From contig JAFQRY010000012.1 of assembly GCA_017409845.1 (NCBI GenBank), positions 1 through 64,000 of the forward strand: a DNA stretch of 64,000 nt, in the 5' to 3' direction. The stretch is from Clostridia bacterium. GTDB taxonomy: Bacteria; Bacillota; Clostridia; Oscillospirales; Acutalibacteraceae. The notes below the pieces were generated by a model, which was given only the letters and a program-made list of their open reading frames with translations, was not told the DNA's origin and did no database searches. Shown here piece after piece: positions 1 to 64,000 of the stretch (position 1 is the first letter of the stretch; each line of letters starts with the position of its first letter). The translations under genes were made by a program, and so were the position numbers.

Positions 1-659
1 GACAAGGAAATCATCATCACTCCCGTATACAACTACACAGTAGTTTATACATCAGACAATGCTGAAGTTTACAGCATCAAGGACAGAGCAGGCACAACCT
101 ACACTGTTCCCGCTGCAAGCAAGACAGGCTACACCTTCGCAGGCTGGACTCTTGACGGTGCAGACGCAGGTCTCACAGTCGGCGGCGAAGCAAGCATTCC
201 CGTTGGCGGTGCAACTTATGTTGCAACATGGACAGCAAACGAAGGTATTGCATATACCGTTAAGACATTCCTTATGAATAATGACGGTGTAACATATGCA
301 GAAAGCGAAGAAACTCTTTACGGCAAGGCAGGCGAACCTGCAACAGCAGCAACACCTGACAAGGAAGGCTTCACCTTCAACGCTGAAAAGAGTAACATCA
401 GCGGCACAATCGCCGGTGACGGTTCACTCGTTCTCGAAGTTTACTACGACAGAAACAAGATTACTGTTGACGTAAATGGCGAAGAAGACGAATACTACTA
501 TGATGATGAAATCACTGAGCCCACAATCCCCGTTGATCCCAACGGCGGCGAATTCGGCGGCTGGGAAGATGAAGACGGCGATCCCGTTGAATTCCCCTAC
601 AATGTACCCGACGAAGAAGACAAGGAAATCATCATCACTCCCGTATACAACTACACAGT
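1..659 (+). repeat. 41-bp direct repeat pair inside the first giant gene (1-41 and 619-659)
   Basis: The stretch beginning GACAAGGAAATCATCATC at position 1 recurs without mismatch for about 41 bp at 619, giving a 618-bp period. Both copies encode DKEIIITPVYNYTV, the end of one InlB-type unit. Such conservation of synonymous sites suggests recent duplication or gene conversion within the repeat array. Confidence 0.8.
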
Positions 660-2322
660 TGTTTACGTTGCAGAAGGCACAACAATCCACACCGTGAAGA
701 ACAGAGCAGGCTCAGACCTCGAAGTTCCTGAAGCTCCCGCTAAGGAAGGCTACAAATTCATCAAATGGATTGATGCTGACGGCGAAACTCCCGCAGATTA
801 TGCAACAGTTCCCGCCAAGAACGTAACATTCACAGCACTTTACGAAGTAAGCGCATATCAGGTTTACTACTGGGTCAACAATGAAGTTGTTTCAGTTAAG
901 TCAGCTGAATATGGCGAAACAATCGTAACAGGTATCGAGGAAGGAGAAACCAAGGTTAACCTTCTTACATACGCAACAGAAGAAGGTTATGTATTCGACG
1001 GCTGGTACACAGATGCAGAAATGACAACCAAGCTTGCAAAAGGCGCAACAGTCGGTGCAGCAAGAGTTGACCTCTATGCATCAGAAACCGCAGGCACTTA
1101 TAACGCAGTCTTCAATGTAGACGGCGAAGAATATGCAGTAGTTCCCACAGTATTCGGCGAAGAAATCGCTCTTCCCGATGAACCCACCAAGGAAGGCTTC
1201 ACCTTCACAGGTTGGAACCCCGCAGCTCAGATAATGGATGCTGAAGGCAAGACCTTTGAGGCAACATGGATTGAAACTGCAGGTGCATATACCGCAACCT
1301 TCAAGGCAGACGGTTATAAGGATGAAGTTTTCGCAATGGCATTCGGTGACGAATTCGAATCACCCGCTGATCCTTACAAGGAAGGCTACACCTTCGGCGG
1401 TTGGTCAGATGTTGAAGGCGGAACAACAGCAGTTGAGCTTCCCGAAACAATGCCCGCAGAAAACCTCACATACTACGCAATCTTCACAGTTAATAACTAC
1501 ACCGTAAACTTCAACGTAAATGTTGAAACAGAGGAATCACCCTTCATGAAGGATGAACTCAAGGTTTACGAAACTGCAGATTATGACTTCGGCGAAGAAA
1601 TCGTAATGCCCGCAGATCCCACCAACATTGAAGCTGATTTCTACACCTTCATGGGTTGGACAGATGTCAAGGGCGGCACAGAAGCCAAGTACACAGCAGA
1701 GTCAGTTATTACAATGCCCGCAGGCGACCTCGAGCTTTATGCAGTTTACGAGAGAGTATCGGTTAAGCTTGTTCCCATTGCAGGTTCAACAACCGTTATC
1801 GAAAGAAACGGCGTAAAAGAATCCTACAGCGACGATTCAGTAACAACCGATCCTTATGCAACTCCCGCAAACTTCAACCAGTATTATATCTACGGCTTTA
1901 CCAACAAGAGATCACTTCCCACAGAAGCAAATCTTGAAACCAGATATATTACTTACACCGGCGACGGACGTATCGAAATCACACGTCGTGAAGGTACAGA
2001 AGGCTTTGCAAAGCTCGGTACCGGTACACTTGTAACTCTTTACGATAACGTAACCGGCGAGGTTGTTGAACAGTTCTATCTCATCTACTTTGGTGATGTT
2101 GACGGTGACTGCTATGTAACAGGTGCCGACTATACCAATGTAAATGCTGAATTGTCAAAGGGTAGAACATGGTCTGCTCTCAGAGGCTCAAGCAGAGTTC
2201 TTTACATGATCAAGGCTGCAAACCTTGATGGTCAGAACAATATCTACGGTACTGACCTTAACCTCCTCAACAGTGCTGTTAACGGTAAAGCTCTCGACCA
2301 GACCACAGGCGTAATGGCATAA
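1..2322 (+). CDS. Giant InlB-repeat protein with C-terminal dockerin-like domain (5' truncated)
   Basis: The reading frame is open from the first base, so this is the C-terminal 773 residues of a longer protein. It contains about seven InlB/Listeria-Bacteroides-type repeats marked by GYTFxGW-like motifs, and one MucBP-like module (about residues 85-160, ending VYYDRN). From about residue 588 (VKLVPIAGSTTVI) it carries a module shared with the next two genes, with the motif LYDNVTGE. A dockerin-like domain follows from about residue 697: the first calcium loop is DVDGDCYVTGAD, the second (NLDGQNNIYGTD) is degenerate, and the tail is DQTTG. The protein is probably extracellular, by analogy with its neighbours, whose signal peptides are visible. 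No LPXTG motif is present. Function is unknown; adhesion or a role as a surface-complex component is inference. Confidence 0.85.
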   Translation, partial: DKEIIITPVYNYTVVYTSDNAEVYSIKDRAGTTYTVPAASKTGYTFAGWTLDGADAGLTVGGEASIPVGGATYVATWTANEGIAYTVKTFLMNNDGVTYAESEETLYGKAGEPATAATPDKEGFTFNAEKSNISGTIAGDGSLVLEVYYDRNKITVDVNGEEDEYYYDDEITEPTIPVDPNGGEFGGWEDEDGDPVEFPYNVPDEEDKEIIITPVYNYTVVYVAEGTTIHTVKNRAGSDLEVPEAPAKEGYKFIKWIDADGETPADYATVPAKNVTFTALYEVSAYQVYYWVNNEVVSVKSAEYGETIVTGIEEGETKVNLLTYATEEGYVFDGWYTDAEMTTKLAKGATVGAARVDLYASETAGTYNAVFNVDGEEYAVVPTVFGEEIALPDEPTKEGFTFTGWNPAAQIMDAEGKTFEATWIETAGAYTATFKADGYKDEVFAMAFGDEFESPADPYKEGYTFGGWSDVEGGTTAVELPETMPAENLTYYAIFTVNNYTVNFNVNVETEESPFMKDELKVYETADYDFGEEIVMPADPTNIEADFYTFMGWTDVKGGTEAKYTAESVITMPAGDLELYAVYERVSVKLVPIAGSTTVIERNGVKESYSDDSVTTDPYATPANFNQYYIYGFTNKRSLPTEANLETRYITYTGDGRIEITRREGTEGFAKLGTGTLVTLYDNVTGEVVEQFYLIYFGDVDGDCYVTGADYTNVNAELSKGRTWSALRGSSRVLYMIKAANLDGQNNIYGTDLNLLNSAVNGKALDQTTGVMA

Positions 2323-2336
2323 CAAAACATAATATT

Positions 2337-2360
2337 CGGGAGGGGAGTAATCCTCTCCCG
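2337..2360 (+). terminator. Stem-loop between giant genes 1 and 2 (weak terminator candidate)
   Basis: A 9-bp stem (CGGGAGGGG with CCTCTCCCG, one G-T pair) encloses the loop AGTAAT just after the stop codon of the first giant gene. There is no immediate T-run; TTTT comes about 10 nt later. It could be a weak terminator or a processing or stability element. Confidence 0.4.
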
Positions 2361-2482
2361 GATTACCGCGTTTTAATTGAAGATTGTTAAAACCGGCAGT
2401 TTATCCCTTCAATATGGAAATTTCAGATAGATTTTATCTGTTTTCATATATACCTTAATAAAATAAGGGAGGAAATTATTGA

Positions 2483-5400
2483 ATGAAAATTACCAAACGC
2501 ATAGTCTCATTGGTGCTTGCGTTGCTTCTTGTTTTTGGTAATGTTTCTCTCCTCGCCAACGCTGCACTCAGCGACAAGGTCACGGTTCGTTTCAAATACT
2601 ACCGTGAGGTTGACGGCAAGTGGGAAGAGACAAATAAAATCGCAAGAGGCGACACGGTAAAAGCGAGACTCTTTATGGATACTACTTTCAAACACAGCAC
2701 AATGCTGTTGTTCATGTCGTATCCGAACACATTCATGAAACATGAATATGAAGATCTCGAGCAGGATCCTAACGACTCAGATATCTATTATCCTGCAAAA
2801 AATGCAGAAAATGCTGATGCTGTTGGTGCTGGTTTTGAATTCAATGTTGTTACATTGTATCCCGGATATAAGGACCAGCTCACAGATGATGGTGGCGGAG
2901 AATATGAACCTTATGTTCCTCAGAGTTATTTCGATGCTCACGATTGGATGACATCATTTGCTGCTGTTTATACTCCGTTCCAGTTCAAGTCATCTTCAGG
3001 TTGGGTAGCAGAATACGTTTTCACTGTTAAAGATGATGCTACCGGTGAAGGTTACATTGAAATTCCCGAAGGCTCAATCATGGCTCCCGGCGAGCAGGAA
3101 GCTGCAGTTACTTACATCGCTAAGGAAGAAGGCGGTGCACCTGTACTTTCAATGAACGAACCCTTCACATGGGACGTTGCAGATGACAATGTTCTCACAC
3201 TTAACAACACAGTAAAATTCGATGCAGGCGAAGGCACTCTTACCGGCACAGCTTCATACGAAGGCTATATCGGTGCTCCTCTTTCTGACATCGCAGGCTT
3301 TGCAGTTCCCAAGGCATCTGCAAGCGGCAAAAACTTCCTTGGCTGGACTCCCGACGGCGGTGCAACCGTTTACACAAGCGAGCAGGTCAAGACTCTTGAA
3401 GTTGATTATGACGAAATGACTCTTACTGCTGTTTATGAAGCAGCAGACGCAACATATAAGCAGACTGTTTACACCATGGATACAGACGGCAACTATGTTG
3501 CAGGTGAAACCACCAACGAAGGTGCAGCAACAAACGATAAGGTCAAGGCTTCCGATTACGAAGTTCCCGCAGGCTTTACTCTCAACGCAGAGAAGAGCAC
3601 ACAGGGCGAAGTAACCGTTACATCAGACGGCAACGCTGCTCTTGACATTTACCTCACAAGAAACAAGTATGAAATCGCATTCGGCGATGCAAAGGAAAGC
3701 ATCTATTTCGAAAAGGCATATACTGCTCCCGAAGGACCTAAGGTTGACGGAATGAAGTTCACCGGCTGGCTCGGTGCTGACGGAAAAACACTTCAGCCCG
3801 GCGAAACCGCAAATGTTGTTGTCGGCGGCATGACCTACACAGCTCAGTATGTTTCAGCTGAAACAACAGTAGCAGTTAAGGTTAAGTATAATGACCGTGC
3901 TAACGGCGGTGCAGAAAAGATTGTTGATGCTGCAACAGTTGACACAATCGCAGGCTACACCGTAGCTCTTGCAGAGGCAGCAGGCGATGCAGAAAAGACA
4001 ACCTACTACCTCATCAAAGATCTTCCCGTAATCGAACATTACGAGTATGATGCAGAAAATACTGTAGCAACAGTAACCGCAGCAGAAGACGGTACAACCG
4101 TTCTTTACGCTGTTTATAAGCCCGTAAACTACACCGCAACCTTCGAGGGTGCACAGACATTCGCAGATGTAGCTTACTACAGCGAAATCACTGTTCCCGC
4201 AGGTCCCGTAGTTGCAGGCAAGACCTTCACAGGCTGGCTTGGTTCAGACGGCACAACTCCTGCAGTCGGCACCAAGATCAATGTTAAGGGCGATGTAACC
4301 TATACCGCTCAGTATGATGATATTGTTTACACCGCAACCTACAGCTTCACCGGCGAAACTCCCGATGATGCAAAGGTTCCCGGCGTTGCTTCAGGTATCA
4401 AGGGCGACGAAATCGTTCTTGAAGATCCCGCAGAGGTTACCGGCTGGACATTCAACGGCTGGACCGTAAACGGTGCAACAGTTACAGACGGCAAGTATTA
4501 CTTCAATACTTCAAATGTAACAATCAAGGGTACATGGACCCAGAATGTTTATACTGCAACCTACTGGCTCGATGCAGCTATGACAGAGCAGTATGATTAT
4601 CAGGAATATAACTACGGTGACATCATCGAGCTCCTTGACGCTCCCGATGCAACCTATGTTCCCGCAGGTAAGGAATTCGTTGAATGGGATTGCGGCTATG
4701 CATCAATGCCCGCTAAGAACATTGACATTATCGCAACCTTCAATCCTCTTTACTATTCAGTAACAGTCAAGCTTCCCGATGAGGATCCCTTCGTTCTCAA
4801 TGATGCAGCACTTTACGGCGACGAAATCACCGCAGAAGAGCTTGCTGATTATGAAGAAATCGAAGGCTACACCTTCAACGGCTGGAAGGTAGCAGGTAAA
4901 ACTGTAAATCTTCCCTATGCTATCACAGGCAACACCGTATTTGTTGCAGATGCAACAATCAATGCATGGGATCTTTACTTCTGGGCATCAGAAGAAGATT
5001 ATCTTGCATTTGAAGAAGGCACCCTTACCTCTGACGATGCATATAAGTTCGTAGCTGATATTACATACGGTTCAGCTATTGATACTCTTACTCCCGTTGG
5101 TCCTTCCAAGGAGGGTCACACCTTCGCAACGTGGGATATGGAACCCACAATCATGGAAGACCAGGATATGCATTTCTATGCAACATATGATATCGAATCA
5201 TACAAAGTTATCTGGGATGTTGACGGTAAGACATATGAGCATAATTATGATTATAACGAAACTCTTGCAGCTCCCGAAGTAAGCAAGGTAGGCTACGCCT
5301 TTAAGGGCTGGGCAGGTCTTGCAGAAGATGCAACAAAGATGCCCGATATCGGTAACAACGGTGCTTCAATCACCTATACTGCAGTTCTTGAGCCTAACAC

Positions 5401-8400
5401 CTATGATGCAGTATTCTATCTTGATGCTGAAAAGACTCAGGTACACGCAACTGTTCCCACCAAGTATGATGCAGATATCATCGCTCCCGAAGCTCCTGCT
5501 AAGGCCGGCTATGATTTCGCAGGCTGGGCTCCCGCAGTTGGCAAGATGGACAGCGTTGACGGCAAGGAATTCGTTGCAACATGGACTGCTAAGGGCAACA
5601 CTCCCTACACAGTAAATGTTTACACAATGGGTACCGACGGCGAATACGGTGCAGCTGATGTCAAGAATCTCACAGCAGCAACCGATTCAATGGCTACCTA
5701 CGCACCTGAAATTGCAGAAGGCTTCTCGCTCAATGCAAACAGCGTAACAGAAGGCAAAGTTACCGCAGACGGCAAGCTTGTTCTTAACATCTGGATTGAC
5801 AGACAGACATTCACTCTCACAACCGTTGTTGACGGCAAGACTGTTGAAACACCTTACCTCTACGGTGCAGCAGTTGCAGTTGAAACTCCCTCCAAGGTTG
5901 GTCACTCCTTCGCTTGGGATAAGGCAGTTCCCTCAACAATGCCCGCAGAAAACGTAACTCTTAACGGTACATTCACTGCTAACCAGTATGACCTTGTTTA
6001 CATGGTAGACGGCAAGCAGCATTCAACCGAAAAGGTTACCTACGGCACACCCGTAACAGTTATTGCTCCTCTTACCAAGGATGGCTACACCTTCTCAGGT
6101 TGGAATAAGACAGGCACATTCAATATGCCTGCTGAAACCGTAACAATCAGCGGTACATTCACTATCAACAGCTATAAGGTTATCTATAAGGTAGACGGCA
6201 ACGTTGTTCACGAAGCAACAGCTGAATACAACTCAAAGGTTGACCTTTATGACTACACACCCGAAGAAGGCTACACCTTCAGCGGTTGGGATAAGGAAGA
6301 CGGCTTCACAATGCCCGCTTCCGAAGTAACCGTTAACGGTACAACTTCAAAGATCACTGTAACAATTACCTATAAGTTCATAGGAGATGTTCCTGCCGAC
6401 TATCCCGAACCCGCACCCGTAACCGCAACATATGGCGAAAGCATCAGTAAGTATAATAATTACGAAGGCAACGATCTTGTTACCGGATATTCATCAACCT
6501 CTCATGAGTGGTCCGGTGTGGTTGATGGCGAAGACGGAAATTATTATGTAGGTTCGGAAGATATTGTCATTACCTATATTTGGAACAGAATTCCCGTAAT
6601 GATAACAACTTCCTACACAGGTGATGTTCCTGCAGGCTATGAATCAAGCGAAGATTGGTCCAAGAAGTATAATGACAGCTTCACTCTCACAGCTCCCGTA
6701 GAAGAGGGTTATACCTTCAAGGGCTGGACTGTTGAAGGTGCAGCAGAATACGACGCAGCAACAGGTACCGTAAAGGTTGGTCTTGATGACATCACAATCA
6801 CCGGTACATGGGAAATCAACAAGTATGACGTTATCTACATGGTAGACGGCGTTGAACACACAAGAGTCAAGGATGTTGCTTACGGCACTCCCGTAACAGT
6901 TCTTGATGACCTTGTTGAATCAGGCAAGACCTTCAGCGGTTGGGATAAGGAAGACTTCGTAATGCCCGATGAAGACGTTGTTATCAACGGTTCATGGACT
7001 ACCAACACCTACACTGTTAAGTATTATCTTGACAGCGAAATGAACGCAGACGAAGTTGTATTTGATTACACAGGCGTTTTCGGCTTCGAATATAATGTTC
7101 CCGTTCCCACCAAGGACGGTCACACATTCGTAGCATGGCTCAATGCAGACGGTTCAGACTCAGGTCTCACCGCAGGCACAACAACAGCTATCCCCGTAAA
7201 CGGCGGCACATACTATGCAACATGGACTGTAAACAACACCAAGCTTGTTTACAGAGCAGGCACAGATGCTAAGTTCTCAGACGGAACAACCCAGAAGACA
7301 TATGATGTTCCTTACGGTACAGCACAGTCAGAATGGCCCGTTCCCACAGAAGAACTCACAAGACCCGGCTACATCTTCAATGGCTGGAACATGACATCCG
7401 CTCCCGCAACAATGGGCACCGCTCAGGTTAACATTGCTGCAAACTGGGATGCAATTCCCTACACCGTAACATGGATCAACGGTGACGCTGAACCCGTTGT
7501 TGATGATTACATCTACGGTAAGGAAATCATCGCTCCTGAGCTTGAAGACAGAGAAGGCTGGACCTTCGAAGGCTGGCTTGAAGCTGACGGTGAAACCTAC
7601 TTCAATGATGGCGACACCATGGGCGAAAAGAGCCTTGTTTACACAGCTCAGTGGAGCGGTAACGAAGGCATCGAATATACAGTATACAGATACTTCGAAA
7701 ACCTTGCTCAGGATGGCTGGATGAACGGTGCAGAAGCTGAAGCCCTCACAGGCAAGAAGGCTGAAACCGTTCTCACAGGTACCGCAGGTACAGAAGCAGA
7801 AGTAGATGCAGCTGCAGAAGCAGTTGACGGCTTCTACATCGACGGCGAAAACAGCGTATTCAAGGCTGTAATCGCAGGCGACGGCACAACAGCTCTTGTA
7901 ATCTACTATTACAGAGATACCGTTAAGGTAACAGTTAAGGATCCCGACGGCGAAACCTTCATTGATGATGATTTCGTTTACGGCGATACAATTGAAGAGC
8001 CTGACCACGATAAGGAAGGCTATGACTTCATTAAGTGGGTAGATGAAGAAGGCAACACAGTTACCTTCCCGATGACAGTTCCCGCAACCGACATCGTAAT
8101 CAAACCCGTTTATGAAGCAAAGAAATACACAATCACATTCGTTGATGACGATAACACAGTTATCGAAGCAGCTAAGGAAGTTGAATTCGGTTCAACAATC
8201 GTTGCTCCCGCTGATCCCGAAAAGGAAGGCTTCAAGTTTGCATACTGGATTGATGCTGACACAGGTGCTGTAATGCCCGCAACAATGCCTGCTAAGAACG
8301 CAACTTATAAGGCATATTACACTGCAGGCGATGACACAACATACTTCATCGAAGTATACATGATGGATACCAACGGTGACTACACAATGGCTTCACGCAC

Positions 8401-9610
8401 CGCTGCTACCGGCACAACCGGTGAACCCATCAGCGTTGTTCCCGGCACAATCACAGGCTGCACATATGATGCAAGTCTCAGCGTTCTTACCGGCATCATC
8501 ACTGCTGACGGTAAGGCAGCTCTCAAGGTTTACTATGCACGCAACATTTACACCGTAACCTTCAATGCAGCAGACGGCGTATTTGCAGACGATGCAACAT
8601 CAGTAGGTCCCACCGATGTTTACTTCGGTGCAGCAATTCCCGTTCCCGCACAGCCCACAAGAGAAGGCTATGACTTCGCAGGCTGGGATAAGGAAGTTCC
8701 CGCAACAATGCCCGCTGATAACCTTACATTCAACGCAACATGGACTGAAGCTGAATATTCAATCACCTATGTTGTAAACGGTACTAAGGAAACCGTAAGC
8801 TACAAGTTCGGCGAAGCTGTCAAGGCTCCTGCTGATCCCGTAGTTGCAGGCATGACCTTCCTCAAGTGGGATACAGAAATCCCCGCAACAATGCCCGCTG
8901 AAGATCTTGTAATCGTTGCTCAGTTCGAAGTTTCGGTTTATAAGGCAACCTTCCTTGTTGACGGCGTTGTTTATGACCAGTTCATGGTTGGTCACGGCGA
9001 CGAAATCCCCGTACCCGCAGAAAATCCCACCAAGAAATTCTACGTCTTCACAGGCTGGAGCAATATGCCTGATGACGGCAGAATGCCTGCTGTTGATATC
9101 GAAATCACAGCAACCTTCGAAAGAGTTCCTGTTAAGCTCGTTCCCATGGCAGGCTCAACAACCGTTATAGATGACGATACAATGGCTATCTATGGTATCG
9201 GCCTCTATGCAACAGAAGATTCACTCCGCAAAGATAAGCTCGCAGTTGAAGGCGACGGCTACTTCACAGTTGCTCCTTCAATGAGAACTGCTTGCGGTAC
9301 CGGTACTGTTATCGAGCTCTACGATAACGTTACAGGCGAGCTTCTTGAAACCTACACAATCGTTGTCTTCGGTGACCTCAACGGCGACTCGAAGATCACC
9401 ATTGATGACCATGCAATTGCTCAGGCTGAGTATGACTGGTTCACATCATGGTCAGATTCTTCAAGTTCAGAGTATGACTTCTACAAGACAATGGCTGCAG
9501 ACTTCAACGGCGATAAGTTCATCACCAACGGTGAAGCAGCTGATATCGAAAGATATGTTCTCGGAACAGTCACAATCGACCAGACAACTGGCGCAGTAAC
9601 CCATAACTAA
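2483..9610 (+). CDS. Giant secreted InlB-repeat protein with dockerin-like C-terminus (2375 aa)
   Basis: The start is supported by AAGGGAGG about 9 nt upstream. Residues 1-28 form a signal peptide (basic MKITKRIV, hydrophobic core, cut near ANA-ALS). An uncharacterised N-terminal module follows to about residue 240, with GDTVKARLFMDT and WVAEYVFTVK. About 22 InlB-type repeats then run to about residue 2210, many ending in a VPATMPA motif, interspersed with about four MucBP-like modules (for example those starting YTVNVYTMGTDG and YFIEVYMMDTNG). The shared pre-dockerin module starts at about 2217. A dockerin-like domain with two good calcium loops (DLNGDSKITIDD, DFNGDKFITNGE) lies at about 2297-2362, followed by the tail TIDQTTG. 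No sortase motif or C-terminal membrane anchor is seen. It is probably an exported surface or matrix protein; the ligand is unknown. Confidence 0.9.
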   Translation: MKITKRIVSLVLALLLVFGNVSLLANAALSDKVTVRFKYYREVDGKWEETNKIARGDTVKARLFMDTTFKHSTMLLFMSYPNTFMKHEYEDLEQDPNDSDIYYPAKNAENADAVGAGFEFNVVTLYPGYKDQLTDDGGGEYEPYVPQSYFDAHDWMTSFAAVYTPFQFKSSSGWVAEYVFTVKDDATGEGYIEIPEGSIMAPGEQEAAVTYIAKEEGGAPVLSMNEPFTWDVADDNVLTLNNTVKFDAGEGTLTGTASYEGYIGAPLSDIAGFAVPKASASGKNFLGWTPDGGATVYTSEQVKTLEVDYDEMTLTAVYEAADATYKQTVYTMDTDGNYVAGETTNEGAATNDKVKASDYEVPAGFTLNAEKSTQGEVTVTSDGNAALDIYLTRNKYEIAFGDAKESIYFEKAYTAPEGPKVDGMKFTGWLGADGKTLQPGETANVVVGGMTYTAQYVSAETTVAVKVKYNDRANGGAEKIVDAATVDTIAGYTVALAEAAGDAEKTTYYLIKDLPVIEHYEYDAENTVATVTAAEDGTTVLYAVYKPVNYTATFEGAQTFADVAYYSEITVPAGPVVAGKTFTGWLGSDGTTPAVGTKINVKGDVTYTAQYDDIVYTATYSFTGETPDDAKVPGVASGIKGDEIVLEDPAEVTGWTFNGWTVNGATVTDGKYYFNTSNVTIKGTWTQNVYTATYWLDAAMTEQYDYQEYNYGDIIELLDAPDATYVPAGKEFVEWDCGYASMPAKNIDIIATFNPLYYSVTVKLPDEDPFVLNDAALYGDEITAEELADYEEIEGYTFNGWKVAGKTVNLPYAITGNTVFVADATINAWDLYFWASEEDYLAFEEGTLTSDDAYKFVADITYGSAIDTLTPVGPSKEGHTFATWDMEPTIMEDQDMHFYATYDIESYKVIWDVDGKTYEHNYDYNETLAAPEVSKVGYAFKGWAGLAEDATKMPDIGNNGASITYTAVLEPNTYDAVFYLDAEKTQVHATVPTKYDADIIAPEAPAKAGYDFAGWAPAVGKMDSVDGKEFVATWTAKGNTPYTVNVYTMGTDGEYGAADVKNLTAATDSMATYAPEIAEGFSLNANSVTEGKVTADGKLVLNIWIDRQTFTLTTVVDGKTVETPYLYGAAVAVETPSKVGHSFAWDKAVPSTMPAENVTLNGTFTANQYDLVYMVDGKQHSTEKVTYGTPVTVIAPLTKDGYTFSGWNKTGTFNMPAETVTISGTFTINSYKVIYKVDGNVVHEATAEYNSKVDLYDYTPEEGYTFSGWDKEDGFTMPASEVTVNGTTSKITVTITYKFIGDVPADYPEPAPVTATYGESISKYNNYEGNDLVTGYSSTSHEWSGVVDGEDGNYYVGSEDIVITYIWNRIPVMITTSYTGDVPAGYESSEDWSKKYNDSFTLTAPVEEGYTFKGWTVEGAAEYDAATGTVKVGLDDITITGTWEINKYDVIYMVDGVEHTRVKDVAYGTPVTVLDDLVESGKTFSGWDKEDFVMPDEDVVINGSWTTNTYTVKYYLDSEMNADEVVFDYTGVFGFEYNVPVPTKDGHTFVAWLNADGSDSGLTAGTTTAIPVNGGTYYATWTVNNTKLVYRAGTDAKFSDGTTQKTYDVPYGTAQSEWPVPTEELTRPGYIFNGWNMTSAPATMGTAQVNIAANWDAIPYTVTWINGDAEPVVDDYIYGKEIIAPELEDREGWTFEGWLEADGETYFNDGDTMGEKSLVYTAQWSGNEGIEYTVYRYFENLAQDGWMNGAEAEALTGKKAETVLTGTAGTEAEVDAAAEAVDGFYIDGENSVFKAVIAGDGTTALVIYYYRDTVKVTVKDPDGETFIDDDFVYGDTIEEPDHDKEGYDFIKWVDEEGNTVTFPMTVPATDIVIKPVYEAKKYTITFVDDDNTVIEAAKEVEFGSTIVAPADPEKEGFKFAYWIDADTGAVMPATMPAKNATYKAYYTAGDDTTYFIEVYMMDTNGDYTMASRTAATGTTGEPISVVPGTITGCTYDASLSVLTGIITADGKAALKVYYARNIYTVTFNAADGVFADDATSVGPTDVYFGAAIPVPAQPTREGYDFAGWDKEVPATMPADNLTFNATWTEAEYSITYVVNGTKETVSYKFGEAVKAPADPVVAGMTFLKWDTEIPATMPAEDLVIVAQFEVSVYKATFLVDGVVYDQFMVGHGDEIPVPAENPTKKFYVFTGWSNMPDDGRMPAVDIEITATFERVPVKLVPMAGSTTVIDDDTMAIYGIGLYATEDSLRKDKLAVEGDGYFTVAPSMRTACGTGTVIELYDNVTGELLETYTIVVFGDLNGDSKITIDDHAIAQAEYDWFTSWSDSSSSEYDFYKTMAADFNGDKFITNGEAADIERYVLGTVTIDQTTGAVTHN
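3200..9125 (+). repeat. InlB-type repeat array of giant gene 2 (about 22 units)
   Basis: Units of roughly 65-85 codons recur, each ending in GYTFxGW or a close variant followed by a beta-rich spacer. DNA identity between units is visibly high around the motif. MucBP-like modules break the array at several points, and one unit, near 6480, has lost most of the GYTFxGW core. Confidence 0.85.
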
Positions 9611-9631
9611 ATGCACATCTAACCTGAAATT

Positions 9632-9655
9632 GCCTGCGGGGGCAACCCCGCAGGC
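9632..9655 (+). terminator. Perfect GC-rich hairpin after giant gene 2
   Basis: GCCTGCGGGG pairs perfectly with CCCCGCAGGC around a GCAA tetraloop. No strong T-run follows (AAAGATTTT), so termination may be partial. Two more small hairpins follow before the next start: ATGAGCAG/CTGCTCAT at 9681-9706 and CCCGC/GCGGG at 9710-9723. These 5' leader structures could affect translation of the next gene. Confidence 0.5.
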
Positions 9656-9745
9656 GGTGCAAAGATTTTAATCCGGTTTAATGAGCAGAGGGTGCAATCT
9701 GCTCATAAGCCCGCAACAGCGGGTACAAAATAAGGAGGATATCTC

Positions 9746-12700
9746 ATGAAATTAACAAAAAGGTTAGTTGCTGTTGCATTAGCGATACTGATGATTTTTG
9801 GTTCGTTTTCAGCTGCGTTGACTGCAAGTGCTGCAGATGACGGAAAAACACTGAAAATTACAACCAGATTTTTCAGAAACGTTAACGGCGTATGGACCGT
9901 AACAGACAAAGTAGCCGCAGGCGAAGATGTCAAGCTCGGTGTTTATCTTGATACCGATTATCTTGCAGGCGACGGCAGTCTTCTGCTCTACTATAACAGT
10001 AATTTCTTTGAAGAATCATTTGATTCATATGAGCAGACACTTACAGTAGGCGATTATTACGGAACAGGAACAGCATACGATATAGCAGGCAGCTTCTATA
10101 TCGGCTCTGATTCACAGGCAGGAACAATCAGCAACGGCATGAAGAATGCAGGTAAAGTTACCGAAGCATATCTTGCCGACCACGAGCCTATTTCCATTAC
10201 TTATAAGTATGGCGAATCAGCAACTGCAAAGCAGTTTGACGGGGAAAAGCTTTTCTGTGAAATTCCCTTTAAGGTAAAGGAAACTCCTGCAGCAGCAGAA
10301 GGTCTTGCAGAGGCACTTGAGTCCACTGCAGCATCAACAACCTTCCAGCGCGGCAGAATCGATATTCCCAAGTCACTTGACGGTTATACCGGCACAAACT
10401 GTGACCGTATGTATAACTGGGATGCAACACTTATTTTCGAAGAAGAACCCGTTTCACTTTACGCAAATCCCGTTTTGGTAACCTTCAATGCCAACGGCGG
10501 TAAATTTGCCGTAGCAACGGACACTTCAACAAAATATGTTGCAAACCTTTATTCGGAAGGTGAAGCAGGCGAGGCAATCGGTAAGGTTATTACAACCGAT
10601 CCTTCACTTGTTGATTCAGGCAAAGCAGTTCTCGAAGTTCTTCCCGAGCCCAAAAAAGACGGTTATACCTTCAAGGGCTGGAAGGTCAGCGGTGCAGACG
10701 ATACAACAGCATCTGAAGTAGCAGCTTATCCCTCAGCAGATACAGAATTCGTAGCTGTCTGGGAAAAGGATGATTCCGCAGGCGACAAGCTCCATTTCAG
10801 AACAGAAATTTACAGACTTGATGAAGAGACCGGCGAATGGGTATATACCGAAAAGGTTAAGCCCGGCGAAGAAGTTAAGGCAAGACTTTTCATCGACACA
10901 GATTATAACGCAGGTCAGGCTCAGGTGCTTCTTTTCTACAACAACGACTTCTTTGAAGACGATTATGCAGAAGGCTCACCCGAGGCTCTCAAAATGAACC
11001 CCAGCGAAACAGGTCCGGCAGCTCAGTACAGACTTACCGGTAATGTTACAAAACCCGCAGCATCAGACGGTAACATCGAAGAGCTCAAGATGTTCGGTTA
11101 TCTCGATGATGCATATCTCAAGGCAAATACTCCCATTATTGCAACCATCAAGTTCCCCACAGGTGCAAAGTGCCAGGTATTCAGCGGTGACGAATGGGTT
11201 GCAGAATTTGACCTCAGAGTCAAGAAGAACGCAGTCGGCACAGGTGACTTCATCGTTTATGAAGAGGCCATTGCCAACACAACAGACGGCTATTGGGCAT
11301 ATACCTCAGTTGCAAGACAGTCTGAAAACAGCGAATATGCAATGTATGCCGAAAACATGAGCCAGTGGGATGCTGATGTAACACTCGAAAGCCATCCCGT
11401 AAGCATTTACAACACAATCACCTTCGATTCAAACGGCGGTGTATTCGCAGCAGATAACACCGAAAAATATGTTATCGAAGGCACCGTAGGCGCAGCTGTT
11501 GATTACTCAACAATTCCTGAAGTAACCAAGGACGGCTGGACCTTCGTAGGTTGGGTAGATGCATCAATCGAAAATCCCGTTTATGATAACGAGAAGCCCG
11601 CAGAAGACGATGTTCTTACTGTTGACGAGCTTCCCTCAACAATGGTTTACAATTCAGATAACCAGGCTGAAACAGCACTTGTTTACAATGCATACTGGGT
11701 AAACGAAGTTGATATTACATTTGCTAAGATCAACCCCGTAACCGAAGAAACAGAAATCATTGAAACAATTACCGTAACAGCAGGTGATCCCTTCGTTGCT
11801 CCCGAAGAGCCCGTTATTGACGGTTACCGCTTCGTTAAATGGACAACAGAGTGGGATGATGAAAACAATGTTCTTGGTGCACTCACAGGTCTTCCCGAGA
11901 AGTATCCTCTTGCTGCTACAACATATTATGCAGTATTCAGCACCACTGAATATCCCGTAAACTACTATGTTCTCAATGCAGATATTGAGAATCCCACAAT
12001 TGACGACTTCAAGCATGTAGGTAATGTAAATGCTGAATACGGTTCGGTAATTCCTGCAGTTCCCAACGGCTATAACGCTCCCGAAGGCTATGTTCTTTCA
12101 GTAGCTTATACAGATGTTGTTTATGCAGACCAGATCGTATTTGCAGATGCAAACAAGTTTATCTCAGGCACAACAATGCCCGCAAACGCAGTCAACCTCT
12201 ACTTCAAGATTGAAAGAGGCGAATTTGAAGCAGTCTTCAATTCAAATGACGGTGCATGGGCAGACGGCGAAACCAGCAAGACTGTTCTCGCTGTTTACGG
12301 CGAAGAAATCGCTCTTCCCGAAGAACCCGTTCGCGAAGGTTATGTATTCGCAGGCTGGGAACCCTCAGTTTCAACCATGGACTCAGAAGGCAAGACCTTC
12401 GAAGCAGCATGGGCACTCGATGAATTCACCGTAACATACTATGTTGACGGTGCTGAATACGAAGCATATGATGTAGAATACACAGACGTTATGGAAGTTC
12501 CTGCTGACCCCTATAAGGTTGGTTATGAATTCCTCGGCTGGGCAGAAGCAGAAAACTCAACAACAGTTGTTGAAATTCCCGCAACAATGCCTGCAGATGA
12601 TGTAAACTACTATGCAGTATTTGAAGCAATCGAATACACAATTTCGTTTGCTAACACAGGCGACGAGGAATACGAAGCTATTACTCTTCCCTACGGCACA

Positions 12701-15700
12701 GAAATTCCCGAAGTAGCTGATCCCGTTAAGGAAGGCTACACCTTCACAGGCTGGGATAAGGAAATTCCCGCAACAATGCCTGCAGAAGACATGACAATCA
12801 CTGCATCATGGGAAATCAACACCTACACAGTAACATGGGTTGTTGACGGAACAGAAACTCCCGTTGATTATGAATACGGTGCACCCGTTGCCAAGGCTGA
12901 TGATCCTGTCAAGACAGGCTACATCTTCGAAGGCTGGACTCCCGCATTCACAGACGGTCTTACAATGCCTGCTGAAGATCTTACCTTCACAGCAGCATTC
13001 ACAGCAGATACCTTCGATGCAATCTTCAACACAGTAGCTGAAGGCGAAACCCACGACGGTAAGTTCGCAAGCGACGGCTCAACTTCAATCGCTGTTCCCA
13101 CAGTATTCAATGAAGAAATCGTTGCTCCCGCAGAAGTTCCCGTAAGAACAGGTTACACCTTCGCAGGCTGGGATCCCATCGTTGGCGTTATGGATGAAGA
13201 GGGCAAGACATACACAGCAGTATGGACTCCCAACGCAAACACAGAGTATAAAGTTGAATTCTATTCAATGAATACAGAAGGCGGCTATGAGCTCACCGAT
13301 ACTCAGACTCTCACAGGCGAATCCGATTCAGTTATCAAGCTTGTTGTAAGTGCTCCCAAGAACTACACAATCAACAAGGATGAAAGCACATATGATGACG
13401 ATGTAACAATCGCTCCCGACGGTTCAACAGTTGTTACCGTTTACTTTGACAGAGATCTCTTCACAGTAACATTTGATGGCAACAACGGCACAGCAAACGG
13501 CGAAGCAACCGTTTCAAACGAATACCGTTACGGTGCACTTGTGGCAGTTCCCGAGTTCGAAAGAGAAGGCTACACCTTCAACGGCTGGCTTGACGAAAAC
13601 GGTGATCCCGTTGACGTTAACCTCACAGCAATCGAAACCGTAACTTACACAGCAGACTGGAAGATCAATCAGTACACAATCACCTTCGATACCGTTGGCG
13701 GTACTGAAATCGCTCCCATCACTCAGGATTATGCAACAGCAGTTACTGCTCCTGCAAATCCCACAAAGCTCGGCCACGAGTTTGTTGCATGGGATACAGA
13801 AGTTCCTGCAACAATGCCCGCTGAAGATATGACAATCACTGCAGAGTGGAATATCCTTGCATTTGATGCAATCTTCAACGCAGGCGAAGGCAAGTTCGCT
13901 GACGATTCAACAACTGCAACAGTTGAAGATGTAACATTCGGCGAAGCTGTCACAGCACCCGCAGAAGAACCCACCAGAGAAGGCTACACCTTCGACGGCT
14001 GGCTTGATGCAGACGGCAACCCCGTCGGCACAATGGATGCTGAAGGCAAAGAATACTTTGCACAGTGGGATATCAACGAATACACAATCACCTTCGAAAA
14101 CACAGGTGACACAGTAATCGCTCCCATCACTCAGGATTACGCAACAGACGTAACCGCTCCCGCAGATCCCGTTAAGGAAGGCCACACCTTCGCAGGCTGG
14201 GATACAGAAGTTCCCGCAACAATGCCCGCCGGTGACCTTACCATCACCGCAAAGTGGAATGTTAATCCTTATGATGCAACATTCGATGCAGGTGAGGGCA
14301 CATTCTCAACAGGCGATTCAACCGTAACCAATCCCGTTGATTACGGCACCGACATCATCACTCCCGACGAAGCACCTGAAAAGACAGGTTACTCCTTCGC
14401 AGGCTGGGAAGATGAAGACGGCAACGTTTATACCGAAGGCGTGCCCGCAGGCAAGATGGATGCAGACGGCGAAACCTTCACTGCAGTATGGGCACCCAAC
14501 GAAGATACAGAATACAAGGTAGTTGTTAACTACACTGACGCTGCAGCAGGTGCTAAGGCTGATGAGTATCTGTATGTCGGCACAACCGATAACGCAATCG
14601 CTATCGTTGATGCTATCCCCGATCCCGAAGCTGAAAACACCGAATATGTTCTTATGAGCGATCTTGCAGTCAAGGGCTATGTTCTTGATACAGAGGCTGA
14701 AAATGAATTTACCGGCGTTGTTGCAGCAGACGGCTCAACAGTTCTCAATCTCTACTACATTGCAACAAAGGTTACCGCAACCTTCGATGCAAACGGCGGT
14801 AAGTACTATGATGCAACAACCGTCAAGACAGTAGAAATCGACTATAATTCACTCGTTGCTCCCGTTGCACCCGCAGGCTATGATGCTCCCGCTCAGGAAG
14901 GCTATACCTTCGGCGGCTGGCAGGGTCTCAATGATGCAACAAGACTCCAGGCTGACAGAACCTTCCAGGCAATCTGGAATGCAAATCAGTACACCATCAC
15001 ATGGGATACCAACGGTTCCGATGTTGACGGCGGAGAATTCGTACAGACCGATGATTACAAGGCTCTTGTCAACAAGCAGACTTACGCAGTAAGAGAAGGC
15101 TACACCTTCGTTGGCTGGGTAGACGAAAACGGCGCAGCTGTTGAAGTTCCCGACACTATCCCCGCTAAGAATCTTACTCTCATCGCTGATTATGATGTTA
15201 TCAGCTATGATATCATCTGGAATGACGGCACAAAGACAACAACCGAAACCAAGGACTACGGCTCAGCTATTGTTGAACCCGCTTACGAACCCGCTAAGGA
15301 AGGCTACACCTTCACAGGCTGGGCAACCGCAGACGGCAAGACTCCCGCTGAAGTTGCAACAGTTCCCGTTGACGGCGTTGAATTTGAAGCACAGTGGACA
15401 AAGAACAATTACACAGTTAACTACTATGTAATTAATCCCGAAACAGGTGAGTTCGGTGCAGCAGTTGCAACAGCAACAGTTGCTTTTGAAGATCCCATCT
15501 CAACTGTATTCACAGGATATACAGCTCCTGAAGGCTACACACTTGTAGCTATCGCTTACACAGACACAGGCCTCACAGCTCCTCTTGAAGCTGATGCAAA
15601 GATGCCTGCAAACAATGTAAATCTTTATTATGATCTTGCTGCAAACGAATATGAAGCAAAATTCTATCTCGATGCAGAAAAGACAAACCTTTACGATACT

Positions 15701-18700
15701 GTAAAGGCAGATTACAATGCAGTAATCAATGCTCCTGCTGATCCCACCAAGGAAGGCTATGTATTCAAGGGCTGGACTCCCGCTGTTGAAACAATGGATG
15801 AGTTAGGCAAGACCTTCGTTGCAACATGGGAAGCAGATACATTCACCGTAACCTATAAGGCAAACGGCGGTGTATGGGGCGAAGGCGAAGCAATCGAAAC
15901 ATCAAAGGCATTTGATGTAACATTCGGTGCAGCTGTTCCCACAGTTGAGCAGCCTACAAGAACCGGCTACAACTTCAAGGGTTGGGATAAGACCGCTCCC
16001 GCAACAATGCCTGCTGAAGACCTCGTCTTCACAGCACAGTGGGAAATCAAGACTGCTAAGGTAGTCTTCATGGACGGCACAACAACCGTTAAGACTGTAA
16101 GCGGTAACTACGGCGACGCAGTTGAAGCTCCCGCAGATCCCACCAAGACAGGTTACACCTTCACAGGTTGGGATAAGACAGTTCCCGCAACCATCCCCGA
16201 AGCTGATGTAACAATCAATGCTACATGGGCAGTCAACAAGTATGATGTTATCTGGGATGTTGACGGCGTAAAGACAATCGTTAAGGATGTTCCTTACGGC
16301 GAAGCAATCAAGAAGGAAGCTGCTCCCGAAAAGACCGGCTATACCTTCACAGGCTGGAACGGCTACACAGACGGCATGACAATGCCTGCTGAGGACGTAA
16401 CCTTCACAGCTGTATTCGAAGCAAAGACCTACACCGTAACATTCGATGCTAACGGTGGTGCATGGGATAACGGTGATACAACAAAGACTGTTACAGGTGC
16501 ATACGGCTCAGCTCTTCAGGCTCCCGTAGCTCCCGCAAGAACAGGCTACACCTTCCAGACATGGTCACCCTCAGTTCCCACAACAATGCCTGCTGAAAAT
16601 GCAACCTATAAGGCAATCTGGACAACTGCAGGTAAGGTTGACTACACAGTAGAAACCTACTACATGAACACTGAAGGCACATATGACGGTGTTGAGGCTG
16701 TCGTAACCGGCGGTACCGCAACAATCGATGCATATGTAAAGATTCCCGTAGACACAGCTCCCACAGGCTTCACTTATGATGCTGACGAAGCTAACTACAT
16801 TGAAGGCGTTGTTGCCGGCGACGGTTCAACAATCTTCAAGGTATACTACGAGAGAAACACTTATAAGATGACCTTCACCGGTAACGGCGGTACAATCAAC
16901 GGTAACCCCGATAAGGTTGATACCTACTATTACGGTGCACAGGTTGTTGCTCCCACAGCAGTAAGAACAGGCTACGACTTCGCAGGCTGGGATAATGCAG
17001 TTCCCGCAACAATGCCCGCAGAAGATGTAACTCTTAATGCACAGTGGACCGAAGCTGTTTACACAGCAACATTCAAGGCATATCCCGGTGCATTTGCAGA
17101 CGGCGAAACAACTGTAACCGTTGAATATGCATTCGGTGCAGAAATCGCAAAGGCAGCAGATCCCGTTCGTGAAGGCTATGACTTCGCAGGCTGGGAAGGC
17201 TACACAGACGGTATGACAATGGGTTCAGAGGATGTAACCTTCACCGCAACATGGACTGAAGTTTACTACGATGCAGTATTCTATACCGACGAAGCTCTTG
17301 ATGCTGCAACAGCAACAACAATCAATGCACAGTACACCAAGGAATACAACATTCCCATTGATCCCGCTAAGGAAGGCTACACCTTCACAGGCTGGAACAA
17401 GGTAGTTGACGGCGAAGCAACAAATCTTCCCGGTAACCTCGGCGTTGCAGGTTCGGCAAAGGCAATGCCTCTCGGCGGCGAAGAATACTACGCAACATGG
17501 GAAGTAAATGAGTATAACCTCGTTTACCGTGCAAACAACGGCACATACAACGGCGAAGCTAACCTCACCTATAAGGTTGCTTACGGCACAGCTAAGGCTG
17601 ACATGCCCGTTCCTGCAGAGCCCACAAGAGAAGGCTACACCTTCACAGGCTATAATGCAGAGCTTCCCGCAACAATGCCCGCACAGCAGGTTAACCTCCT
17701 TGCTCAGTGGGAAATCAACACCTATGATGCAATCTTTGATGCAGGTGAAGGTGTATTTGAATCCACAGGCGAAACAACAGACAAGGCAGAAGTTACATTT
17801 GAAGATTCAATCTTTGCTCCCGATGAAGCTCCCGTTAAGGAAGGCTACGATTTCGGCGGTTGGGAAGATGCAGACGGCAACGTTTACTATCCCGGCGATG
17901 AAATCGGTCCCATGGGTGCAGACGATGTAACCTTTGAAGCTGTCTGGACAGCTAAGGAAGACACTGCATACACAGTTAACCACTACTACATGGATGCTGA
18001 AGGCACCTATGACAACGCAGAGGTTGTTACCGAAAACCTCGCAGCAGAAACAGATTCAACTGTAACTGCAGCTCAGAAAGATAAGGATAACTTCACATTT
18101 GATGCAGCAGCATCAACAGTTGAAGGTGTTGTTACAGCAGACGGTAATCTCGTTCTTGAGCTCTACTATGTAAGAGAAAAGAACACAGTAACCGTTTATG
18201 ATGAAGAAGGCAATGTTCTTTCAACAGAAGACATTTACTTCGAAGCTCCTCTCAACATCGCAGAACCCACCAAGGAAGGCTATACCTTCGACGGTTGGAA
18301 GGATGCTGAAGGCGATGATGTAACAGTTCCCGCAACAATGCCCGGCGATAAGCTTGACATTTACGAGAGCTGGACACTCAACAGCTATGATGTAACATTC
18401 GATGCTAACACAGGCGCATGGGCAGACGGCGACACAATCAAGACCGTTGCAACAAGCTACGGTGCAGCAATTGTTGCTCCCGCTGACAAACCCGTTAAGG
18501 CAGGTCACACCTTCCTCGGCTGGTTCGATGCAAAGGAAAACGGTAACCCCGTTGCTTCCTACACATCAATGCCTGAGCTTGCAGACGGTGAAACTCTCAC
18601 CTTCTATGCAAGATGGGATGCAAACAAGAATGATTACAAGATCGAGATTTATGAAATGAATCCCGACGGAACAATGCCTACAGAACCCACTTCAATGGTT

Positions 18701-20149
18701 ATCAACAACGCTCTCGTAGGCGAATTCGTTGAAGCTAATGTAAAGGTTCCCGCAGGCTTCACTCTTGATGAAGCAAACAGCGTTCTCGACGGCACTGTTC
18801 CCGCAGAAGGCGAGCTTGTTCTTAAGGTTGTTCTCGTAAGAGCACCTCACAAGTTTACCGCAATCGTTGACGGCAATGTACTCGTTGACGCTAAGGAATA
18901 CTACTTCGACCAGACAGTTGAGCAGATAGCTACTCCCGTTAAGGATGGCTACACCTTCGCAGGTTGGTCAACAACCGAAAACAGCACAACCGTTGATACA
19001 GTTTATCCCGCAAGAATGCCTAACAATGATGTTACCATCTACGGCGTATGGACAGTTAACGGCTACGATGCAATCTTCAACGCAGGCGAAGGTGCATTTG
19101 CAGACGGTTCAAAGACAGAAACCGTTAAGGCTGACTTCGGTCAGAATATCACAGCTCCCACAGAAGAACCTTCAAGAGAAGGCTTCGAGTTCGGCGGCTG
19201 GAAGGATTCACAGGGCAATGTTTATCAGCCCGGTGAGGTTGCAGGCGTAATGGGCAAGGACGGTGCAACATTTGATGCTGTTTGGAACAAGTCCAACTTC
19301 ACAGTAACCTTCTACGGTTATGAAGCACTTGCAGAATCACCCTACAAGTCAGTTAATCCTTCAGTAGTTCTCGGTTCCGCAAACTATGATTTCGGCGAAG
19401 CAATCGCATTCCCCGCAGAGGAAAGCTTCCCCGCAAATGCACAGATTGACGGCGATTACTACACCTTCGTTGGTTGGGCAAAGACTGTAAACGGCACTGT
19501 ACTTTCAAATACAGAGCTTTACACTCAGACAATGCCTGCTGAGGATACCGCATACTACGCAGTTTATGACCGTGTCAAGGTTATGCTTATCCCCAACGAT
19601 GATGCTCAGTATTGGGCAGACAGCAACTCCAACTGCACAACAGTTATCGACAGAGCCGGCGGCACAGTTGATGATTACGATGCAAAGACCAGCACTTGGT
19701 ATGTATACGGTCTCACCGATAAGATGCTTATTGAAACAAGCTTCGCAATGAAGCGTCTTGACACTTATGTTGACGTAAGCGGTGACGGTTACTACGAAGT
19801 TGTTGATTACAAGGCCAAGGAAGGCTCAGTAGGTACCGGTACAGTAATCAACGTTTATGATAACGTAACAGGCGAGCTTGTTGAAAGCTTCTGGATTATC
19901 ATTTACGGCGACCTCAACGGTGACGGTGCTATCACCAACCTTGACTACACAATCGCTCTTGCAGAAGATGCAGGCGAAACAACCTGGAGCCGTAAGATTG
20001 ATACCGAAAACTACGTTCACTATAAGGCAAAGGCTGCCAACGTAAACGGCGACTCAATCTTCAGCGTTACCGACGCTGCTCAGATTAACTACTACGTACT
20101 TGGTACCGTAAGAATTAATCAGGCAACAGGTATAGCTTACAACAAATAA
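9746..20149 (+). CDS. Giant secreted InlB-repeat protein with dockerin-like C-terminus (3467 aa)
   Basis: AAGGAGG lies 7 nt before the ATG. The signal peptide covers about residues 1-29 (MKLTKRLVAVALAILMIF, cut at ASA-AD). The N-terminal module seen once in the preceding protein occurs here twice (about residues 33-235 and 350-560), sharing the pattern VWTVTDKVAAGEDVK / EWVYTEKVKPGEEVK and paired aromatics in YYNSNFFE / FYNNDFFE. About 31 InlB-type units follow, with about five MucBP-like modules (for example YTVNHYYMDAEGTYDN). The shared module starts near residue 3277, then a dockerin-like domain at about 3388-3455 (DLNGDGAITNLD; second loop NVNGDSIFSVTD) and the tail RINQATG. It is secreted; function is unknown. 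The terminator right behind it closes the three-gene block. Confidence 0.9.
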   Translation: MKLTKRLVAVALAILMIFGSFSAALTASAADDGKTLKITTRFFRNVNGVWTVTDKVAAGEDVKLGVYLDTDYLAGDGSLLLYYNSNFFEESFDSYEQTLTVGDYYGTGTAYDIAGSFYIGSDSQAGTISNGMKNAGKVTEAYLADHEPISITYKYGESATAKQFDGEKLFCEIPFKVKETPAAAEGLAEALESTAASTTFQRGRIDIPKSLDGYTGTNCDRMYNWDATLIFEEEPVSLYANPVLVTFNANGGKFAVATDTSTKYVANLYSEGEAGEAIGKVITTDPSLVDSGKAVLEVLPEPKKDGYTFKGWKVSGADDTTASEVAAYPSADTEFVAVWEKDDSAGDKLHFRTEIYRLDEETGEWVYTEKVKPGEEVKARLFIDTDYNAGQAQVLLFYNNDFFEDDYAEGSPEALKMNPSETGPAAQYRLTGNVTKPAASDGNIEELKMFGYLDDAYLKANTPIIATIKFPTGAKCQVFSGDEWVAEFDLRVKKNAVGTGDFIVYEEAIANTTDGYWAYTSVARQSENSEYAMYAENMSQWDADVTLESHPVSIYNTITFDSNGGVFAADNTEKYVIEGTVGAAVDYSTIPEVTKDGWTFVGWVDASIENPVYDNEKPAEDDVLTVDELPSTMVYNSDNQAETALVYNAYWVNEVDITFAKINPVTEETEIIETITVTAGDPFVAPEEPVIDGYRFVKWTTEWDDENNVLGALTGLPEKYPLAATTYYAVFSTTEYPVNYYVLNADIENPTIDDFKHVGNVNAEYGSVIPAVPNGYNAPEGYVLSVAYTDVVYADQIVFADANKFISGTTMPANAVNLYFKIERGEFEAVFNSNDGAWADGETSKTVLAVYGEEIALPEEPVREGYVFAGWEPSVSTMDSEGKTFEAAWALDEFTVTYYVDGAEYEAYDVEYTDVMEVPADPYKVGYEFLGWAEAENSTTVVEIPATMPADDVNYYAVFEAIEYTISFANTGDEEYEAITLPYGTEIPEVADPVKEGYTFTGWDKEIPATMPAEDMTITASWEINTYTVTWVVDGTETPVDYEYGAPVAKADDPVKTGYIFEGWTPAFTDGLTMPAEDLTFTAAFTADTFDAIFNTVAEGETHDGKFASDGSTSIAVPTVFNEEIVAPAEVPVRTGYTFAGWDPIVGVMDEEGKTYTAVWTPNANTEYKVEFYSMNTEGGYELTDTQTLTGESDSVIKLVVSAPKNYTINKDESTYDDDVTIAPDGSTVVTVYFDRDLFTVTFDGNNGTANGEATVSNEYRYGALVAVPEFEREGYTFNGWLDENGDPVDVNLTAIETVTYTADWKINQYTITFDTVGGTEIAPITQDYATAVTAPANPTKLGHEFVAWDTEVPATMPAEDMTITAEWNILAFDAIFNAGEGKFADDSTTATVEDVTFGEAVTAPAEEPTREGYTFDGWLDADGNPVGTMDAEGKEYFAQWDINEYTITFENTGDTVIAPITQDYATDVTAPADPVKEGHTFAGWDTEVPATMPAGDLTITAKWNVNPYDATFDAGEGTFSTGDSTVTNPVDYGTDIITPDEAPEKTGYSFAGWEDEDGNVYTEGVPAGKMDADGETFTAVWAPNEDTEYKVVVNYTDAAAGAKADEYLYVGTTDNAIAIVDAIPDPEAENTEYVLMSDLAVKGYVLDTEAENEFTGVVAADGSTVLNLYYIATKVTATFDANGGKYYDATTVKTVEIDYNSLVAPVAPAGYDAPAQEGYTFGGWQGLNDATRLQADRTFQAIWNANQYTITWDTNGSDVDGGEFVQTDDYKALVNKQTYAVREGYTFVGWVDENGAAVEVPDTIPAKNLTLIADYDVISYDIIWNDGTKTTTETKDYGSAIVEPAYEPAKEGYTFTGWATADGKTPAEVATVPVDGVEFEAQWTKNNYTVNYYVINPETGEFGAAVATATVAFEDPISTVFTGYTAPEGYTLVAIAYTDTGLTAPLEADAKMPANNVNLYYDLAANEYEAKFYLDAEKTNLYDTVKADYNAVINAPADPTKEGYVFKGWTPAVETMDELGKTFVATWEADTFTVTYKANGGVWGEGEAIETSKAFDVTFGAAVPTVEQPTRTGYNFKGWDKTAPATMPAEDLVFTAQWEIKTAKVVFMDGTTTVKTVSGNYGDAVEAPADPTKTGYTFTGWDKTVPATIPEADVTINATWAVNKYDVIWDVDGVKTIVKDVPYGEAIKKEAAPEKTGYTFTGWNGYTDGMTMPAEDVTFTAVFEAKTYTVTFDANGGAWDNGDTTKTVTGAYGSALQAPVAPARTGYTFQTWSPSVPTTMPAENATYKAIWTTAGKVDYTVETYYMNTEGTYDGVEAVVTGGTATIDAYVKIPVDTAPTGFTYDADEANYIEGVVAGDGSTIFKVYYERNTYKMTFTGNGGTINGNPDKVDTYYYGAQVVAPTAVRTGYDFAGWDNAVPATMPAEDVTLNAQWTEAVYTATFKAYPGAFADGETTVTVEYAFGAEIAKAADPVREGYDFAGWEGYTDGMTMGSEDVTFTATWTEVYYDAVFYTDEALDAATATTINAQYTKEYNIPIDPAKEGYTFTGWNKVVDGEATNLPGNLGVAGSAKAMPLGGEEYYATWEVNEYNLVYRANNGTYNGEANLTYKVAYGTAKADMPVPAEPTREGYTFTGYNAELPATMPAQQVNLLAQWEINTYDAIFDAGEGVFESTGETTDKAEVTFEDSIFAPDEAPVKEGYDFGGWEDADGNVYYPGDEIGPMGADDVTFEAVWTAKEDTAYTVNHYYMDAEGTYDNAEVVTENLAAETDSTVTAAQKDKDNFTFDAAASTVEGVVTADGNLVLELYYVREKNTVTVYDEEGNVLSTEDIYFEAPLNIAEPTKEGYTFDGWKDAEGDDVTVPATMPGDKLDIYESWTLNSYDVTFDANTGAWADGDTIKTVATSYGAAIVAPADKPVKAGHTFLGWFDAKENGNPVASYTSMPELADGETLTFYARWDANKNDYKIEIYEMNPDGTMPTEPTSMVINNALVGEFVEANVKVPAGFTLDEANSVLDGTVPAEGELVLKVVLVRAPHKFTAIVDGNVLVDAKEYYFDQTVEQIATPVKDGYTFAGWSTTENSTTVDTVYPARMPNNDVTIYGVWTVNGYDAIFNAGEGAFADGSKTETVKADFGQNITAPTEEPSREGFEFGGWKDSQGNVYQPGEVAGVMGKDGATFDAVWNKSNFTVTFYGYEALAESPYKSVNPSVVLGSANYDFGEAIAFPAEESFPANAQIDGDYYTFVGWAKTVNGTVLSNTELYTQTMPAEDTAYYAVYDRVKVMLIPNDDAQYWADSNSNCTTVIDRAGGTVDDYDAKTSTWYVYGLTDKMLIETSFAMKRLDTYVDVSGDGYYEVVDYKAKEGSVGTGTVINVYDNVTGELVESFWIIIYGDLNGDGAITNLDYTIALAEDAGETTWSRKIDTENYVHYKAKAANVNGDSIFSVTDAAQINYYVLGTVRINQATGIAYNK
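10470..19565 (+). repeat. InlB-type repeat array of giant gene 3 (about 31 units)
   Basis: GYTFxGW-type motifs recur about every 65-110 codons with near-identical DNA around them. The second N-terminal module interrupts the array early (about 10790-11410). Several consecutive units differ mainly in the loop between the strand motif and the VPATMPAED motif. Confidence 0.85.
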
Positions 20150-20162
20150 GCAAAACCCATAA

Positions 20163-20196
20163 AAAACGCCCCTCGGTGCAAACCGGGGGGCGTTTT
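20163..20196 (+). terminator. Strong intrinsic terminator after giant gene 3
   Basis: AAAACGCCCCTCGG pairs with CCGGGGGGCGTTTT over 14 bp (one G-T) around the loop TGCAAA. A- and T-runs flank the GC core, so it can work in both directions. It starts 14 nt after the stop codon. Confidence 0.85.
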
Positions 20197-20228
20197 GACT
20201 GTTGATAAATCAACGAAGTGATTGCAGA

Positions 20229-20389
20229 GTCGGCGACCCGACGACCCTGCACACCGCAAGGTGCTGAAAGATTTTTCAATGAAAAATGAATAATGAATGA
20301 TGAAAAAATTTCGGAAGGGCTCTGCCCTTACCCGAATGTTTTTAATAATAAATGTTTGTGTGTAGGGCGGGATGCCCACATCCCGCCGT
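20229..20389. repeat. Dispersed ~160-bp palindrome-rich repeat, copy 1
   Basis: Starts GTCGGCGACCCGACGACC and ends in a GGCGGGATG/CATCCCGCC hairpin. It is nearly identical to 38334-38493 apart from a short variable hairpin after the first dyad and a few substitutions. Inside are the dyads GTCGG/CCGAC, ATTTTTCA/TGAAAAAT and AAGGGC/GCCCTT. It has no coding sense: small open frames crossing it lack an RBS. The rest of the gap 20150-20537 holds two terminators and a CCTTTTCAAAGGAGGTGG motif that recurs near 47357. Confidence 0.8.
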
Positions 20390-20499
20390 TTAAAATAAAA
20401 AATGAAATTGCACAGTCCTTTTCAAAGGAGGTGGATTTTCGCAAAGCAAAAAGACGGGGGATTGTATTCAGCCTGCTTCCTCAGCGGATAATTGCCGAA

Positions 20500-20531
20500 A
20501 AAACCCATGCCGAAAATCCGGCATGGGTTTT
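20500..20531 (-). terminator. Terminator of the GH89 gene
   Basis: On the minus strand AAAACCCATGCCG pairs with CGGCATGGGTTTT around GATTTT and runs into further T residues. It lies 6 nt past the stop codon of the GH89 gene. Confidence 0.85.
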
Positions 20532-20537
20532 GATGCT

Positions 20538-22643
20538 TTAATCTTCGAGCACGGCTCTTGAGTATTTTTCAATCATGTGACGTGCCGCTTCAACCGTGTT
20601 TTCTTCGCTCGGTGCATCGGGATTTACGGTTGAAAGCCATTTCTTTTCAAATTCGGCATAATTCTTATAGAATTGATTTCCTCTGTAAATATTTCTTTCG
20701 CAATGCTGTTTTCTTGTTGTGGTTGAGAATTTTCTTCTCTTCGGAAATTCATATGCAAGTCTTTCAAAGAAGCTTTGCCAGCGTTTGGAGTAGTATGTTT
20801 TGATAAGGCCGCCCCATTCCTTCCAGGCATAGTCATAGTTGACCGTGTTGTTGACGGGCCCCCATAAAGTAATCTGTGTGAGAAGGTTAAGCTCAAAATT
20901 CTGTTTGTCTTTTTCAGAAAATGCAAGCTCTCCCGCTTCTTTGAGATGTCTGTGAAGAGTGAGCTCGGGTCTTGTCTGAAGAAGAGCGTCAAGCTCATCG
21001 CAGATTTTGAGAAATGCATTCGACGAACGCTCAAAAATACTGACATCACGGTTGTTGAAGCCGTACATTACTTTATCATAAAGATTTGAAACATAGTTGC
21101 TCATGGTCTGCCGTGTAACATCGCAAACATCAAATGCATAGCCGTCCTTTGTTGCGTTTTCGGCGCTGAGAAGGAGCTGTGCTGCTTTGAAAAGTGATTT
21201 GTTATCATAACGAAGCTCTCGGAAATCGTTGGGTGCAGTGTGGTGAAGCTCGGTTGCAGGTCTTGCACATATAACCGAGCCGGTTTCTCTGCCCGTGCAG
21301 TTTTCGCCGTAGCAGGTTTCGCTGAGGAGCTTCATTGCATCAACAAGACATTTTTCTTTGCTGCCGTAGCGGCGGAATGCATAATCACGGAGCCAGTCGT
21401 CAAGGTTTACCGAAGAGTCTTCGGTGAGCATCTGAAAAGCGAGGTCATAGTAAAGCGGATTCTGGAATATGCCTTCCATGAAAAGGCCGGTACCAACGCA
21501 GTTATCGCAATTGAGAGAAGTGTAAGGATTGTCTGCCAGAGCTTTTATGCTGCCGTGAAGGGAGTTGCGGTCGCCGAAATTATGGATATTTCCGAGAATG
21601 AAATCATAGCCCCAGAAATTGTCGTTTTCTTTATATTTTGTTCCATCAAGGTCAAGAATAAGGAGTCTTTCCTTCGGAACGGCTTTGACTATCTGTTCAC
21701 GGAGTGACCAGCTCTGCATAACCCAGACAGAATCCTTGTCAAATTCCTTATATAATGTGTCGATGGCTCTGCCGACCTTCCAGAGATAATCCTTTGTTTT
21801 AACGGCGGGAGCATTTTCATGGAAAGGATCGCATGCATAGTAGTGATATGCTCCGAAAAGCTGACGCTGTTTTTCAAGAAGAGCGGTGCCGAATTTCTTG
21901 AATACGGGGTCAGTCGGGTCAAGCTGATAGGTGATCGGGAAATTGCACCACGAGGGAACCATGCGAAGGCGAACCTTGTTGAAAAGCTTTGTGATTGTCG
22001 AGGGAACAGTGCCTGCAAAGCCCTGCTGAATGGGAGTCATGCCAAGCTCAACCTCACGCTCGATAATCTTTTTGCCGAGTTCAAGGCGGCTTTCAATATA
22101 TTTAACATCGGTAAGGCTGAAATATCCCGTGATGTTTGTCATAAGCTGCCACGGCCAGAAGCCGGGACCTGAAAGAAACGAGAGTGCACCCGTTTCGCTG
22201 TAGGTGAAGTCACGCATGGTGTAATACCATACTGCTTCGCTGCCGACAACGGAAAGCGGCATGTTGATGCCGTTCATTGCCATGAAATCTATCTCTTTTT
22301 CCCATCTGTCCCATTTCCAGAAGGTGAATGAATAGCCGAGGGTGCAGTAATTCATGTATGCACGCTTTTTCTGAGGAATAACCCTGCTGATTTTTCCTTC
22401 AAAAAGGGGAGCGGATGAAACTGAAATTTCCGTGTTGCCGCAATGCGAAAGATTTACTCCGCAATATGCCTTGAGATAGGCATAGTAGCCCATGGCCTGA
22501 CTGATTTTGCAGTCACCGCAAATAATGATTTTGCCGTTTTCACAAAACACCTCATAGGTGTTCTTTCCGTCAACGCTTTCGATATTGCGAAGCTCAAAAG
22601 CATCTGCAATTTCAGGTGTGTTTCTTAAAATAAGATTTTTCAT
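20538..22643 (-). CDS. GH89 alpha-N-acetylglucosaminidase (NAGLU-like), cytoplasmic
   Basis: A 701-residue protein with the hallmarks of glycoside hydrolase family 89, which removes terminal alpha-linked GlcNAc from heparan-type chains or from mucin GlcNAc-alpha-1,4-Gal caps. Visible features are the N-terminal alpha/beta region, NYCTLGYSFTFWKWDRWEKE at about 98-117 followed by NGINMPL, DPFHE with the probable catalytic Glu276, and FMEGIFQNP with the second catalytic Glu390. No signal peptide is seen (it starts MKNLILRNTPE), so it probably acts inside the cell on imported oligosaccharides. GGAG lies about 8 nt upstream of the ATG. It stands alone, divergent from pyrH, with its own terminator. 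The family call is firm; the physiological substrate is inferred. Confidence 0.9.
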   Translation of the reverse strand: MKNLILRNTPEIADAFELRNIESVDGKNTYEVFCENGKIIICGDCKISQAMGYYAYLKAYCGVNLSHCGNTEISVSSAPLFEGKISRVIPQKKRAYMNYCTLGYSFTFWKWDRWEKEIDFMAMNGINMPLSVVGSEAVWYYTMRDFTYSETGALSFLSGPGFWPWQLMTNITGYFSLTDVKYIESRLELGKKIIEREVELGMTPIQQGFAGTVPSTITKLFNKVRLRMVPSWCNFPITYQLDPTDPVFKKFGTALLEKQRQLFGAYHYYACDPFHENAPAVKTKDYLWKVGRAIDTLYKEFDKDSVWVMQSWSLREQIVKAVPKERLLILDLDGTKYKENDNFWGYDFILGNIHNFGDRNSLHGSIKALADNPYTSLNCDNCVGTGLFMEGIFQNPLYYDLAFQMLTEDSSVNLDDWLRDYAFRRYGSKEKCLVDAMKLLSETCYGENCTGRETGSVICARPATELHHTAPNDFRELRYDNKSLFKAAQLLLSAENATKDGYAFDVCDVTRQTMSNYVSNLYDKVMYGFNNRDVSIFERSSNAFLKICDELDALLQTRPELTLHRHLKEAGELAFSEKDKQNFELNLLTQITLWGPVNNTVNYDYAWKEWGGLIKTYYSKRWQSFFERLAYEFPKRRKFSTTTRKQHCERNIYRGNQFYKNYAEFEKKWLSTVNPDAPSEENTVEAARHMIEKYSRAVLED

Positions 22644-22826
22644 TTTGTTCTCCGAAAAAAATATTTATACAAATTCATTATACTATAAAAATATTAAGCA
22701 GGCAAGTTTTTTTGCGAATTAACAGAATGTTAAATAATTTTTGACAGCGATATGTTAAAATTAAGGGCAAAATCATACCGGCAGCAAATAAAATGATAAA
22801 AATTTTCATAAATTATCAAATAATGC

Positions 22827-22855
22827 TTTACACTCAGCTCTAAATAAAGTAAAAT
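22827..22855 (+). promoter_or_regulatory. Candidate sigma-A promoter of the pyrH operon
   Basis: TTTACA (22827-22832) and TAAAAT (22850-22855) are separated by 17 bp, about 35 bp before the pyrH start in the AT-rich divergent gap with the GH89 gene. Confidence 0.5.
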
Positions 22856-22890
22856 ATATATTAATTATAATATAAAAGGCGGTGCTTGAA

Positions 22891-23601
22891 ATGCAACCTG
22901 TTTATAGGCGAATCCTTCTCAAGCTCAGCGGCGAGGTTCTTGCAGGCGGGAAGGGTCACGGCTTTGATTTTGACACTATCAACTCAATCTGCAAATCCGT
23001 CAGCGAGCTGACAAAGCTCGGCGTTGAGGTCGGTCTTGTTGTCGGCGGAGGAAATTTCTGGAGAGGACGCTCGGGCGGCAACATGGACAGAACCCGTGCA
23101 GACCATATCGGCATGCTTGCAACGGTTATGAATTCTCTTGCTCTTGCCGATGCTCTTGAGCAGTTCGGCGTTAATGTCAGAGTTCAGAGTGCAATCGAGA
23201 TGCATCAGATTGCTGAAACCTATATCAGAAACAGAGCTGTCCGTCATCTTGAAAAGGGCAGACTCGTTATCTTTGCGAGCGGAACGGGCAATCCCTTCTT
23301 CTCAACCGATACCTGTGCGGCACTCAGAGCGGCTGAAATCAAGGCAGATATCATTTTCAAGGCAACAAATGTTGACGGCGTTTACGATAAGGACCCCAAC
23401 AAATATCCCGATGCGGTCAAATATGATGTTGTGACACACAGCGAGGTGCTTGAAAAAGACCTCAAGGTAATGGATTCAACGGCAGCGTCACTCTGCCGTG
23501 ACAATAATATTCCGATTCTTGTTTTCAATCTTGAAAATCCGGAAAACATAATCAAAGCAGTTCTCGGTGAAAACATCGGAACAATAGTCAAGGAGGGCTA
23601 A
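22891..23601 (+). CDS. pyrH: UMP kinase PyrH
   Basis: Phosphorylates UMP to UDP with ATP in pyrimidine nucleotide synthesis, as a cytoplasmic hexamer of the amino-acid-kinase fold. Seen are the N-terminal ILLKLSGE, the glycine loop [21 protein letters not shown], the [12 protein letters not shown] motif of the family and a C-terminal GTIVKEG; 236 residues is the usual length. An in-frame GTG at 22882 would add three residues. The ATG is preferred because AAAGGCGG sits 8-10 nt upstream of it. It is the first gene of the pyrH-to-polC run and ends 4 nt before frr. The rpsB-tsf pair that often precedes pyrH is absent here. Confidence 0.96.
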
Positions 23602-23605
23602 TAAT

Positions 23606-24160
23606 ATGCAGACAGTATTCGCAATGGCAGAAGAAAAAATGGGCAAAACCCTTAACGCACTCAAAAATGAATATGCATCAATGAGAGCAGGAAGAGCAAA
23701 CGCTTCCGTTCTTGACAAAATCAAGGTTGACTATTACGGCACACCAACACCCATCAATCAGATGGCTGCTGTGGCTGTTGCAGAGGCAAGAATTCTTACC
23801 ATTCAGCCTTGGGACACCTCAACACTCCACACCATTGAAAAGGCGATTCAGGCATCGGATATCGGCATCAATCCCCAGAATGACGGCAGAATCATCCGTC
23901 TTGTTTTCCCCCAGATTACAGAGGAACGCCGTAAGGACCTCTGCAAGGATGTCAAGAAGCTTGCAGAAGAATCAAAGGTTTCTGTCCGTTCAACAAGACG
24001 CGACTGCATTGACAAGGTAAAGAAGATGGAAAAGGCTTCCGAAATTACCGAGGATGATCTTAAGATTGCAGAAAAGAAGCTTCAGGATATCACCGATAAA
24101 TATGTCAAAGAAATCGAAAAGGCTGCAGACGAAAAAGAAAAGGATATCATGGAAATCTGA
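23606..24160 (+). CDS. frr: Ribosome recycling factor
   Basis: Splits post-termination ribosomes together with EF-G. It has 184 residues, the usual length, with the RRF motifs MRAGRANASVLDKI near the N-terminus, PINQMAAVAVAEARIL in the middle, IRLVFPQITEERRKDL and a basic helical C-terminus. AAGGAGGG lies 8 nt before the start, and the gene follows pyrH by 4 nt, so the pair is cotranscribed and probably translationally coupled. The Lys- and Glu-rich C-terminal helix is normal for the family. Confidence 0.97.
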   Translation: MQTVFAMAEEKMGKTLNALKNEYASMRAGRANASVLDKIKVDYYGTPTPINQMAAVAVAEARILTIQPWDTSTLHTIEKAIQASDIGINPQNDGRIIRLVFPQITEERRKDLCKDVKKLAEESKVSVRSTRRDCIDKVKKMEKASEITEDDLKIAEKKLQDITDKYVKEIEKAADEKEKDIMEI

Positions 24161-24173
24161 TTTTATGTATGTT

Positions 24174-24203
24174 CTGAGAGGGCGGTTGCGGCTGCCCTCT
24201 CAG
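24174..24203 (+). other. Intra-operon stem-loop between frr and uppS
   Basis: CTGAGAGGGC pairs perfectly with GCCCTCTCAG. No T-run follows, so it is more likely an mRNA processing or stability element than a terminator. The uppS RBS lies just beyond it. Confidence 0.45.
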
Positions 24204-24227
24204 ATCCCGCAAACGGAGGTTGAAAAA

Positions 24228-24959
24228 ATGACTAAACAGGAGCTTTCGGAAATCACTTTGCCCCGTCATATCGGAATTATCATGGACGGCAACGGAAGAT
24301 GGGCAAAGCAGAGAGGTCTCAGACGGAGTGAAGGTCATAAGGAAGGTGCAAAGGTTTTCAGAAAAATCTGTGACTATGCCGCCGAAATCGGAATAGAATG
24401 CCTGACCTTCTATGCTTTTTCAACCGAAAACTGGAAACGCCCCGCCGATGAGGTTGAGGCGATAATGAATCTTTTCAGAGACTATCTTTTTGAAGCACAA
24501 GAAAGAGAAGAAGAAAACAACGCAAAGGGAATGCGTATCCGCTATATAGGCGACAGAAAAGCATTGCCCGAGGATATTGTTAATCTTATCACACAGCTTG
24601 AAAATAATTCCGCAGATAAAAACACAATAACAATCAACCTTGCCGTTAACTACGGCGGAAGAGATGAAATTCTTCATTCCGTCAAAGAAATTGCAAAAAA
24701 GGTTGCGGCAGGTGAGCTTGACCCTGAAGAAATAACTTTGAAAAATATAGACGATAATCTCTACACGGCAGGTCTTCCCGACCCTGATCTGATTATCAGA
24801 CCGAGCGGAGAATACCGTCTTTCCAATTTCCTTATCTGGCAGGCAGCATATTCTGAATTCTGGTTTTCGGATATTTTATGGCCTGATTTCACAGCCGGTG
24901 ATCTGGATAAGGCAATTATAGATTACGGCAACAGAAACAGAAGATTCGGAGGTGTGTGA
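24228..24959 (+). CDS. uppS: Undecaprenyl diphosphate synthase (cis-prenyltransferase)
   Basis: Condenses FPP with eight IPP units to give the C55 lipid carrier for peptidoglycan and wall polymers. Visible motifs are HIGIIMDGNGRWAKQRG (catalytic Asp in MDGNGRW), FYAFSTENWKRP, and the C-terminal LIIRPSGEYRLSNFLIWQ with the metal-site Glu in SEFWF. The start at 24228 is chosen because GGAGG precedes it; a longer open frame overlaps frr and has no family support. 243 residues fits. It supplies the same isoprenoid pathway as dxr and ispG downstream. Confidence 0.96.
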   Translation: MTKQELSEITLPRHIGIIMDGNGRWAKQRGLRRSEGHKEGAKVFRKICDYAAEIGIECLTFYAFSTENWKRPADEVEAIMNLFRDYLFEAQEREEENNAKGMRIRYIGDRKALPEDIVNLITQLENNSADKNTITINLAVNYGGRDEILHSVKEIAKKVAAGELDPEEITLKNIDDNLYTAGLPDPDLIIRPSGEYRLSNFLIWQAAYSEFWFSDILWPDFTAGDLDKAIIDYGNRNRRFGGV

Positions 24960-25006
24960 GCAAAACAAATAACTTCAAAAACAAAACGAATTGAGAGTGA
25001 AAAACA

Positions 25007-25876
25007 ATGAAAGTAAGAATTATAACAGGTGTAATAAGTGCACTTATAGTAATAATGCTGCTTGTATTTACGGGCCTCGGCTATCAGGGTGTGATGAGCA
25101 TTCCCATGGGTGCCATTGCAGCAATTGCAGCATATGAAATGATGCGTGTGTCAAAGTGTAAAAACAAGGTGCTGACGGTTGTTTCTATGATAGTTGCGGC
25201 AATCGGTCCGGCATATGTGGACTTCGGACTCCAGAAGTATATCCCCATTCCTCTTTCAACGCTTCTGATAATCTATGTTGTATTATTGCTGATAATAATG
25301 CTTAAATTTTATGAAAAAACAAAGTTTGAGCATGTTGCGCTCGCACTTTTCGGTTCGGTCGCAATTCCCGGAGCTCTCGGAACCTTTTTTAAGGTCAGAG
25401 ACCTCTGCGTTGTTTATCCCGAGCTTTTCCAGCGTTCGCATTGCGTGTTCCTTATTCTCAGTGCAATGTATTGTGCATGGATGAGCGATACATGGGCATA
25501 CTTTGTCGGAAGCAAGTTAGGCAAGCATAAGCTTGCACCCAAAATCAGCCCCAAAAAGTCGGTTGAAGGTGCAATTGGCGGCGTTTTCGGAACAACCCTT
25601 TTCTGCGTTGTAACATATTTTATCTGTGATTACACCTGCTTCCGCAATGATACGCTCAATGTATGGATGGTTCTTCTCGGTGCAATCATTCTTGCAATTC
25701 TCGGCATGTGCGGCGACCTTTCGGCTTCCGTTATCAAGAGAAACTTCGGCGAAAAGGATTTCGGAAATCTTTTCCCCGGTCACGGCGGTGTGCTTGACAG
25801 AATCGACAGCTTCCTTGTAACAATGCCTGCTATGTATGTTATGCTCGAGATCGGTCTTGCAATTGCAGGAAAATAA
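25007..25876 (+). CDS. cdsA: Phosphatidate cytidylyltransferase
   Basis: Makes CDP-diacylglycerol from phosphatidate and CTP, the branch point of phospholipid synthesis, in the membrane. 289 residues with about eight hydrophobic segments and the complete CDS signature near the C-terminus (SASVIKRNFGEKDF then FPGHGGVLDRID). It sits 47 nt after uppS and 32 nt before dxr, in the order typical of Firmicutes. The start is supported by GAGAGTGA about 8 nt upstream. Confidence 0.95.
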   Translation: MKVRIITGVISALIVIMLLVFTGLGYQGVMSIPMGAIAAIAAYEMMRVSKCKNKVLTVVSMIVAAIGPAYVDFGLQKYIPIPLSTLLIIYVVLLLIIMLKFYEKTKFEHVALALFGSVAIPGALGTFFKVRDLCVVYPELFQRSHCVFLILSAMYCAWMSDTWAYFVGSKLGKHKLAPKISPKKSVEGAIGGVFGTTLFCVVTYFICDYTCFRNDTLNVWMVLLGAIILAILGMCGDLSASVIKRNFGEKDFGNLFPGHGGVLDRIDSFLVTMPAMYVMLEIGLAIAGK

Positions 25877-25908
25877 ACCTATTAATTCTCTTTAAGGATT
25901 GATTTAAA

Positions 25909-27054
25909 ATGACCAAAACCCTTGCCGTTCTCGGTTCAACAGGTTCAATAGGGGTTCAGGCTCTTGAAGTGGCAGAGCTTATGGGCTTTGAGGTTCAGGC
26001 TCTGACCGCAAATTCAAGAACGGATATAATTGAGGAACAAATCAGAAAATTCAGTCCCCGCATGGCGGCTGTTGCGGATGAAAAAGCAGCTGCGGATTTA
26101 AAAATCAGAGTTGCGGATACTTCAACAAAAATTCTTGCAGGCAAGCAGGGCGTTGAAGAATGTGCACGCTGCGGTTCCGATACCGTACTCAACAGTATTG
26201 TCGGCATTGCGGGTCTTGCTCCCACTCTTGCGGCGATTGATGAGGGCAGCAATATTGCTCTTGCAAACAAAGAAACTCTTGTTGCAGGCGGAAAAATAGT
26301 GCTTGATGCCGCTGAAAAAAAGGGAGTTTCGATTTTACCCGTTGACAGCGAGCATTCCGCAATTTTTCAGTCACTTCAGGGCTGTCAGAGCAAAAAACAG
26401 ATAAAAAGGCTTATTCTCACCGCATCGGGTGGACCTTTTTTCGGCAAAAAGAAGGAAGAACTTGAAAATGTAACCCTTCAGCAGGCTCTTAATCATCCTA
26501 ACTGGAGCATGGGTGCAAAAATAACCATCGACTCTGCTACAATGATGAACAAGGGATTGGAGCTTATCGAAGCTGCATGGCTTTTCGGAATGAGGGCAGC
26601 GGATATCAGCATCCTTGTTCACAGGCAGAGCATAATTCATTCGCTTGTTGAATATGTTGATAACTCCGTTATTGCACAGCTCGGCGTGCCTGATATGAGA
26701 ATACCCATTCAGTATGCCCTGACTTATCCCGACAGATTTGAAAGTCCCGTAAAGCAGCTTGACCTTGCCAAGGCTGCAACACTTACTTTTGAAGAGCCGG
26801 ATTATGATACCTTTGCCTGCATAAACTTATGCAGAAGGGCTTTTGAAAAGGGCGGACTTTATCCTGCGGCAGTCAATGCGGCAAACGAAAAGGCAAACGA
26901 GCTTTTCAGAAACGGAAAAATAAAATTCCTCGATATTCCCAAGGCTGTTGAGGCAGCATTTGATTACACGGCAGATGTTTCGGATTACACCCTTGAGCAG
27001 GTTTTTGAAACCGACAGTCTCATACGCACCGAAACGGAAAGGTTATTCATATGA
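25909..27054 (+). CDS. dxr: 1-deoxy-D-xylulose 5-phosphate reductoisomerase
   Basis: Second step of the MEP isoprenoid pathway: NADPH-dependent rearrangement and reduction of DXP to MEP. It has the N-terminal NADPH motif LGSTGSIG, NIALANKETLVAGG, the metal-binding PVDSEHSA, TIDSATMMNKGLE, and the C-terminal helical domain; 381 residues. AAGGA lies upstream of the ATG. It overlaps the next gene by 4 nt (ATGA), so translation is coupled. ispG, a later enzyme of the same pathway, is two genes downstream. Confidence 0.97.
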   Translation: MTKTLAVLGSTGSIGVQALEVAELMGFEVQALTANSRTDIIEEQIRKFSPRMAAVADEKAAADLKIRVADTSTKILAGKQGVEECARCGSDTVLNSIVGIAGLAPTLAAIDEGSNIALANKETLVAGGKIVLDAAEKKGVSILPVDSEHSAIFQSLQGCQSKKQIKRLILTASGGPFFGKKKEELENVTLQQALNHPNWSMGAKITIDSATMMNKGLELIEAAWLFGMRAADISILVHRQSIIHSLVEYVDNSVIAQLGVPDMRIPIQYALTYPDRFESPVKQLDLAKAATLTFEEPDYDTFACINLCRRAFEKGGLYPAAVNAANEKANELFRNGKIKFLDIPKAVEAAFDYTADVSDYTLEQVFETDSLIRTETERLFI

Positions 27055-28133
27055 CTTCTATCCCGCTTATAACCGCAGCGGCGGTTTGGGGAAAAGTGTG
27101 GCCGGTTCTTCTTGCCATTCTTTTCTTCGGTTTAATCATAATGTTCCATGAACTCGGACATTTCATTTTCGCAAAGCTTTTCAGGGTTCAGGTAAATGAA
27201 TTTTCCATGGGAATGGGACCCACTCTTCTGAAATTCAAAAAGGGTGAAACCAAATATTCGCTTCGTCTTTTGCCCATCGGCGGTTTCGTCAGCATGGAGG
27301 GCGAGGATGAGGACAGCGAAAACGAAAGAGCATTCTGCAACAAGCCCGTCTGGCAGAGATTCATTATAGTTGCCGCAGGCGGTGTTGTTAACCTCATTAT
27401 GGGTGTTATCATCGTTGCAATCATGCTTTGTCAGTCAGAGCTTATCGGCACTCCCGAAATCCATTCCTTCCACGAAAACGCAGTCAGTGCACAGCACGGT
27501 CTGCAGGTTGATGATAAAATAAAGAAAATCAACGGCAGAGCCGTTTTTTCCGAATATGACATCAGCTTTCTCATGGTCAGGGATGATGACGGCGTTATTG
27601 ATTTTGTTGTTGAAAGAAACGGCAAGGATGTTAAGCTTGACGGCGTTAAGTTTGAAACAAAAGACAACAACGGCACGATGACGATTATTTATGATTTCAT
27701 CATAAAGGGAGTTGAGCCGGGATTTGTTCCCGTTGTCAAAAACGCAGTTCTCGAATCAGTTTCGATTGCGAGGGTGGTGTGGATAAGTCTTCTTGATCTC
27801 GTGACGGGAAGATACGGCATCAACGAGCTTTCAGGTCCTATCGGAACGGTAACCATCATTGCCGATGCGGCTTCAACCGCAACTCAGCAGATGGACTGGA
27901 CCATGCTTCTGATGCTCATGGCACTCATTGCAATCAATATCGGTCTTTTCAATCTCCTTCCGCTTCCTGCACTTGACGGAGGCAGACTTTTCTTCATGGC
28001 GATTGAATTTATTTTCAGAAAGCCTGTTCCGAGAAAATACGAGGGCTGGGTTCATGCTATCGGACTTGTGCTTCTGATGCTTCTTATGGTTGTTATTTCT
28101 TTCAGCGATATTTTAAAGCTGATAAAAGGTTAG
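27051..28133 (+). CDS. rseP: Site-2 intramembrane metalloprotease RseP/RasP
   Basis: Zinc protease that cuts transmembrane anti-sigma factors or leftover signal peptides within the membrane. The first transmembrane helix carries the HExxH motif (MFHELGHFIFAKLF). A PDZ domain follows in the middle (about residues 125-220), and the last helices carry NLLPLPALDGGRLFF with the third zinc ligand Asp. 360 residues is normal. The start overlaps the dxr stop by 4 nt, with AAAGG inside dxr as RBS. Its substrate in this organism cannot be read from the window. Confidence 0.94.
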   Translation: MTSIPLITAAAVWGKVWPVLLAILFFGLIIMFHELGHFIFAKLFRVQVNEFSMGMGPTLLKFKKGETKYSLRLLPIGGFVSMEGEDEDSENERAFCNKPVWQRFIIVAAGGVVNLIMGVIIVAIMLCQSELIGTPEIHSFHENAVSAQHGLQVDDKIKKINGRAVFSEYDISFLMVRDDDGVIDFVVERNGKDVKLDGVKFETKDNNGTMTIIYDFIIKGVEPGFVPVVKNAVLESVSIARVVWISLLDLVTGRYGINELSGPIGTVTIIADAASTATQQMDWTMLLMLMALIAINIGLFNLLPLPALDGGRLFFMAIEFIFRKPVPRKYEGWVHAIGLVLLMLLMVVISFSDILKLIKG

Positions 28134-28143
28134 GTGAATTGTT

Positions 28144-29190
28144 TTGAAACGCAACAGCAAACGGGTTAAGGTCGGCAATATTTATATCGGCGGCGATGCT
28201 CCGATAACCGTTCAGTCAATGCTCAATAAGCCCGCATCCGATATTGAAGGAAGCGTAAAGCAGGCTCTTGAGCTTGAAAAAGCAGGCTGTGAAATAATCC
28301 GTGCCGCGGTGCCCGATATGGCAGCGGTGAAGCTTATCGAAAAGCTAAAGGAAAATCTTAAGGTGCCCGTTGTTGCGGATATTCATTTTGATTACCGTCT
28401 TGCTCTTGCAAGTCTTGATGCCGGAGTTGATAAAATCCGCATCAATCCCGGCAATATCGGCTCCATGGAAAGAGTAAAGGCTGTTGCCGATGCATGCAAA
28501 GCAAAGAATGTTCCAATTCGCATCGGAGTCAATTCGGGCTCACTCGAAAAGGAGCTTCTTGCAAAATACGGCTCGCCCTGCCCCGAAGCACTTGCAGAAA
28601 GTGCACTCAACCATGTTTCGCTCCTTGAGCAGTGCGATTTTGACGATATCGTCATATCAATCAAATCATCATCCGTTCCGACCATGATTGAATCCTACCG
28701 CCTTGTTGCAGGAAAATGCAATTATCCCCTGCATCTCGGCGTAACGGAAGCAGGCACCCACAACATGGCACTCATCAAATCCTCGGTCGGCATCGGTTCT
28801 CTTCTGCTTGAAGAAATCGGCGACACAATCCGTGTTTCCATGACGGATGACCCCGTCAATGAGGTGTCGGCGGCAAACGGAATTCTCAAAGCCTGCGGCC
28901 TTAAAAAAGACGGAGTTGATATCGTTGCATGTCCGACCTGCGGCAGAACTAAAATCGACCTTATAGGTCTTGCCAAAGAGGTTGAGTCAAGACTTTCGGG
29001 CTGCAAAAAGAATATTAAAGTAGCCGTTATGGGCTGTGCGGTCAACGGACCGGGAGAAGCCCGTGAGGCTGATATCGGAATTGCAGGCGGCGACGGCTGT
29101 GCCCTTATTTTCAAAAAGGGTGAAATCGTCTGCAAGGTTCCCGAAAACGAAGCCGTCGATATACTTATTTCGGAAATTGAAAAAATGTAA
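28144..29190 (+). CDS. ispG: 4-hydroxy-3-methylbut-2-enyl diphosphate synthase (IspG)
   Basis: Reductive ring opening of MEcPP to HMBPP in the MEP pathway, using a 4Fe-4S cluster. The short bacterial form is 348 residues. Cluster ligands are visible: Cys263 and Cys266 in ACPTCGRT, Cys298 and Glu305 in MGCAVNGPGEA. The N-terminal TIM barrel shows ADIHFDYRLAL and IRINPGNIG. The start codon is TTG, chosen because TAGGTGA lies about 6 nt upstream and homology begins immediately (KRNSKRVKVGN). It is 10 nt downstream of rseP. Confidence 0.96.
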   Translation: MKRNSKRVKVGNIYIGGDAPITVQSMLNKPASDIEGSVKQALELEKAGCEIIRAAVPDMAAVKLIEKLKENLKVPVVADIHFDYRLALASLDAGVDKIRINPGNIGSMERVKAVADACKAKNVPIRIGVNSGSLEKELLAKYGSPCPEALAESALNHVSLLEQCDFDDIVISIKSSSVPTMIESYRLVAGKCNYPLHLGVTEAGTHNMALIKSSVGIGSLLLEEIGDTIRVSMTDDPVNEVSAANGILKACGLKKDGVDIVACPTCGRTKIDLIGLAKEVESRLSGCKKNIKVAVMGCAVNGPGEAREADIGIAGGDGCALIFKKGEIVCKVPENEAVDILISEIEKM

Positions 29191-29201
29191 ATATGATTAC
29201 G

Positions 29202-29225
29202 GGGCAGAGCAATCTGCCCTATTTT
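29202..29225 (+). terminator. Weak terminator or attenuator between ispG and polC
   Basis: GGGCAGA pairs with TCTGCCC around a GCAA loop, followed by TATTTT. It may lower read-through from the isoprenoid genes into polC. Confidence 0.5.
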
Positions 29226-29241
29226 AAACAACGAGGATAAA

Positions 29242-32200
29242 ATGCAGGAAAACAGTATTTTAAATTTTATAGGTGAATACATAAATCCGGGGCTGCGTGA
29301 AATTTTTTCAGGCGGCACGGTTGAGCGTATCTCACTTGATGAAGAAACAATGAAGCTGAGCATAACCGCACGCTTTGATATGTATGTTGAAGACAGGTTT
29401 ATAATTTCTGCTCAGAATGAAATAAAAAATGCTCTCGGAATAAATAAGGCGGTTATCATTCCGCTTTATCATCGCAATGCTTTTACTCAGGCTTGCGTGC
29501 CTCAGCTTGCAAGAGCGATGAAGGATAATATTGCCGCTGCAAACGGATTTCTTGAGAATGCACAGTTTACTCTCAGGGATGATGCAGTTGATATTTATGT
29601 TTTCAACGGTGCGGAAATCCTTATCGAATCAGGTGCAAAGGAGTTCCTTTCAAAATATATAAGAGATACCTTCGGCGTGCAGGTTACTGTTGAAATCAAG
29701 GGCGAGGGCGGTGCAAAGCTTGATTCTCCCGAATATGTTCAGATGCAGGCAGAGGGTATAAAAATCGAAGTGCCTGTTGAAGAGGATTTAAGCAAGCCGA
29801 AGGCTGCAAAGCAGGAGTTTGAGGATTTGCCGATTTCTCTTACAAACGCAAAGGTAATTTACGGCAACAAAATAAAATCAAAGCCTGTACCCCTTAAAGA
29901 GATTTCGATTGAAGACGGCAATGTTACCGTTTGGGGCAAAGTGTTTTCGCTTGATATGCGTGACACCAAAGACGGCAAAAGAAAAATCATCAATTTTAAT
30001 ATCACGGATAAAACCAACTCATACACCGTCAAGATTTTCGAAGCGGTTCAGAATTGCGAACAGCTTGTTGATAATCTTGCAGACGGAAAGGTTGTTATGC
30101 TCAGAGGTCATGTTGAATATGACGACTATATCAAGACCTACTGCATAAAAGCAAATTCCATAATGATAATTGAAGAAATTCCCGTTAAGGATACTGCGGA
30201 GGAAAAGCGTGTTGAGCTTCATATGCACACCAACATGTCCGCAATGGACGGTCTGACAAGTGCGAAGAAGCTTGTTGCAAGAGCCGCAAAATGGGGACAC
30301 AAGGCTGTGGCGATAACCGACCACGGTGTTGTTCAGGCGTTCCCTGAGGCTGCCGCTGCTGCCAAGGATAACGGAATCAAGGTTATCTACGGCATGGAGG
30401 GCTATTTCGTTGACGATTCGGTAAAAATCGTTACGGGCGAAAAAAATATGCCTCTGAGCGGAACATTTATCGTTTTTGACGTTGAAACAACGGGTCTGCG
30501 TACCGACAGGGAACGCCTCACCGAAATCGGTGCGGTAAAATATGTTGACGGTGCGGAGAGGGCAAGATTCCAGACCTTTGTAAATCCCGAAAGACCCATT
30601 CCCTCAAAAATAACCGACCTTACTGGCATAACAAACGCAATGGTTGCCAATGCTCCGAAAGAAGGAGAGGCGGTCAGAAAATTCTTTGAATTCTGCGGTG
30701 ACGGAGTTCTTGTTGCTCATAATGCAACCTTTGATACCGATGTCATAAAGCATGCCTGCCGCAGAAATTCGATTGAATATAACTTTACTCATATTGACAC
30801 TCTTGTAATGGCACAGAGCCTTGTTGAGGGAATAAAGAATTATAAGCTTGATGCGTTGCAGAAGCATTTCAAGCTTCCTGCCTTTGACCACCACAGAGCG
30901 GATGAGGATGCAGGTGCACTTGCAGGCATTTTTGAAAAGCTGCTTGAGCTTTGCACCGAAAAAGGCGCTGAAAACATTGAGGATATAAATGAAAAAATCC
31001 CCGTTAACGTCAAACGCCTTCCGACCTACCATATAATTATTCTTGCGAAAAACAAGGTTGGTCTTAAGCATCTTTATCAGCTTATTTCAAAGTCAAATCT
31101 CGAATATTATTACCGTCATCCCAGAATTCCGAAAAGTGAGCTTCTTGCACACAGAGAAGGTCTTATCGTCGGCAGTGCCTGCGAAGCGGGTCAGCTTTAT
31201 CAGGCGATATTCATGGGCAGACAAAAAGAAAAGCTGCTCGAAATGGCGGAAATTTACGATTATCTTGAAATCCAGCCCAACGGCAACAATGCTTTTATGG
31301 TCCGTGAGGGCATGGTTGACTCCGAAGAGGAGCTCAACGAAATCAACAGACGCATAATCCACCTTGCCGATGAGGTCGGAATTCCCGTTGTTGCAACGGG
31401 TGACGTTCATTTCATGGAAAAGGATGACAGCATCTTCCGTGAAATCCTTATGGCAGGTCAGGGCTTCAAGGATGCTTCCGAGCAGGCACCCCTTTACCTG
31501 CGAACAACTCAGGATATGCTCAGCGAGTTTGAATATCTCGGCGAGGATACCGCCTATGAGGTTGTTGTTAAAAATCCGAATCTCATTGCGGATATGTGTG
31601 AAGAAATAAAGCCCATTCCCGACGGCACCTATCCTCCCAAAATCGAAGGCTCCGATGAAGAGCTCAGAAAAATCTGCTACGAAAGAATGGAGGATTATTA
31701 CGGCTCTCCGCTTCCGGAATACATCAAGGAAAGACTCGATAAGGAGCTTGAATCCATTATCAAAAACGGATTTGCCGTTCTTTATATCATCGCTCAGAAG
31801 CTTGTGTGGAACTCAATGGAAAACGGCTATTATGTCGGCTCCAGAGGCTCTGTCGGCTCATCGTTTGTTGCGTTTGCGGCAGGTATTTCTGAGGTTAACC
31901 CGCTTGTTCCGCATTACATCTGCGAAAGCTGTAAGCACAGTGAATTCTTCTATAAGGGCGAATACGGCTCGGGCTACGATATGCCTCCCAAGGATTGCCC
32001 CGTCTGCGGAAAGCCCATGCACCGCGACGGTCACGATATTCCGTTTGAAACCTTCCTCGGCTTCTACGGCGATAAGCAGCCCGATATCGACCTTAACTTC
32101 TCGGGCGAATATCAGTTCTATGCCCACAGATACACCGAAGAGCTTTTCGGAAAGACCCATGTTTTCAAGGCGGGTACCATCGGCACTCTTGCCGATAAAA

Positions 32201-33522
32201 CCGCATTCGGTTTCGTTAAAAAATGGGCTGAGGAAAAAGGACTGTTCCTTTCGAGAGCAGAGGAGGAGCGTCTTGTTCAGGGCTGTGTCGGCGTTAAAAG
32301 AACAACCGGTCAGCATCCCGGCGGCATGGTTGTTGTGCCTGCGGATATGGATGCAGAGGATTTCACCCCCATTCAGCACCCTGCCGACGATGCAGACTCA
32401 ATCCACAGAACAACTCATTTCGATTTCCATTCGCTTCACGATACCATCCTCAAGCTCGATAACCTCGGCCATGATGTTCCCACACTTTATAAGCATCTCG
32501 AGGATCTGACGGGCATCTGCGTTATGGATGTTGACATATGCGACCCGAAGCTCTATGAGCTTCTGACTACTCCCGAGCCTCTCGGCGTAACGGCGGAGGA
32601 TATCGACTGCGAAACGGGAACTCTTTCTCTTCCCGAGCTCGGCACCCCCTTCGTGCGTCAGATGCTCATGGAATCGCAGCCCAAGAATTTCTCGGACATG
32701 CTCCAGATATCGGGTCTTTCTCACGGCACCGATGTTTGGATAGGCAATGCCCAGGAGCTTATCAAAAACGGCACCTGCACCATTTCTGAGGTTATCGGTA
32801 CCCGTGACAATATCATGGTTTACCTTATCAACAAGGGCGTTGAAAAGGGCATGGCATTCAAAATTATGGAAATTGTGCGTAAGGGCAAGGCAACAAAGCT
32901 TCTTACCGATGAGCATAAGCAGGCGATGATGGATAACGGTGTTCCGCAGTGGTATCTTGATTCGTGCATGAAGATTAAATATATGTTCCCGAAGGCTCAT
33001 GCGGCGGCATATGTAAGTGCGGCGATGCGTCTTGCGTGGTACAAGCTTTATAAGCCCGTTGAATATTATGCAACATTTATGACCGTTCGCGGTGAAGATA
33101 TTGATACTGCTGCCGTTCTTGCAGGCAGAGGTGCGGTTAAAAAGAAAATGGACGAAATCAAGCAGAAAATGCAGATGAAAACCGCAACCGCTAAGGAAGA
33201 AGGCACATTCACATCGCTTCAGGTTATCAATGAAATGATGGCAAGAGGCGTTGAAATTCTTCCGATTGATATTTACAAATCAACAGCAAACCGCTATATT
33301 ATCGAAGACGGAAAAATCAGGCTTCCCTTCTCTGCGATTGCAGGCTGCGGCGGCAGGGCTGCCGAAGGTCTTGAAGCCGCAAGAAATGACGGCGGCGGAG
33401 AGTTCCTTTCAATCGAGGATTTCCAGCTTCGTTCGGGTGCATCGAAAACAATCATTGCCGCACTCGAAGAAGGCGGTGCCTTCGCTTCTCTCCCGAAAAC
33501 AACACAGCTCAGCTTCTTTTAA
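29242..33522 (+). CDS. polC: DNA polymerase III alpha subunit, PolC type
   Basis: Replicative DNA polymerase of low-GC Gram-positives, with built-in proofreading. At 1426 residues it is typical. Domains in order: N-terminal and OB-fold region (about 1-320), first half of the PHP domain from VELHMHTNMSAMDG (about 324), inserted DnaQ-like 3'-5' exonuclease starting FIVFDVETTG (about 408-575), rest of PHP, a four-cysteine zinc finger (CESC at about 894, then CPVC), and the palm with PDIDLNFSGEY (about 947). The tip ends in LPKTTQLSFF, close to known PolC ends. GAGGAT precedes the ATG. It is the last conserved gene of the run before accessory genes begin. Confidence 0.98.
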   Translation: MQENSILNFIGEYINPGLREIFSGGTVERISLDEETMKLSITARFDMYVEDRFIISAQNEIKNALGINKAVIIPLYHRNAFTQACVPQLARAMKDNIAAANGFLENAQFTLRDDAVDIYVFNGAEILIESGAKEFLSKYIRDTFGVQVTVEIKGEGGAKLDSPEYVQMQAEGIKIEVPVEEDLSKPKAAKQEFEDLPISLTNAKVIYGNKIKSKPVPLKEISIEDGNVTVWGKVFSLDMRDTKDGKRKIINFNITDKTNSYTVKIFEAVQNCEQLVDNLADGKVVMLRGHVEYDDYIKTYCIKANSIMIIEEIPVKDTAEEKRVELHMHTNMSAMDGLTSAKKLVARAAKWGHKAVAITDHGVVQAFPEAAAAAKDNGIKVIYGMEGYFVDDSVKIVTGEKNMPLSGTFIVFDVETTGLRTDRERLTEIGAVKYVDGAERARFQTFVNPERPIPSKITDLTGITNAMVANAPKEGEAVRKFFEFCGDGVLVAHNATFDTDVIKHACRRNSIEYNFTHIDTLVMAQSLVEGIKNYKLDALQKHFKLPAFDHHRADEDAGALAGIFEKLLELCTEKGAENIEDINEKIPVNVKRLPTYHIIILAKNKVGLKHLYQLISKSNLEYYYRHPRIPKSELLAHREGLIVGSACEAGQLYQAIFMGRQKEKLLEMAEIYDYLEIQPNGNNAFMVREGMVDSEEELNEINRRIIHLADEVGIPVVATGDVHFMEKDDSIFREILMAGQGFKDASEQAPLYLRTTQDMLSEFEYLGEDTAYEVVVKNPNLIADMCEEIKPIPDGTYPPKIEGSDEELRKICYERMEDYYGSPLPEYIKERLDKELESIIKNGFAVLYIIAQKLVWNSMENGYYVGSRGSVGSSFVAFAAGISEVNPLVPHYICESCKHSEFFYKGEYGSGYDMPPKDCPVCGKPMHRDGHDIPFETFLGFYGDKQPDIDLNFSGEYQFYAHRYTEELFGKTHVFKAGTIGTLADKTAFGFVKKWAEEKGLFLSRAEEERLVQGCVGVKRTTGQHPGGMVVVPADMDAEDFTPIQHPADDADSIHRTTHFDFHSLHDTILKLDNLGHDVPTLYKHLEDLTGICVMDVDICDPKLYELLTTPEPLGVTAEDIDCETGTLSLPELGTPFVRQMLMESQPKNFSDMLQISGLSHGTDVWIGNAQELIKNGTCTISEVIGTRDNIMVYLINKGVEKGMAFKIMEIVRKGKATKLLTDEHKQAMMDNGVPQWYLDSCMKIKYMFPKAHAAAYVSAAMRLAWYKLYKPVEYYATFMTVRGEDIDTAAVLAGRGAVKKKMDEIKQKMQMKTATAKEEGTFTSLQVINEMMARGVEILPIDIYKSTANRYIIEDGKIRLPFSAIAGCGGRAAEGLEAARNDGGGEFLSIEDFQLRSGASKTIIAALEEGGAFASLPKTTQLSFF

Positions 33523-33534
33523 AAGGATGATGCT

Positions 33535-34848
33535 ATGAATAAATCAAAAATCCCTCTCCGACAGAGAACATGGTATAAGCTTGATAATGCCGCAAAGGTT
33601 TTCCCGGGGCAGGACAGCTCATCGTGGTCAAATGTCTACAGGCTTTCGGCAACTCTTACCGAGGCTGTTGACCCTCAGCTTCTTGAAAAAGCCCTTGAAA
33701 TAACCCTGCGACGCTTTCCAACCTTCGATGTAAGGATGAAAAACGGTTTTTTCTGGCATTATCTTGAAAAAAATCCTTACGGTATTCCTCCTGTTATGCA
33801 GGATATTGCAAATCCCTGCACACGCTTTAAAAGCAAAGAAAACAAGGGCTACCTTTTCAAGGTTTATTATTATGAAAACCGCATTTCTCTTGAATTTTAT
33901 CATTCCCTGACCGACGGCTACGGTGCATCAAGATTTTTTATGACTCTGCTTGCAGTCTATCTCCGTCAGACGGGCAAGGAAATCCCGAGCGGAGAAAGTG
34001 TTTTTGATGTTGACGAGGAGCCCCGTCCCGAGGAGGCAGAGGATTCCTATTCAAAGGTCTGCAATTCAAAGGCAAAGGCAAAGCTTCTTCAGAAATTCAC
34101 CTATCGCTTCAAAGGCGAAAGGCTTCCGAAGCATGTTGTCAATGTAACCACGGGATACATGCCCGTTTCCGTTATAAAAGAAAAGGCGGCGGAGCACGGA
34201 GTAACCGTTACCGAATATCTTTCTGCGGTTCTTCTCTGGGTTATGTATAACCTTCAGAAGCAGGAAGAAAAAAACAGAGAAAAGCATGTTGGAATTCAGA
34301 TTCCCGTTAATGCAAGAGGCTTTTTCGGCAGTCAGACTCTGCGTAATTTCATGCTTTGCTATTCCTTCCAGTTTGACCCGAAAAAAGGTGAGTATACCTT
34401 TCCTGAAATCGTCAGGCAGCTGTCGCTCTATCTCCGTTATATCAACAACGAAAAAGAGCTTCAGGCAATGATGAACAGCAACATGGGAATAGAGAGAAAT
34501 CCCGTTATGAGAATTATTCCCTCGTTTCTCAAGGATTTCGGCGTCAGCGTGGTTTATAAATTTGCAGGCGAAAAGGCAACAAGCTGTCTTATTTCAAATG
34601 TCGGAGTAGTTAAAACTCCGAAGGAAATGGAGCAATATATCGAAAAGCTTGTTCTTGTTATGGGACCCGCTATGAGAAACGGTGCAAGATGCGGTGCTCT
34701 GTCCTACAAAAACACTCTCGCTTTTACCATATCCAATATTTATGTGAGCACAAAAATTCAGAAAGAATTTTTTACAACGCTCGTCAGATTCGGTATTCCC
34801 GTTAAAATCGAAAGCAACAAAAATTCCATTATGGGAGGTGACCGCTGA
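33535..34848 (+). CDS. Condensation/acyltransferase-superfamily protein (alcohol acetyltransferase-like)
   Basis: 437 residues with the organisation of the chloramphenicol acetyltransferase/condensation superfamily. The active-site motif HxxxDG is present as YHSLTDGYG (His123, Asp127), and a second conserved region reads IPVNARGFF near residue 260. Members transfer acyl groups to alcohols or amines, or form peptide bonds in NRPS; here no carrier domain is present, so a stand-alone acyltransferase is likely. It starts 12 nt after polC and overlaps the next gene by 1 nt, so it is cotranslated with a zinc-ribbon membrane protein. The substrate is unknown; the alcohol acetyltransferase name is only the nearest description. 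Confidence 0.7.
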   Translation: MNKSKIPLRQRTWYKLDNAAKVFPGQDSSSWSNVYRLSATLTEAVDPQLLEKALEITLRRFPTFDVRMKNGFFWHYLEKNPYGIPPVMQDIANPCTRFKSKENKGYLFKVYYYENRISLEFYHSLTDGYGASRFFMTLLAVYLRQTGKEIPSGESVFDVDEEPRPEEAEDSYSKVCNSKAKAKLLQKFTYRFKGERLPKHVVNVTTGYMPVSVIKEKAAEHGVTVTEYLSAVLLWVMYNLQKQEEKNREKHVGIQIPVNARGFFGSQTLRNFMLCYSFQFDPKKGEYTFPEIVRQLSLYLRYINNEKELQAMMNSNMGIERNPVMRIIPSFLKDFGVSVVYKFAGEKATSCLISNVGVVKTPKEMEQYIEKLVLVMGPAMRNGARCGALSYKNTLAFTISNIYVSTKIQKEFFTTLVRFGIPVKIESNKNSIMGGDR

Positions 34849-35543
34849 TGTCATACTGCGTAAACTGCGGTGTTGAGCTCGAAAAAGGCTGCCCTTCGTG
34901 TCCTTTGTGCGATACGCCGGTCATAAATCCCCGTGAAAAAAGTGCAGGCGAAAAACCCGTTTATCCCGAAAATCTTATTATTCCGAAATCGCTGAGCAAA
35001 AAATACTGGGTGTTCATACTTTCTCTTGTAATACTCATCCCGAATCTCGTTCTCATAATTCTGAATGCGATTCTTTTTGAAAGCGGAGTTGTCAAATATA
35101 TTGTCGGCGGCTTCATTGTTGCGTGGATATGGTTTCTTTTTCCTCTTTTATGGAAAAAACCGCTTCCCGTCATCCTGCTTGCGATTGATGCCATTGCACT
35201 TCTGACATATCTTGATATGTTCAAAATATACGGCGATGATAACGGCTGGTTCAGTGCGGTTGCAATGCCGGTCGTCATTGCTCTGTGGGCGATATGCAAT
35301 CTGTTTATCTTCTGGCTGAAAAAGCGGAGAAACAAATCGCTTATCGCAATCGCCGTGCTTGGTGCAATAACCGTTATGACTGTTGTGATTGAAGTCTGCA
35401 TGAGCATGTATTATTTAGGCAGACTTGAAATAGTTGTTTCGTTTGTCACTGCTGCATGCAGTGCTTCGCTGATGATTTTCTTTGCTTTTCTTTACAAAAG
35501 CAAACGCCTCAAGGCTTGGGCGAAGCGAAAATTCTTTATGTAA
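34848..35543 (+). CDS. Zinc-ribbon membrane protein (DUF6320-like)
   Basis: 231 residues. The N-terminus has a zinc ribbon of two CxxC knuckles (Cys4/Cys7 in CVNC, Cys18/Cys21 in CPLC). A short linker and six predicted membrane helices follow. The start ATG overlaps the stop of the acyltransferase-like gene (TGATG), strong evidence for a functional pair. From memory this architecture matches a family named DUF6320; I could not verify the name. Function unknown; it might anchor or sense for the acyltransferase at the membrane. Confidence 0.65.
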   Translation: MSYCVNCGVELEKGCPSCPLCDTPVINPREKSAGEKPVYPENLIIPKSLSKKYWVFILSLVILIPNLVLIILNAILFESGVVKYIVGGFIVAWIWFLFPLLWKKPLPVILLAIDAIALLTYLDMFKIYGDDNGWFSAVAMPVVIALWAICNLFIFWLKKRRNKSLIAIAVLGAITVMTVVIEVCMSMYYLGRLEIVVSFVTAACSASLMIFFAFLYKSKRLKAWAKRKFFM

Positions 35544-35573
35544 ATTATTTTTCCGTCGAAAGGAAGGTCTGTT

Positions 35574-37055
35574 ATGAATAAAAAGAAAGTAATCCGCAAT
35601 ACCGTTCTCGGTGCACTCGGCGTTGCTGCAGGTGCAACCGCAATCAAGGCTGCAAAATATGTTCCCGAAAAGAAGGATTACGGTCAGCCTACGGAAGAAA
35701 ATGTTGACGCAAAAAGATGTCAGGAGCATCTTTCAAAGGCAATTTCAATTCCCACAATAAGCTATCCCGACAAAGCAAACATTGATTTTACTCAGTTTGA
35801 TAAGTTCCATGCTTTTCTTGAAGAAGCATTCCCTCTTATTCATAAAACTCTCGAAAAAGAGATTGTTCAGGAAGCAAGCCTGATTTATCGCTGGAAGGGA
35901 ACAAGAGATGACCTTGACCCCATTGCTCTTCTTGCACATCAGGATGTTGTTCCCATTTCAGAGGGAACAGAGCAGGATTGGGAGCATGAGCCCTTCAGCG
36001 GATATAATGACGGCGAATTCATCTGGGGCAGAGGTGCTCTTGATATGAAGAACCACCTTATCGGTGTTATGGATGCCGTTGAAACTCTTCTTGAGGAAGG
36101 CTTTCAGCCCGAAAGAGACGTTTATCTTCTTTTCGGTCAGGATGAAGAGGTTGTTGCTTCAGAAGACGGCGGTGCAAAGAACATTATGAGAACCCTCAAG
36201 GAAAGAGGAATTCATCTTGACTGTGTTCTCGATGAGGGCGGTGCTATCATTCCCGTAAATGTAAAGGGAATTCTCAACAATAAGGAGCTTATCGGCGTAG
36301 GTATTGCCGAAAAGGGCTATACCGATATCGAAATCACCGTTACCGCAAAGGGCGGCCATTCATCGCAGCCTCCCGTTCATTCAGGTCTCGGCGAGCTTGC
36401 AAATGTCATAAAGGACCTTGAAAATCATCAGTTCAAGGCAGAGCTCATGCCTTTTGTAAAGAATCTTTTCTCGGGTGTCGGCAGAAGCTGCACATATCCC
36501 GCAAGACTTATCACCTGCAATCTCGATTATCTTCAGCCGCTTCTGAAATACGGCATGACAAAAATTCCCTTTGCCGCATGTCTTGTCAGAACAACAACTG
36601 CTGTTACCATGGCTCAGGGCAGCCCTGCAGCAAACGTTCTTCCCCAGAAAGCAAGCGTTGTTGTCAACTTCAGACAGATGCCCGGCGTGACTGTTCAGGA
36701 TGTTGTTGACCACATCCGCAAGGTTTGCAGAAACAAGGATATCGAAATAAATGTGCTCAAGGCAAAGGAAGCATCGAAATTCTCACCCACAGATTCAAGA
36801 GCGTTCAGAATTATAGAGAAGCTTTGCATGCAGGATAACCCCAACAGCATTGTTGCTCCTTATCTTGTTATGGGCGGAACGGATGCCTGCTATTATGAGC
36901 CCATCTGTGAAAACATATACCGTTATGCACCTTATAAGGTGAGCGTTCCTCTGCTCAGAAATACCCACGGCACCAACGAAAGAATTCCCGTTGAAGCGGT
37001 TGCACCTGCAGTTGCCTTCTTCAAGAAATATATCAGAAATGCATCGGCAGAATAA
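35574..37055 (+). CDS. M20-family metallopeptidase (PM20D1-like)
   Basis: 493 residues. After a short hydrophobic N-terminus (about residues 9-27) that may be a membrane anchor, the M20 zinc-peptidase signature is clear: ALLAHQDVVP (His122, Asp124), GRGALDMKN, GQDEEVV with the general-base Glu, a dimerisation domain (KGGHSSQPP), MGGTDACYY and the last ligand region NTHGTNERI. Members hydrolyse N-acyl amino acids or small peptides. It is larger than typical M20A dipeptidases and closest in layout to carboxypeptidase-S/PM20D1-type enzymes. GGAAGG lies upstream of the ATG. The glycerate kinase starts 1 nt after it, so the two are cotranscribed. The natural substrate is not evident. Confidence 0.85.
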   Translation: MNKKKVIRNTVLGALGVAAGATAIKAAKYVPEKKDYGQPTEENVDAKRCQEHLSKAISIPTISYPDKANIDFTQFDKFHAFLEEAFPLIHKTLEKEIVQEASLIYRWKGTRDDLDPIALLAHQDVVPISEGTEQDWEHEPFSGYNDGEFIWGRGALDMKNHLIGVMDAVETLLEEGFQPERDVYLLFGQDEEVVASEDGGAKNIMRTLKERGIHLDCVLDEGGAIIPVNVKGILNNKELIGVGIAEKGYTDIEITVTAKGGHSSQPPVHSGLGELANVIKDLENHQFKAELMPFVKNLFSGVGRSCTYPARLITCNLDYLQPLLKYGMTKIPFAACLVRTTTAVTMAQGSPAANVLPQKASVVVNFRQMPGVTVQDVVDHIRKVCRNKDIEINVLKAKEASKFSPTDSRAFRIIEKLCMQDNPNSIVAPYLVMGGTDACYYEPICENIYRYAPYKVSVPLLRNTHGTNERIPVEAVAPAVAFFKKYIRNASAE

Positions 37056-37056
37056 T

Positions 37057-38166
37057 ATGAATATTCTTATTGCACCAGACAGCTTCAAGGGCACGCTGAC
37101 CGCAGATGAGGTCTGCGGCATTATTGCAAAAGCCTTTGAGGATACATTGAATGATATAAAAATAACAAAGCTCCCCGCTGCCGACGGCGGCGAGGGGCTT
37201 TGCTCTTGTCTGCATAAAATCTGCGGCGGCGAGATGATAAAAGCAGAGGTCAGCGGTGTTTTCTTTGAAAAAATGACTGCAGAATACCTGATGCTCGATG
37301 ATAAAACTGCGGTAATCGAAATGGCAGCCTGTGCGGGGCTTCCGCTTGCAGGCGACAGCAAAAATCCCGAAAAAGCAACAACCTTCGGAGTGGGTGAGCT
37401 TATAAACGACGCAATATCAAACGGTGCACGCAGGATTCTTCTCGGTCTGGGCGGAAGTGCAACCAACGATTGCGGCTTCGGCATGGCATCGGCACTCGGA
37501 TTTTGTTTCTTTGACAAAAACGGCAAGAAATTTATTCCGACGGGTGAAACCTTATCCGATGTAGCAAGAATAGAAAAGCCTGCAGATGAAGTTAAAATTC
37601 CCGTTGTTGCCGCATGTGATGTTGAAAACCCTCTTTACGGCGAAAACGGAGCGGCTTATGTTTTTGCACCGCAGAAGGGTGCACACGAAGAAATGGTGAA
37701 ACGCCTTGATGCAGGGCTGCGCCATGCTTCGGAGCTTATAAAGCGTGATTTGCAGCTCGACACAGCAGAAATAAAAGGTGCGGGTGCCGCAGGCGGAATG
37801 GGAGCAGGTGCGGTTGCGTTTCTTAATGCAGAGCTCAGAAAAGGCATTGATATTCTGCTTGATAAAGCGGATTTTGATAAAAAGGCATCCGAAGCAGATC
37901 TGATAATAACAGGCGAAGGCAGACTCGATTTTCAAAGCGTCAACGGCAAGGTTATTTCGGGTATTGCGGAAAGAGCGGCAAAGCACGGCAAAAAGCTTAT
38001 CGCAATCTGCGGCAGCAAGGGCAGGGGAGCGGAAGAAATCAAAAAGCTCGGTGTATCGGAGCTTTATTTCTCCTGCGAAACCGAAAAGCCGTTTGATGAA
38101 ATAATAAAAACCTGCCGGGAGGATTTATACAAAATATCGCTCGCAGCGGCAAAAAATTACCAATAA
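37057..38166 (+). CDS. glxK: Glycerate kinase (GlxK/GarK type)
   Basis: Phosphorylates D-glycerate, normally to 2-phosphoglycerate in this family, linking glycerate or serine breakdown to glycolysis. Motifs seen: start MNILIAPDSFKGTLTADEV, PAADGGEG, LLGLGGSATNDCG, GAAGGMGAG and ITGEGRLDFQS, all diagnostic of the class II kinase family. It is 369 residues, the usual length. The ATG at 37057 is chosen over longer in-frame options because the homology begins exactly there, 1 nt after the preceding gene's stop. No terminator lies immediately behind it; a repeat block follows. Confidence 0.93.
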   Translation: MNILIAPDSFKGTLTADEVCGIIAKAFEDTLNDIKITKLPAADGGEGLCSCLHKICGGEMIKAEVSGVFFEKMTAEYLMLDDKTAVIEMAACAGLPLAGDSKNPEKATTFGVGELINDAISNGARRILLGLGGSATNDCGFGMASALGFCFFDKNGKKFIPTGETLSDVARIEKPADEVKIPVVAACDVENPLYGENGAAYVFAPQKGAHEEMVKRLDAGLRHASELIKRDLQLDTAEIKGAGAAGGMGAGAVAFLNAELRKGIDILLDKADFDKKASEADLIITGEGRLDFQSVNGKVISGIAERAAKHGKKLIAICGSKGRGAEEIKKLGVSELYFSCETEKPFDEIIKTCREDLYKISLAAAKNYQ

Positions 38167-38170
38167 TCAT

Positions 38171-38211
38171 GTAGGGGCGATTTTTTTCGGGCGGATGATA
38201 TCCGCCCCTAC
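38171..38211. repeat. Nested inverted repeat at the start of the intergenic repeat block
   Basis: GTAGGGGCG (38171-38179) is inverted as CGCCCCTAC (38203-38211). An inner hairpin GGGCGGAT/ATCCGCCC lies at 38189-38207. A T-run (38181-38187) sits in the first loop. It may also act as the terminator of the glycerate kinase transcript. Confidence 0.65.
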
Positions 38212-38219
38212 CCGCACGA

Positions 38220-38303
38220 GTGATATACGCAATGCGTGTGATATATTGCTGACGCAATGTGATATTTTTGCCGATGGCAAAAGTGATATTCGCCTGACGG
38301 CGA
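38220..38303. repeat. GTGATAT-spaced ladder of four hairpins
   Basis: GTGATAT occurs at 38220, 38238, 38259 and 38283, spaced 18, 21 and 24 bp. After each copy comes a small hairpin: ACGC/GCGT, ATTGC/GCAAT, TTTTGCC/GGCAAAA and TCGCC/GGCGA. Loops alternate between 3 nt and TGAC. The spacings rise by 3 bp. I saw no RBS-supported gene through it. Confidence 0.75.
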
Positions 38304-38333
38304 GTTTCGTCCATATCAGCACAAGCCGTAGGG

Positions 38334-38493
38334 GTCGGCGACCCGACGACCCGTCCGTACCGTCAGGTACGGAAAGATTTTTCAATGAAAAATGAATAAT
38401 GAATAATGAAAAATTTCGGAAGGGCTCCGCCCTTACCCGAATGTTTTAATAATAAATTTTTGTGTGTAGGGCGGGATGCCCTCATCCCGCCGT
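38334..38493. repeat. Dispersed ~160-bp palindrome-rich repeat, copy 2
   Basis: This is the second copy of the element at 20229-20389, in the same orientation. The main difference is an inserted CCGTACC/GGTACGG hairpin after the first dyad. It sits directly behind the GTGATAT ladder, in the 463-bp gap between glycerate kinase and a small secreted protein gene. The remainder of that gap (38494-38629) is AT-rich leader with no other feature seen. Confidence 0.8.
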
Positions 38494-38629
38494 CGATAAA
38501 ACGAAAAACCAATTGAAACACCTATCGCTGTTAAAGCGGCGGAAAGTTTTACAAACTTATTACAGATTATATAAAATCTTGATTTCTTCTTTTTGCAATG
38601 ATAGAATAAAGAAAAAGGGGATTTTTGCC

Positions 38630-39283
38630 ATGAAGAAAATAATAAGTGTAATTTTATCTGCGGTCATTCTTGTTATGTCTGCTTTTTCCGTAAATGCATT
38701 TGCACAGGAACAAACAAGAGTGGAAAAATGGTATGAAAACTTAACTGATATCACCGAATATGAACTCATTATGAAAACAAAAATCGGTAATATGGAAGCT
38801 GATGCTCGCTGTTATTGCGAGAACGGGGATATTGCAATAGTAACAGATATGCCTTTAAGCGATGAAAAAGATATCAGAATAAAAGCGATAGCTAAAGACG
38901 GATATTTTTATCTGACTTTTCCTTCCTTACCTTTTCTCTATTTGAAATATGATTTAGAAGAAACTCCGATTTCAGATGTTTTTTCGGAAACGGTTTCTTA
39001 TGAAGACCTGACATTGATTAATGCGGGCGAAACAAATGAATATGGTACAACATATTATCTGGAAGAATATTCTGTTGATGAAAATGTTTCTGTAAAATAT
39101 TATTTCGAGGGAGAAAATTTGTGCTTTTCAGTAGCAAGCGAAGTAGATGAAGAAGGAAATGAATTTGAATACATATCTAAGTTTGTTTCGTTTGAAGTTG
39201 ACGACAGTGTGTTTGAAATTCCCTGGTATTCGATAAATATAACACCGATAGTTATTTTGTTATCAGAATTATTGGTAGGATAA
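38630..39283 (+). CDS. Small secreted protein, paralogue A (unknown function)
   Basis: 217 residues starting MKKIISVILSAVILVMSA with a clear signal peptide cut near AFA-QEQ. The start is chosen by AAAGGGG about 9 nt upstream; a longer open frame upstream runs through repeat DNA. The mature part is a beta-rich, acidic domain with LPFLYLKYD, YYLEEYSVDE and the end motif FEVDDSVFEIPW. It shares these with the two minus-strand genes at 46614-47225 and 47450-48121, so the three are paralogues. No cysteine lipobox. No known family recognised. A terminator shared with spo0A follows. Confidence 0.75.
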   Translation: MKKIISVILSAVILVMSAFSVNAFAQEQTRVEKWYENLTDITEYELIMKTKIGNMEADARCYCENGDIAIVTDMPLSDEKDIRIKAIAKDGYFYLTFPSLPFLYLKYDLEETPISDVFSETVSYEDLTLINAGETNEYGTTYYLEEYSVDENVSVKYYFEGENLCFSVASEVDEEGNEFEYISKFVSFEVDDSVFEIPWYSINITPIVILLSELLVG

Positions 39284-39289
39284 GAATAA

Positions 39290-39322
39290 CGGCAGAGAGC
39301 TTTTGCTCCCTGCCGCCTTTTT
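39290..39322. terminator. Bidirectional terminator between paralogue A and spo0A
   Basis: CGGCAGAGAGC and GCTCCCTGCCG form an 11-bp stem around TTTT, with one mismatch that becomes G-U on the minus strand. CCTTTTTG follows on the plus side. Confidence 0.75.
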
Positions 39323-39324
39323 GT

Positions 39325-40086
39325 TTACACGGTTTTCATCTGCAGCTTGAGATTATCACTTATCATTGCGATGAATTCGCTGTTGGTCGGCTTGCCTCTT
39401 TCATTCTGGATAGTATAGCCGAAATAGGAGCTGAGCACATCAACATCACCTCTGTCCCACGCAACCTCAATTGCGTGTCTGATTGCTCTTTCAACTCTCG
39501 AAGGAGTTGTTTTGAAGGTTTTTGCAACCGTGGGATAGAGTATCTTCGTTACCGAGCTTATCATTTCGCTGTTGTTTACCGAAAGAATAATCGCTTCACG
39601 AAGATACTGATATCCTCTTATATGAGCGGGAACACCTATCTGATGCATTATCTGAGAAACAACAACCTCCAGATCCTTCACTCCGTTTTGTCCGACGCAG
39701 GAGTTATGGATGCTCGAAAACTGAATTATCCGTTCCGCAAGCATCTTGGGATTATATGGTTTGAGAAAATAATAATCTGCTCCGCTTCTGAGAATTTCGC
39801 TCTCAAAACGCTGGTTATCCGTGCTTGAAAGAACCATCACCATCGGTCTTTTTTCAAGACGCATGGAGCTGAGTTCACGAAGAACGCCGAGTGCATCGAG
39901 CTTCGGCATAAAGCCGTCCATCAGAAGCACATCGGGGCGTTCGCCCTCGTTGAATTTCTCAATAATCTGTGTTCCGTCCTTGATTACGGTTGAAACCTCA
40001 AAGCCGTTTGAGCGCAGAATTCCTGCAAGCTCATGCATGGTTTCGCTTCCGTCTTCGGTTATAATTGCTTTCAACATTTTTCTCAT
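39325..40086 (-). CDS. spo0A: Sporulation master regulator Spo0A
   Basis: Response regulator that commits cells to sporulation when phosphorylated. The receiver domain (about 1-125) shows the acidic pair Glu11/Asp12, the phospho-acceptor Asp57 (LLMDGFMP), Ser87/Ser88 and Lys109. The C-terminal Spo0A DNA-binding domain (about 145-253) has HIRGYQYLREAI, TPSRVERAIRHAIEVAW and the family-specific GKPTNSEFIAMI. 253 residues is close to the usual 260. It lies directly downstream of spoIVB, the conserved order. GGAGGT lies before the ATG. Two TGTCAAA-type sequences upstream may be autoregulatory 0A boxes. Confidence 0.97.
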   Translation of the reverse strand: MRKMLKAIITEDGSETMHELAGILRSNGFEVSTVIKDGTQIIEKFNEGERPDVLLMDGFMPKLDALGVLRELSSMRLEKRPMVMVLSSTDNQRFESEILRSGADYYFLKPYNPKMLAERIIQFSSIHNSCVGQNGVKDLEVVVSQIMHQIGVPAHIRGYQYLREAIILSVNNSEMISSVTKILYPTVAKTFKTTPSRVERAIRHAIEVAWDRGDVDVLSSYFGYTIQNERGKPTNSEFIAMISDNLKLQMKTV

Positions 40087-40132
40087 GGTTTTACCTCCGC
40101 TTGATTTAGTTCACGGAGATATTACCATATAC

Positions 40133-40148
40133 TGTCAAAATTGTCAAT
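40133..40148 (-). promoter_or_regulatory. Candidate 0A-box pair upstream of spo0A
   Basis: TGTCAAA (40133-40139) fits the 0A-box core TGTCRAA. TGTCAAT (40142-40148) matches 6 of 7 and begins 9 bp later. Both lie 46-62 bp before the spo0A start, so autoregulation is plausible but unproven. Confidence 0.35.
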
Positions 40149-40208
40149 AAATAACTGGGATAAATTTACAGTTTTTATCGCAAAATGTGACGGAGTATCA
40201 CGCAGAAT

Positions 40209-41426
40209 TTACGATACTTTTGCAAATTCGTCATTTTTCAGCGAATCCATTGTTTCAAGCATCCTCCCGGCAAATACCGCATATCCCTGGTCAGGGGAGT
40301 TCACGAACACATGGGTTACTGCACCCACGAGCATGGAGTTCTGAACAATGGGACTTCCGCTCATTCCCTGAATGATTCCTCCGGTTTTTTCAAGAAGCAC
40401 GGGATCGGTAACCCTGATTATCATATTTCTTGCCGATAAATCCGATGAAGGATAGATTTTCGTTATTTCAATATCATAATACTGAGGACCGCTACCGTCG
40501 ATGGTTGTTATCATCTGTGCCTTACCGGGTTTGACTTCGTTTTCAAGAGCAACGGGAATCACCTTTGCACCGGAGGGCTGAAGAAGCTCGCCGTAAACAC
40601 CCATTTCATGGTTAACACGAAGGCTGCCGAGTGCAATATCGGTAAAAACTCCGCAAAGCTCACCCGGATTGCCCGCATTGCTTTTATAGAAGCCGTTGAC
40701 CTTTGCTCTCACAGCCTCGCCGTTGCTCAGAGGCATTATTTTTCCCGTGTCAACATCGCACACACCGTGACCGAGACCTGCAAACATTCCCGATGCATCA
40801 TCATAAAACGTTACCGTGCCTATGCCGGCAGAGCTGTCTCTGACCCATATTCCTGCCTTGTATTTCCCGTTTACCGACATAACGGGCGTCAGATAAAGCT
40901 CCGAGGCTTCGCCGTTTCTGTCAATTCTGAGGCGGAGAGGGGAACCTCCCGAGCCTTCAATCGCTTCTGTCATCTGCTGGGAGCTTGTTGCAGGCTCATC
41001 ATTTATATGAGTAATGATGTCGCCGCATTTAATTCCCGCGGAAACGGCAGGGTCGGCGTTTCCCTGAGAGGTTGTGACCGAATCAATGCTCACAACGATA
41101 ACACCTTTTGTATAGAGCTTGATTCCGAAGGTATCGCCGCCGGGTGCAACAAATCTCCGCTTGGTCATATTGATTTTAATATCCTTTACGGGAATAATTT
41201 TCAATGCCGTTATCTGAGATTTGTATTCCGTTCTGTTCATTCCTGCCGAAGCAGCTTTTACGGGCTCACGGTTTTTGCAAAAATAAAAATTTCCGAAATC
41301 CGCTTCTTCTCCCTCGTTTACGGTTATCTCATCGGGCAATGACGAATATCCGTAGCAAACCGCAGAAAAAACACATATACATATTAAGAATATAACGATG
41401 CAGAGAGCTTTGAAAAAACGCTTCAT
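40209..41426 (-). CDS. spoIVB: SpoIVB, PDZ serine protease of sporulation checkpoint
   Basis: Secreted by the forespore; cleaves SpoIVFA and so triggers pro-sigma-K processing in the mother cell. 405 residues: an N-terminal hydrophobic segment (about 5-24), a PDZ domain (about 95-175, with AGIKCGDIITHIND) and the S55 protease domain with the probable triad His220 (GLGHGVCD), Asp341 (VTDPV) and Ser356 (GMSGSP). GGAGGTGA precedes the ATG. It is followed by spo0A after 122 bp. The recN gene that often precedes spoIVB is not here. This pair is the best single proof that the organism is a spore-former lineage. Confidence 0.95.
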   Translation of the reverse strand: MKRFFKALCIVIFLICICVFSAVCYGYSSLPDEITVNEGEEADFGNFYFCKNREPVKAASAGMNRTEYKSQITALKIIPVKDIKINMTKRRFVAPGGDTFGIKLYTKGVIVVSIDSVTTSQGNADPAVSAGIKCGDIITHINDEPATSSQQMTEAIEGSGGSPLRLRIDRNGEASELYLTPVMSVNGKYKAGIWVRDSSAGIGTVTFYDDASGMFAGLGHGVCDVDTGKIMPLSNGEAVRAKVNGFYKSNAGNPGELCGVFTDIALGSLRVNHEMGVYGELLQPSGAKVIPVALENEVKPGKAQMITTIDGSGPQYYDIEITKIYPSSDLSARNMIIRVTDPVLLEKTGGIIQGMSGSPIVQNSMLVGAVTHVFVNSPDQGYAVFAGRMLETMDSLKNDEFAKVS

Positions 41427-41590
41427 TATTCACCTCCGTGTTTGTTTTTTGCTCCGCATTCTTTGCGAAGCACTAATAATTTGTCACAAAGAGCGGGTTT
41501 TAAACGGCGGATAATTAAGCCGTAAAATATTTGCTTATCTGACTGTTTTTGCGGCGGAAAAAATTTTTTAAAAATTTCTTAAAAAAACTA

Positions 41591-41712
41591 ATGACAAATC
41601 AAAAACTATGTGTTATAATAAGCATGCATTAAAATGTTCTCCAGTATTCGTTCGGATATAAAGCTAAGAAAAGAGTTCTGCGGATTCGGTCTGCGGAACT
41701 CTTTTCTATGTC
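41591..41712 (+). ncRNA. Candidate small RNA: promoter and terminator without an ORF
   Basis: ATGACA (41591-41596), 17 bp, then TATAAT (41614-41619) forms a promoter. About 45 bp later comes an 18-bp hairpin with a TTCG loop (41667-41707) built from AGAAAAGAGTTC and GAACTCTTTTCT. No start codon with RBS lies between. The predicted transcript is about 85 nt. It resembles no RNA family I recognise. The remainder of the gap 41427-41763 holds the spoIVB leader and the csoR promoter. An alternative is that the hairpin only shields csoR from upstream transcription. Confidence 0.3.
41667..41707 (+). terminator. Strong hairpin upstream of csoR
   Basis: An 18-bp stem with two G-T pairs and a TTCG tetraloop. 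The 3' arm ends in CTCTTTTCT. It lies 5 bp before the -35 box of csoR. Confidence 0.7.
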
Positions 41713-41741
41713 TTGACATATACCCCCATAGGGTATATAAT
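41713..41741 (+). promoter_or_regulatory. csoR promoter with embedded CsoR operator
   Basis: TTGACA (41713-41718) and TATAAT (41736-41741) are spaced exactly 17 bp. The spacer carries the dyad ATACCC-CCATA-GGGTAT (41720-41736), which fits known CsoR operators (a TACCC...GGGTA palindrome). Repressor binding there would block RNA polymerase, and Cu(I) would release it. Confidence 0.85.
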
Positions 41742-41763
41742 TCAATCAGGGACGGTGATAATA

Positions 41764-42063
41764 ATGAATAGTGAATGCTGCTGCAAAAAAACAAAGGAGC
41801 GTTCCGAAGAAGAATACAAAAGTCTTATCAACAGACTCAGCAGAATAGAAGGTCAGATAAGAGGAATAAAAGGCATGGTTGAAAAAAATGCCTATTGCAC
41901 CGATATCCTTATTCAGTCCTCGGCAGTTTCGGCAGCGATAAATGCCTTCAATAAAGAGCTTCTTGCAAATCATATCAAAACCTGCGTTGCTCAGGATATC
42001 CGTGACGGCAAGGATGAAACCGTTGATGAGCTTGTGGCAACGCTTCAGAAGCTTATGAAGTAG
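41764..42063 (+). CDS. csoR: Copper-sensing repressor CsoR
   Basis: Small all-helical Cu(I)-responsive repressor, 99 residues from the ATG at 41764, chosen by GGGACGG upstream; an earlier in-frame TTG lies inside the -35 box. The Cu(I) ligands of the family are present: Cys45 (AYCTDI), His70 and Cys74 (NHIKTC). The helix [16 protein letters not shown] is typical. Three adjacent cysteines near the N-terminus (Cys5-Cys7) are an extra, not part of the known site. It sits 8 nt before copA and carries its own operator, so it autoregulates the copper operon. Confidence 0.93.
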
Positions 42064-42071
42064 GTGAGATT

Positions 42072-44570
42072 ATGGAACAGTATAATGTAACAGGTATGAG
42101 TTGTGCCGCATGCAGCACAAGGGTTGAAAAGGCGGTTGCCGCTGTTGAAGGTGTCAGCTCATGTTCGGTCAGCCTTTTAACGAATTCAATGGGCGTTGAG
42201 GGCACGGCGAAGCCTGCGGATGTGATTGCCGCAGTTGAAAATGCAGGCTACGGTGCAGCTTTGAAATCCGATAAAAATGAAAATAATAAAATAAATAATA
42301 ATGAAGAATTTCTGAAAGATAAGGAAACTCCCGCACTGAAAAAAAGACTGACAGCTTCCGTCGGCTTTCTTGCGGTGCTGATGTATTTTTCGATGGGACA
42401 CATGATGTGGAATTTCCCCGTACCCGGATTTTTTGAAAAAAATCCCGTTGCAAACGGAATTCTTCAGCTTTTGCTCACCGCTGTTATAATGGTGATTAAC
42501 CAGAAATTTTTTGTGAGCGGATTTAAAAGTGCTCTTCACGGTGCACCTAATATGGATACTCTTGTTGCTCTCGGGTCGGGTGCATCGTTTTTATGGAGCG
42601 TTTATGCCTTGTTTGGGATGACGGCTGCGGAAAATCATGCGGATGCAATGGCGTGGATGCATGAATTCTATTTTGAGTCAGCGGCAATGATATTAACCCT
42701 GATAACCGTCGGAAAAATGCTTGAAGCCCGTTCAAAGGGAAAAACCACCGATGCACTCAAGGGTCTTATGAAGCTTGCACCAAAAACGGCAACGGTTATA
42801 AAAGACGGAATAGAAATAACCGTTTCGGTGTCTGAGGTTAAAAAGGGTGATGTTTTTGCCGTCAGACCGGGAGAAAGCATTCCCGTAGACGGAACTGTTA
42901 TTGACGGAATAAGTGCGGTTGATGAATCCGCATTAACGGGAGAAAGCATTCCCGTTGATAAAAACAAGGGCGATTCCGTATCGGCAGCAACTATAAATCA
43001 ATCGGGCTATTTGAAGTGTGAAGCTGTCAGAGTAGGCGAGGATACCGCACTTTCGCAGATTATAAAAATGGTCGGCGATGCAGCAGCAACCAAAGCTCCG
43101 ATTGCAAAGGCGGCAGATAAGGTTGCAGGAATATTTGTGCCTGCGGTTATTGCCGTTTCTGTTCTTACATTAATAATATGGCTTTTTGCGGGCGAAGCAT
43201 TCGGCTTTGCTCTTGCACGAGGAATTTCCGTGCTTGTCATAAGCTGCCCGTGTGCACTCGGACTCGCAACTCCCGTTGCGATTATGGTCGGCAGCGGTGT
43301 CGGTGCAAAAAACGGAATTCTTTTCAAAAATGCAGTGTCGCTTGAAACGGCAGGCAGGGTGAATACGGTTGTTCTCGATAAAACGGGCACGATCACAAAC
43401 GGAGCCCCGAAGGTGACGGATATCATACCCTGCGGAATAAGCGAGGATGAGCTTCTCGGAATTGCTTATTCGCTTGAAAAAAAGAGCGAGCATCCGCTTG
43501 CAAGTGCGATAACGGAAAAGGCAGAAGAAAGAAACATTTCTTTCGGCGAAACCGAAAAATTTGAGGCTGTTCCCGGAAACGGACTTGCTGCAATTCTTGA
43601 GGATTCCCGCATTATCGGCGGAAATCTGAAATTTATTGAAAAAGAAACAACGGTTGATACCGAAACAAAAAATAAAATATCCGCCCTTTCGCAGGAGGGA
43701 AAAACTCCTCTTATCTTTGCGAAGGACGGAAAGCTGATCGGCATAATTGCCGTTGCGGATACGATAAAAGACGACAGCCCCGAAGCAATAAGACAGCTCA
43801 GAAATATGGGCATAAGGGTTGTTATGCTCACGGGCGATAACGAAAAGACCGCAAACGCAATCGGCAAAATTGCAGGTGTTGATGAGGTTATAGCAGGCGT
43901 TCTGCCCGACGGAAAGGAAAGCGTTATCCGTAATCTTATGAAGCAGGGCAAGGTTGCAATGGTCGGTGACGGCATCAATGATGCTCCCGCACTCACGAGG
44001 GCGGATGTCGGAATCGCAATCGGAGCAGGAACGGATATTGCGGTTGATGCGGCGGATGTTGTGCTGATGAAAAGCCGTCTGAGCGATGTGCCTGCAGCAA
44101 TAAGGCTCGGCAGAGCAACGCTCCGCAACATTCATCAGAATCTTTTCTGGGCTTTTCTGTATAACACAATCGGAATACCTCTTGCGGCAGGCTTGTTTAT
44201 TCCGATTTTCGGATGGGAGCTTAATCCTATGTTCGGTGCGGCGGCAATGAGCCTTTCAAGCTTCTGCGTCGTTTCAAACGCACTCAGACTCAACCTGCTG
44301 AAAATTCACAGCGATAAAAATGACAGAAAAATTAAAGCTAAAATAAAGGAGAAGAAGACCATGACAAAAACAATGAAAATCGAAGGCATGATGTGCGGAC
44401 ACTGCGAGGCAAGAGTGAAGAAAACTCTTGAAGCAATTCCCGGGGTTGAATTTGCGGAGGTAAGCCACGAAAACGATACCGCAGTTGTAACTCTCAATGC
44501 TCCTGTTGCAGACGAGGTTCTCAAAAACGCCGTTGAAGCACAGGATTACAAGGTTATTGAGATAAAATAA
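42072..44570 (+). CDS. copA: Copper-exporting P1B ATPase CopA with C-terminal CopZ-like domain
   Basis: Pumps Cu(I) out of the cytoplasm. Domains in order: N-terminal metal-binding HMA (GMSCAAC, Cys11/Cys14), eight membrane helices, the transport motif SCPCALG (Cys392/Cys394), phosphorylation motif DKTGT (Asp436), SEHPLA and [10 protein letters not shown]. Unusually, a second HMA follows the last helices through a lysine-rich linker ([10 protein letters not shown]) and ends the protein at residue 832, with GMMCGHC (Cys775/Cys778). This last part equals a CopZ chaperone and has its own RBS and ATG. It is the second gene of the csoR operon, and a strong terminator follows. Confidence 0.95.
44361..44570 (+). 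CDS. copZ: CopZ-like copper chaperone domain with internal start (in frame in copA)
   Basis: The last 69 codons of copA form a complete HMA domain ([20 protein letters not shown] start, beta-alpha-beta-beta-alpha-beta layout). AAAGGAG at 44345-44351 lies 9 nt before an in-frame ATG. Both a fused and a free form could therefore be made from one gene. Whether internal initiation happens is inference. Confidence 0.45.
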
Positions 44571-44579
44571 GAAAAAATA

Positions 44580-44625
44580 ACTGCCTCGCATCGGAAGCTT
44601 TTTCCGTGTGAGGCAGTCTTTTTTT
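44580..44625. terminator. Strong terminator after copA, shared with sulP
   Basis: ACTGCCTC...GAGGCAGT stem of about 15 bp with a small bulge, followed by CTTTTTTTG on the plus strand. The A-rich left flank also serves the convergent sulP gene. Confidence 0.9.
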
Positions 44626-44631
44626 GTTTTT

Positions 44632-46266
44632 TTAATCTATCTTCTCAGCGTAAGCAAGAGCTTCGTCGATGTTTGCAAGGAAATGATCTTCGCCGACCTT
44701 ATCAATGAATCCTGCCTTTTTCATAACGGAAAGAGGCTGTTCGTTTGTGTGAGAGAGGAGGAGGGTTCTGCCTGAATGCTTGCAGATAGAGTATATTTCG
44801 TTTAATGAACGCATTGCGGTTGCATCAAGTGCAGGCACATTTCTCATCCTTAAAATGATAACCCTGATATCTTCGCCCATGGGAATTCTGCTGAATTTTT
44901 CAGCCGATGCAAAAAACATGGGTCCTTCAAATTCAACAACCTCTGTGTGAGGAGGAATTTCCTTGAGTCTTTCGCTGTCGTTTTCGTGCGGCTTTTCGCT
45001 CCATGTTCTGATGTGTGCAACATCAGCCATACGCTTCATAAACAGAATAACCGCAATAAGCATGCCGACCTCGATTGCAACAACAAGGTCAAAAACAACA
45101 GTGAGCACAAATGTTACAACAAGCACAAGGATATCGCTTTTCGGTGCTGTTTTGCATATTTTAACAAACTGACGCCATTCGCACATGTTATATGCAACCA
45201 TAAAGAGAATTGCAGCAATTATCGGCATGGGAATCCATGCTGCATAGGGCATAAGAACAACAAGAATAAGAAGAAGAACAACTGCATGAACAATGCCTGC
45301 AACGGGAGTTCTGCCGCCGTTTTTAACATTTGCCGCCGTTCTTGCGATTGCACCCGTTGCGGGAATTCCGCCGAAAAGACCGGAGCAGATGTTGCCGACG
45401 CCCTGTGCGATAAGCTCTGTGTTTGAATTGTGGCGGTCGTTGATCATGCCGTCGGAAACAACGCAGGAAAGCAGAGACTCTATGCCTGCAAGAATCGCAA
45501 TTGTGAATGCACTCGGAACAAGCTGTTTGACTGTTTCAAAGCTGAATTCCGGCAATGAAAATGAAGGAAGATCTCTTGAAATTGTGTAAAGGTCGCCCAC
45601 GGTGTTGACATCCATGTTGAAAGCCTTTACTATAACAACACCAACCACAACCGCAATAAGCGAGCCTGGAATTTTTTTGCTGATTTTCGGCCATACAATA
45701 AGAATTGCCATGCCGATTGCACCGACAAGGAGAGCCTGAGGATTGAAGGTTGTCAGGGATTTTGCTATTGCTTCAACCTTTTCTGCGGTTTCAACTGTGG
45801 GCATGCCTTCGGGGAAGGTAAGACCGAGAAAATCCTTGATCTGACCGATAACAATGGTCAGAGCGATACCCGAGGTGAAGCCTGTTGTGATTGTGTGGGG
45901 GATATACTTGATAAGCGAGCCGAATTTCAGAACGCCCATTATAATCAGGATAAGACCTGCCATGATTGTTGCGATAACAAGACCGCTTGTGCCGAATTGG
46001 GCAACTATGCCGGCAACGATTGTTGCAAATGCGGCGGTGGGGCCTGAAATGTTAACATTGCTGCCGCCGAGGAATGCAATAACAAAGCCTGCAACAATGG
46101 CGGTGTAAAGACCCTTTTCGGGGGAAACGCCCGATGCGATTGCAAGAGCGATTGAAAGCGGAAGGGCGATGATTGCAACGATTACACCTGCAATCAGGTC
46201 GTTGACAAGCTGATTTTTGCTGTAGCTTTTAAAAGCTGTAAAAAGCTTCGGTTGAAAAAGTTTCAT
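44632..46266 (-). CDS. SulP-family anion transporter with STAS domain
   Basis: 544 residues. About eleven hydrophobic segments cover residues 20-415, beginning LVNDLIAGVIVAIIALPLSIALA, the SulP signature region, with SNVNISGPTAAF further on. A C-terminal STAS domain (about 440-540) shows DIRVIILRMRNVPALDATAM. Family members carry sulfate, bicarbonate or other anions by H+ or Na+ symport or exchange; the ion cannot be told from sequence. ACGGAGAA lies before the ATG. It is transcribed alone and converges on copA. Confidence 0.9.
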   Translation of the reverse strand: MKLFQPKLFTAFKSYSKNQLVNDLIAGVIVAIIALPLSIALAIASGVSPEKGLYTAIVAGFVIAFLGGSNVNISGPTAAFATIVAGIVAQFGTSGLVIATIMAGLILIIMGVLKFGSLIKYIPHTITTGFTSGIALTIVIGQIKDFLGLTFPEGMPTVETAEKVEAIAKSLTTFNPQALLVGAIGMAILIVWPKISKKIPGSLIAVVVGVVIVKAFNMDVNTVGDLYTISRDLPSFSLPEFSFETVKQLVPSAFTIAILAGIESLLSCVVSDGMINDRHNSNTELIAQGVGNICSGLFGGIPATGAIARTAANVKNGGRTPVAGIVHAVVLLLILVVLMPYAAWIPMPIIAAILFMVAYNMCEWRQFVKICKTAPKSDILVLVVTFVLTVVFDLVVAIEVGMLIAVILFMKRMADVAHIRTWSEKPHENDSERLKEIPPHTEVVEFEGPMFFASAEKFSRIPMGEDIRVIILRMRNVPALDATAMRSLNEIYSICKHSGRTLLLSHTNEQPLSVMKKAGFIDKVGEDHFLANIDEALAYAEKID

Positions 46267-46429
46267 AGCAATTCTCCGTATTTCTTTATTATTACCGAAA
46301 AGATATTATACACCTTTTTTCTGCCTTTTCAATAAAAAAACGGCAGCTTTTTTATTTTCGGAAATTCGCACCATCAAGTGGCGGTTTTTTTAAAAAATTG
46401 TAGGTGATTTTTACATTACAAAACAAAAA

Positions 46430-46450
46430 GCAGCACCGGTTTGGTGCTGC
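46430..46450. repeat. Intergenic hairpin GCAGCACC/GGTGCTGC
   Basis: A perfect 8-bp stem around GGTTT in the 347-bp gap between sulP and the frameshifted secreted protein gene. The plus strand continues without a T-run. The rest of that gap holds the sulP leader, the half element at 46487-46533 and a minus-strand terminator. Confidence 0.5.
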
Positions 46451-46486
46451 AGCCTGTCGAAAAAGTTTTATTTTTGCAGGTTCTTA

Positions 46487-46533
46487 ATCGCCTCCCTCAG
46501 TCACTTTGTGACAGCTCCCTAAAGAGGGAGCCG
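46487..46533. repeat. Half-copy of a palindromic repeat family
   Basis: CCTCAGTC...GACAGCTCC followed by a GGCTCCCT-type hairpin. It matches, in opposite orientation, the right half of the element at 47326-47440, so the two lie inverted on either side of a frameshifted gene. Confidence 0.65.
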
Positions 46534-46573
46534 AAAATTGAAAAATTCAACCTTAAGTGAATACGGTTCAAGA

Positions 46574-46605
46574 AAGGCTTGTATGACAAAAATCATACAA
46601 GCCTT
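46574..46605 (-). terminator. Terminator of the frameshifted secreted protein gene
   Basis: A perfect 13-bp stem, AAGGCTTGTATGA with TCATACAAGCCTT, around a 6-nt loop (TTTTTG on the minus strand), 8 nt beyond the stop codon. Confidence 0.75.
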
Positions 46606-46613
46606 AATCTTTG

Positions 46614-47225
46614 TTATTTAACTATGCCGAGAAGAACGAAGAATCTGTAAATCGGAGTAGCGTTTATTGCGAGGAAAGGAATATTAAATTCTTTGTCATC
46701 AACCTCATATGATGTGATTATGAATTCAATTTCTTCCAAACCGGTTTCAGTGAGGAGAAATCTTTCAAGCTTCCCGTTTTTGAAAGCCATACCTACATAT
46801 AAGCTTTCATTCGGAGTTGCAAAAAGTTCAACATAATAACCTTCATCTGTCGTTTCGGCTTCAATAAATGAGAGATCATCTATGTTGAATGATGAAAGGT
46901 TTATTGGTTTATTGATATAAAAGAAAGGAAGGTCGGTATAGAAAGTAGTAACGGTTTCTCCGCCTGCATAAATGAGCTTTTGGCTTACAGCAGTCGGTAC
47001 TATACTGTCTGTAACCCTGAAAGCAAATTTGCCGTTTTTAAACCAGAATTTTCCTTCTATAACGGAGGTTCCTAAAAACGAAAAGGATGCTTCGGCAGAA
47101 AATTCGCTGCCGTGTTCTTTAAACCATTTTTGTGAAAGGAGCTCTGCTTCGGGAACGGGGTCGGTTTCGGTTGCGGGGAGTGCAAATGCATTGAAAGAAA
47201 ATGCCGAAAGTGTAATAATGAGCAC
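46614..47225 (-). CDS. Small secreted protein, paralogue B, signal peptide frameshifted
   Basis: As read, the frame begins at a GTG (47225) with no RBS and a stub of a signal peptide (LIITLSAFSFNAFA). An ATG at 47254 starts MKKSHRCF and stops after eight codons. Adding one A to the six-A run after that ATG would give MKKITSLFLAVLIITLSAF, a perfect signal peptide joined to this frame. So the gene is either inactivated, switched by slippage, or miscalled by one base. The mature part shares DLPFFYINK, YYVELF and YEVDDKEFNIPF with the two other paralogues. Function unknown. Confidence 0.65.
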   Translation of the reverse strand: MLIITLSAFSFNAFALPATETDPVPEAELLSQKWFKEHGSEFSAEASFSFLGTSVIEGKFWFKNGKFAFRVTDSIVPTAVSQKLIYAGGETVTTFYTDLPFFYINKPINLSSFNIDDLSFIEAETTDEGYYVELFATPNESLYVGMAFKNGKLERFLLTETGLEEIEFIITSYEVDDKEFNIPFLAINATPIYRFFVLLGIVK

Positions 47226-47325
47226 GGCTAAAAACAGCGATGTGATTTTTTCATGGTTTTATCTCTTTTAGTATTGCTTGATAATGATTTTGTGAACAGT
47301 ACCTTTGTTTGCTGTAAATTCAAAT

Positions 47326-47440
47326 CAATCTTCCGTCACGGCATGACGCCGTGCCACCTCCTTTTCAAAGGAGGCTATGCAACTTTTATTCTCTGTATGG
47401 GCTCCTTTGGCAAAGGAGCTGTCCGCAGGACTGAGGATTG
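47326..47440. mobile_element. MITE-like 115-bp element with imperfect terminal inverted repeats
   Basis: The left end CAATCTTCCGTC and the right end GACTGAGGATTG are inverted copies differing at 2 of 12 positions. Inside are three hairpins: CACGGC/GCCGTG (47338-47354), CCTCCTTT/AAAGGAGG (47357-47374) and GCTCCTTT/AAAGGAGC (47401-47419). There is no coding capacity. It lies 9 bp beyond the stop of the 47450-48121 gene. A half-copy is at 46487. Mobility by a transposase in trans is inference. Confidence 0.6.
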
Positions 47441-47449
47441 GCATAAATT

Positions 47450-48121
47450 TTATGCCATTACAAGCGAAAGAAAGAATGATTTAAGCAAGGGAGAAAGGTC
47501 AAATGCCATTGCGGGAGCTGTAAACATGCTGTCGTCTACCTTGAAGGAAATATCGTCAAAATATGTATACTGCACCGAGCCCGTCGATGAATCGCTTACA
47601 ACGAGCATTTTAAGGTCGTCGCCGACATAATAGAACTTGCTTGTGACAAACTCTCTGTCGTCATATTCCTCAACATAATAGTTTGTGCCGTTGATGGTTT
47701 CCTCGTAGCTTCTGAGATATCTCGTGAGTGCCTGAGTGAGGTCAGCCGCGCCGAGCACCATTGACCATACATCCGCACCCTTTATGGGATTATAGTCCAT
47801 TTTTACATAGAAAAACGGAAGAATGGGCATATAGCCGAAAATGCCTTCATCATTGGCAACTATTCTTGCGTTGAGGAAGCCTGCATCATACTGATAGCAG
47901 ATGTTGTTGCCCTTGACGGCAATTGTGTTTGAAATCTGTGCAGGGATAATGCCGAAAAGTCTTGTTTCACCTGCTCTGAGGGTTACCGAAACCTCGGTTG
48001 CTGTTTCAAGCTTGTTGAGAAGTGCATCGGTTTTTGGAGTGTCAGCTGCAAAAGCATTGACCGAAAGCACCGACATGATAAGAATGATTGATGCGATTAA
48101 AACGCTGATTGTCTTTTTCAT
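47450..48121 (-). CDS. Small secreted protein, paralogue C (unknown function)
   Basis: 223 residues from the ATG at 48121, which has GGAGG 7 nt upstream; an in-frame ATG seven codons earlier overlaps the RBS. Signal peptide MKKTISVLIASIILIMSV cut near AFA-ADT. The mature domain carries LPFFYVKMD, YYVEEYDDRE and FKVDDSMFTAP, the family motifs shared with the genes at 38630 and 46614. No lipobox, no anchor. No known domain recognised. It has its own promoter overlapping the end of hemW. Confidence 0.75.
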   Translation of the reverse strand: MKKTISVLIASIILIMSVLSVNAFAADTPKTDALLNKLETATEVSVTLRAGETRLFGIIPAQISNTIAVKGNNICYQYDAGFLNARIVANDEGIFGYMPILPFFYVKMDYNPIKGADVWSMVLGAADLTQALTRYLRSYEETINGTNYYVEEYDDREFVTSKFYYVGDDLKMLVVSDSSTGSVQYTYFDDISFKVDDSMFTAPAMAFDLSPLLKSFFLSLVMA

Positions 48122-48142
48122 GGAAATTCCTCCTTTTTTCAT

Positions 48143-48171
48143 ATTTTACCATATATATGATGTTTTTTCAA
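48143..48171 (-). promoter_or_regulatory. Promoter of secreted paralogue C
   Basis: On the minus strand TTGAAA (48171-48166) and TAAAAT (48148-48143) are spaced 17 bp. The -35 box overlaps the hemW stop codon, so the small gene can be transcribed on its own. Confidence 0.65.
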
Positions 48172-49262
48172 TATCCGAGCAAATTACATATCACCGAATT
48201 TGACACAAGAAATCCGTCAACCGTCAAAGAAATGTTATTATCCGTAACTCTTACAAGCCCGTGTTTTTCAAGCTCCCTTGATTTTTCGATAATATCTTTA
48301 TCAATCCGTTTTCCGAAACGCTTTTGATATTCATCAAAAATCAAGCCTTCCGAAAGCCGCAGGGCAAGCATGATAAATTCTTCTTCATCGCCGCCTTCAC
48401 CGTCATCAACGGGAGCTGTTCCGCCGATGAAATCATCAATGCTGCGTTCGTAATAAAACCTTTTTCCGTCAACGAATGAATGAGCCGCCGCACCGATGCC
48501 GAGATACTCTTCACATCGCCAGTATTTAAGATTATGGCGGCTTTCGTATCCTTTGAGTGAAAAATTTGATATTTCATACTGAGAAAATCCTGCTTTTTCA
48601 AGCTCGTTGACTGCATATAAATATAAATCACAGGTTTCATCCTCGTCTGGCAGGGCGAGGGTGTTTTTTATTCTGTAAAACGGTGTTGATTCTTCAATTT
48701 TGAGGATATATGCACTGATGTGCTTCGCACCCGAATTTTTGCAGAATTCAATTGAACCTTTCAGGCTTTCCTTTGTCTGAGCGGGAATGCCGAGCATCAG
48801 GTCGAGCGAAATATTATCAATTCCTGCCGCTCTTGCCTTTACAATTGCCCTTTCAACATCATCACAGCCGCCTCTTCTGCCGAGCGATTTTCTTTCGCAG
48901 TCGTTTGCACTCTGCAGACCCATTGAAATGCGGTTTATTCCGCTTTTTGCAACAATGCCGAAATCAAAATCCGAGTTCAACGCACCCGTATCCGACGGAT
49001 TGCATTCAAGCGTTGCTTCGCAGTCGGGAGTGCGGTTTATATGTGACATGATTTCCGAAATCCGTTTCGCTCCGATAAGAGAGGGCGTGCCGCCGCCGAA
49101 ATAAACCGTGTCATAAATTCTGTCTGCAGCATCAATTCTTTTGCAGACGGCAGAAACATATGCATCAATTTTTTCTTCGCTTGGCATCACCGAGTAAAAA
49201 TCGCAATAGGGACATTTGCCGTTGCAGAACGGAATGTGGATATATAATCCGATAGGTTTCAT
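48168..49262 (-). CDS. hemW: HemW-type radical SAM protein (heme chaperone)
   Basis: 364 residues. The radical-SAM cluster motif CxxxCxxC is at the N-terminus (IPFCNGKCPYCDFYS), followed by YFGGGTPSLI, NRISMGLQSAND and SLDLMLGIPAQT, as in HemW and the related coproporphyrinogen oxidases. The HemW C-terminal domain follows. The start at 49262 is set by AGGTGAT just upstream; the open frame extends further upstream into lepA but has no similarity there. It lies 49 nt after lepA on the same strand, the order common in Firmicutes. The role in heme insertion is by family. Confidence 0.93.
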   Translation of the reverse strand: MKPIGLYIHIPFCNGKCPYCDFYSVMPSEEKIDAYVSAVCKRIDAADRIYDTVYFGGGTPSLIGAKRISEIMSHINRTPDCEATLECNPSDTGALNSDFDFGIVAKSGINRISMGLQSANDCERKSLGRRGGCDDVERAIVKARAAGIDNISLDLMLGIPAQTKESLKGSIEFCKNSGAKHISAYILKIEESTPFYRIKNTLALPDEDETCDLYLYAVNELEKAGFSQYEISNFSLKGYESRHNLKYWRCEEYLGIGAAAHSFVDGKRFYYERSIDDFIGGTAPVDDGEGGDEEEFIMLALRLSEGLIFDEYQKRFGKRIDKDIIEKSRELEKHGLVRVTDNNISLTVDGFLVSNSVICNLLGY

Positions 49263-49311
49263 TATTATCACCTGAAAAACACAGGGGCGACCTGAGGCCG
49301 CCCGCAATAAT

Positions 49312-51126
49312 TTAATCGTTATCATCAAGCTTGAGGACTGCCATGAATGCCTCCTGCGGAACCTCAACGGTACCGAAGTGACGCATTCTCTTCTTGCCTT
49401 CCTTCTGCTTTTCAAGAAGCTTTTTCTTTCTTGTGATGTCGCCGCCGTAGCACTTTGCAAGAACATCCTTACGCATTGCCTTGACTGTTTCACGGGCGAT
49501 GATTTTTCCGCCGATGCCGATCTGAATGGGTATTTCAAACATCTGACGGGGGATGTGCTCCTTGAGCCTTTCGGCAATCTTTCGTGCCTTTGAATATGCT
49601 TTTTCGGAGTGAATTATAAATGAAAGGGCATCAACGATATCTCCGTTGAGAAGAACATCGAGCTTAACGAGATTTGACTTACGGTAATCCGAGATTTCAT
49701 AGTCAAAGGAAGCGTAGCCCCTTGTTCTTGATTTGAGCGAATCGAAGAAATCATAGATGATTTCATTCAGCGGAAGCTCATAATGGATGTCAACTCTTTC
49801 GGGAGTGATGTAGTCCATGTTTTTGAATATGCCTCGTCTGTCCTGACACAAATCCATGATAGCACCCACATAATCCGCAGGGGCGTAGATATGTGCATCC
49901 GTGAAGGGCTCTTCGCAGGAGGCGATTGTTGCAGGGTCGGGATAGTGCGTGGGGTTGTCTATCTCAACCATTGACCCGTCGGTAAGGTTGATTTTATAAA
50001 CAACGCTGGGAATTGTGGTTACAAGATCGAGGTCATATTCTCTTTCAAGTCTTTCCTGAATGATTTCAAGGTGAAGCAGACCGAGGAAGCCGCAGCGGAA
50101 ACCGAAACCGAGTGCACCCGAGGTTTCGGGCTCGTAGGTAAGAGCGGCATCGTTGAGCTGAAGCTTTTCAAGAGCATCGCGAAGATTTTCATAGTCTGCA
50201 CCGTCAGCGGGATAAACGCCGCAGTAAACCATGGGATTAACCTTTCTGTAGCCGGGGAGAGGCTCTGAAGCGGGATTTTCAACCGTTGTGACCGTGTCAC
50301 CGACTCTTGCATCACCGACCGTTTTGATAGAAGCCGTGATATAGCCAACCTCGCCTGCCGTGAGCTCCTTGCAGGGCTCGGGAAGGGTTGCTCTCATATA
50401 GCCCGTTTCAACAACGGTGAATTCCGCTCCGGTTGCCATCATTCTCATGGTGTCGCCGGGCTTTATCTTGCCTTCCTTGACTCTTACATAAACGATAACG
50501 CCCTTGTAGCTGTCATAAACCGAGTCAAAAATAAGTGCACGCAGCGGCAAATCGTCATTTGCTTCGGGGGCAGGAACATCCTTTACTATGCGTTCAAGCA
50601 CCTGCTCAATGTTAACGCCCGTTTTTGCCGAAACTCTCGGAGCCTCCGAGCAGTCAAGACCGATAACATCCTCAACCTCTGCAGCAACTCTGTCGGGGTC
50701 TGCCGAAGGAAGGTCGATTTTGTTTATAACGGGAACAAGCTCAAGATCGTGGTCAAGAGCAAGATAGGTGTTTGCAAGTGTCTGTGCTTCAACGCCCTGA
50801 GATGCGTCAATAATAAGAACTGCACCCTCGCATGCCGCAAGTGAACGGGAAACCTCATAGTTGAAGTCAACATGACCCGGAGTGTCGATGAGGTTAAGAA
50901 CATATTCTTCGCCGTCTTCTGCAACGTAGTTGAGCTTAACGGCATGAGCTTTGATTGTGATTCCTCTTTCTCTTTCGAGGTCCATCTTGTCAAGAAGCTG
51001 TGCCGTCATGTCACGCAGAGCAACAGACTTCGTTTTTTCAAGAAGTCTGTCGGCAAGTGTTGATTTGCCGTGGTCTATGTGAGCGATAATACAAAAATTC
51101 CTGATTTTATCTTTTGAAACTGCCAA
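49312..51126 (-). CDS. lepA: Elongation factor 4 (LepA)
   Basis: Translational GTPase that back-translocates or rescues ribosomes and helps 30S assembly. 604 residues with G1 [10 protein letters not shown]2 RGITIK, G3 DTPGHVDF, G4 NKIDLP and the LepA-specific C-terminal domain ending in the basic [18 protein letters not shown]. The start codon is TTG with AAGGAG 9 nt upstream. It is cotranscribed with hemW and preceded by a sugar symporter gene 13 nt away. Confidence 0.97.
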
Positions 51127-51139
51127 TGTGTTTTTCTCC

Positions 51140-52696
51140 TTAAATGTTTGCTATTTCTTCAAGTTTGCGGTCAACGCCGGTCTGACCTATCCACATATTT
51201 TCCCATCTCTGACCTGCAATCTGCTCAAGTCTCTTTTTATCGCTGCCTGAAAGTGTGCAGGTGCCTGTTTCATGTTTCTCTTTAATTGCTGCCTGAATGA
51301 GCTCGTGGTCTCTTTTCTTCATCTTATAGCAGAAGATGAGGATAAGTGAAATAACGGTAAAGATTGCGGGAAGCCAGCTTACAGCAAGGCGGATGCCGAC
51401 TTCAGCCGTGCCCGAAAGCATGTCATAGCTGGGATTTTTAACATCATAGCCCATATAATAGAGCATGTATCCGAGTGCACCCGAAGAAATGCTCATGCTG
51501 GTTTTCTTGAGGAAGGAGTTGAAGGTTGCAATAACGCCCTCTCGTCTTCTGCCCGTGATGAGCTCGTCAACATCGGTAACGTCGGGCTGGATGTTGTTGA
51601 CAACAAAGCCGGGACCGGAGAATCCGAAGTTATAAAGGATTGATGCAAGATAGATAAAGAATACGGGGGTGGTGGGGGTTGCAAATCCGTTGATTAAAAG
51701 ACCTGCAATCATAAACGGGGTGAGAAGAAGTCCGCAGAAGCGTTTATCCATATAGCGTGAAAGGAAATAGTTGAACGGACCGCCTGCAACCTCTGCAACG
51801 CCTGCAATGGTCTGAAGGTTGGCAAAATGGCTGTATTTATCCGCAACGCTTCTTATGAAAATCTGATCGGCATCGCCGTAGAAGTTTTTGGCAAAGCTGT
51901 AGAAAAGACCGATAAAGAAATACTGTCTGAATGCCTTGTTCCTGAAAACCTGAATATATTCTCTGAAGAAAAATTTAAGATTGAGCGGAGGATTGACCAT
52001 ATCTGCCGAGCTTTTTTCTTTTGTGGAGAAGAAGGTGACGATGGGAGACCAACAGAAGAAAAGAATAAAGCAGATACCGCAGAAAAGGTATTTCGGTCTG
52101 TCCGCAGCGGAAGGGTTATCAAGGCTTGTGCCGCCGAGAATAAGACTCATAAAAATGAATGACGGAAACATACCGAACATATTGAATATGTATTCCATTA
52201 TTTTGTATTGAGTTCTCTCAAAATATTTCGGTGCAATTGTCGGGAGCATTGCGGCATGCGGAATGTTCATCATCGTGTAGCCTGTGCTGTAAATAAACGA
52301 AGCCATGAGATAATAAACGAAAAGAGCGTTTTCGTTGCCCGTGCCGGAAATTCCGAAGGAATACCATTTCATAAAATAACCGATAAGCAGAACGGGCAGA
52401 GCGGCAATAATCCATACACGGTGCTTGCCGAGCTTTGATTTTGTTCTGTCGGTTATAAAGCCCATTGCAAGGTCGGTTATCGCATCAAAAACACCTGCAA
52501 TCGTGCTTATTGTGCCGGTCATACGGGTATCAAGACCTTCAACATAGTTGAGGAACTGCTGATGATATTTGCTCAGAGGATTCGTAACGCCGCCGATGGT
52601 GATGTTGGCAACATTGTAGCCGACAATCGGTCTGAGATATTCCCATGTGTTGCCTTCGATACCCACGGCATTTTTTATTTTATTACCGAGTCCCAA
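51140..52696 (-). CDS. GPH-family (MelB-like) sugar:cation symporter
   Basis: 518 residues and about twelve membrane segments. The glycoside-pentoside-hexuronide family signs are [24 protein letters not shown] between helices 2 and 3 in two adjacent motifs, [14 protein letters not shown], and [18 protein letters not shown] in the second half. Such proteins bring in sugars or glycosides with Na+ or H+. GGAGGA lies before the start. It lies 13 nt upstream of lepA, so the transcripts may join. The substrate is unknown; import of glycan breakdown products for the GH89 enzyme is only a possibility. Confidence 0.88.
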
Positions 52697-52762
52697 GGAT
52701 ACTCCTCCTTATAATAAATATACCATTTTATAATATCAAATTTTTGCCGTAAGGTCAAGCAT

Positions 52763-52793
52763 AAAAAATCCCGGAAGCAGCAGTGCCTCCGGG
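52763..52793 (-). terminator. Terminator of the glycosyltransferase gene
   Basis: On the minus strand CCCGGAGGCA pairs with TGCTTCCGGG around CTGC and is followed by ATTTTTT. Confidence 0.85.
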
Positions 52794-52799
52794 TGATAA

Positions 52800-53750
52800 T
52801 TATTCGACTTCTTCGCCATTCTTCAGATGTTCTTTAAGAATATAGACAGGACGGTTTTTGACCTGAACATACATTTTTGAGAGATATTCGCCGATTATGC
52901 CGAGACAGAAAAGAAGAAGTCCGCCGATAAGAAGCAGAAGCACAACGATTGTTGCATAGCCCGGCACGTCAATTCCGAATGCAAGCTTCTGGATAACAAC
53001 AACTATCAGATAAAGAATCGAGCATACGGAGGAAAGAAGACCGATGAAGGTTGCAAATTTGAGCGGCATTGTTGAAAATGCAAAAATACCTTCGAGAGCA
53101 TATTTGAAAAGCTTTCTGAAGCCCCATTTTGTTTCTCCGCTTTCTCTTTCGCAAACTTCATAGGGAATGTATTTTGTGTTGAAGCCCACATAGCTGAAAA
53201 GACCCTTTGAAAAACGGTGGAATTCGGTCATCTGCAGAATGGCATCAACCATAACTCTCTTCATCAGTCTGAAATCCGATGCACCGTTGACAAAATCAAC
53301 ATCCGATATTTTATTGATGAGCTTGTAAAAAACGGATTTGAAGCCCGAAATAAGCTTGTTTTCTTTTCTGCTTTCCTGATAGGCGGTAACGCAGTCGGTA
53401 TCCTCATCCGATGCCATAACCTCAAGCATTTCGAGCACAACCTCGGGTCTTTGCTGAAGGTCGGCATCAATAAGGCAGACAAGGTCGCCTACAGCCTTTG
53501 AAAGACCAGCATATATTGCCGCTTCCTTGCCGAAATTGCGGCTGAAGGTTAAAACCTGAATGTTGTATTTATCATTGAAAGAATTATAAATATGCTTTAA
53601 TCTCTGATAGGTTTTGTCTTTGCTGCCGTCATTGACAAAAACAAATTCATAATCGCTGACCTTGCCTTCAAAAACCCTGTTTACTTCGCTGAAGAATTTT
53701 TCAACATTGCCCTCTTCGTTGTAGCAGGGGACTATTAACGATAATTTCAT
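52800..53750 (-). CDS. GtrB/DPM1-like membrane glycosyltransferase (GT2)
   Basis: 316 residues. The N-terminal GT-A domain has SLIVPCYNEEGNV, VNDGSKD, the metal-binding DADLQ and the SGETKWGFRKL motif of polyprenyl-phosphate glycosyltransferases. Two membrane helices follow (about 230-300). Members load glucose, mannose or similar sugars onto undecaprenyl phosphate for wall or lipid modification; the donor sugar is not readable. AGAGGTGA precedes the ATG. It has its own terminator, so it forms a single-gene unit. Confidence 0.9.
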   Translation of the reverse strand: MKLSLIVPCYNEEGNVEKFFSEVNRVFEGKVSDYEFVFVNDGSKDKTYQRLKHIYNSFNDKYNIQVLTFSRNFGKEAAIYAGLSKAVGDLVCLIDADLQQRPEVVLEMLEVMASDEDTDCVTAYQESRKENKLISGFKSVFYKLINKISDVDFVNGASDFRLMKRVMVDAILQMTEFHRFSKGLFSYVGFNTKYIPYEVCERESGETKWGFRKLFKYALEGIFAFSTMPLKFATFIGLLSSVCSILYLIVVVIQKLAFGIDVPGYATIVVLLLLIGGLLLFCLGIIGEYLSKMYVQVKNRPVYILKEHLKNGEEVE

Positions 53751-53903
53751 ATGAGCTTCACCTCTTAGTGGCTATTATAACATATTTTAATTAATAAAAA
53801 GTGAATTAAAAAATAATATTCTTAATAAAATTCTATCATCCATATATCATAAAGTCAACACTAATTTGAAACACGATTTTACAAAGTGTTAACAATTAAA
53901 TTA

Positions 53904-53932
53904 TTGACAAATTCTTCTTGTTGGGGTATAGT
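53904..53932 (+). promoter_or_regulatory. Promoter of the hrcA-grpE-dnaK-dnaJ operon
   Basis: TTGACA (53904-53909) and TATAGT (53927-53932), spacer 17 bp. The CIRCE operator begins 11 bp after the -10 box, at the expected transcription start. Confidence 0.85.
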
Positions 53933-53943
53933 AATATCAGTGA

Positions 53944-53981
53944 TTAGCACTCGCAACTTTTGAGTGCTAAAATTAGCACTC
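53944..53981 (+). promoter_or_regulatory. CIRCE operator plus extra half-site
   Basis: TTAGCACTC (53944-53952), 9 bp, GAGTGCTAA (53962-53970): a perfect CIRCE, bound by HrcA. A third arm, TTAGCACTC, follows at 53973-53981 and can pair with the middle arm as well. Confidence 0.95.
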
Positions 53982-54000
53982 GGCGAAAGAAGGTGTGGAG

Positions 54001-55029
54001 ATGTCCGGACTGAGCGAAAGAAAAAAGCTGATTCTTGCAGCTGTGGTTGAGCAATATATAAAATCGGGAGAGCCCGTCGGTTCAAAGGAGCTTCTTGCTT
54101 TAACGGGTATGTCAGTATCTTCCGCAACCGTTCGTAATGAAATGAGCGAGCTTTCCGCTATGGGTTATCTCGAGCAGCCGCACACCTCTGCAGGCAGAGT
54201 CCCTTCGCAGAAGGGCTACAGATATTATGTTGATAATCTCATGCGTTCAAGAGAAATTGATGAGCTCAACAAAAGAATGATAGAGGCGGGCATTTCTTCG
54301 GCTGCAGGTGACCCCGAAAGGCTGATTGCCCAGGCGGGCGAGGTTCTTGCCGATTTAACAAAATGTGCGTGTGTTTCAACTGCACCGGGCGGAGATGCCG
54401 TTATCATCCGTAAAATTGAGCTTGTTCCCGTCGGAATTCATTCGGCGATGCTCGTTCTTTTAACCTCAAACGGAATTCTCAAAAGCAGGCTTTGCAGGCT
54501 CGACTGTGAGCTTACCGCAAAAATCTGCGAAGAGTTCTATAATATAATTGATTCATGCATAATCGGAAAGCCCGCATCGGAAATCAGCGTTGTTTCGATG
54601 CAGACGGCTGCAGCATCGGTTGACAGCGACCCGTTTGCAATGCTGCCTCTTATGGCTGCGGTCTGTGAGCTTGCAAGAAGCATGGAGGATTCAAGAATTA
54701 TCCTCGGCGGCAGCTCAAATCTGTTTTCTCATAAGGATTACGGTGTCGGTGCGATCGAGCTTTTTGAATTTCTTAATAAGCGTGAACCTCTTTCGGCGGT
54801 AATGAACGGAATAAAGGAACCGCTTGATATCATAATCGGAAAAGAAAATCTTTACCGTCAGCTTGAAAATTCGAGCGTTATCGTTGCCAAATATTCCGTC
54901 GGCGGCAGAGAGTCGGGAACAATCGGTCTCATCGGTCCCACCCGTATGGATTATGAAAGCATTATCCCCAGCGTTAAATATCTGACAGATATCGTCGGCA
55001 GAATGATTACTCAGGCGATTGAAGAATAG
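54001..55029 (+). CDS. hrcA: Heat-inducible repressor HrcA
   Basis: Represses its own operon through CIRCE; activity depends on GroE in known cases. 342 residues: an N-terminal winged helix (SERKKLILAAVVEQYIKSGE, then SSATVRNEMSELSAMGYLEQ and TSAGRVPSQKGYRYYVD) and a C-terminal GAF-like dimerisation region with ILGGSSNLF. The ATG at 54001 is used because GAAGGTG lies 5 nt upstream; a GTG two codons earlier overlaps the RBS. It is first in the operon and followed by grpE. Confidence 0.95.
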   Translation: MSGLSERKKLILAAVVEQYIKSGEPVGSKELLALTGMSVSSATVRNEMSELSAMGYLEQPHTSAGRVPSQKGYRYYVDNLMRSREIDELNKRMIEAGISSAAGDPERLIAQAGEVLADLTKCACVSTAPGGDAVIIRKIELVPVGIHSAMLVLLTSNGILKSRLCRLDCELTAKICEEFYNIIDSCIIGKPASEISVVSMQTAAASVDSDPFAMLPLMAAVCELARSMEDSRIILGGSSNLFSHKDYGVGAIELFEFLNKREPLSAVMNGIKEPLDIIIGKENLYRQLENSSVIVAKYSVGGRESGTIGLIGPTRMDYESIIPSVKYLTDIVGRMITQAIEE

Positions 55030-55049
55030 AAAGGATGCAGTCAGCAGTA

Positions 55050-55565
55050 ATGAAAAAAGAAAAAAAGACTCCCGAAGCAACCGAAGAGGTCAAGGAGACC
55101 GCGGAGGAAGTAAAGGAAGAAACAGCGGAAGAAAAGCTCAGAAAAGAGCTTGACGAAAAAAATGATCAGTTTCTGAGGCTTTATGCGGAATACGATAATT
55201 TCCGCAAGCGTTCGCAGAAGGAAAAGCAGGATATTTATTCATCCTCCAAAGCGGATGTAATCAAGGAGCTGCTTCCCGTTCTGGATAATTTTGACAGAGC
55301 GGCAAACAATACCGAGTGCAGCTTTGAGGATTATAAAAAGGGAATTGACCTTATTTTCAATCAGTTCGGCGAAATTCTTAAAAAGACAGGCGTTGAAAGC
55401 TACGGCGAAAGAGGAGATGCTTTTGACCCCAACATCCACAATGCGGTTATGACCGTTGAGGATGACGAGCTCGGCGAAAATACAATTGCCGAGGTGTTCA
55501 CAAAAGGCTATAAGCTTGGCGACAGAATCATAAGAGATGCGGTTGTCAAGGTTGCAAATTCATAA
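55050..55565 (+). CDS. grpE: GrpE nucleotide exchange factor
   Basis: Releases ADP from DnaK. A charged N-terminal segment and long coiled coil (about 30-70, with DNFRKRSQKEKQD) lead into the beta domain with NPNIHNAVM-like FDPNIHNAVM and DRIIRDAVVKVA at the end. About 171 residues. Start choice is unsure: an in-frame ATG at 55035 lies directly on the AAGGA sequence, while 55050 has that sequence 14 nt away. It sits between hrcA and dnaK, as is standard. Confidence 0.93.
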   Translation: MKKEKKTPEATEEVKETAEEVKEETAEEKLRKELDEKNDQFLRLYAEYDNFRKRSQKEKQDIYSSSKADVIKELLPVLDNFDRAANNTECSFEDYKKGIDLIFNQFGEILKKTGVESYGERGDAFDPNIHNAVMTVEDDELGENTIAEVFTKGYKLGDRIIRDAVVKVANS

Positions 55566-55602
55566 ATAAATCCATTCATATATTATAGGAGGAAAAATTA
55601 TT

Positions 55603-57426
55603 ATGGCAAAGATTATCGGTATCGACTTAGGTACAACAAACTCATGTGTGGCAGTTATCGAAGGCGGCGAGCCCGTTGTTATCGCAAACGCTGAGGGTGC
55701 AAGAACAACTCCCTCTGTTGTTGCTTTCGGTAAAACAGGCGAAAGAATGGTCGGTCAGGTTGCAAAGAGACAGGCTGTTACCAATTCCGACAGAACAGTT
55801 GCTTCAATCAAAAGACAGATGGGCTCCGATTACAAGGTAGCTATCGACGACAAAAAGTATACTCCGCAGGAAATCTCTGCAATGATTCTTCAGAAGCTCA
55901 AGACAGATGCAGAAGCATATCTCGGCGATAAGGTAACAGAAGCTGTTATCACCGTTCCCGCATATTTCACCGATGCACAGCGTCAGGCAACAAAGGATGC
56001 AGGTAAGATTGCAGGTCTCGAAGTAAAGAGAATCATCAACGAGCCCACAGCAGCAGCTCTTGCATACGGTATTGACAAGGAAACCGACCAGAAGGTTATG
56101 GTTTATGACCTCGGCGGCGGTACCTTCGACGTTTCAATCATTGAAATGGGCGACGGTGTTCAGGAAGTTCTTGCAACAGCAGGTAACAACAAGCTCGGCG
56201 GCGACGACTTTGACCAGAGAGTTATCAACTGGCTTGCAGACGGCTTCAAGGCAGAGCAGGGAATCGACCTTCGCGGCGATAAAATGGCTATGCAGAGACT
56301 CAAGGAAGCTGCAGAAAAGGCAAAGATTGAGCTTTCAGGCGTAACAACCTCAAACATCAGCCTTCCCTTCATCACAGCAGACGCAACAGGCCCCAAGCAC
56401 CTTGAAATGACTCTCACAAGAGCAAAGTTCAACGAGCTTACAGCAGACCTTGTTGATGCAACAATGGGTCCCGTCCGTCAGGCAATGAATGACTCGGGTC
56501 TCAAGACAAGCGAAATTGATAAGGTTCTCATGGTCGGCGGTTCATCAAGAATTCCCGCTGTTCAGGAAGCAATCAAGCAGTTCATGGGTGCAGAACCCTT
56601 CAAGGGCATCAACCCCGACGAATGCGTTGCTATCGGTGCAGCTCTTCAGGCAGGTGTTCTCGGCGGCGAGGTAACAGGTCTTCTTCTTCTTGACGTTACT
56701 CCGCTTTCACTCGGCATCGAAACCATGGGCGGTATCAGCACAAAGATTATCGACAGAAACACAACAATCCCCGTAAAGAAGAGCCAGATTTTCTCAACTG
56801 CAGCAGATAATCAGCCTTCTGTTGAGGTTCATGTTCTTCAGGGTGAAAGAGAATTTGCAAGAGATAACAAAACTCTCGGCGTGTTCCACCTTGACGGCAT
56901 CATGCCCGCACCCAGAGGCATTCCTCAGATTGAAGTTACATTTGATATAGACGCAAACGGCATCGTTCATGTTTCCGCAAAGGATCTCGGCACTCAGAAG
57001 GAGCAGTCAATCAATATCACTTCCTCAACAAACATGTCAAAGGAAGATATCGAAAAGGCTGTTGCCGATGCAGAGAGATTTGCTCAGGAGGATAAGGAAC
57101 GCCGTGAAAATGTTGACACACGCAACGCTGCAGACCAGATGGTTTATCAGTGCGAAAAGCTTATGAGCGAAAACGGCGATAAGTTCAGCGATGATGAAAA
57201 AGCAGGTGTAAACGAAAAGATTGATGCTCTTAAGGAAGCTCTTAAGGGCGAGGATATCAACCTTATCAAGACCCGTCAGGATGAGCTTACCGCAAAGTTC
57301 CATGAAGTTTCCGAGAAGCTTTATAAGGCTGCCGCAGAAGCAGCTCAGGCTCAGCAGGGCGGTGCAGCTCCCGGCGGTGAGGGCTATACAGAAGCAAATT
57401 ATACGGATGTTGATGACAACAACTAA
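55603..57426 (+). CDS. dnaK: Chaperone DnaK (Hsp70)
   Basis: ATP-driven chaperone, 607 residues. Signatures: [14 protein letters not shown] at the N-terminus, [12 protein letters not shown] (about residue 170), [14 protein letters not shown] (about 309), substrate domain with [13 protein letters not shown], and a Gln/Ala/Gly-rich tail ending TDVDDNN. AGGAGG lies 7-9 nt before the ATG. Third gene of the CIRCE-controlled operon; its partners grpE and dnaJ flank it. Confidence 0.98.
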
Positions 57427-57444
57427 TGTGAGGAGTTAATCCCC

Positions 57445-58605
57445 TTGGCAGATAAAAGAGATTATTATGAGGTTCTCGGCGTTTCAAAAAGTGCGAGCGA
57501 GGACGAGATAAAAAAAGCATACAGAAAAAAAGCCAAAGAATTTCACCCGGATCTTCATCCGGGTGATGCTGAGGCTGAAGCAAAATTCAAGGAAGCCAAC
57601 GAAGCCTATGAGGTGCTTTCCGACAGCCAGAAAAAGGCACGCTATGACCAGTTCGGTCATGCAGGCGTAGATCCGAATTACGGTGCAGGCGGAGGCGGTG
57701 CATACGGCGGAGGCTTCGGCGGCTTTGATTTCGGCGACCTCGGCGATATTTTCGGTTCATTCTTCGGCGGAGGCTTCGGAGGCGGCAGACAGTCAAATCC
57801 CAATGCACCGAGAAGGGGCGAGGATGTTCAGGCGAGAGTAACAATTTCGTTTGAAGAGGCGGCAAAGGGCTGCAAGAGAACGGTTGATATCAACCGTGTG
57901 GATACTTGCTCCGAATGCCACGGCTCGGGTGCAAAGGCAGGCACTTCACCCAAAACCTGCCCCGATTGCGGCGGCAGAGGCTATGTCAATGTTCAGCAGA
58001 GAACCGCTTTCGGCGTTATCCAGACACAGAAGGCATGCCCCAAGTGTCAGGGTCAGGGAAAGGTTATTGAAAATCCGTGTGCAAAGTGCCGCGGAACGGG
58101 CAGAACATCAACCAAGACCTCAGTTGAGGTCAATATCCCCGCAGGTATTGATGACCGTCAGGTGTTCAACGTAAGCGGTGCAGGCAATGCAGGCATCAAC
58201 GGCGGACCGAAGGGTGACCTGAGAGTTGCCGTGTTTGTAAGACCGCATCCCTATTTTGAGCGTGACGGCTATAATGTATGGCTTGAGCAGAGAGTCAGCT
58301 ATTCTCAGGCTGTTCTCGGTGATAACCTTCGTATCAGCACTCTTGACGGCGATGTGAAGTTTGACCTTCCTGCAGGAACTCAGTCGGGAACAGTTTTCAG
58401 CCTTAAGGGCAAGGGAATTCAGATTCTCAACGGCAGGGGCAGGGGAGATCAGCTTGTACGCATTATTGTTGATGTTCCCAAGAATCTCACCCAGCGTCAG
58501 AAGGAGCTTCTTATTGAGTTTGAAAAGGAAATGGGTGTCAAAAGAGGTGCACCCGTCGGAAACGGCAAGGAAGGCTTCTTTGATAAGTTTAAAAATAAGA
58601 AATAA
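57445..58605 (+). CDS. dnaJ: Chaperone DnaJ (Hsp40, class A)
   Basis: J-domain co-chaperone that activates DnaK. 386 residues: J domain with HPD ([11 protein letters not shown]), a Gly/Phe-rich linker (about 78-115), four zinc-binding CxxCxGxG repeats ([32 protein letters not shown]) and the C-terminal substrate domains. The start is a TTG, chosen by GAGGAG 9 nt upstream and by [12 protein letters not shown] immediately after it. Last gene of the heat-shock operon; a hairpin terminator follows. Confidence 0.97.
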
Positions 58606-58607
58606 CG

Positions 58608-58635
58608 GTAGGGCGGGGGCTTGCTCCCGCCGTTT
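58608..58635 (+). terminator. Terminator after dnaJ made of a GTAGGGCGGG repeat hairpin
   Basis: GGCGGGGG and CTCCCGCC form the stem, followed by GTTTT. The flanks GTAGGGCGGG and CCCGCCGT match the last hairpin of the dispersed repeats at 20229 and 38334, so a repeat module seems to serve as terminator. Confidence 0.65.
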
Positions 58636-58653
58636 TACTTGTAAGGTGAAATT

Positions 58654-59307
58654 ATGAAATACGAAGCAGTGATATTTGACCTTGACGGCACTCTGACCGA
58701 CACGCTTGCCGATTTACGGAACAGCGTTAATTACGCTCTTTCGGAATACGGATTCCCTGAAAGAACAACCGAAGAAATCCGCTCGTTCGTCGGCAACGGA
58801 GTCAGAAGGCTCGTTTATCTGAGCGTTCCCGAAAATACGCCCGAAGAAATAACAGAAGAATGCCTTCTGAAATTCAAAGAGCATTATGCGGCAAATTCTC
58901 TTGTTGAAACAGAGCCGTATGACGGCATAACCGGAATGCTTTCGGAACTGAAAAAAGAAAAAATAAAAACCGCCGTTGTCACCAACAAGATGCATCAGGC
59001 GGCAGAGAATATAGTGAAGCATTTTTTCGGGGAGCTGATTGATGTGACCGTCGGTCAGCTTGACGGCGTTGCACAGAAGCCTCAGCCCGACGGAGTGCTT
59101 AAAGTGCTCGGAATGCTCGGAGTGTCAAAAGATAAATCCGTTTATGTCGGCGATTCCGAGGTTGACTGCATAACAGCAAAAAACGCAGGCGTGCCGTGCA
59201 TCGGAGTAACATGGGGATTCCGTGACCGTGATGCTCTTATTTCAAACGGAGCGGATATAATTGCGGATTCGGTTGATGAGCTTAAGAATAAACTGCAAAA
59301 AGAATAA
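58654..59307 (+). CDS. HAD-family phosphatase (phosphoglycolate phosphatase-like)
   Basis: 217 residues with the four HAD motifs: I, FDLDGTLTDT (nucleophile Asp); II, VVTNK; III, AQKPQPDG (Lys); IV, YVGDSEVD. The alpha-helical cap between motifs I and II places it in the Gph/PpaX subgroup, which clears 2-phosphoglycolate or pyrophosphate. AAGGTGAA lies before the ATG. It lies 48 nt after dnaJ with a terminator between, so it probably has separate or only partial read-through expression. Exact substrate unknown. Confidence 0.88.
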   Translation: MKYEAVIFDLDGTLTDTLADLRNSVNYALSEYGFPERTTEEIRSFVGNGVRRLVYLSVPENTPEEITEECLLKFKEHYAANSLVETEPYDGITGMLSELKKEKIKTAVVTNKMHQAAENIVKHFFGELIDVTVGQLDGVAQKPQPDGVLKVLGMLGVSKDKSVYVGDSEVDCITAKNAGVPCIGVTWGFRDRDALISNGADIIADSVDELKNKLQKE

Positions 59308-59334
59308 CCGTCGGGTTGCCCCAACGGTTATTCT
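59301..59334. terminator. Bidirectional terminator after the HAD gene
   Basis: AGAATAACCGTCGGG pairs with CCCAACGGTTATTCT (one mismatch) around TTGC, then TTTTATTTT. The stem includes the stop codon of the HAD gene and also serves the convergent minus-strand gene. Confidence 0.85.
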
Positions 59335-59375
59335 TTTATTTTATAACTCCTCTGTCCCTACAAGGCACGGAATAA

Positions 59376-60632
59376 TCAGATATAGTAATTGATGAATGAA
59401 GAAATTTCTCCGAAGAAATATCCGAGATAAGGTGAGTTGAAAAGTCTTTCGAGCTGATACATGAAGTATTCAAAATCGCCGTATGCAAGAGCATCTGCCA
59501 TGTATTCAAGGCGATATACGATGAAATCAAGACCATTTTCTATAATAGAAATAAGGTTTTCTGAGAAGCGGTCAAAGTTTTCGTTGAATGAAGCTGCTTC
59601 GATAGAGCAGGGCTCTTCAATGAAGCGGTGGTCAGCCATGCCTGCAACAAAACAGATTTCGCCTTCGTCGTTATAGTCAAGGTATGCGTAAACATAAACT
59701 TCCTTGCCGTTGGGAAGAGTAATTGTGTTGTTGGTATATGAAGGACCGTAATAGAATTCAAATGCCTGAGATGTGCCGTCTGTGAAGTTTACAATAACAT
59801 ATTCGGGTTCATCGCCAAGGTCAAAATATTCGATGTTGCCATCGTAATAGTATTTTGCATCGAGGTGTCTGTCGTTCTTCTGAAGCTCAATGCTGTCAAC
59901 GAAATATGTGATTTCATAGAAGTTGGCATAAACCTCTGTTTCATTGCCGAGGAAGTCGTAGATAATTACATTTTCGCCTTCGGCAAGAGTGCCGTTTGTG
60001 CTGAAGACTGTATATTCATAAGTGTAATTGAAGATTTTGCCGTTTGTGAATTCTGCGGTGTATCTTGCAGGGATTTCAACAAAATTTCCTTCTTCGCTAT
60101 AATAAATCTCGTCACCGAAGATAAGGCATGAAAGGTCTTCTTCATTAAACTTGAGCTCGCTGAGCTCGCCGAGATATTCAATGCTGATATTTGTATCCAA
60201 ATCAAAATACAGATCGGAAGCGATAAGAGCTGTGCCTGCGGGAAGATAATAAATCTCACCGTAGATATAATCTTCTTCTTCTGTTACATAATACATGCAT
60301 TCGTAGTCGGCAGAATTGGTTGCTTCACCATTTTTATATTCGTCTGCAACCATAAACCACTCGTCGGATGTAATGAAATAGTAGCCTGCCTGAGCAGCTT
60401 CAAATTCATAAACCTTTTCGATATAGGCGTCGCTGTTGCCGTTGATTGCGTTTTCGCCTTCTTTGAGTGTGCCGCCGAACTCATAGAAGTTGACATACTC
60501 TTCGCCGTCTTCGTAGATGGTTGACCACTTGATTTCATCGCCGATGTCGGCTGCAAATGCGTTTGTTGCACCCATGCCGAGAAGCATTGCGATGCTGAGG
60601 ATGATTGCGAGAACTTTTTTTGCTGTTTTCAT
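59376..60632 (-). CDS. Secreted acidic protein of unknown function (418 aa)
   Basis: Signal peptide MKTAKKVLAIILSIAMLLGM, cut near AFA-ADI. The mature protein is acidic, rich in Tyr, Glu and Asp, and almost lysine-poor, with internal repeats of the kind TLKEGENAI / TLAEGENVI after a YEFGG or VFSTNG strand. This suggests two or more beta-sandwich modules. No anchor motif, no lipobox, no known domain recognised. GGAGG precedes the ATG. A small HTH regulator is encoded divergently 234 bp away. Not clearly related to the three small secreted paralogues. Confidence 0.75.
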   Translation of the reverse strand: MKTAKKVLAIILSIAMLLGMGATNAFAADIGDEIKWSTIYEDGEEYVNFYEFGGTLKEGENAINGNSDAYIEKVYEFEAAQAGYYFITSDEWFMVADEYKNGEATNSADYECMYYVTEEEDYIYGEIYYLPAGTALIASDLYFDLDTNISIEYLGELSELKFNEEDLSCLIFGDEIYYSEEGNFVEIPARYTAEFTNGKIFNYTYEYTVFSTNGTLAEGENVIIYDFLGNETEVYANFYEITYFVDSIELQKNDRHLDAKYYYDGNIEYFDLGDEPEYVIVNFTDGTSQAFEFYYGPSYTNNTITLPNGKEVYVYAYLDYNDEGEICFVAGMADHRFIEEPCSIEAASFNENFDRFSENLISIIENGLDFIVYRLEYMADALAYGDFEYFMYQLERLFNSPYLGYFFGEISSFINYYI

Positions 60633-60792
60633 TTTGAGTAACCTCCGTTTTATTTTTTACCTGCATAGCGCATACAGGTTATTTACATTTTAATTCAAAA
60701 AAGTAAAAAAGTAAACATAAAACATGAATTTTTTTGCAATTTTGGTAAAATTTTCTATATTTTACATTATAGCACTGACAAATCGGTTAGTC

Positions 60793-60819
60793 AACCTTTA
60801 AGTAGACTACCTTAAGGTT
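60793..60819. promoter_or_regulatory. Imperfect palindrome in the divergent gap (operator candidate)
   Basis: AACCTTTAAGTAG and CTACCTTAAGGTT form an interrupted inverted repeat about 25 bp before the -10 box of the small HTH gene. It could be its operator. No protein assignment is possible from sequence alone. Confidence 0.35.
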
Positions 60820-60866
60820 AATTTTATGGTAAAATACATTTTGATATAATTATGTTGGTGATTTAT

Positions 60867-61067
60867 ATGATTAAAACTAATGTCCAAAAGCTCCTCAATG
60901 AAAGGGGAAAGACAAGATACTGGCTTGTAAAGCAGATGCAGACCACATACAAGACGGTCAACAAGCTCTGCGACAACACTCTGACCGGAATCCAGCTTGA
61001 AACAATCGAGAAACTTTGCAACCTCCTCGATTGCACACCCGGCGATTTGTTTACCGTAGAAAAGTAA
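60867..61067 (+). CDS. Small Cro/CI-type HTH regulator (YozG-like)
   Basis: 66 residues consisting of one helix-turn-helix domain. RYWLVKQMQTTYKTVNKLCD gives the HTH, and LETIEKLCNLLDCTPGDLF the typical last helices of this short XRE subgroup. The ATG at 60867 is preferred, with GGTG 6 nt upstream and family-like MIKTNVQKLL; an ATG five codons earlier lies next to the -10 box TATAAT (60845-60850). It is divergent from the secreted acidic protein gene. The target is unknown; autoregulation is likely. Confidence 0.85.
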   Translation: MIKTNVQKLLNERGKTRYWLVKQMQTTYKTVNKLCDNTLTGIQLETIEKLCNLLDCTPGDLFTVEK

Positions 61068-61160
61068 TCCTGCCTTTCCGTAATATCTAAGACAACACTT
61101 TTCTTCAGAAGGTTCACTTTTTCAGGAATTTTTTTCGGATTTTTTTGAAAGAAAAATTTG

Positions 61161-61189
61161 TTGACAAACATCGAAGCGTGATATATAAT
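61161..61189 (+). promoter_or_regulatory. Consensus sigma-A promoter of metK
   Basis: TTGACA (61161-61166) and TATAAT (61184-61189) with a 17-bp spacer, both perfect consensus. It starts just ahead of the riboswitch. Confidence 0.9.
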
Positions 61190-61209
61190 AAAGTGTCAAT
61201 AGAATATGT

Positions 61210-61305
61210 CCTTATTAAGAGAGGCTGAGGGACAGGCCCTTTGAAGCCCGGCAACCTGTGTTATGCAAGGTGCTAATTCCTGCGGCGTAAAGCCGGAAAA
61301 TAAGG
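61210..61305 (+). promoter_or_regulatory. SAM-I (S-box) riboswitch aptamer
   Basis: The conserved S-box core is visible: AGAGAGGCTGAGGGAC, GCCCTTTGAAGCCCGGCAACC, then a P3-P4 region and the closing P1 strand AATAAGG, which pairs with CCTTATT at the start. It senses S-adenosylmethionine. Here it controls metK, the enzyme that makes SAM, giving feedback shut-off by transcription termination. Confidence 0.95.
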
Positions 61306-61312
61306 TGTTTTC

Positions 61313-61344
61313 AACCACTGAAGACTCCTTCAGTGGTTATTTTT
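61313..61344 (+). terminator. Riboswitch expression-platform terminator
   Basis: AACCACTGAAG pairs with CTTCAGTGGTT around ACTC, followed by ATTTTT. It lies 7 nt after the aptamer, as expected for SAM-induced termination. The start of metK is 45 nt further on. The gap 61068-61160 upstream of the promoter shows nothing else. Confidence 0.9.
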
Positions 61345-61389
61345 CAGGACTGAATCCATTGATAATACTATTCTGAATGAGGTAATAAT

Positions 61390-62535
61390 ATGGCAAACTA
61401 TTTATTTACTTCCGAATCCGTAACGGGCGGCCATCCCGACAAAATCTGTGACCAGATTTCCGATGCCGTTCTTGATGCGATTCTTGCAAAAGACCCCATG
61501 GGCAGAGTTGCCTGCGAAACCTGCTGCACAACCGGTATGGTTCTTGTTATGGGTGAAATTACCACCACAGCGGAAATTGATATTCCCAAAATCGTAAGAG
61601 AGGTTGTTGACGATATCGGCTACAACAATGCCGAATACGGCTTTGACTGCAACACCTGTGCTGTTATGACTGCTCTTGACAAGCAGTCGGGCGATATTGC
61701 AATGGGTGTTGACAGACTCGGTGCAGGCGACCAGGGTATGATGTTCGGCTTCGCTTGTGACGAAACTCCCGAGCTTATGCCTCTTCCCATTTCTCTTGCA
61801 CACAAGCTTTGTGCAAAGCTTACCGAAGTCCGTAAGGACGGTACTCTCGGCTATCTCCGCCCCGACGGCAAGAGCCAGGTTACCGTTGAATATGATGAAA
61901 ACAACGTTCCCGTCAGAGTTGATACAGTTGTTATTTCTTCTCAGCATGCAGCCGATGTTACTCTTGAACAGATAAGAGCGGATATCGTTGAAAAGGTTAT
62001 CAAGCCCGTTATTCCTGCGGAAATGCTTGACGAAAACACAAAGTATCACATCAATCCCACCGGCAGATTCGTAACCGGCGGCCCTCAGGGTGACAGCGGT
62101 CTTACCGGCAGAAAGATTATTGTTGATACATACGGCGGATATGCACGCCACGGCGGCGGTGCATTCAGCGGAAAGGACCCCACAAAGGTTGACCGCTCGG
62201 CAGCATATGCCGCACGCTATGTTGCAAAGAATATTGTTGCTGCAGGCCTTGCAAAGAAATGTGAGGTTGAGCTTGCATATGCAATCGGTGTTGAGCAGCC
62301 CGTTTCCGTTTTTGTTGATACCTTCGGCACAGGCAAAATTACCGACAGCGAAATTTCTGCAATTGTAAACAAGCTTTTCGACCTCAGCCCTGCAGGTATC
62401 ATCAAGACCCTTGACCTGAGAAGACCTATATACAGACAGGTTGCAGCCCTCGGTCACATCGGCAGAACGGATATCGACCTTCCCTGGGAGAAAACCGACA
62501 GAGTTGACGATATCAGAAATGCCGCAAACATTTAA
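61390..62535 (+). CDS. metK: S-adenosylmethionine synthetase
   Basis: Forms SAM from methionine and ATP. 381 residues with [20 protein letters not shown], the ATP motif [12 protein letters not shown], and the P-loop-like [26 protein letters not shown] lies before the ATG. It is controlled by the SAM riboswitch directly upstream and ended by a strong terminator, forming a single-gene unit. An open frame on the opposite strand over most of the gene is only a shadow. Confidence 0.98.
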
Positions 62536-62550
62536 AAATGCTTATTATTG

Positions 62551-62579
62551 ACGGATGTCCTTCGGGGCATCCGTTTTTT
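62551..62579 (+). terminator. Strong terminator after metK
   Basis: ACGGATGTCC pairs with GGGCATCCGT around the stable TTCG tetraloop, then TTTTT. Confidence 0.9.
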
Positions 62580-62675
62580 GTGTTCCGACAACTGAACTAT
62601 ATCACAAAAATCCGAGATTTATCTTATTTGTAATTTTTGAAGCTTTTTTTGTAATTTTTGATGCAGAGAAACAGA

Positions 62676-62707
62676 AACCGCCGCTGCCCTTTCGGGCAAC
62701 GGCGGTT
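62676..62707 (-). terminator. Terminator of the truncated transporter gene
   Basis: On the minus strand AACCGCCGTTGCCC pairs with GGGCAGCGGCGGTT around GAAA (14 bp, one G-T). A short T-containing tail follows. Confidence 0.8.
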
Positions 62708-62732
62708 GTTAATCTGAAATCGTATCAGTGAT

Positions 62733-64000
62733 TTATTTGTTTTTCTTTGCTGCTTTTTCAGCCTTGATTTTTTCTGCATGAGCCTTTTCTTCGGCTGCAA
62801 GACGCTTTGCTTCGGCAATCGCATCTGCCTGAGCCTTTTCGTGGCGTGCCTTTGCTTCTTCATACAATGCTGATATTTCATCAAACTTTGTATAGTTTTC
62901 GTTCTGCACAAGAAGTTTCTGTGCATTAATATAGGGCTTCGCTGCACGGTTATAAACCGAGTTTTCCGTGGTCGCATTTTTAAGCTCGTTTTCAACAGCC
63001 TTCTGCTCAGCCTTGATGCTTTTTACTGCCTTCATATATTTGTCAATATCGGGCTTGCATTTGCGGTCTCTTGCATCATAAAGCTTTTTATAAGTTGCTT
63101 CAAGCTCTTCCGCAAGCTTGTCTTCTTTATCAAAGAGTACCTCAAAAACGCTTGCATCAAATTCCTTGATTCCGCCGGGGAAATGCTTGTCTGCCGATTT
63201 TTTTGCATAAGCAAAATCTCTTGCCTTTGCGATTGCATCTTTTCTGAATTCTTTTTCTTCCTTTGTTTCCTTGGGAAGAGCCTTTGCTTCGGCAATGGCG
63301 GATTTATCAAAGCTGTAGATTGCTTCGTAGCCGGCACTGACGGTTTTGCGAGCTTCTTCAAGCTGTACTTTGCCGTAAGGTGTGTTGAAGCGGTTCATTT
63401 CATCATTGACAAATTTTGAAATTTCAATGTTCTGGTTGAAGAGAACGGCATCCTTATAAGCCTTCTTTGCAGCCTTCTTTTCTTCTTTTGATGAAGCCTG
63501 CTTCTTTGCTGCCTTGAGCTCCTTGAGATTCTTGGGCTGAGCATTTCTGAAGCCGTCAGCCTCTCTGATGATTTCGATTGTTTCAACAAGATCTCTGTCT
63601 TTGAGAACACCGTTTCCGTAGTCCTCGAAAAGTGCACGGATTTTGAGAACCTTTATCATGCCCTGCTGCTTGATTTCGGAAAGATCATAGAAGAAATAAG
63701 GAAGAACGTTCATAAACGCACCGAGAACGGATACAGAAATAAGAACGCCGAAAATGCTTATGAAGGTTTCTTTATGGTAAAGAACATTATATACATTTGT
63801 CGGGTCAAGAAGCTCACCCTCCTGAGCAATAATTTCGGGGAGAAGCTCCTTGAGCTTTGTTTCGTTGAAGCCTACTTCCTTATAGATAGCGGGAAGAACG
63901 GAGCTTGTTACCATTGTAACAATGCTTCCTATAAGACCTACTGCGGCAAACATGCCGTCGATTCTTTCGCCGGTGATATACTGCTGATAGTCACGGATAT
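62733..64000 (-). CDS. GPH-type MFS transporter with long charged C-terminal tail (N-terminus beyond window)
   Basis: The frame stays open to the right edge, so the N-terminal part is missing. The first visible residues, IRDYQQYITGERIDGMFAAV, match the motif before the second half of GPH transporters. Two or three membrane helices follow, to about FGVLISVSVLGAFMNVLPYF. Then comes a cytoplasmic region of more than 300 residues with GMIKVLKIRALFEDYGNG and a long Ala/Lys/Glu-rich, coiled-coil-like stretch ending KAAKKNK. This tail is far longer than in MelB-like proteins. Substrate and tail function unknown. A terminator follows on the minus strand. Confidence 0.82.
   Translation of the reverse strand, partial: IRDYQQYITGERIDGMFAAVGLIGSIVTMVTSSVLPAIYKEVGFNETKLKELLPEIIAQEGELLDPTNVYNVLYHKETFISIFGVLISVSVLGAFMNVLPYFFYDLSEIKQQGMIKVLKIRALFEDYGNGVLKDRDLVETIEIIREADGFRNAQPKNLKELKAAKKQASSKEEKKAAKKAYKDAVLFNQNIEISKFVNDEMNRFNTPYGKVQLEEARKTVSAGYEAIYSFDKSAIAEAKALPKETKEEKEFRKDAIAKARDFAYAKKSADKHFPGGIKEFDASVFEVLFDKEDKLAEELEATYKKLYDARDRKCKPDIDKYMKAVKSIKAEQKAVENELKNATTENSVYNRAAKPYINAQKLLVQNENYTKFDEISALYEEAKARHEKAQADAIAEAKRLAAEEKAHAEKIKAEKAAKKNK

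Follow-up and report, generated by a model that had tools for sequence, protein, structure and literature searches.

Cohesin-dockerin pairs have been studied chiefly as enzyme scaffolds and are best known from cellulose-digesting complexes, in which scaffoldins of the CipA type show an X-dockerin order. In the sections of its description drawn on here, the Limousia mucinolysome is likewise a cohesin-dockerin complex, with a sortase-anchored scaffoldin (PMC12997984). The sections consulted on Ruminococcus flavefaciens FD-1 report dockerin-bearing leucine-rich-repeat (LRR) and transglutaminase-like proteins, and the authors suggested there that certain interactions of group 4 may help to organise the surface of the cell (PMC2930009). 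Among open-licence papers, we found none on an arrangement of a dockerin with InlB repeats, whether under that name or as Listeria-Bacteroides repeat, Flg_new or B-repeat.

We analysed a 64,000-nucleotide stretch of DNA (the window) from a genome of the Acutalibacteraceae, where three consecutive forward-strand open reading frames encode InlB-repeat proteins of at least 773, 2375 and 3467 residues (P0001, P0002 and P0003). The original prediction had named three adjacent giant proteins of these sizes, and both the reading frames and matches to PF09479, the InlB/Listeria-Bacteroides repeat (E 8.4e-52, 4.6e-82 and 2.3e-197, respectively), agree with it. The first gene is present as its 3′ part (1..2322; 773 residues), with 7 InlB repeats (approximately 34-1758) followed by an X-dockerin (1741..2319); its frame is open at the window edge, truncated by the contig start. 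Because another contig, C18, ends with exactly the 141 bases that open the window, the gene very probably extends into C18, where its missing 5′ part would lie. The second gene (2483..9610) encodes a signal peptide, one cohesin-like domain (2558..3193, by profile homology), 19 InlB repeats (approximately 3668-9127) and an X-dockerin (9110..9604). The third (9746..20149) encodes a signal peptide, two cohesin-like domains (9830..10444 and 10769..11392), 31 InlB repeats (approximately 10562-19573), one of which sits between both domains, and an X-dockerin (19559..20143). Both signal peptides were read by eye, and the repeats were counted with a local profile seeded from P0003. The cluster is limited on the right by a convergent reverse-strand gene (20538..22643) for an alpha-N-acetylglucosaminidase (NAGLU), which we take to be of family GH89 and which lies outside the system; housekeeping genes follow beyond it.

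By their paired F-hand calcium loops and significant profile similarity, the C-termini of P0001-P0003 are dockerins (type I, PF00404), each preceded by a conserved module, “X”. The 12-residue loops are DVDGDCYVTGAD and NLDGQNNIYGTD in P0001 (2095-2130 and 2221-2256), DLNGDSKITIDD and DFNGDKFITNGE in P0002 (9374-9409 and 9500-9535), and DLNGDGAITNLD and NVNGDSIFSVTD in P0003 (19910-19945 and 20039-20074). The original prediction of two dockerin-type loops per C-terminus thus holds with one correction: the first loops are intact in all three proteins, but in P0001 and P0003 the second one is off consensus, with N at position 1 and, in P0001, also Q at position 5. Chance calcium loops are ruled out by the profile E-values given below and by shuffling of the last 160 residues, in which two separated loops arose 0, 1 and 1 times per 5000 shuffles (P0001, P0002, P0003) under a loose loop pattern composed after these loops had been seen. 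Taken singly, the proteins match the Pfam dockerin model weakly: P0001 not at all up to E 1, and P0002 and P0003 below the cut-off (E 0.21 and E 0.0033), although in the genome-wide search P0003 scored above it (23.6 vs 22.9 bits). The predicted dockerin identity is settled at the level of profiles, because solved dockerins are matched at E 4.3e-7 by a profile built from the three C-termini and at E 9e-12 by one built from 52 X-dockerin sequences, and 50 of these 52 match PF00404 at E up to 0.1. The sole NCBIfam model found in the 52-member set is a cellobiosidase (26 members), matched presumably through its dockerin.

The original prediction described this dockerin end correctly and overlooked the other: the N-termini of P0002 and P0003 carry one and two domains, respectively, of approximately 200 residues that resemble strongly diverged cohesins, three of nine such domains in the genome. 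Among the outcomes that it had listed as counting against it was a genome devoid of cohesin genes; taken literally, PF00963 finds none (0 matches at E 0.001; assembly 95.8% complete), but because of the nine diverged domains this blank looks like a false negative. In a broad sample of 26 sequences of the domain, 12 match PF00963 (E up to 1), the best at 6e-6, and no other Pfam family is matched by more than 2. As a reference for profile comparison we used 30 cohesins of the family, which match cohesin-scaffoldin chains in the PDB (1g1k, E 4.7e-21). Against these, six close domain sequences gave 86.8% (score 40.1, 100 columns) and eleven gave 75.0% (score 35.8, 39 columns); for the latter, 20 column-shuffles scored 7.6-15.3 and a single reversed cohesin alignment 12.2. 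A more distant set of ten, three of them from C18, matched the cohesins at 96.6% over 46 columns, and the eleven-sequence set at 98.8% over 144 columns. Several of the strongest matches to cohesins are limited to the first 39-46 columns; one domain profile (A5) reached only 48.6% against cohesins, and against the PDB it and A1 found no chain up to E 10, A8 reaching its best cohesin only at E 0.47. We consider it very likely, on these comparisons, that the N-terminal domains are homologous to cohesins, remotely and at superfamily level.

Alternatively, the dockerins, being real, might bind an ordinary cohesin missed in the assembly or borne by another species, the N-terminal domain being a beta-sandwich adhesion domain of a different kind. 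We think this unlikely. The assembly is 95.8% complete, the window's first copy of the domain matches no Pfam family by itself, and G145, a genome of the same genus, has one ordinary cohesin, on a 247-residue protein that also bears dockerin-like loops (read by eye), all of which would suit such an account. Yet G015, another genome of the genus, resembles the window's genome in having no PF00963 match at E 0.001; PF00963 is the recurring Pfam family among the domain's relatives; and the best match of the 30-cohesin profile in this genome (E 0.0014) falls inside the domain, in the anchored protein described below, with a weak match also outside it (contig C29, E 0.083).

This anchored protein, encoded on contig C32 and not adjoining the window, combines InlB repeats with a cohesin-like domain at its N-terminus, and in place of a dockerin bears a sortase-type signal (IPDTG...RKKKED). 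A check for sortases set out with the original prediction returned three sortase-family matches in the genome, and the C32 protein is likely, from its architecture, to be the anchored partner of the giants. Two further proteins are encoded on C18: a cohesin-like protein of the cluster (2242 residues) that ends with neither dockerin nor anchor, and the sixth dockerin protein (2762 residues), in which local profiles alone place cohesin-like, InlB and X-dockerin parts.

The order of cohesin-like domains (two copies), InlB repeats and X-dockerin is seen again in ruminant-gut relatives, whose loci we collected by X-dockerin (the best 80 of 211 relatives, giving 79 loci). Five stretches of the window's genome and 25 of the 79 loci supplied 25 domain-bearing proteins whose 3′ end is complete (four with an open 3′ end were excluded); of these, 20 end in an X-dockerin, three in a sortase-type signal, two in neither and none in both; the 20 of 25 overstates the pairing of domain and dockerin, because the loci were fetched by X-dockerin. 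Both same-genus genomes examined have an anchored cohesin-like member (G145, IPDTG; G015, locus L128, VPHTG), and one 20-kb stretch, L118, encodes a dockerin protein, a protein with two cohesin-like domains and a dockerin, and an anchored cohesin-like protein (IPDTG). Across 200 genomes of the family, PF00963 is present in 134 and X-dockerin in 87, and PF00963 occurs in 73 of the 87 genomes with X-dockerin vs 61 of the 113 without (p 9e-6). The cohesin-like domain was found in 7 of the 12 other X-dockerin genomes that have no PF00963 match (none in the remaining 5) and in 0 of 14, taken of 52, with neither; excluding the two genomes that had supplied seeds, this is 5/10 vs 0/14 (p 0.006), and the matches in non-seed genomes have at most 48% identity to any seed. 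Few genomes carry the close form of the domain (9 of the 200).

In trees of the two modules, some supports of which are low, the cohesin-like domains of P0003 cluster with copies 1 and 2 of relatives, respectively. The dockerins of the upstream gene, in which no N-terminal domain was detected, separate from those of the two-domain gene (L109, L111, L115, L122, L124, L125), with good support for small clades and not for the deeper joining nodes. Such grouping by gene position, conserved between species, is expected if binding specificity is maintained, and it counts, as does the way in which X-dockerin presence follows cohesin presence across the family, against a less probable alternative still: that the X-dockerin has lost docking and is a calcium-stabilised C-terminal cap or wall-attachment module, the proteins being independent giant adhesins. 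The off-consensus second loops of P0001 and P0003 and the three sub-threshold single-protein Pfam scores would fit such a cap, but the first loops are intact.

That the giants are adaptor scaffoldins for the enzymes of a cellulosome- or mucinolysome-like complex is very improbable despite the family's richness in cohesins (134/200 genomes) and X-dockerins (87/200), the adjoining NAGLU gene and the sortase-anchored scaffoldin in the Limousia mucinolysomes as described in the sections consulted (PMC12997984), since the genome has six dockerin modules only, Pfam scans of five dockerin proteins (for P0001, of its 3′ part) gave no enzyme domain and only stray matches far under the threshold, the sixth is the cohesin-like, InlB and X-dockerin protein of C18, and the NAGLU protein carries NAGLU domains only. 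We reject a classical cellulosome, because the scans of five of the six dockerin proteins (one partial) in this 95.8%-complete assembly gave no docked enzyme.

The reading that we favour, with some reserve, is a cohesin-dockerin assembly on the cell surface that is not a cellulosome, is anchored by sortase and uses InlB repeats as spacers. Each giant protein would be secreted via its signal peptide, its N-terminus displaying a single diverged cohesin or two of them; a spacer of up to 31 InlB repeats would bridge distance; and the C-terminal X-dockerin would insert into the cohesin-like domains that other members display, with the sortase-anchored C32 protein as the base. That these domains bind the genome's X-dockerins is probable on the sequence evidence, and particular domains may pair with particular dockerins. 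The product may coat the cell and serve in adhesion or in contact between cells. The original prediction of a cohesin-held surface layer or matrix therefore survives in its first part, a cohesin-held surface structure still being the best reading; the layer or matrix itself is conjectural. More tentatively, the giants might polymerise, the N-terminal cohesin-like domain of one taking the X-dockerin of the next, to give chains that start from the anchored member and are non-covalent, reversible and dependent on calcium. Ruminant-gut Clostridia would then have a pilus- or matrix-like, non-enzymatic structure made with the cohesin-dockerin connector.

The same connector seems to serve giant repeat proteins here, with a socket too diverged for the standard model. 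If so, cellulosomes may be inferred too readily from the dockerin proteins of gut metagenomes, some genomes with “orphan” dockerins contain unseen cohesins, and InlB repeats acquire a spacer role in an assembled coat. The suggestion of surface-structuring dockerins, as worded in the sections consulted (PMC2930009), becomes testable on the six dockerins and nine small domains of this genome.

Like Listeria internalins, the giants are secreted surface proteins of Gram-positive type with Listeria-Bacteroides/InlB B-repeats; LPXTG signals are found in the internalins, whereas P0001-P0003 lack a sortase sorting signal and end in X-dockerins, with no match to GW families, as the original prediction of dockerin-type ends instead of LPXTG or GW anchors had it. 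Internalin models score far under their cut-offs, and membership is ruled out by the absence of an LRR region (no LRR match up to E 1; P0001 without its N-terminus). The dockerin-bearing proteins of R. flavefaciens FD-1 are similar in being non-enzymatic repeat proteins, and those of group 4b are encoded in tandem; they belong to a large cellulosome, their repeats are LRR rather than InlB, and a cohesin-like N-terminus is unmentioned in the sections consulted (PMC2930009). The Limousia mucinolysome and the present system are both from animal-gut bacteria and both have a sortase-anchored member; in Limousia, CAZymes and peptidases are docked on the cohesin scaffoldins, and Flg_new is absent from the main text (PMC12997984), whereas no docked enzyme was found here. 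P0002 and P0003 would have the architecture of scaffoldins, non-catalytic and secreted, provided that their N-terminal domains count as cohesins. Unlike in cellulosomal scaffoldins and adaptor scaffoldins, the cohesin-like domains are strongly diverged (approximately 200 residues), 7-31 InlB repeats form the spacer, and the scanned dockerin proteins have no enzyme domain; an anchored partner is common to both, and CipA, as far as the material consulted describes it, likewise combines cohesins and a C-terminal dockerin on one secreted protein.

Three neighbouring giant InlB-repeat genes lie on the + strand at the start of the window (positions 1-2322, 2483-9610 and 9746-20149), as originally predicted, and encode proteins of at least 773, 2375 and 3467 aa (P0001, P0002 and P0003); by eye, P0002 and P0003 have N-terminal signal peptides. 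Contig C6 of a draft genome (G000; 2.53 Mb, 95.8% complete) begins with the window, and the contig start interrupts the first giant gene. The final 141 bases of another contig, C18, match the window's first 141 exactly, which indicates that the two adjoin. C18 carries more giants in a row, as four frames on one strand: a 1740-aa protein with FIVAR and X-dockerin (a conserved module “X” plus a C-terminal dockerin); a 2242-aa protein (L019 9131-15856) with two cohesin-like domains and InlB repeats; a 2762-aa protein with cohesin-like domain, InlB repeats and X-dockerin; and an open 2849-aa frame whose N-terminal domain is cohesin-like. With this row, which by the end overlap would continue into the window, the cluster is probably six giant genes long. 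A convergent NAGLU gene forms its right-hand border, followed by housekeeping genes (ribosome recycling factor, DXP reductoisomerase, DNA polymerase III alpha). Contigs of relatives also break within such genes (L117 at a contig start, L119 at a contig end); giant repeat genes break assemblies, so that clusters of this type are probably under-counted. The 2242-aa giant lacks both a dockerin and a sortase signal; by eye, an unrecognised domain seems to be repeated at its C-terminus, and the first gene of L119 ends in a similar-looking stretch.

The prediction that these giants end in dockerins held: a profile of the three modules matches solved dockerins at E 4.3e-7, and one of 52 C-terminal modules at E 9e-12. 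PF00404 (dockerin) matches 50 of those 52 (best 6.4e-11); searched singly, the window proteins gave it weak support, with E 0.0033 for P0003, 0.21 for P0002 and no match for P0001. Judged by these profiles, the C-termini of all three are dockerins. Ahead of each lies a conserved stretch (consensus with STTVID, YGL, GTGT and YDN.TGE), presumably positioned as the X modules of known scaffoldins are. The best profile finds six dockerin modules in the whole genome, and Pfam scans covering five of their six proteins (P0001 by its 3′ part alone) revealed no enzyme domain, the few remaining matches being stray and far below cut-off. Among the matches listed, the nearest C-terminal modules (identity up to 71%) belong to uncultured Clostridia/Ruminococcaceae MAGs, and most of the best records come from the gut of goat, sheep, yak, water buffalo and deer. 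A 585-aa protein of a relative (L121 8588-10342) has three tandem X-dockerin modules and is a possible cross-linker.

Of the partners sought in the same genome, sortases were found (three sortase-family matches) and PF00963 (cohesin) matches were not (0). Mutually related N-terminal domains of ~200 aa, one in P0002 and two in P0003 (alignment A1), belong to a set of nine in the genome. Among the others, one is carried by a 2652-aa InlB protein of contig C32, whose C-terminus has IPDTG followed by a hydrophobic stretch and then RKKKED, and another by a BspA-type LRR/InlB/Big_3 protein of contig C7. By eye, they show a cohesin pattern whose halves (GE.V.....-YD..F and W..EF.L.VK..A) are separated by a long insert. 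Compared with 30 cohesins from the same bacterial family, which themselves match scaffoldin chains in the PDB (1g1k E 4.7e-21; best among matches listed 2e-22), a profile of six close sequences reached 86.8% (score 40.1, 100 columns), and one of eleven 75.0% (score 35.8, 39 columns), against scores of 7.6-15.3 for 20 column-shuffles and 12.2 for one reversal. Ten more distant members, three of them from C18, gave 96.6% over 46 columns, and their profile matches the eleven-sequence one at 98.8% over 144 columns. The 34-sequence alignment gave 48.6% (97 columns), and a broad 26-sequence one 95.9% over just 40 columns. With Pfam at E up to 1, cohesin was found in 4/34 (best 0.0016; each other family in one member) and 12/26 (best 5.9e-6; other families in at most two each). 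The top match of the 30-cohesin profile in the genome (E 0.0014) falls within the C32 domain; weaker ones fall within another cohesin-like domain (C18, E 0.25) and outside all of them (C29, E 0.083). PDB searches with alignments A1 and A5 found no chain, and A8 gave six among the matches listed, at E 0.47 or worse, five being scaffoldin-B cohesins. Taken together, these comparisons make it very probable that the N-terminal domains are homologous to cohesins at superfamily level.

Across 200 genomes of the family, searched at E 0.001, X-dockerin occurs in 87, PF00963 in 134 and the close N-terminal domain in nine. PF00963 is present in 73/87 genomes with X-dockerin against 61/113 without (p 8.6e-6, shared ancestry not corrected). 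Among the 14 X-dockerin genomes lacking PF00963, G000 and the same-genus G015 have the cohesin-like domain; a broad profile (E cut-off 0.01, some matches weak at 6e-4 and 4e-5) finds it in 7 of the 12 others, against 0 of 14 genomes with neither feature, drawn from 52. Without G102 and G048, which contributed sequences to the profile, the figures are 5/10 against 0/14 (p 0.006), the remaining matches having at most 48% identity to any seed. G102, in which X-dockerin matches 18 times and PF00963 not at all, encodes what looks by eye like a subtilisin-like protease with cohesin-like domain, InlB-like repeat and X-dockerin-like end (L057 715-3465, minus). The same-genus G145 encodes a secreted-looking protein of 247 aa that combines an ordinary cohesin with what by eye are two dockerin-like loops (L226 897-1637, minus), apparently a small cohesin-dockerin protein.

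Architectures were counted in five stretches of G000 and 25 of the 79 loci fetched by X-dockerin similarity (best 80 of 211 relatives), omitting four proteins with an open 3′ end. The 25 domain-bearing proteins whose 3′ end is present end in X-dockerin (20, partly by construction of the search, with L112 and L113 near copies), a sortase-type signal (three), neither (two) or both (none). Two cohesin-like domains, 13-31 InlB repeats and X-dockerin recur in this order in L106, L107, L109, L111-L115, L118, L122, L124 and L125, with an X-dockerin-ending gene upstream in L109, L111, L115, L122, L124 and L125 (loci cut in the upstream genes). L118 unites two dockerin proteins, one of them with two cohesin-like domains, and an anchored cohesin-like protein; anchored cohesin-like proteins also occur in both other same-genus genomes examined (G145, IPDTG; G015, of which L128 is a contig, VPHTG). 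In trees, domain copies 1 and 2 fall mostly into separate groups preserved across species, and upstream-gene dockerins cluster apart from those of two-domain genes; the deeper nodes have low support, and the placement of the C32, L118-anchored and P0002 domains is unstable. Such grouping by copy and gene is reminiscent of cellulosomes, with their typed cohesin-dockerin pairs, and speaks for more than one type of pairing.

The best working model, and the most likely, is a surface assembly of anchored and X-dockerin giants; domain presence and order are observed, and from them we infer everything further. Sortase would fix C32-type proteins to the wall, exposing a cohesin-like socket; X-dockerin giants would plug into such sockets and present their own N-terminal sockets to more dockerin proteins, with InlB repeats as spacers. 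The product could be chains, branches or a single layer. One sortase (L002, contig C17, 1360-3255, minus; 631 aa) has three elements in front of it: a zinc-ribbon, a protein-kinase-like domain and a transmembrane segment. These parts and its class-B look were recognised only by eye, and fusion of a kinase with a sortase would, to our knowledge, be unusual. A second sortase-family protein (L003, contig C5, 1366-3453, minus; 695 aa) has a largely acidic N-terminal part of ~394 residues, then a transmembrane segment. Other cohesin-like proteins (L022 8517-12035, minus, on C7; L058; L065; L068) carry short aromatic/hydrophobic tails, such as WWQWIIRILLLGFLWY, in place of dockerin or LPXTG, possibly another mode of membrane attachment.

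Membership of the cellulosomes was rejected because no docked enzyme was found, with five of the six dockerin proteins scanned by Pfam. In the open-licence literature we found no paper combining dockerin with Listeria-Bacteroides repeat or Flg_new, and the papers that mention both dockerin and InlB, PMC5817068 among them, do not appear to concern this arrangement. As proposed, the giant-protein system would work much as scaffoldin systems do. Its closest described counterparts are the Limousia mucinolysome (PMC12997984) and those dockerin proteins of R. flavefaciens that carry LRR or transglutaminase-like parts and have been suggested to structure the surface (PMC2930009).
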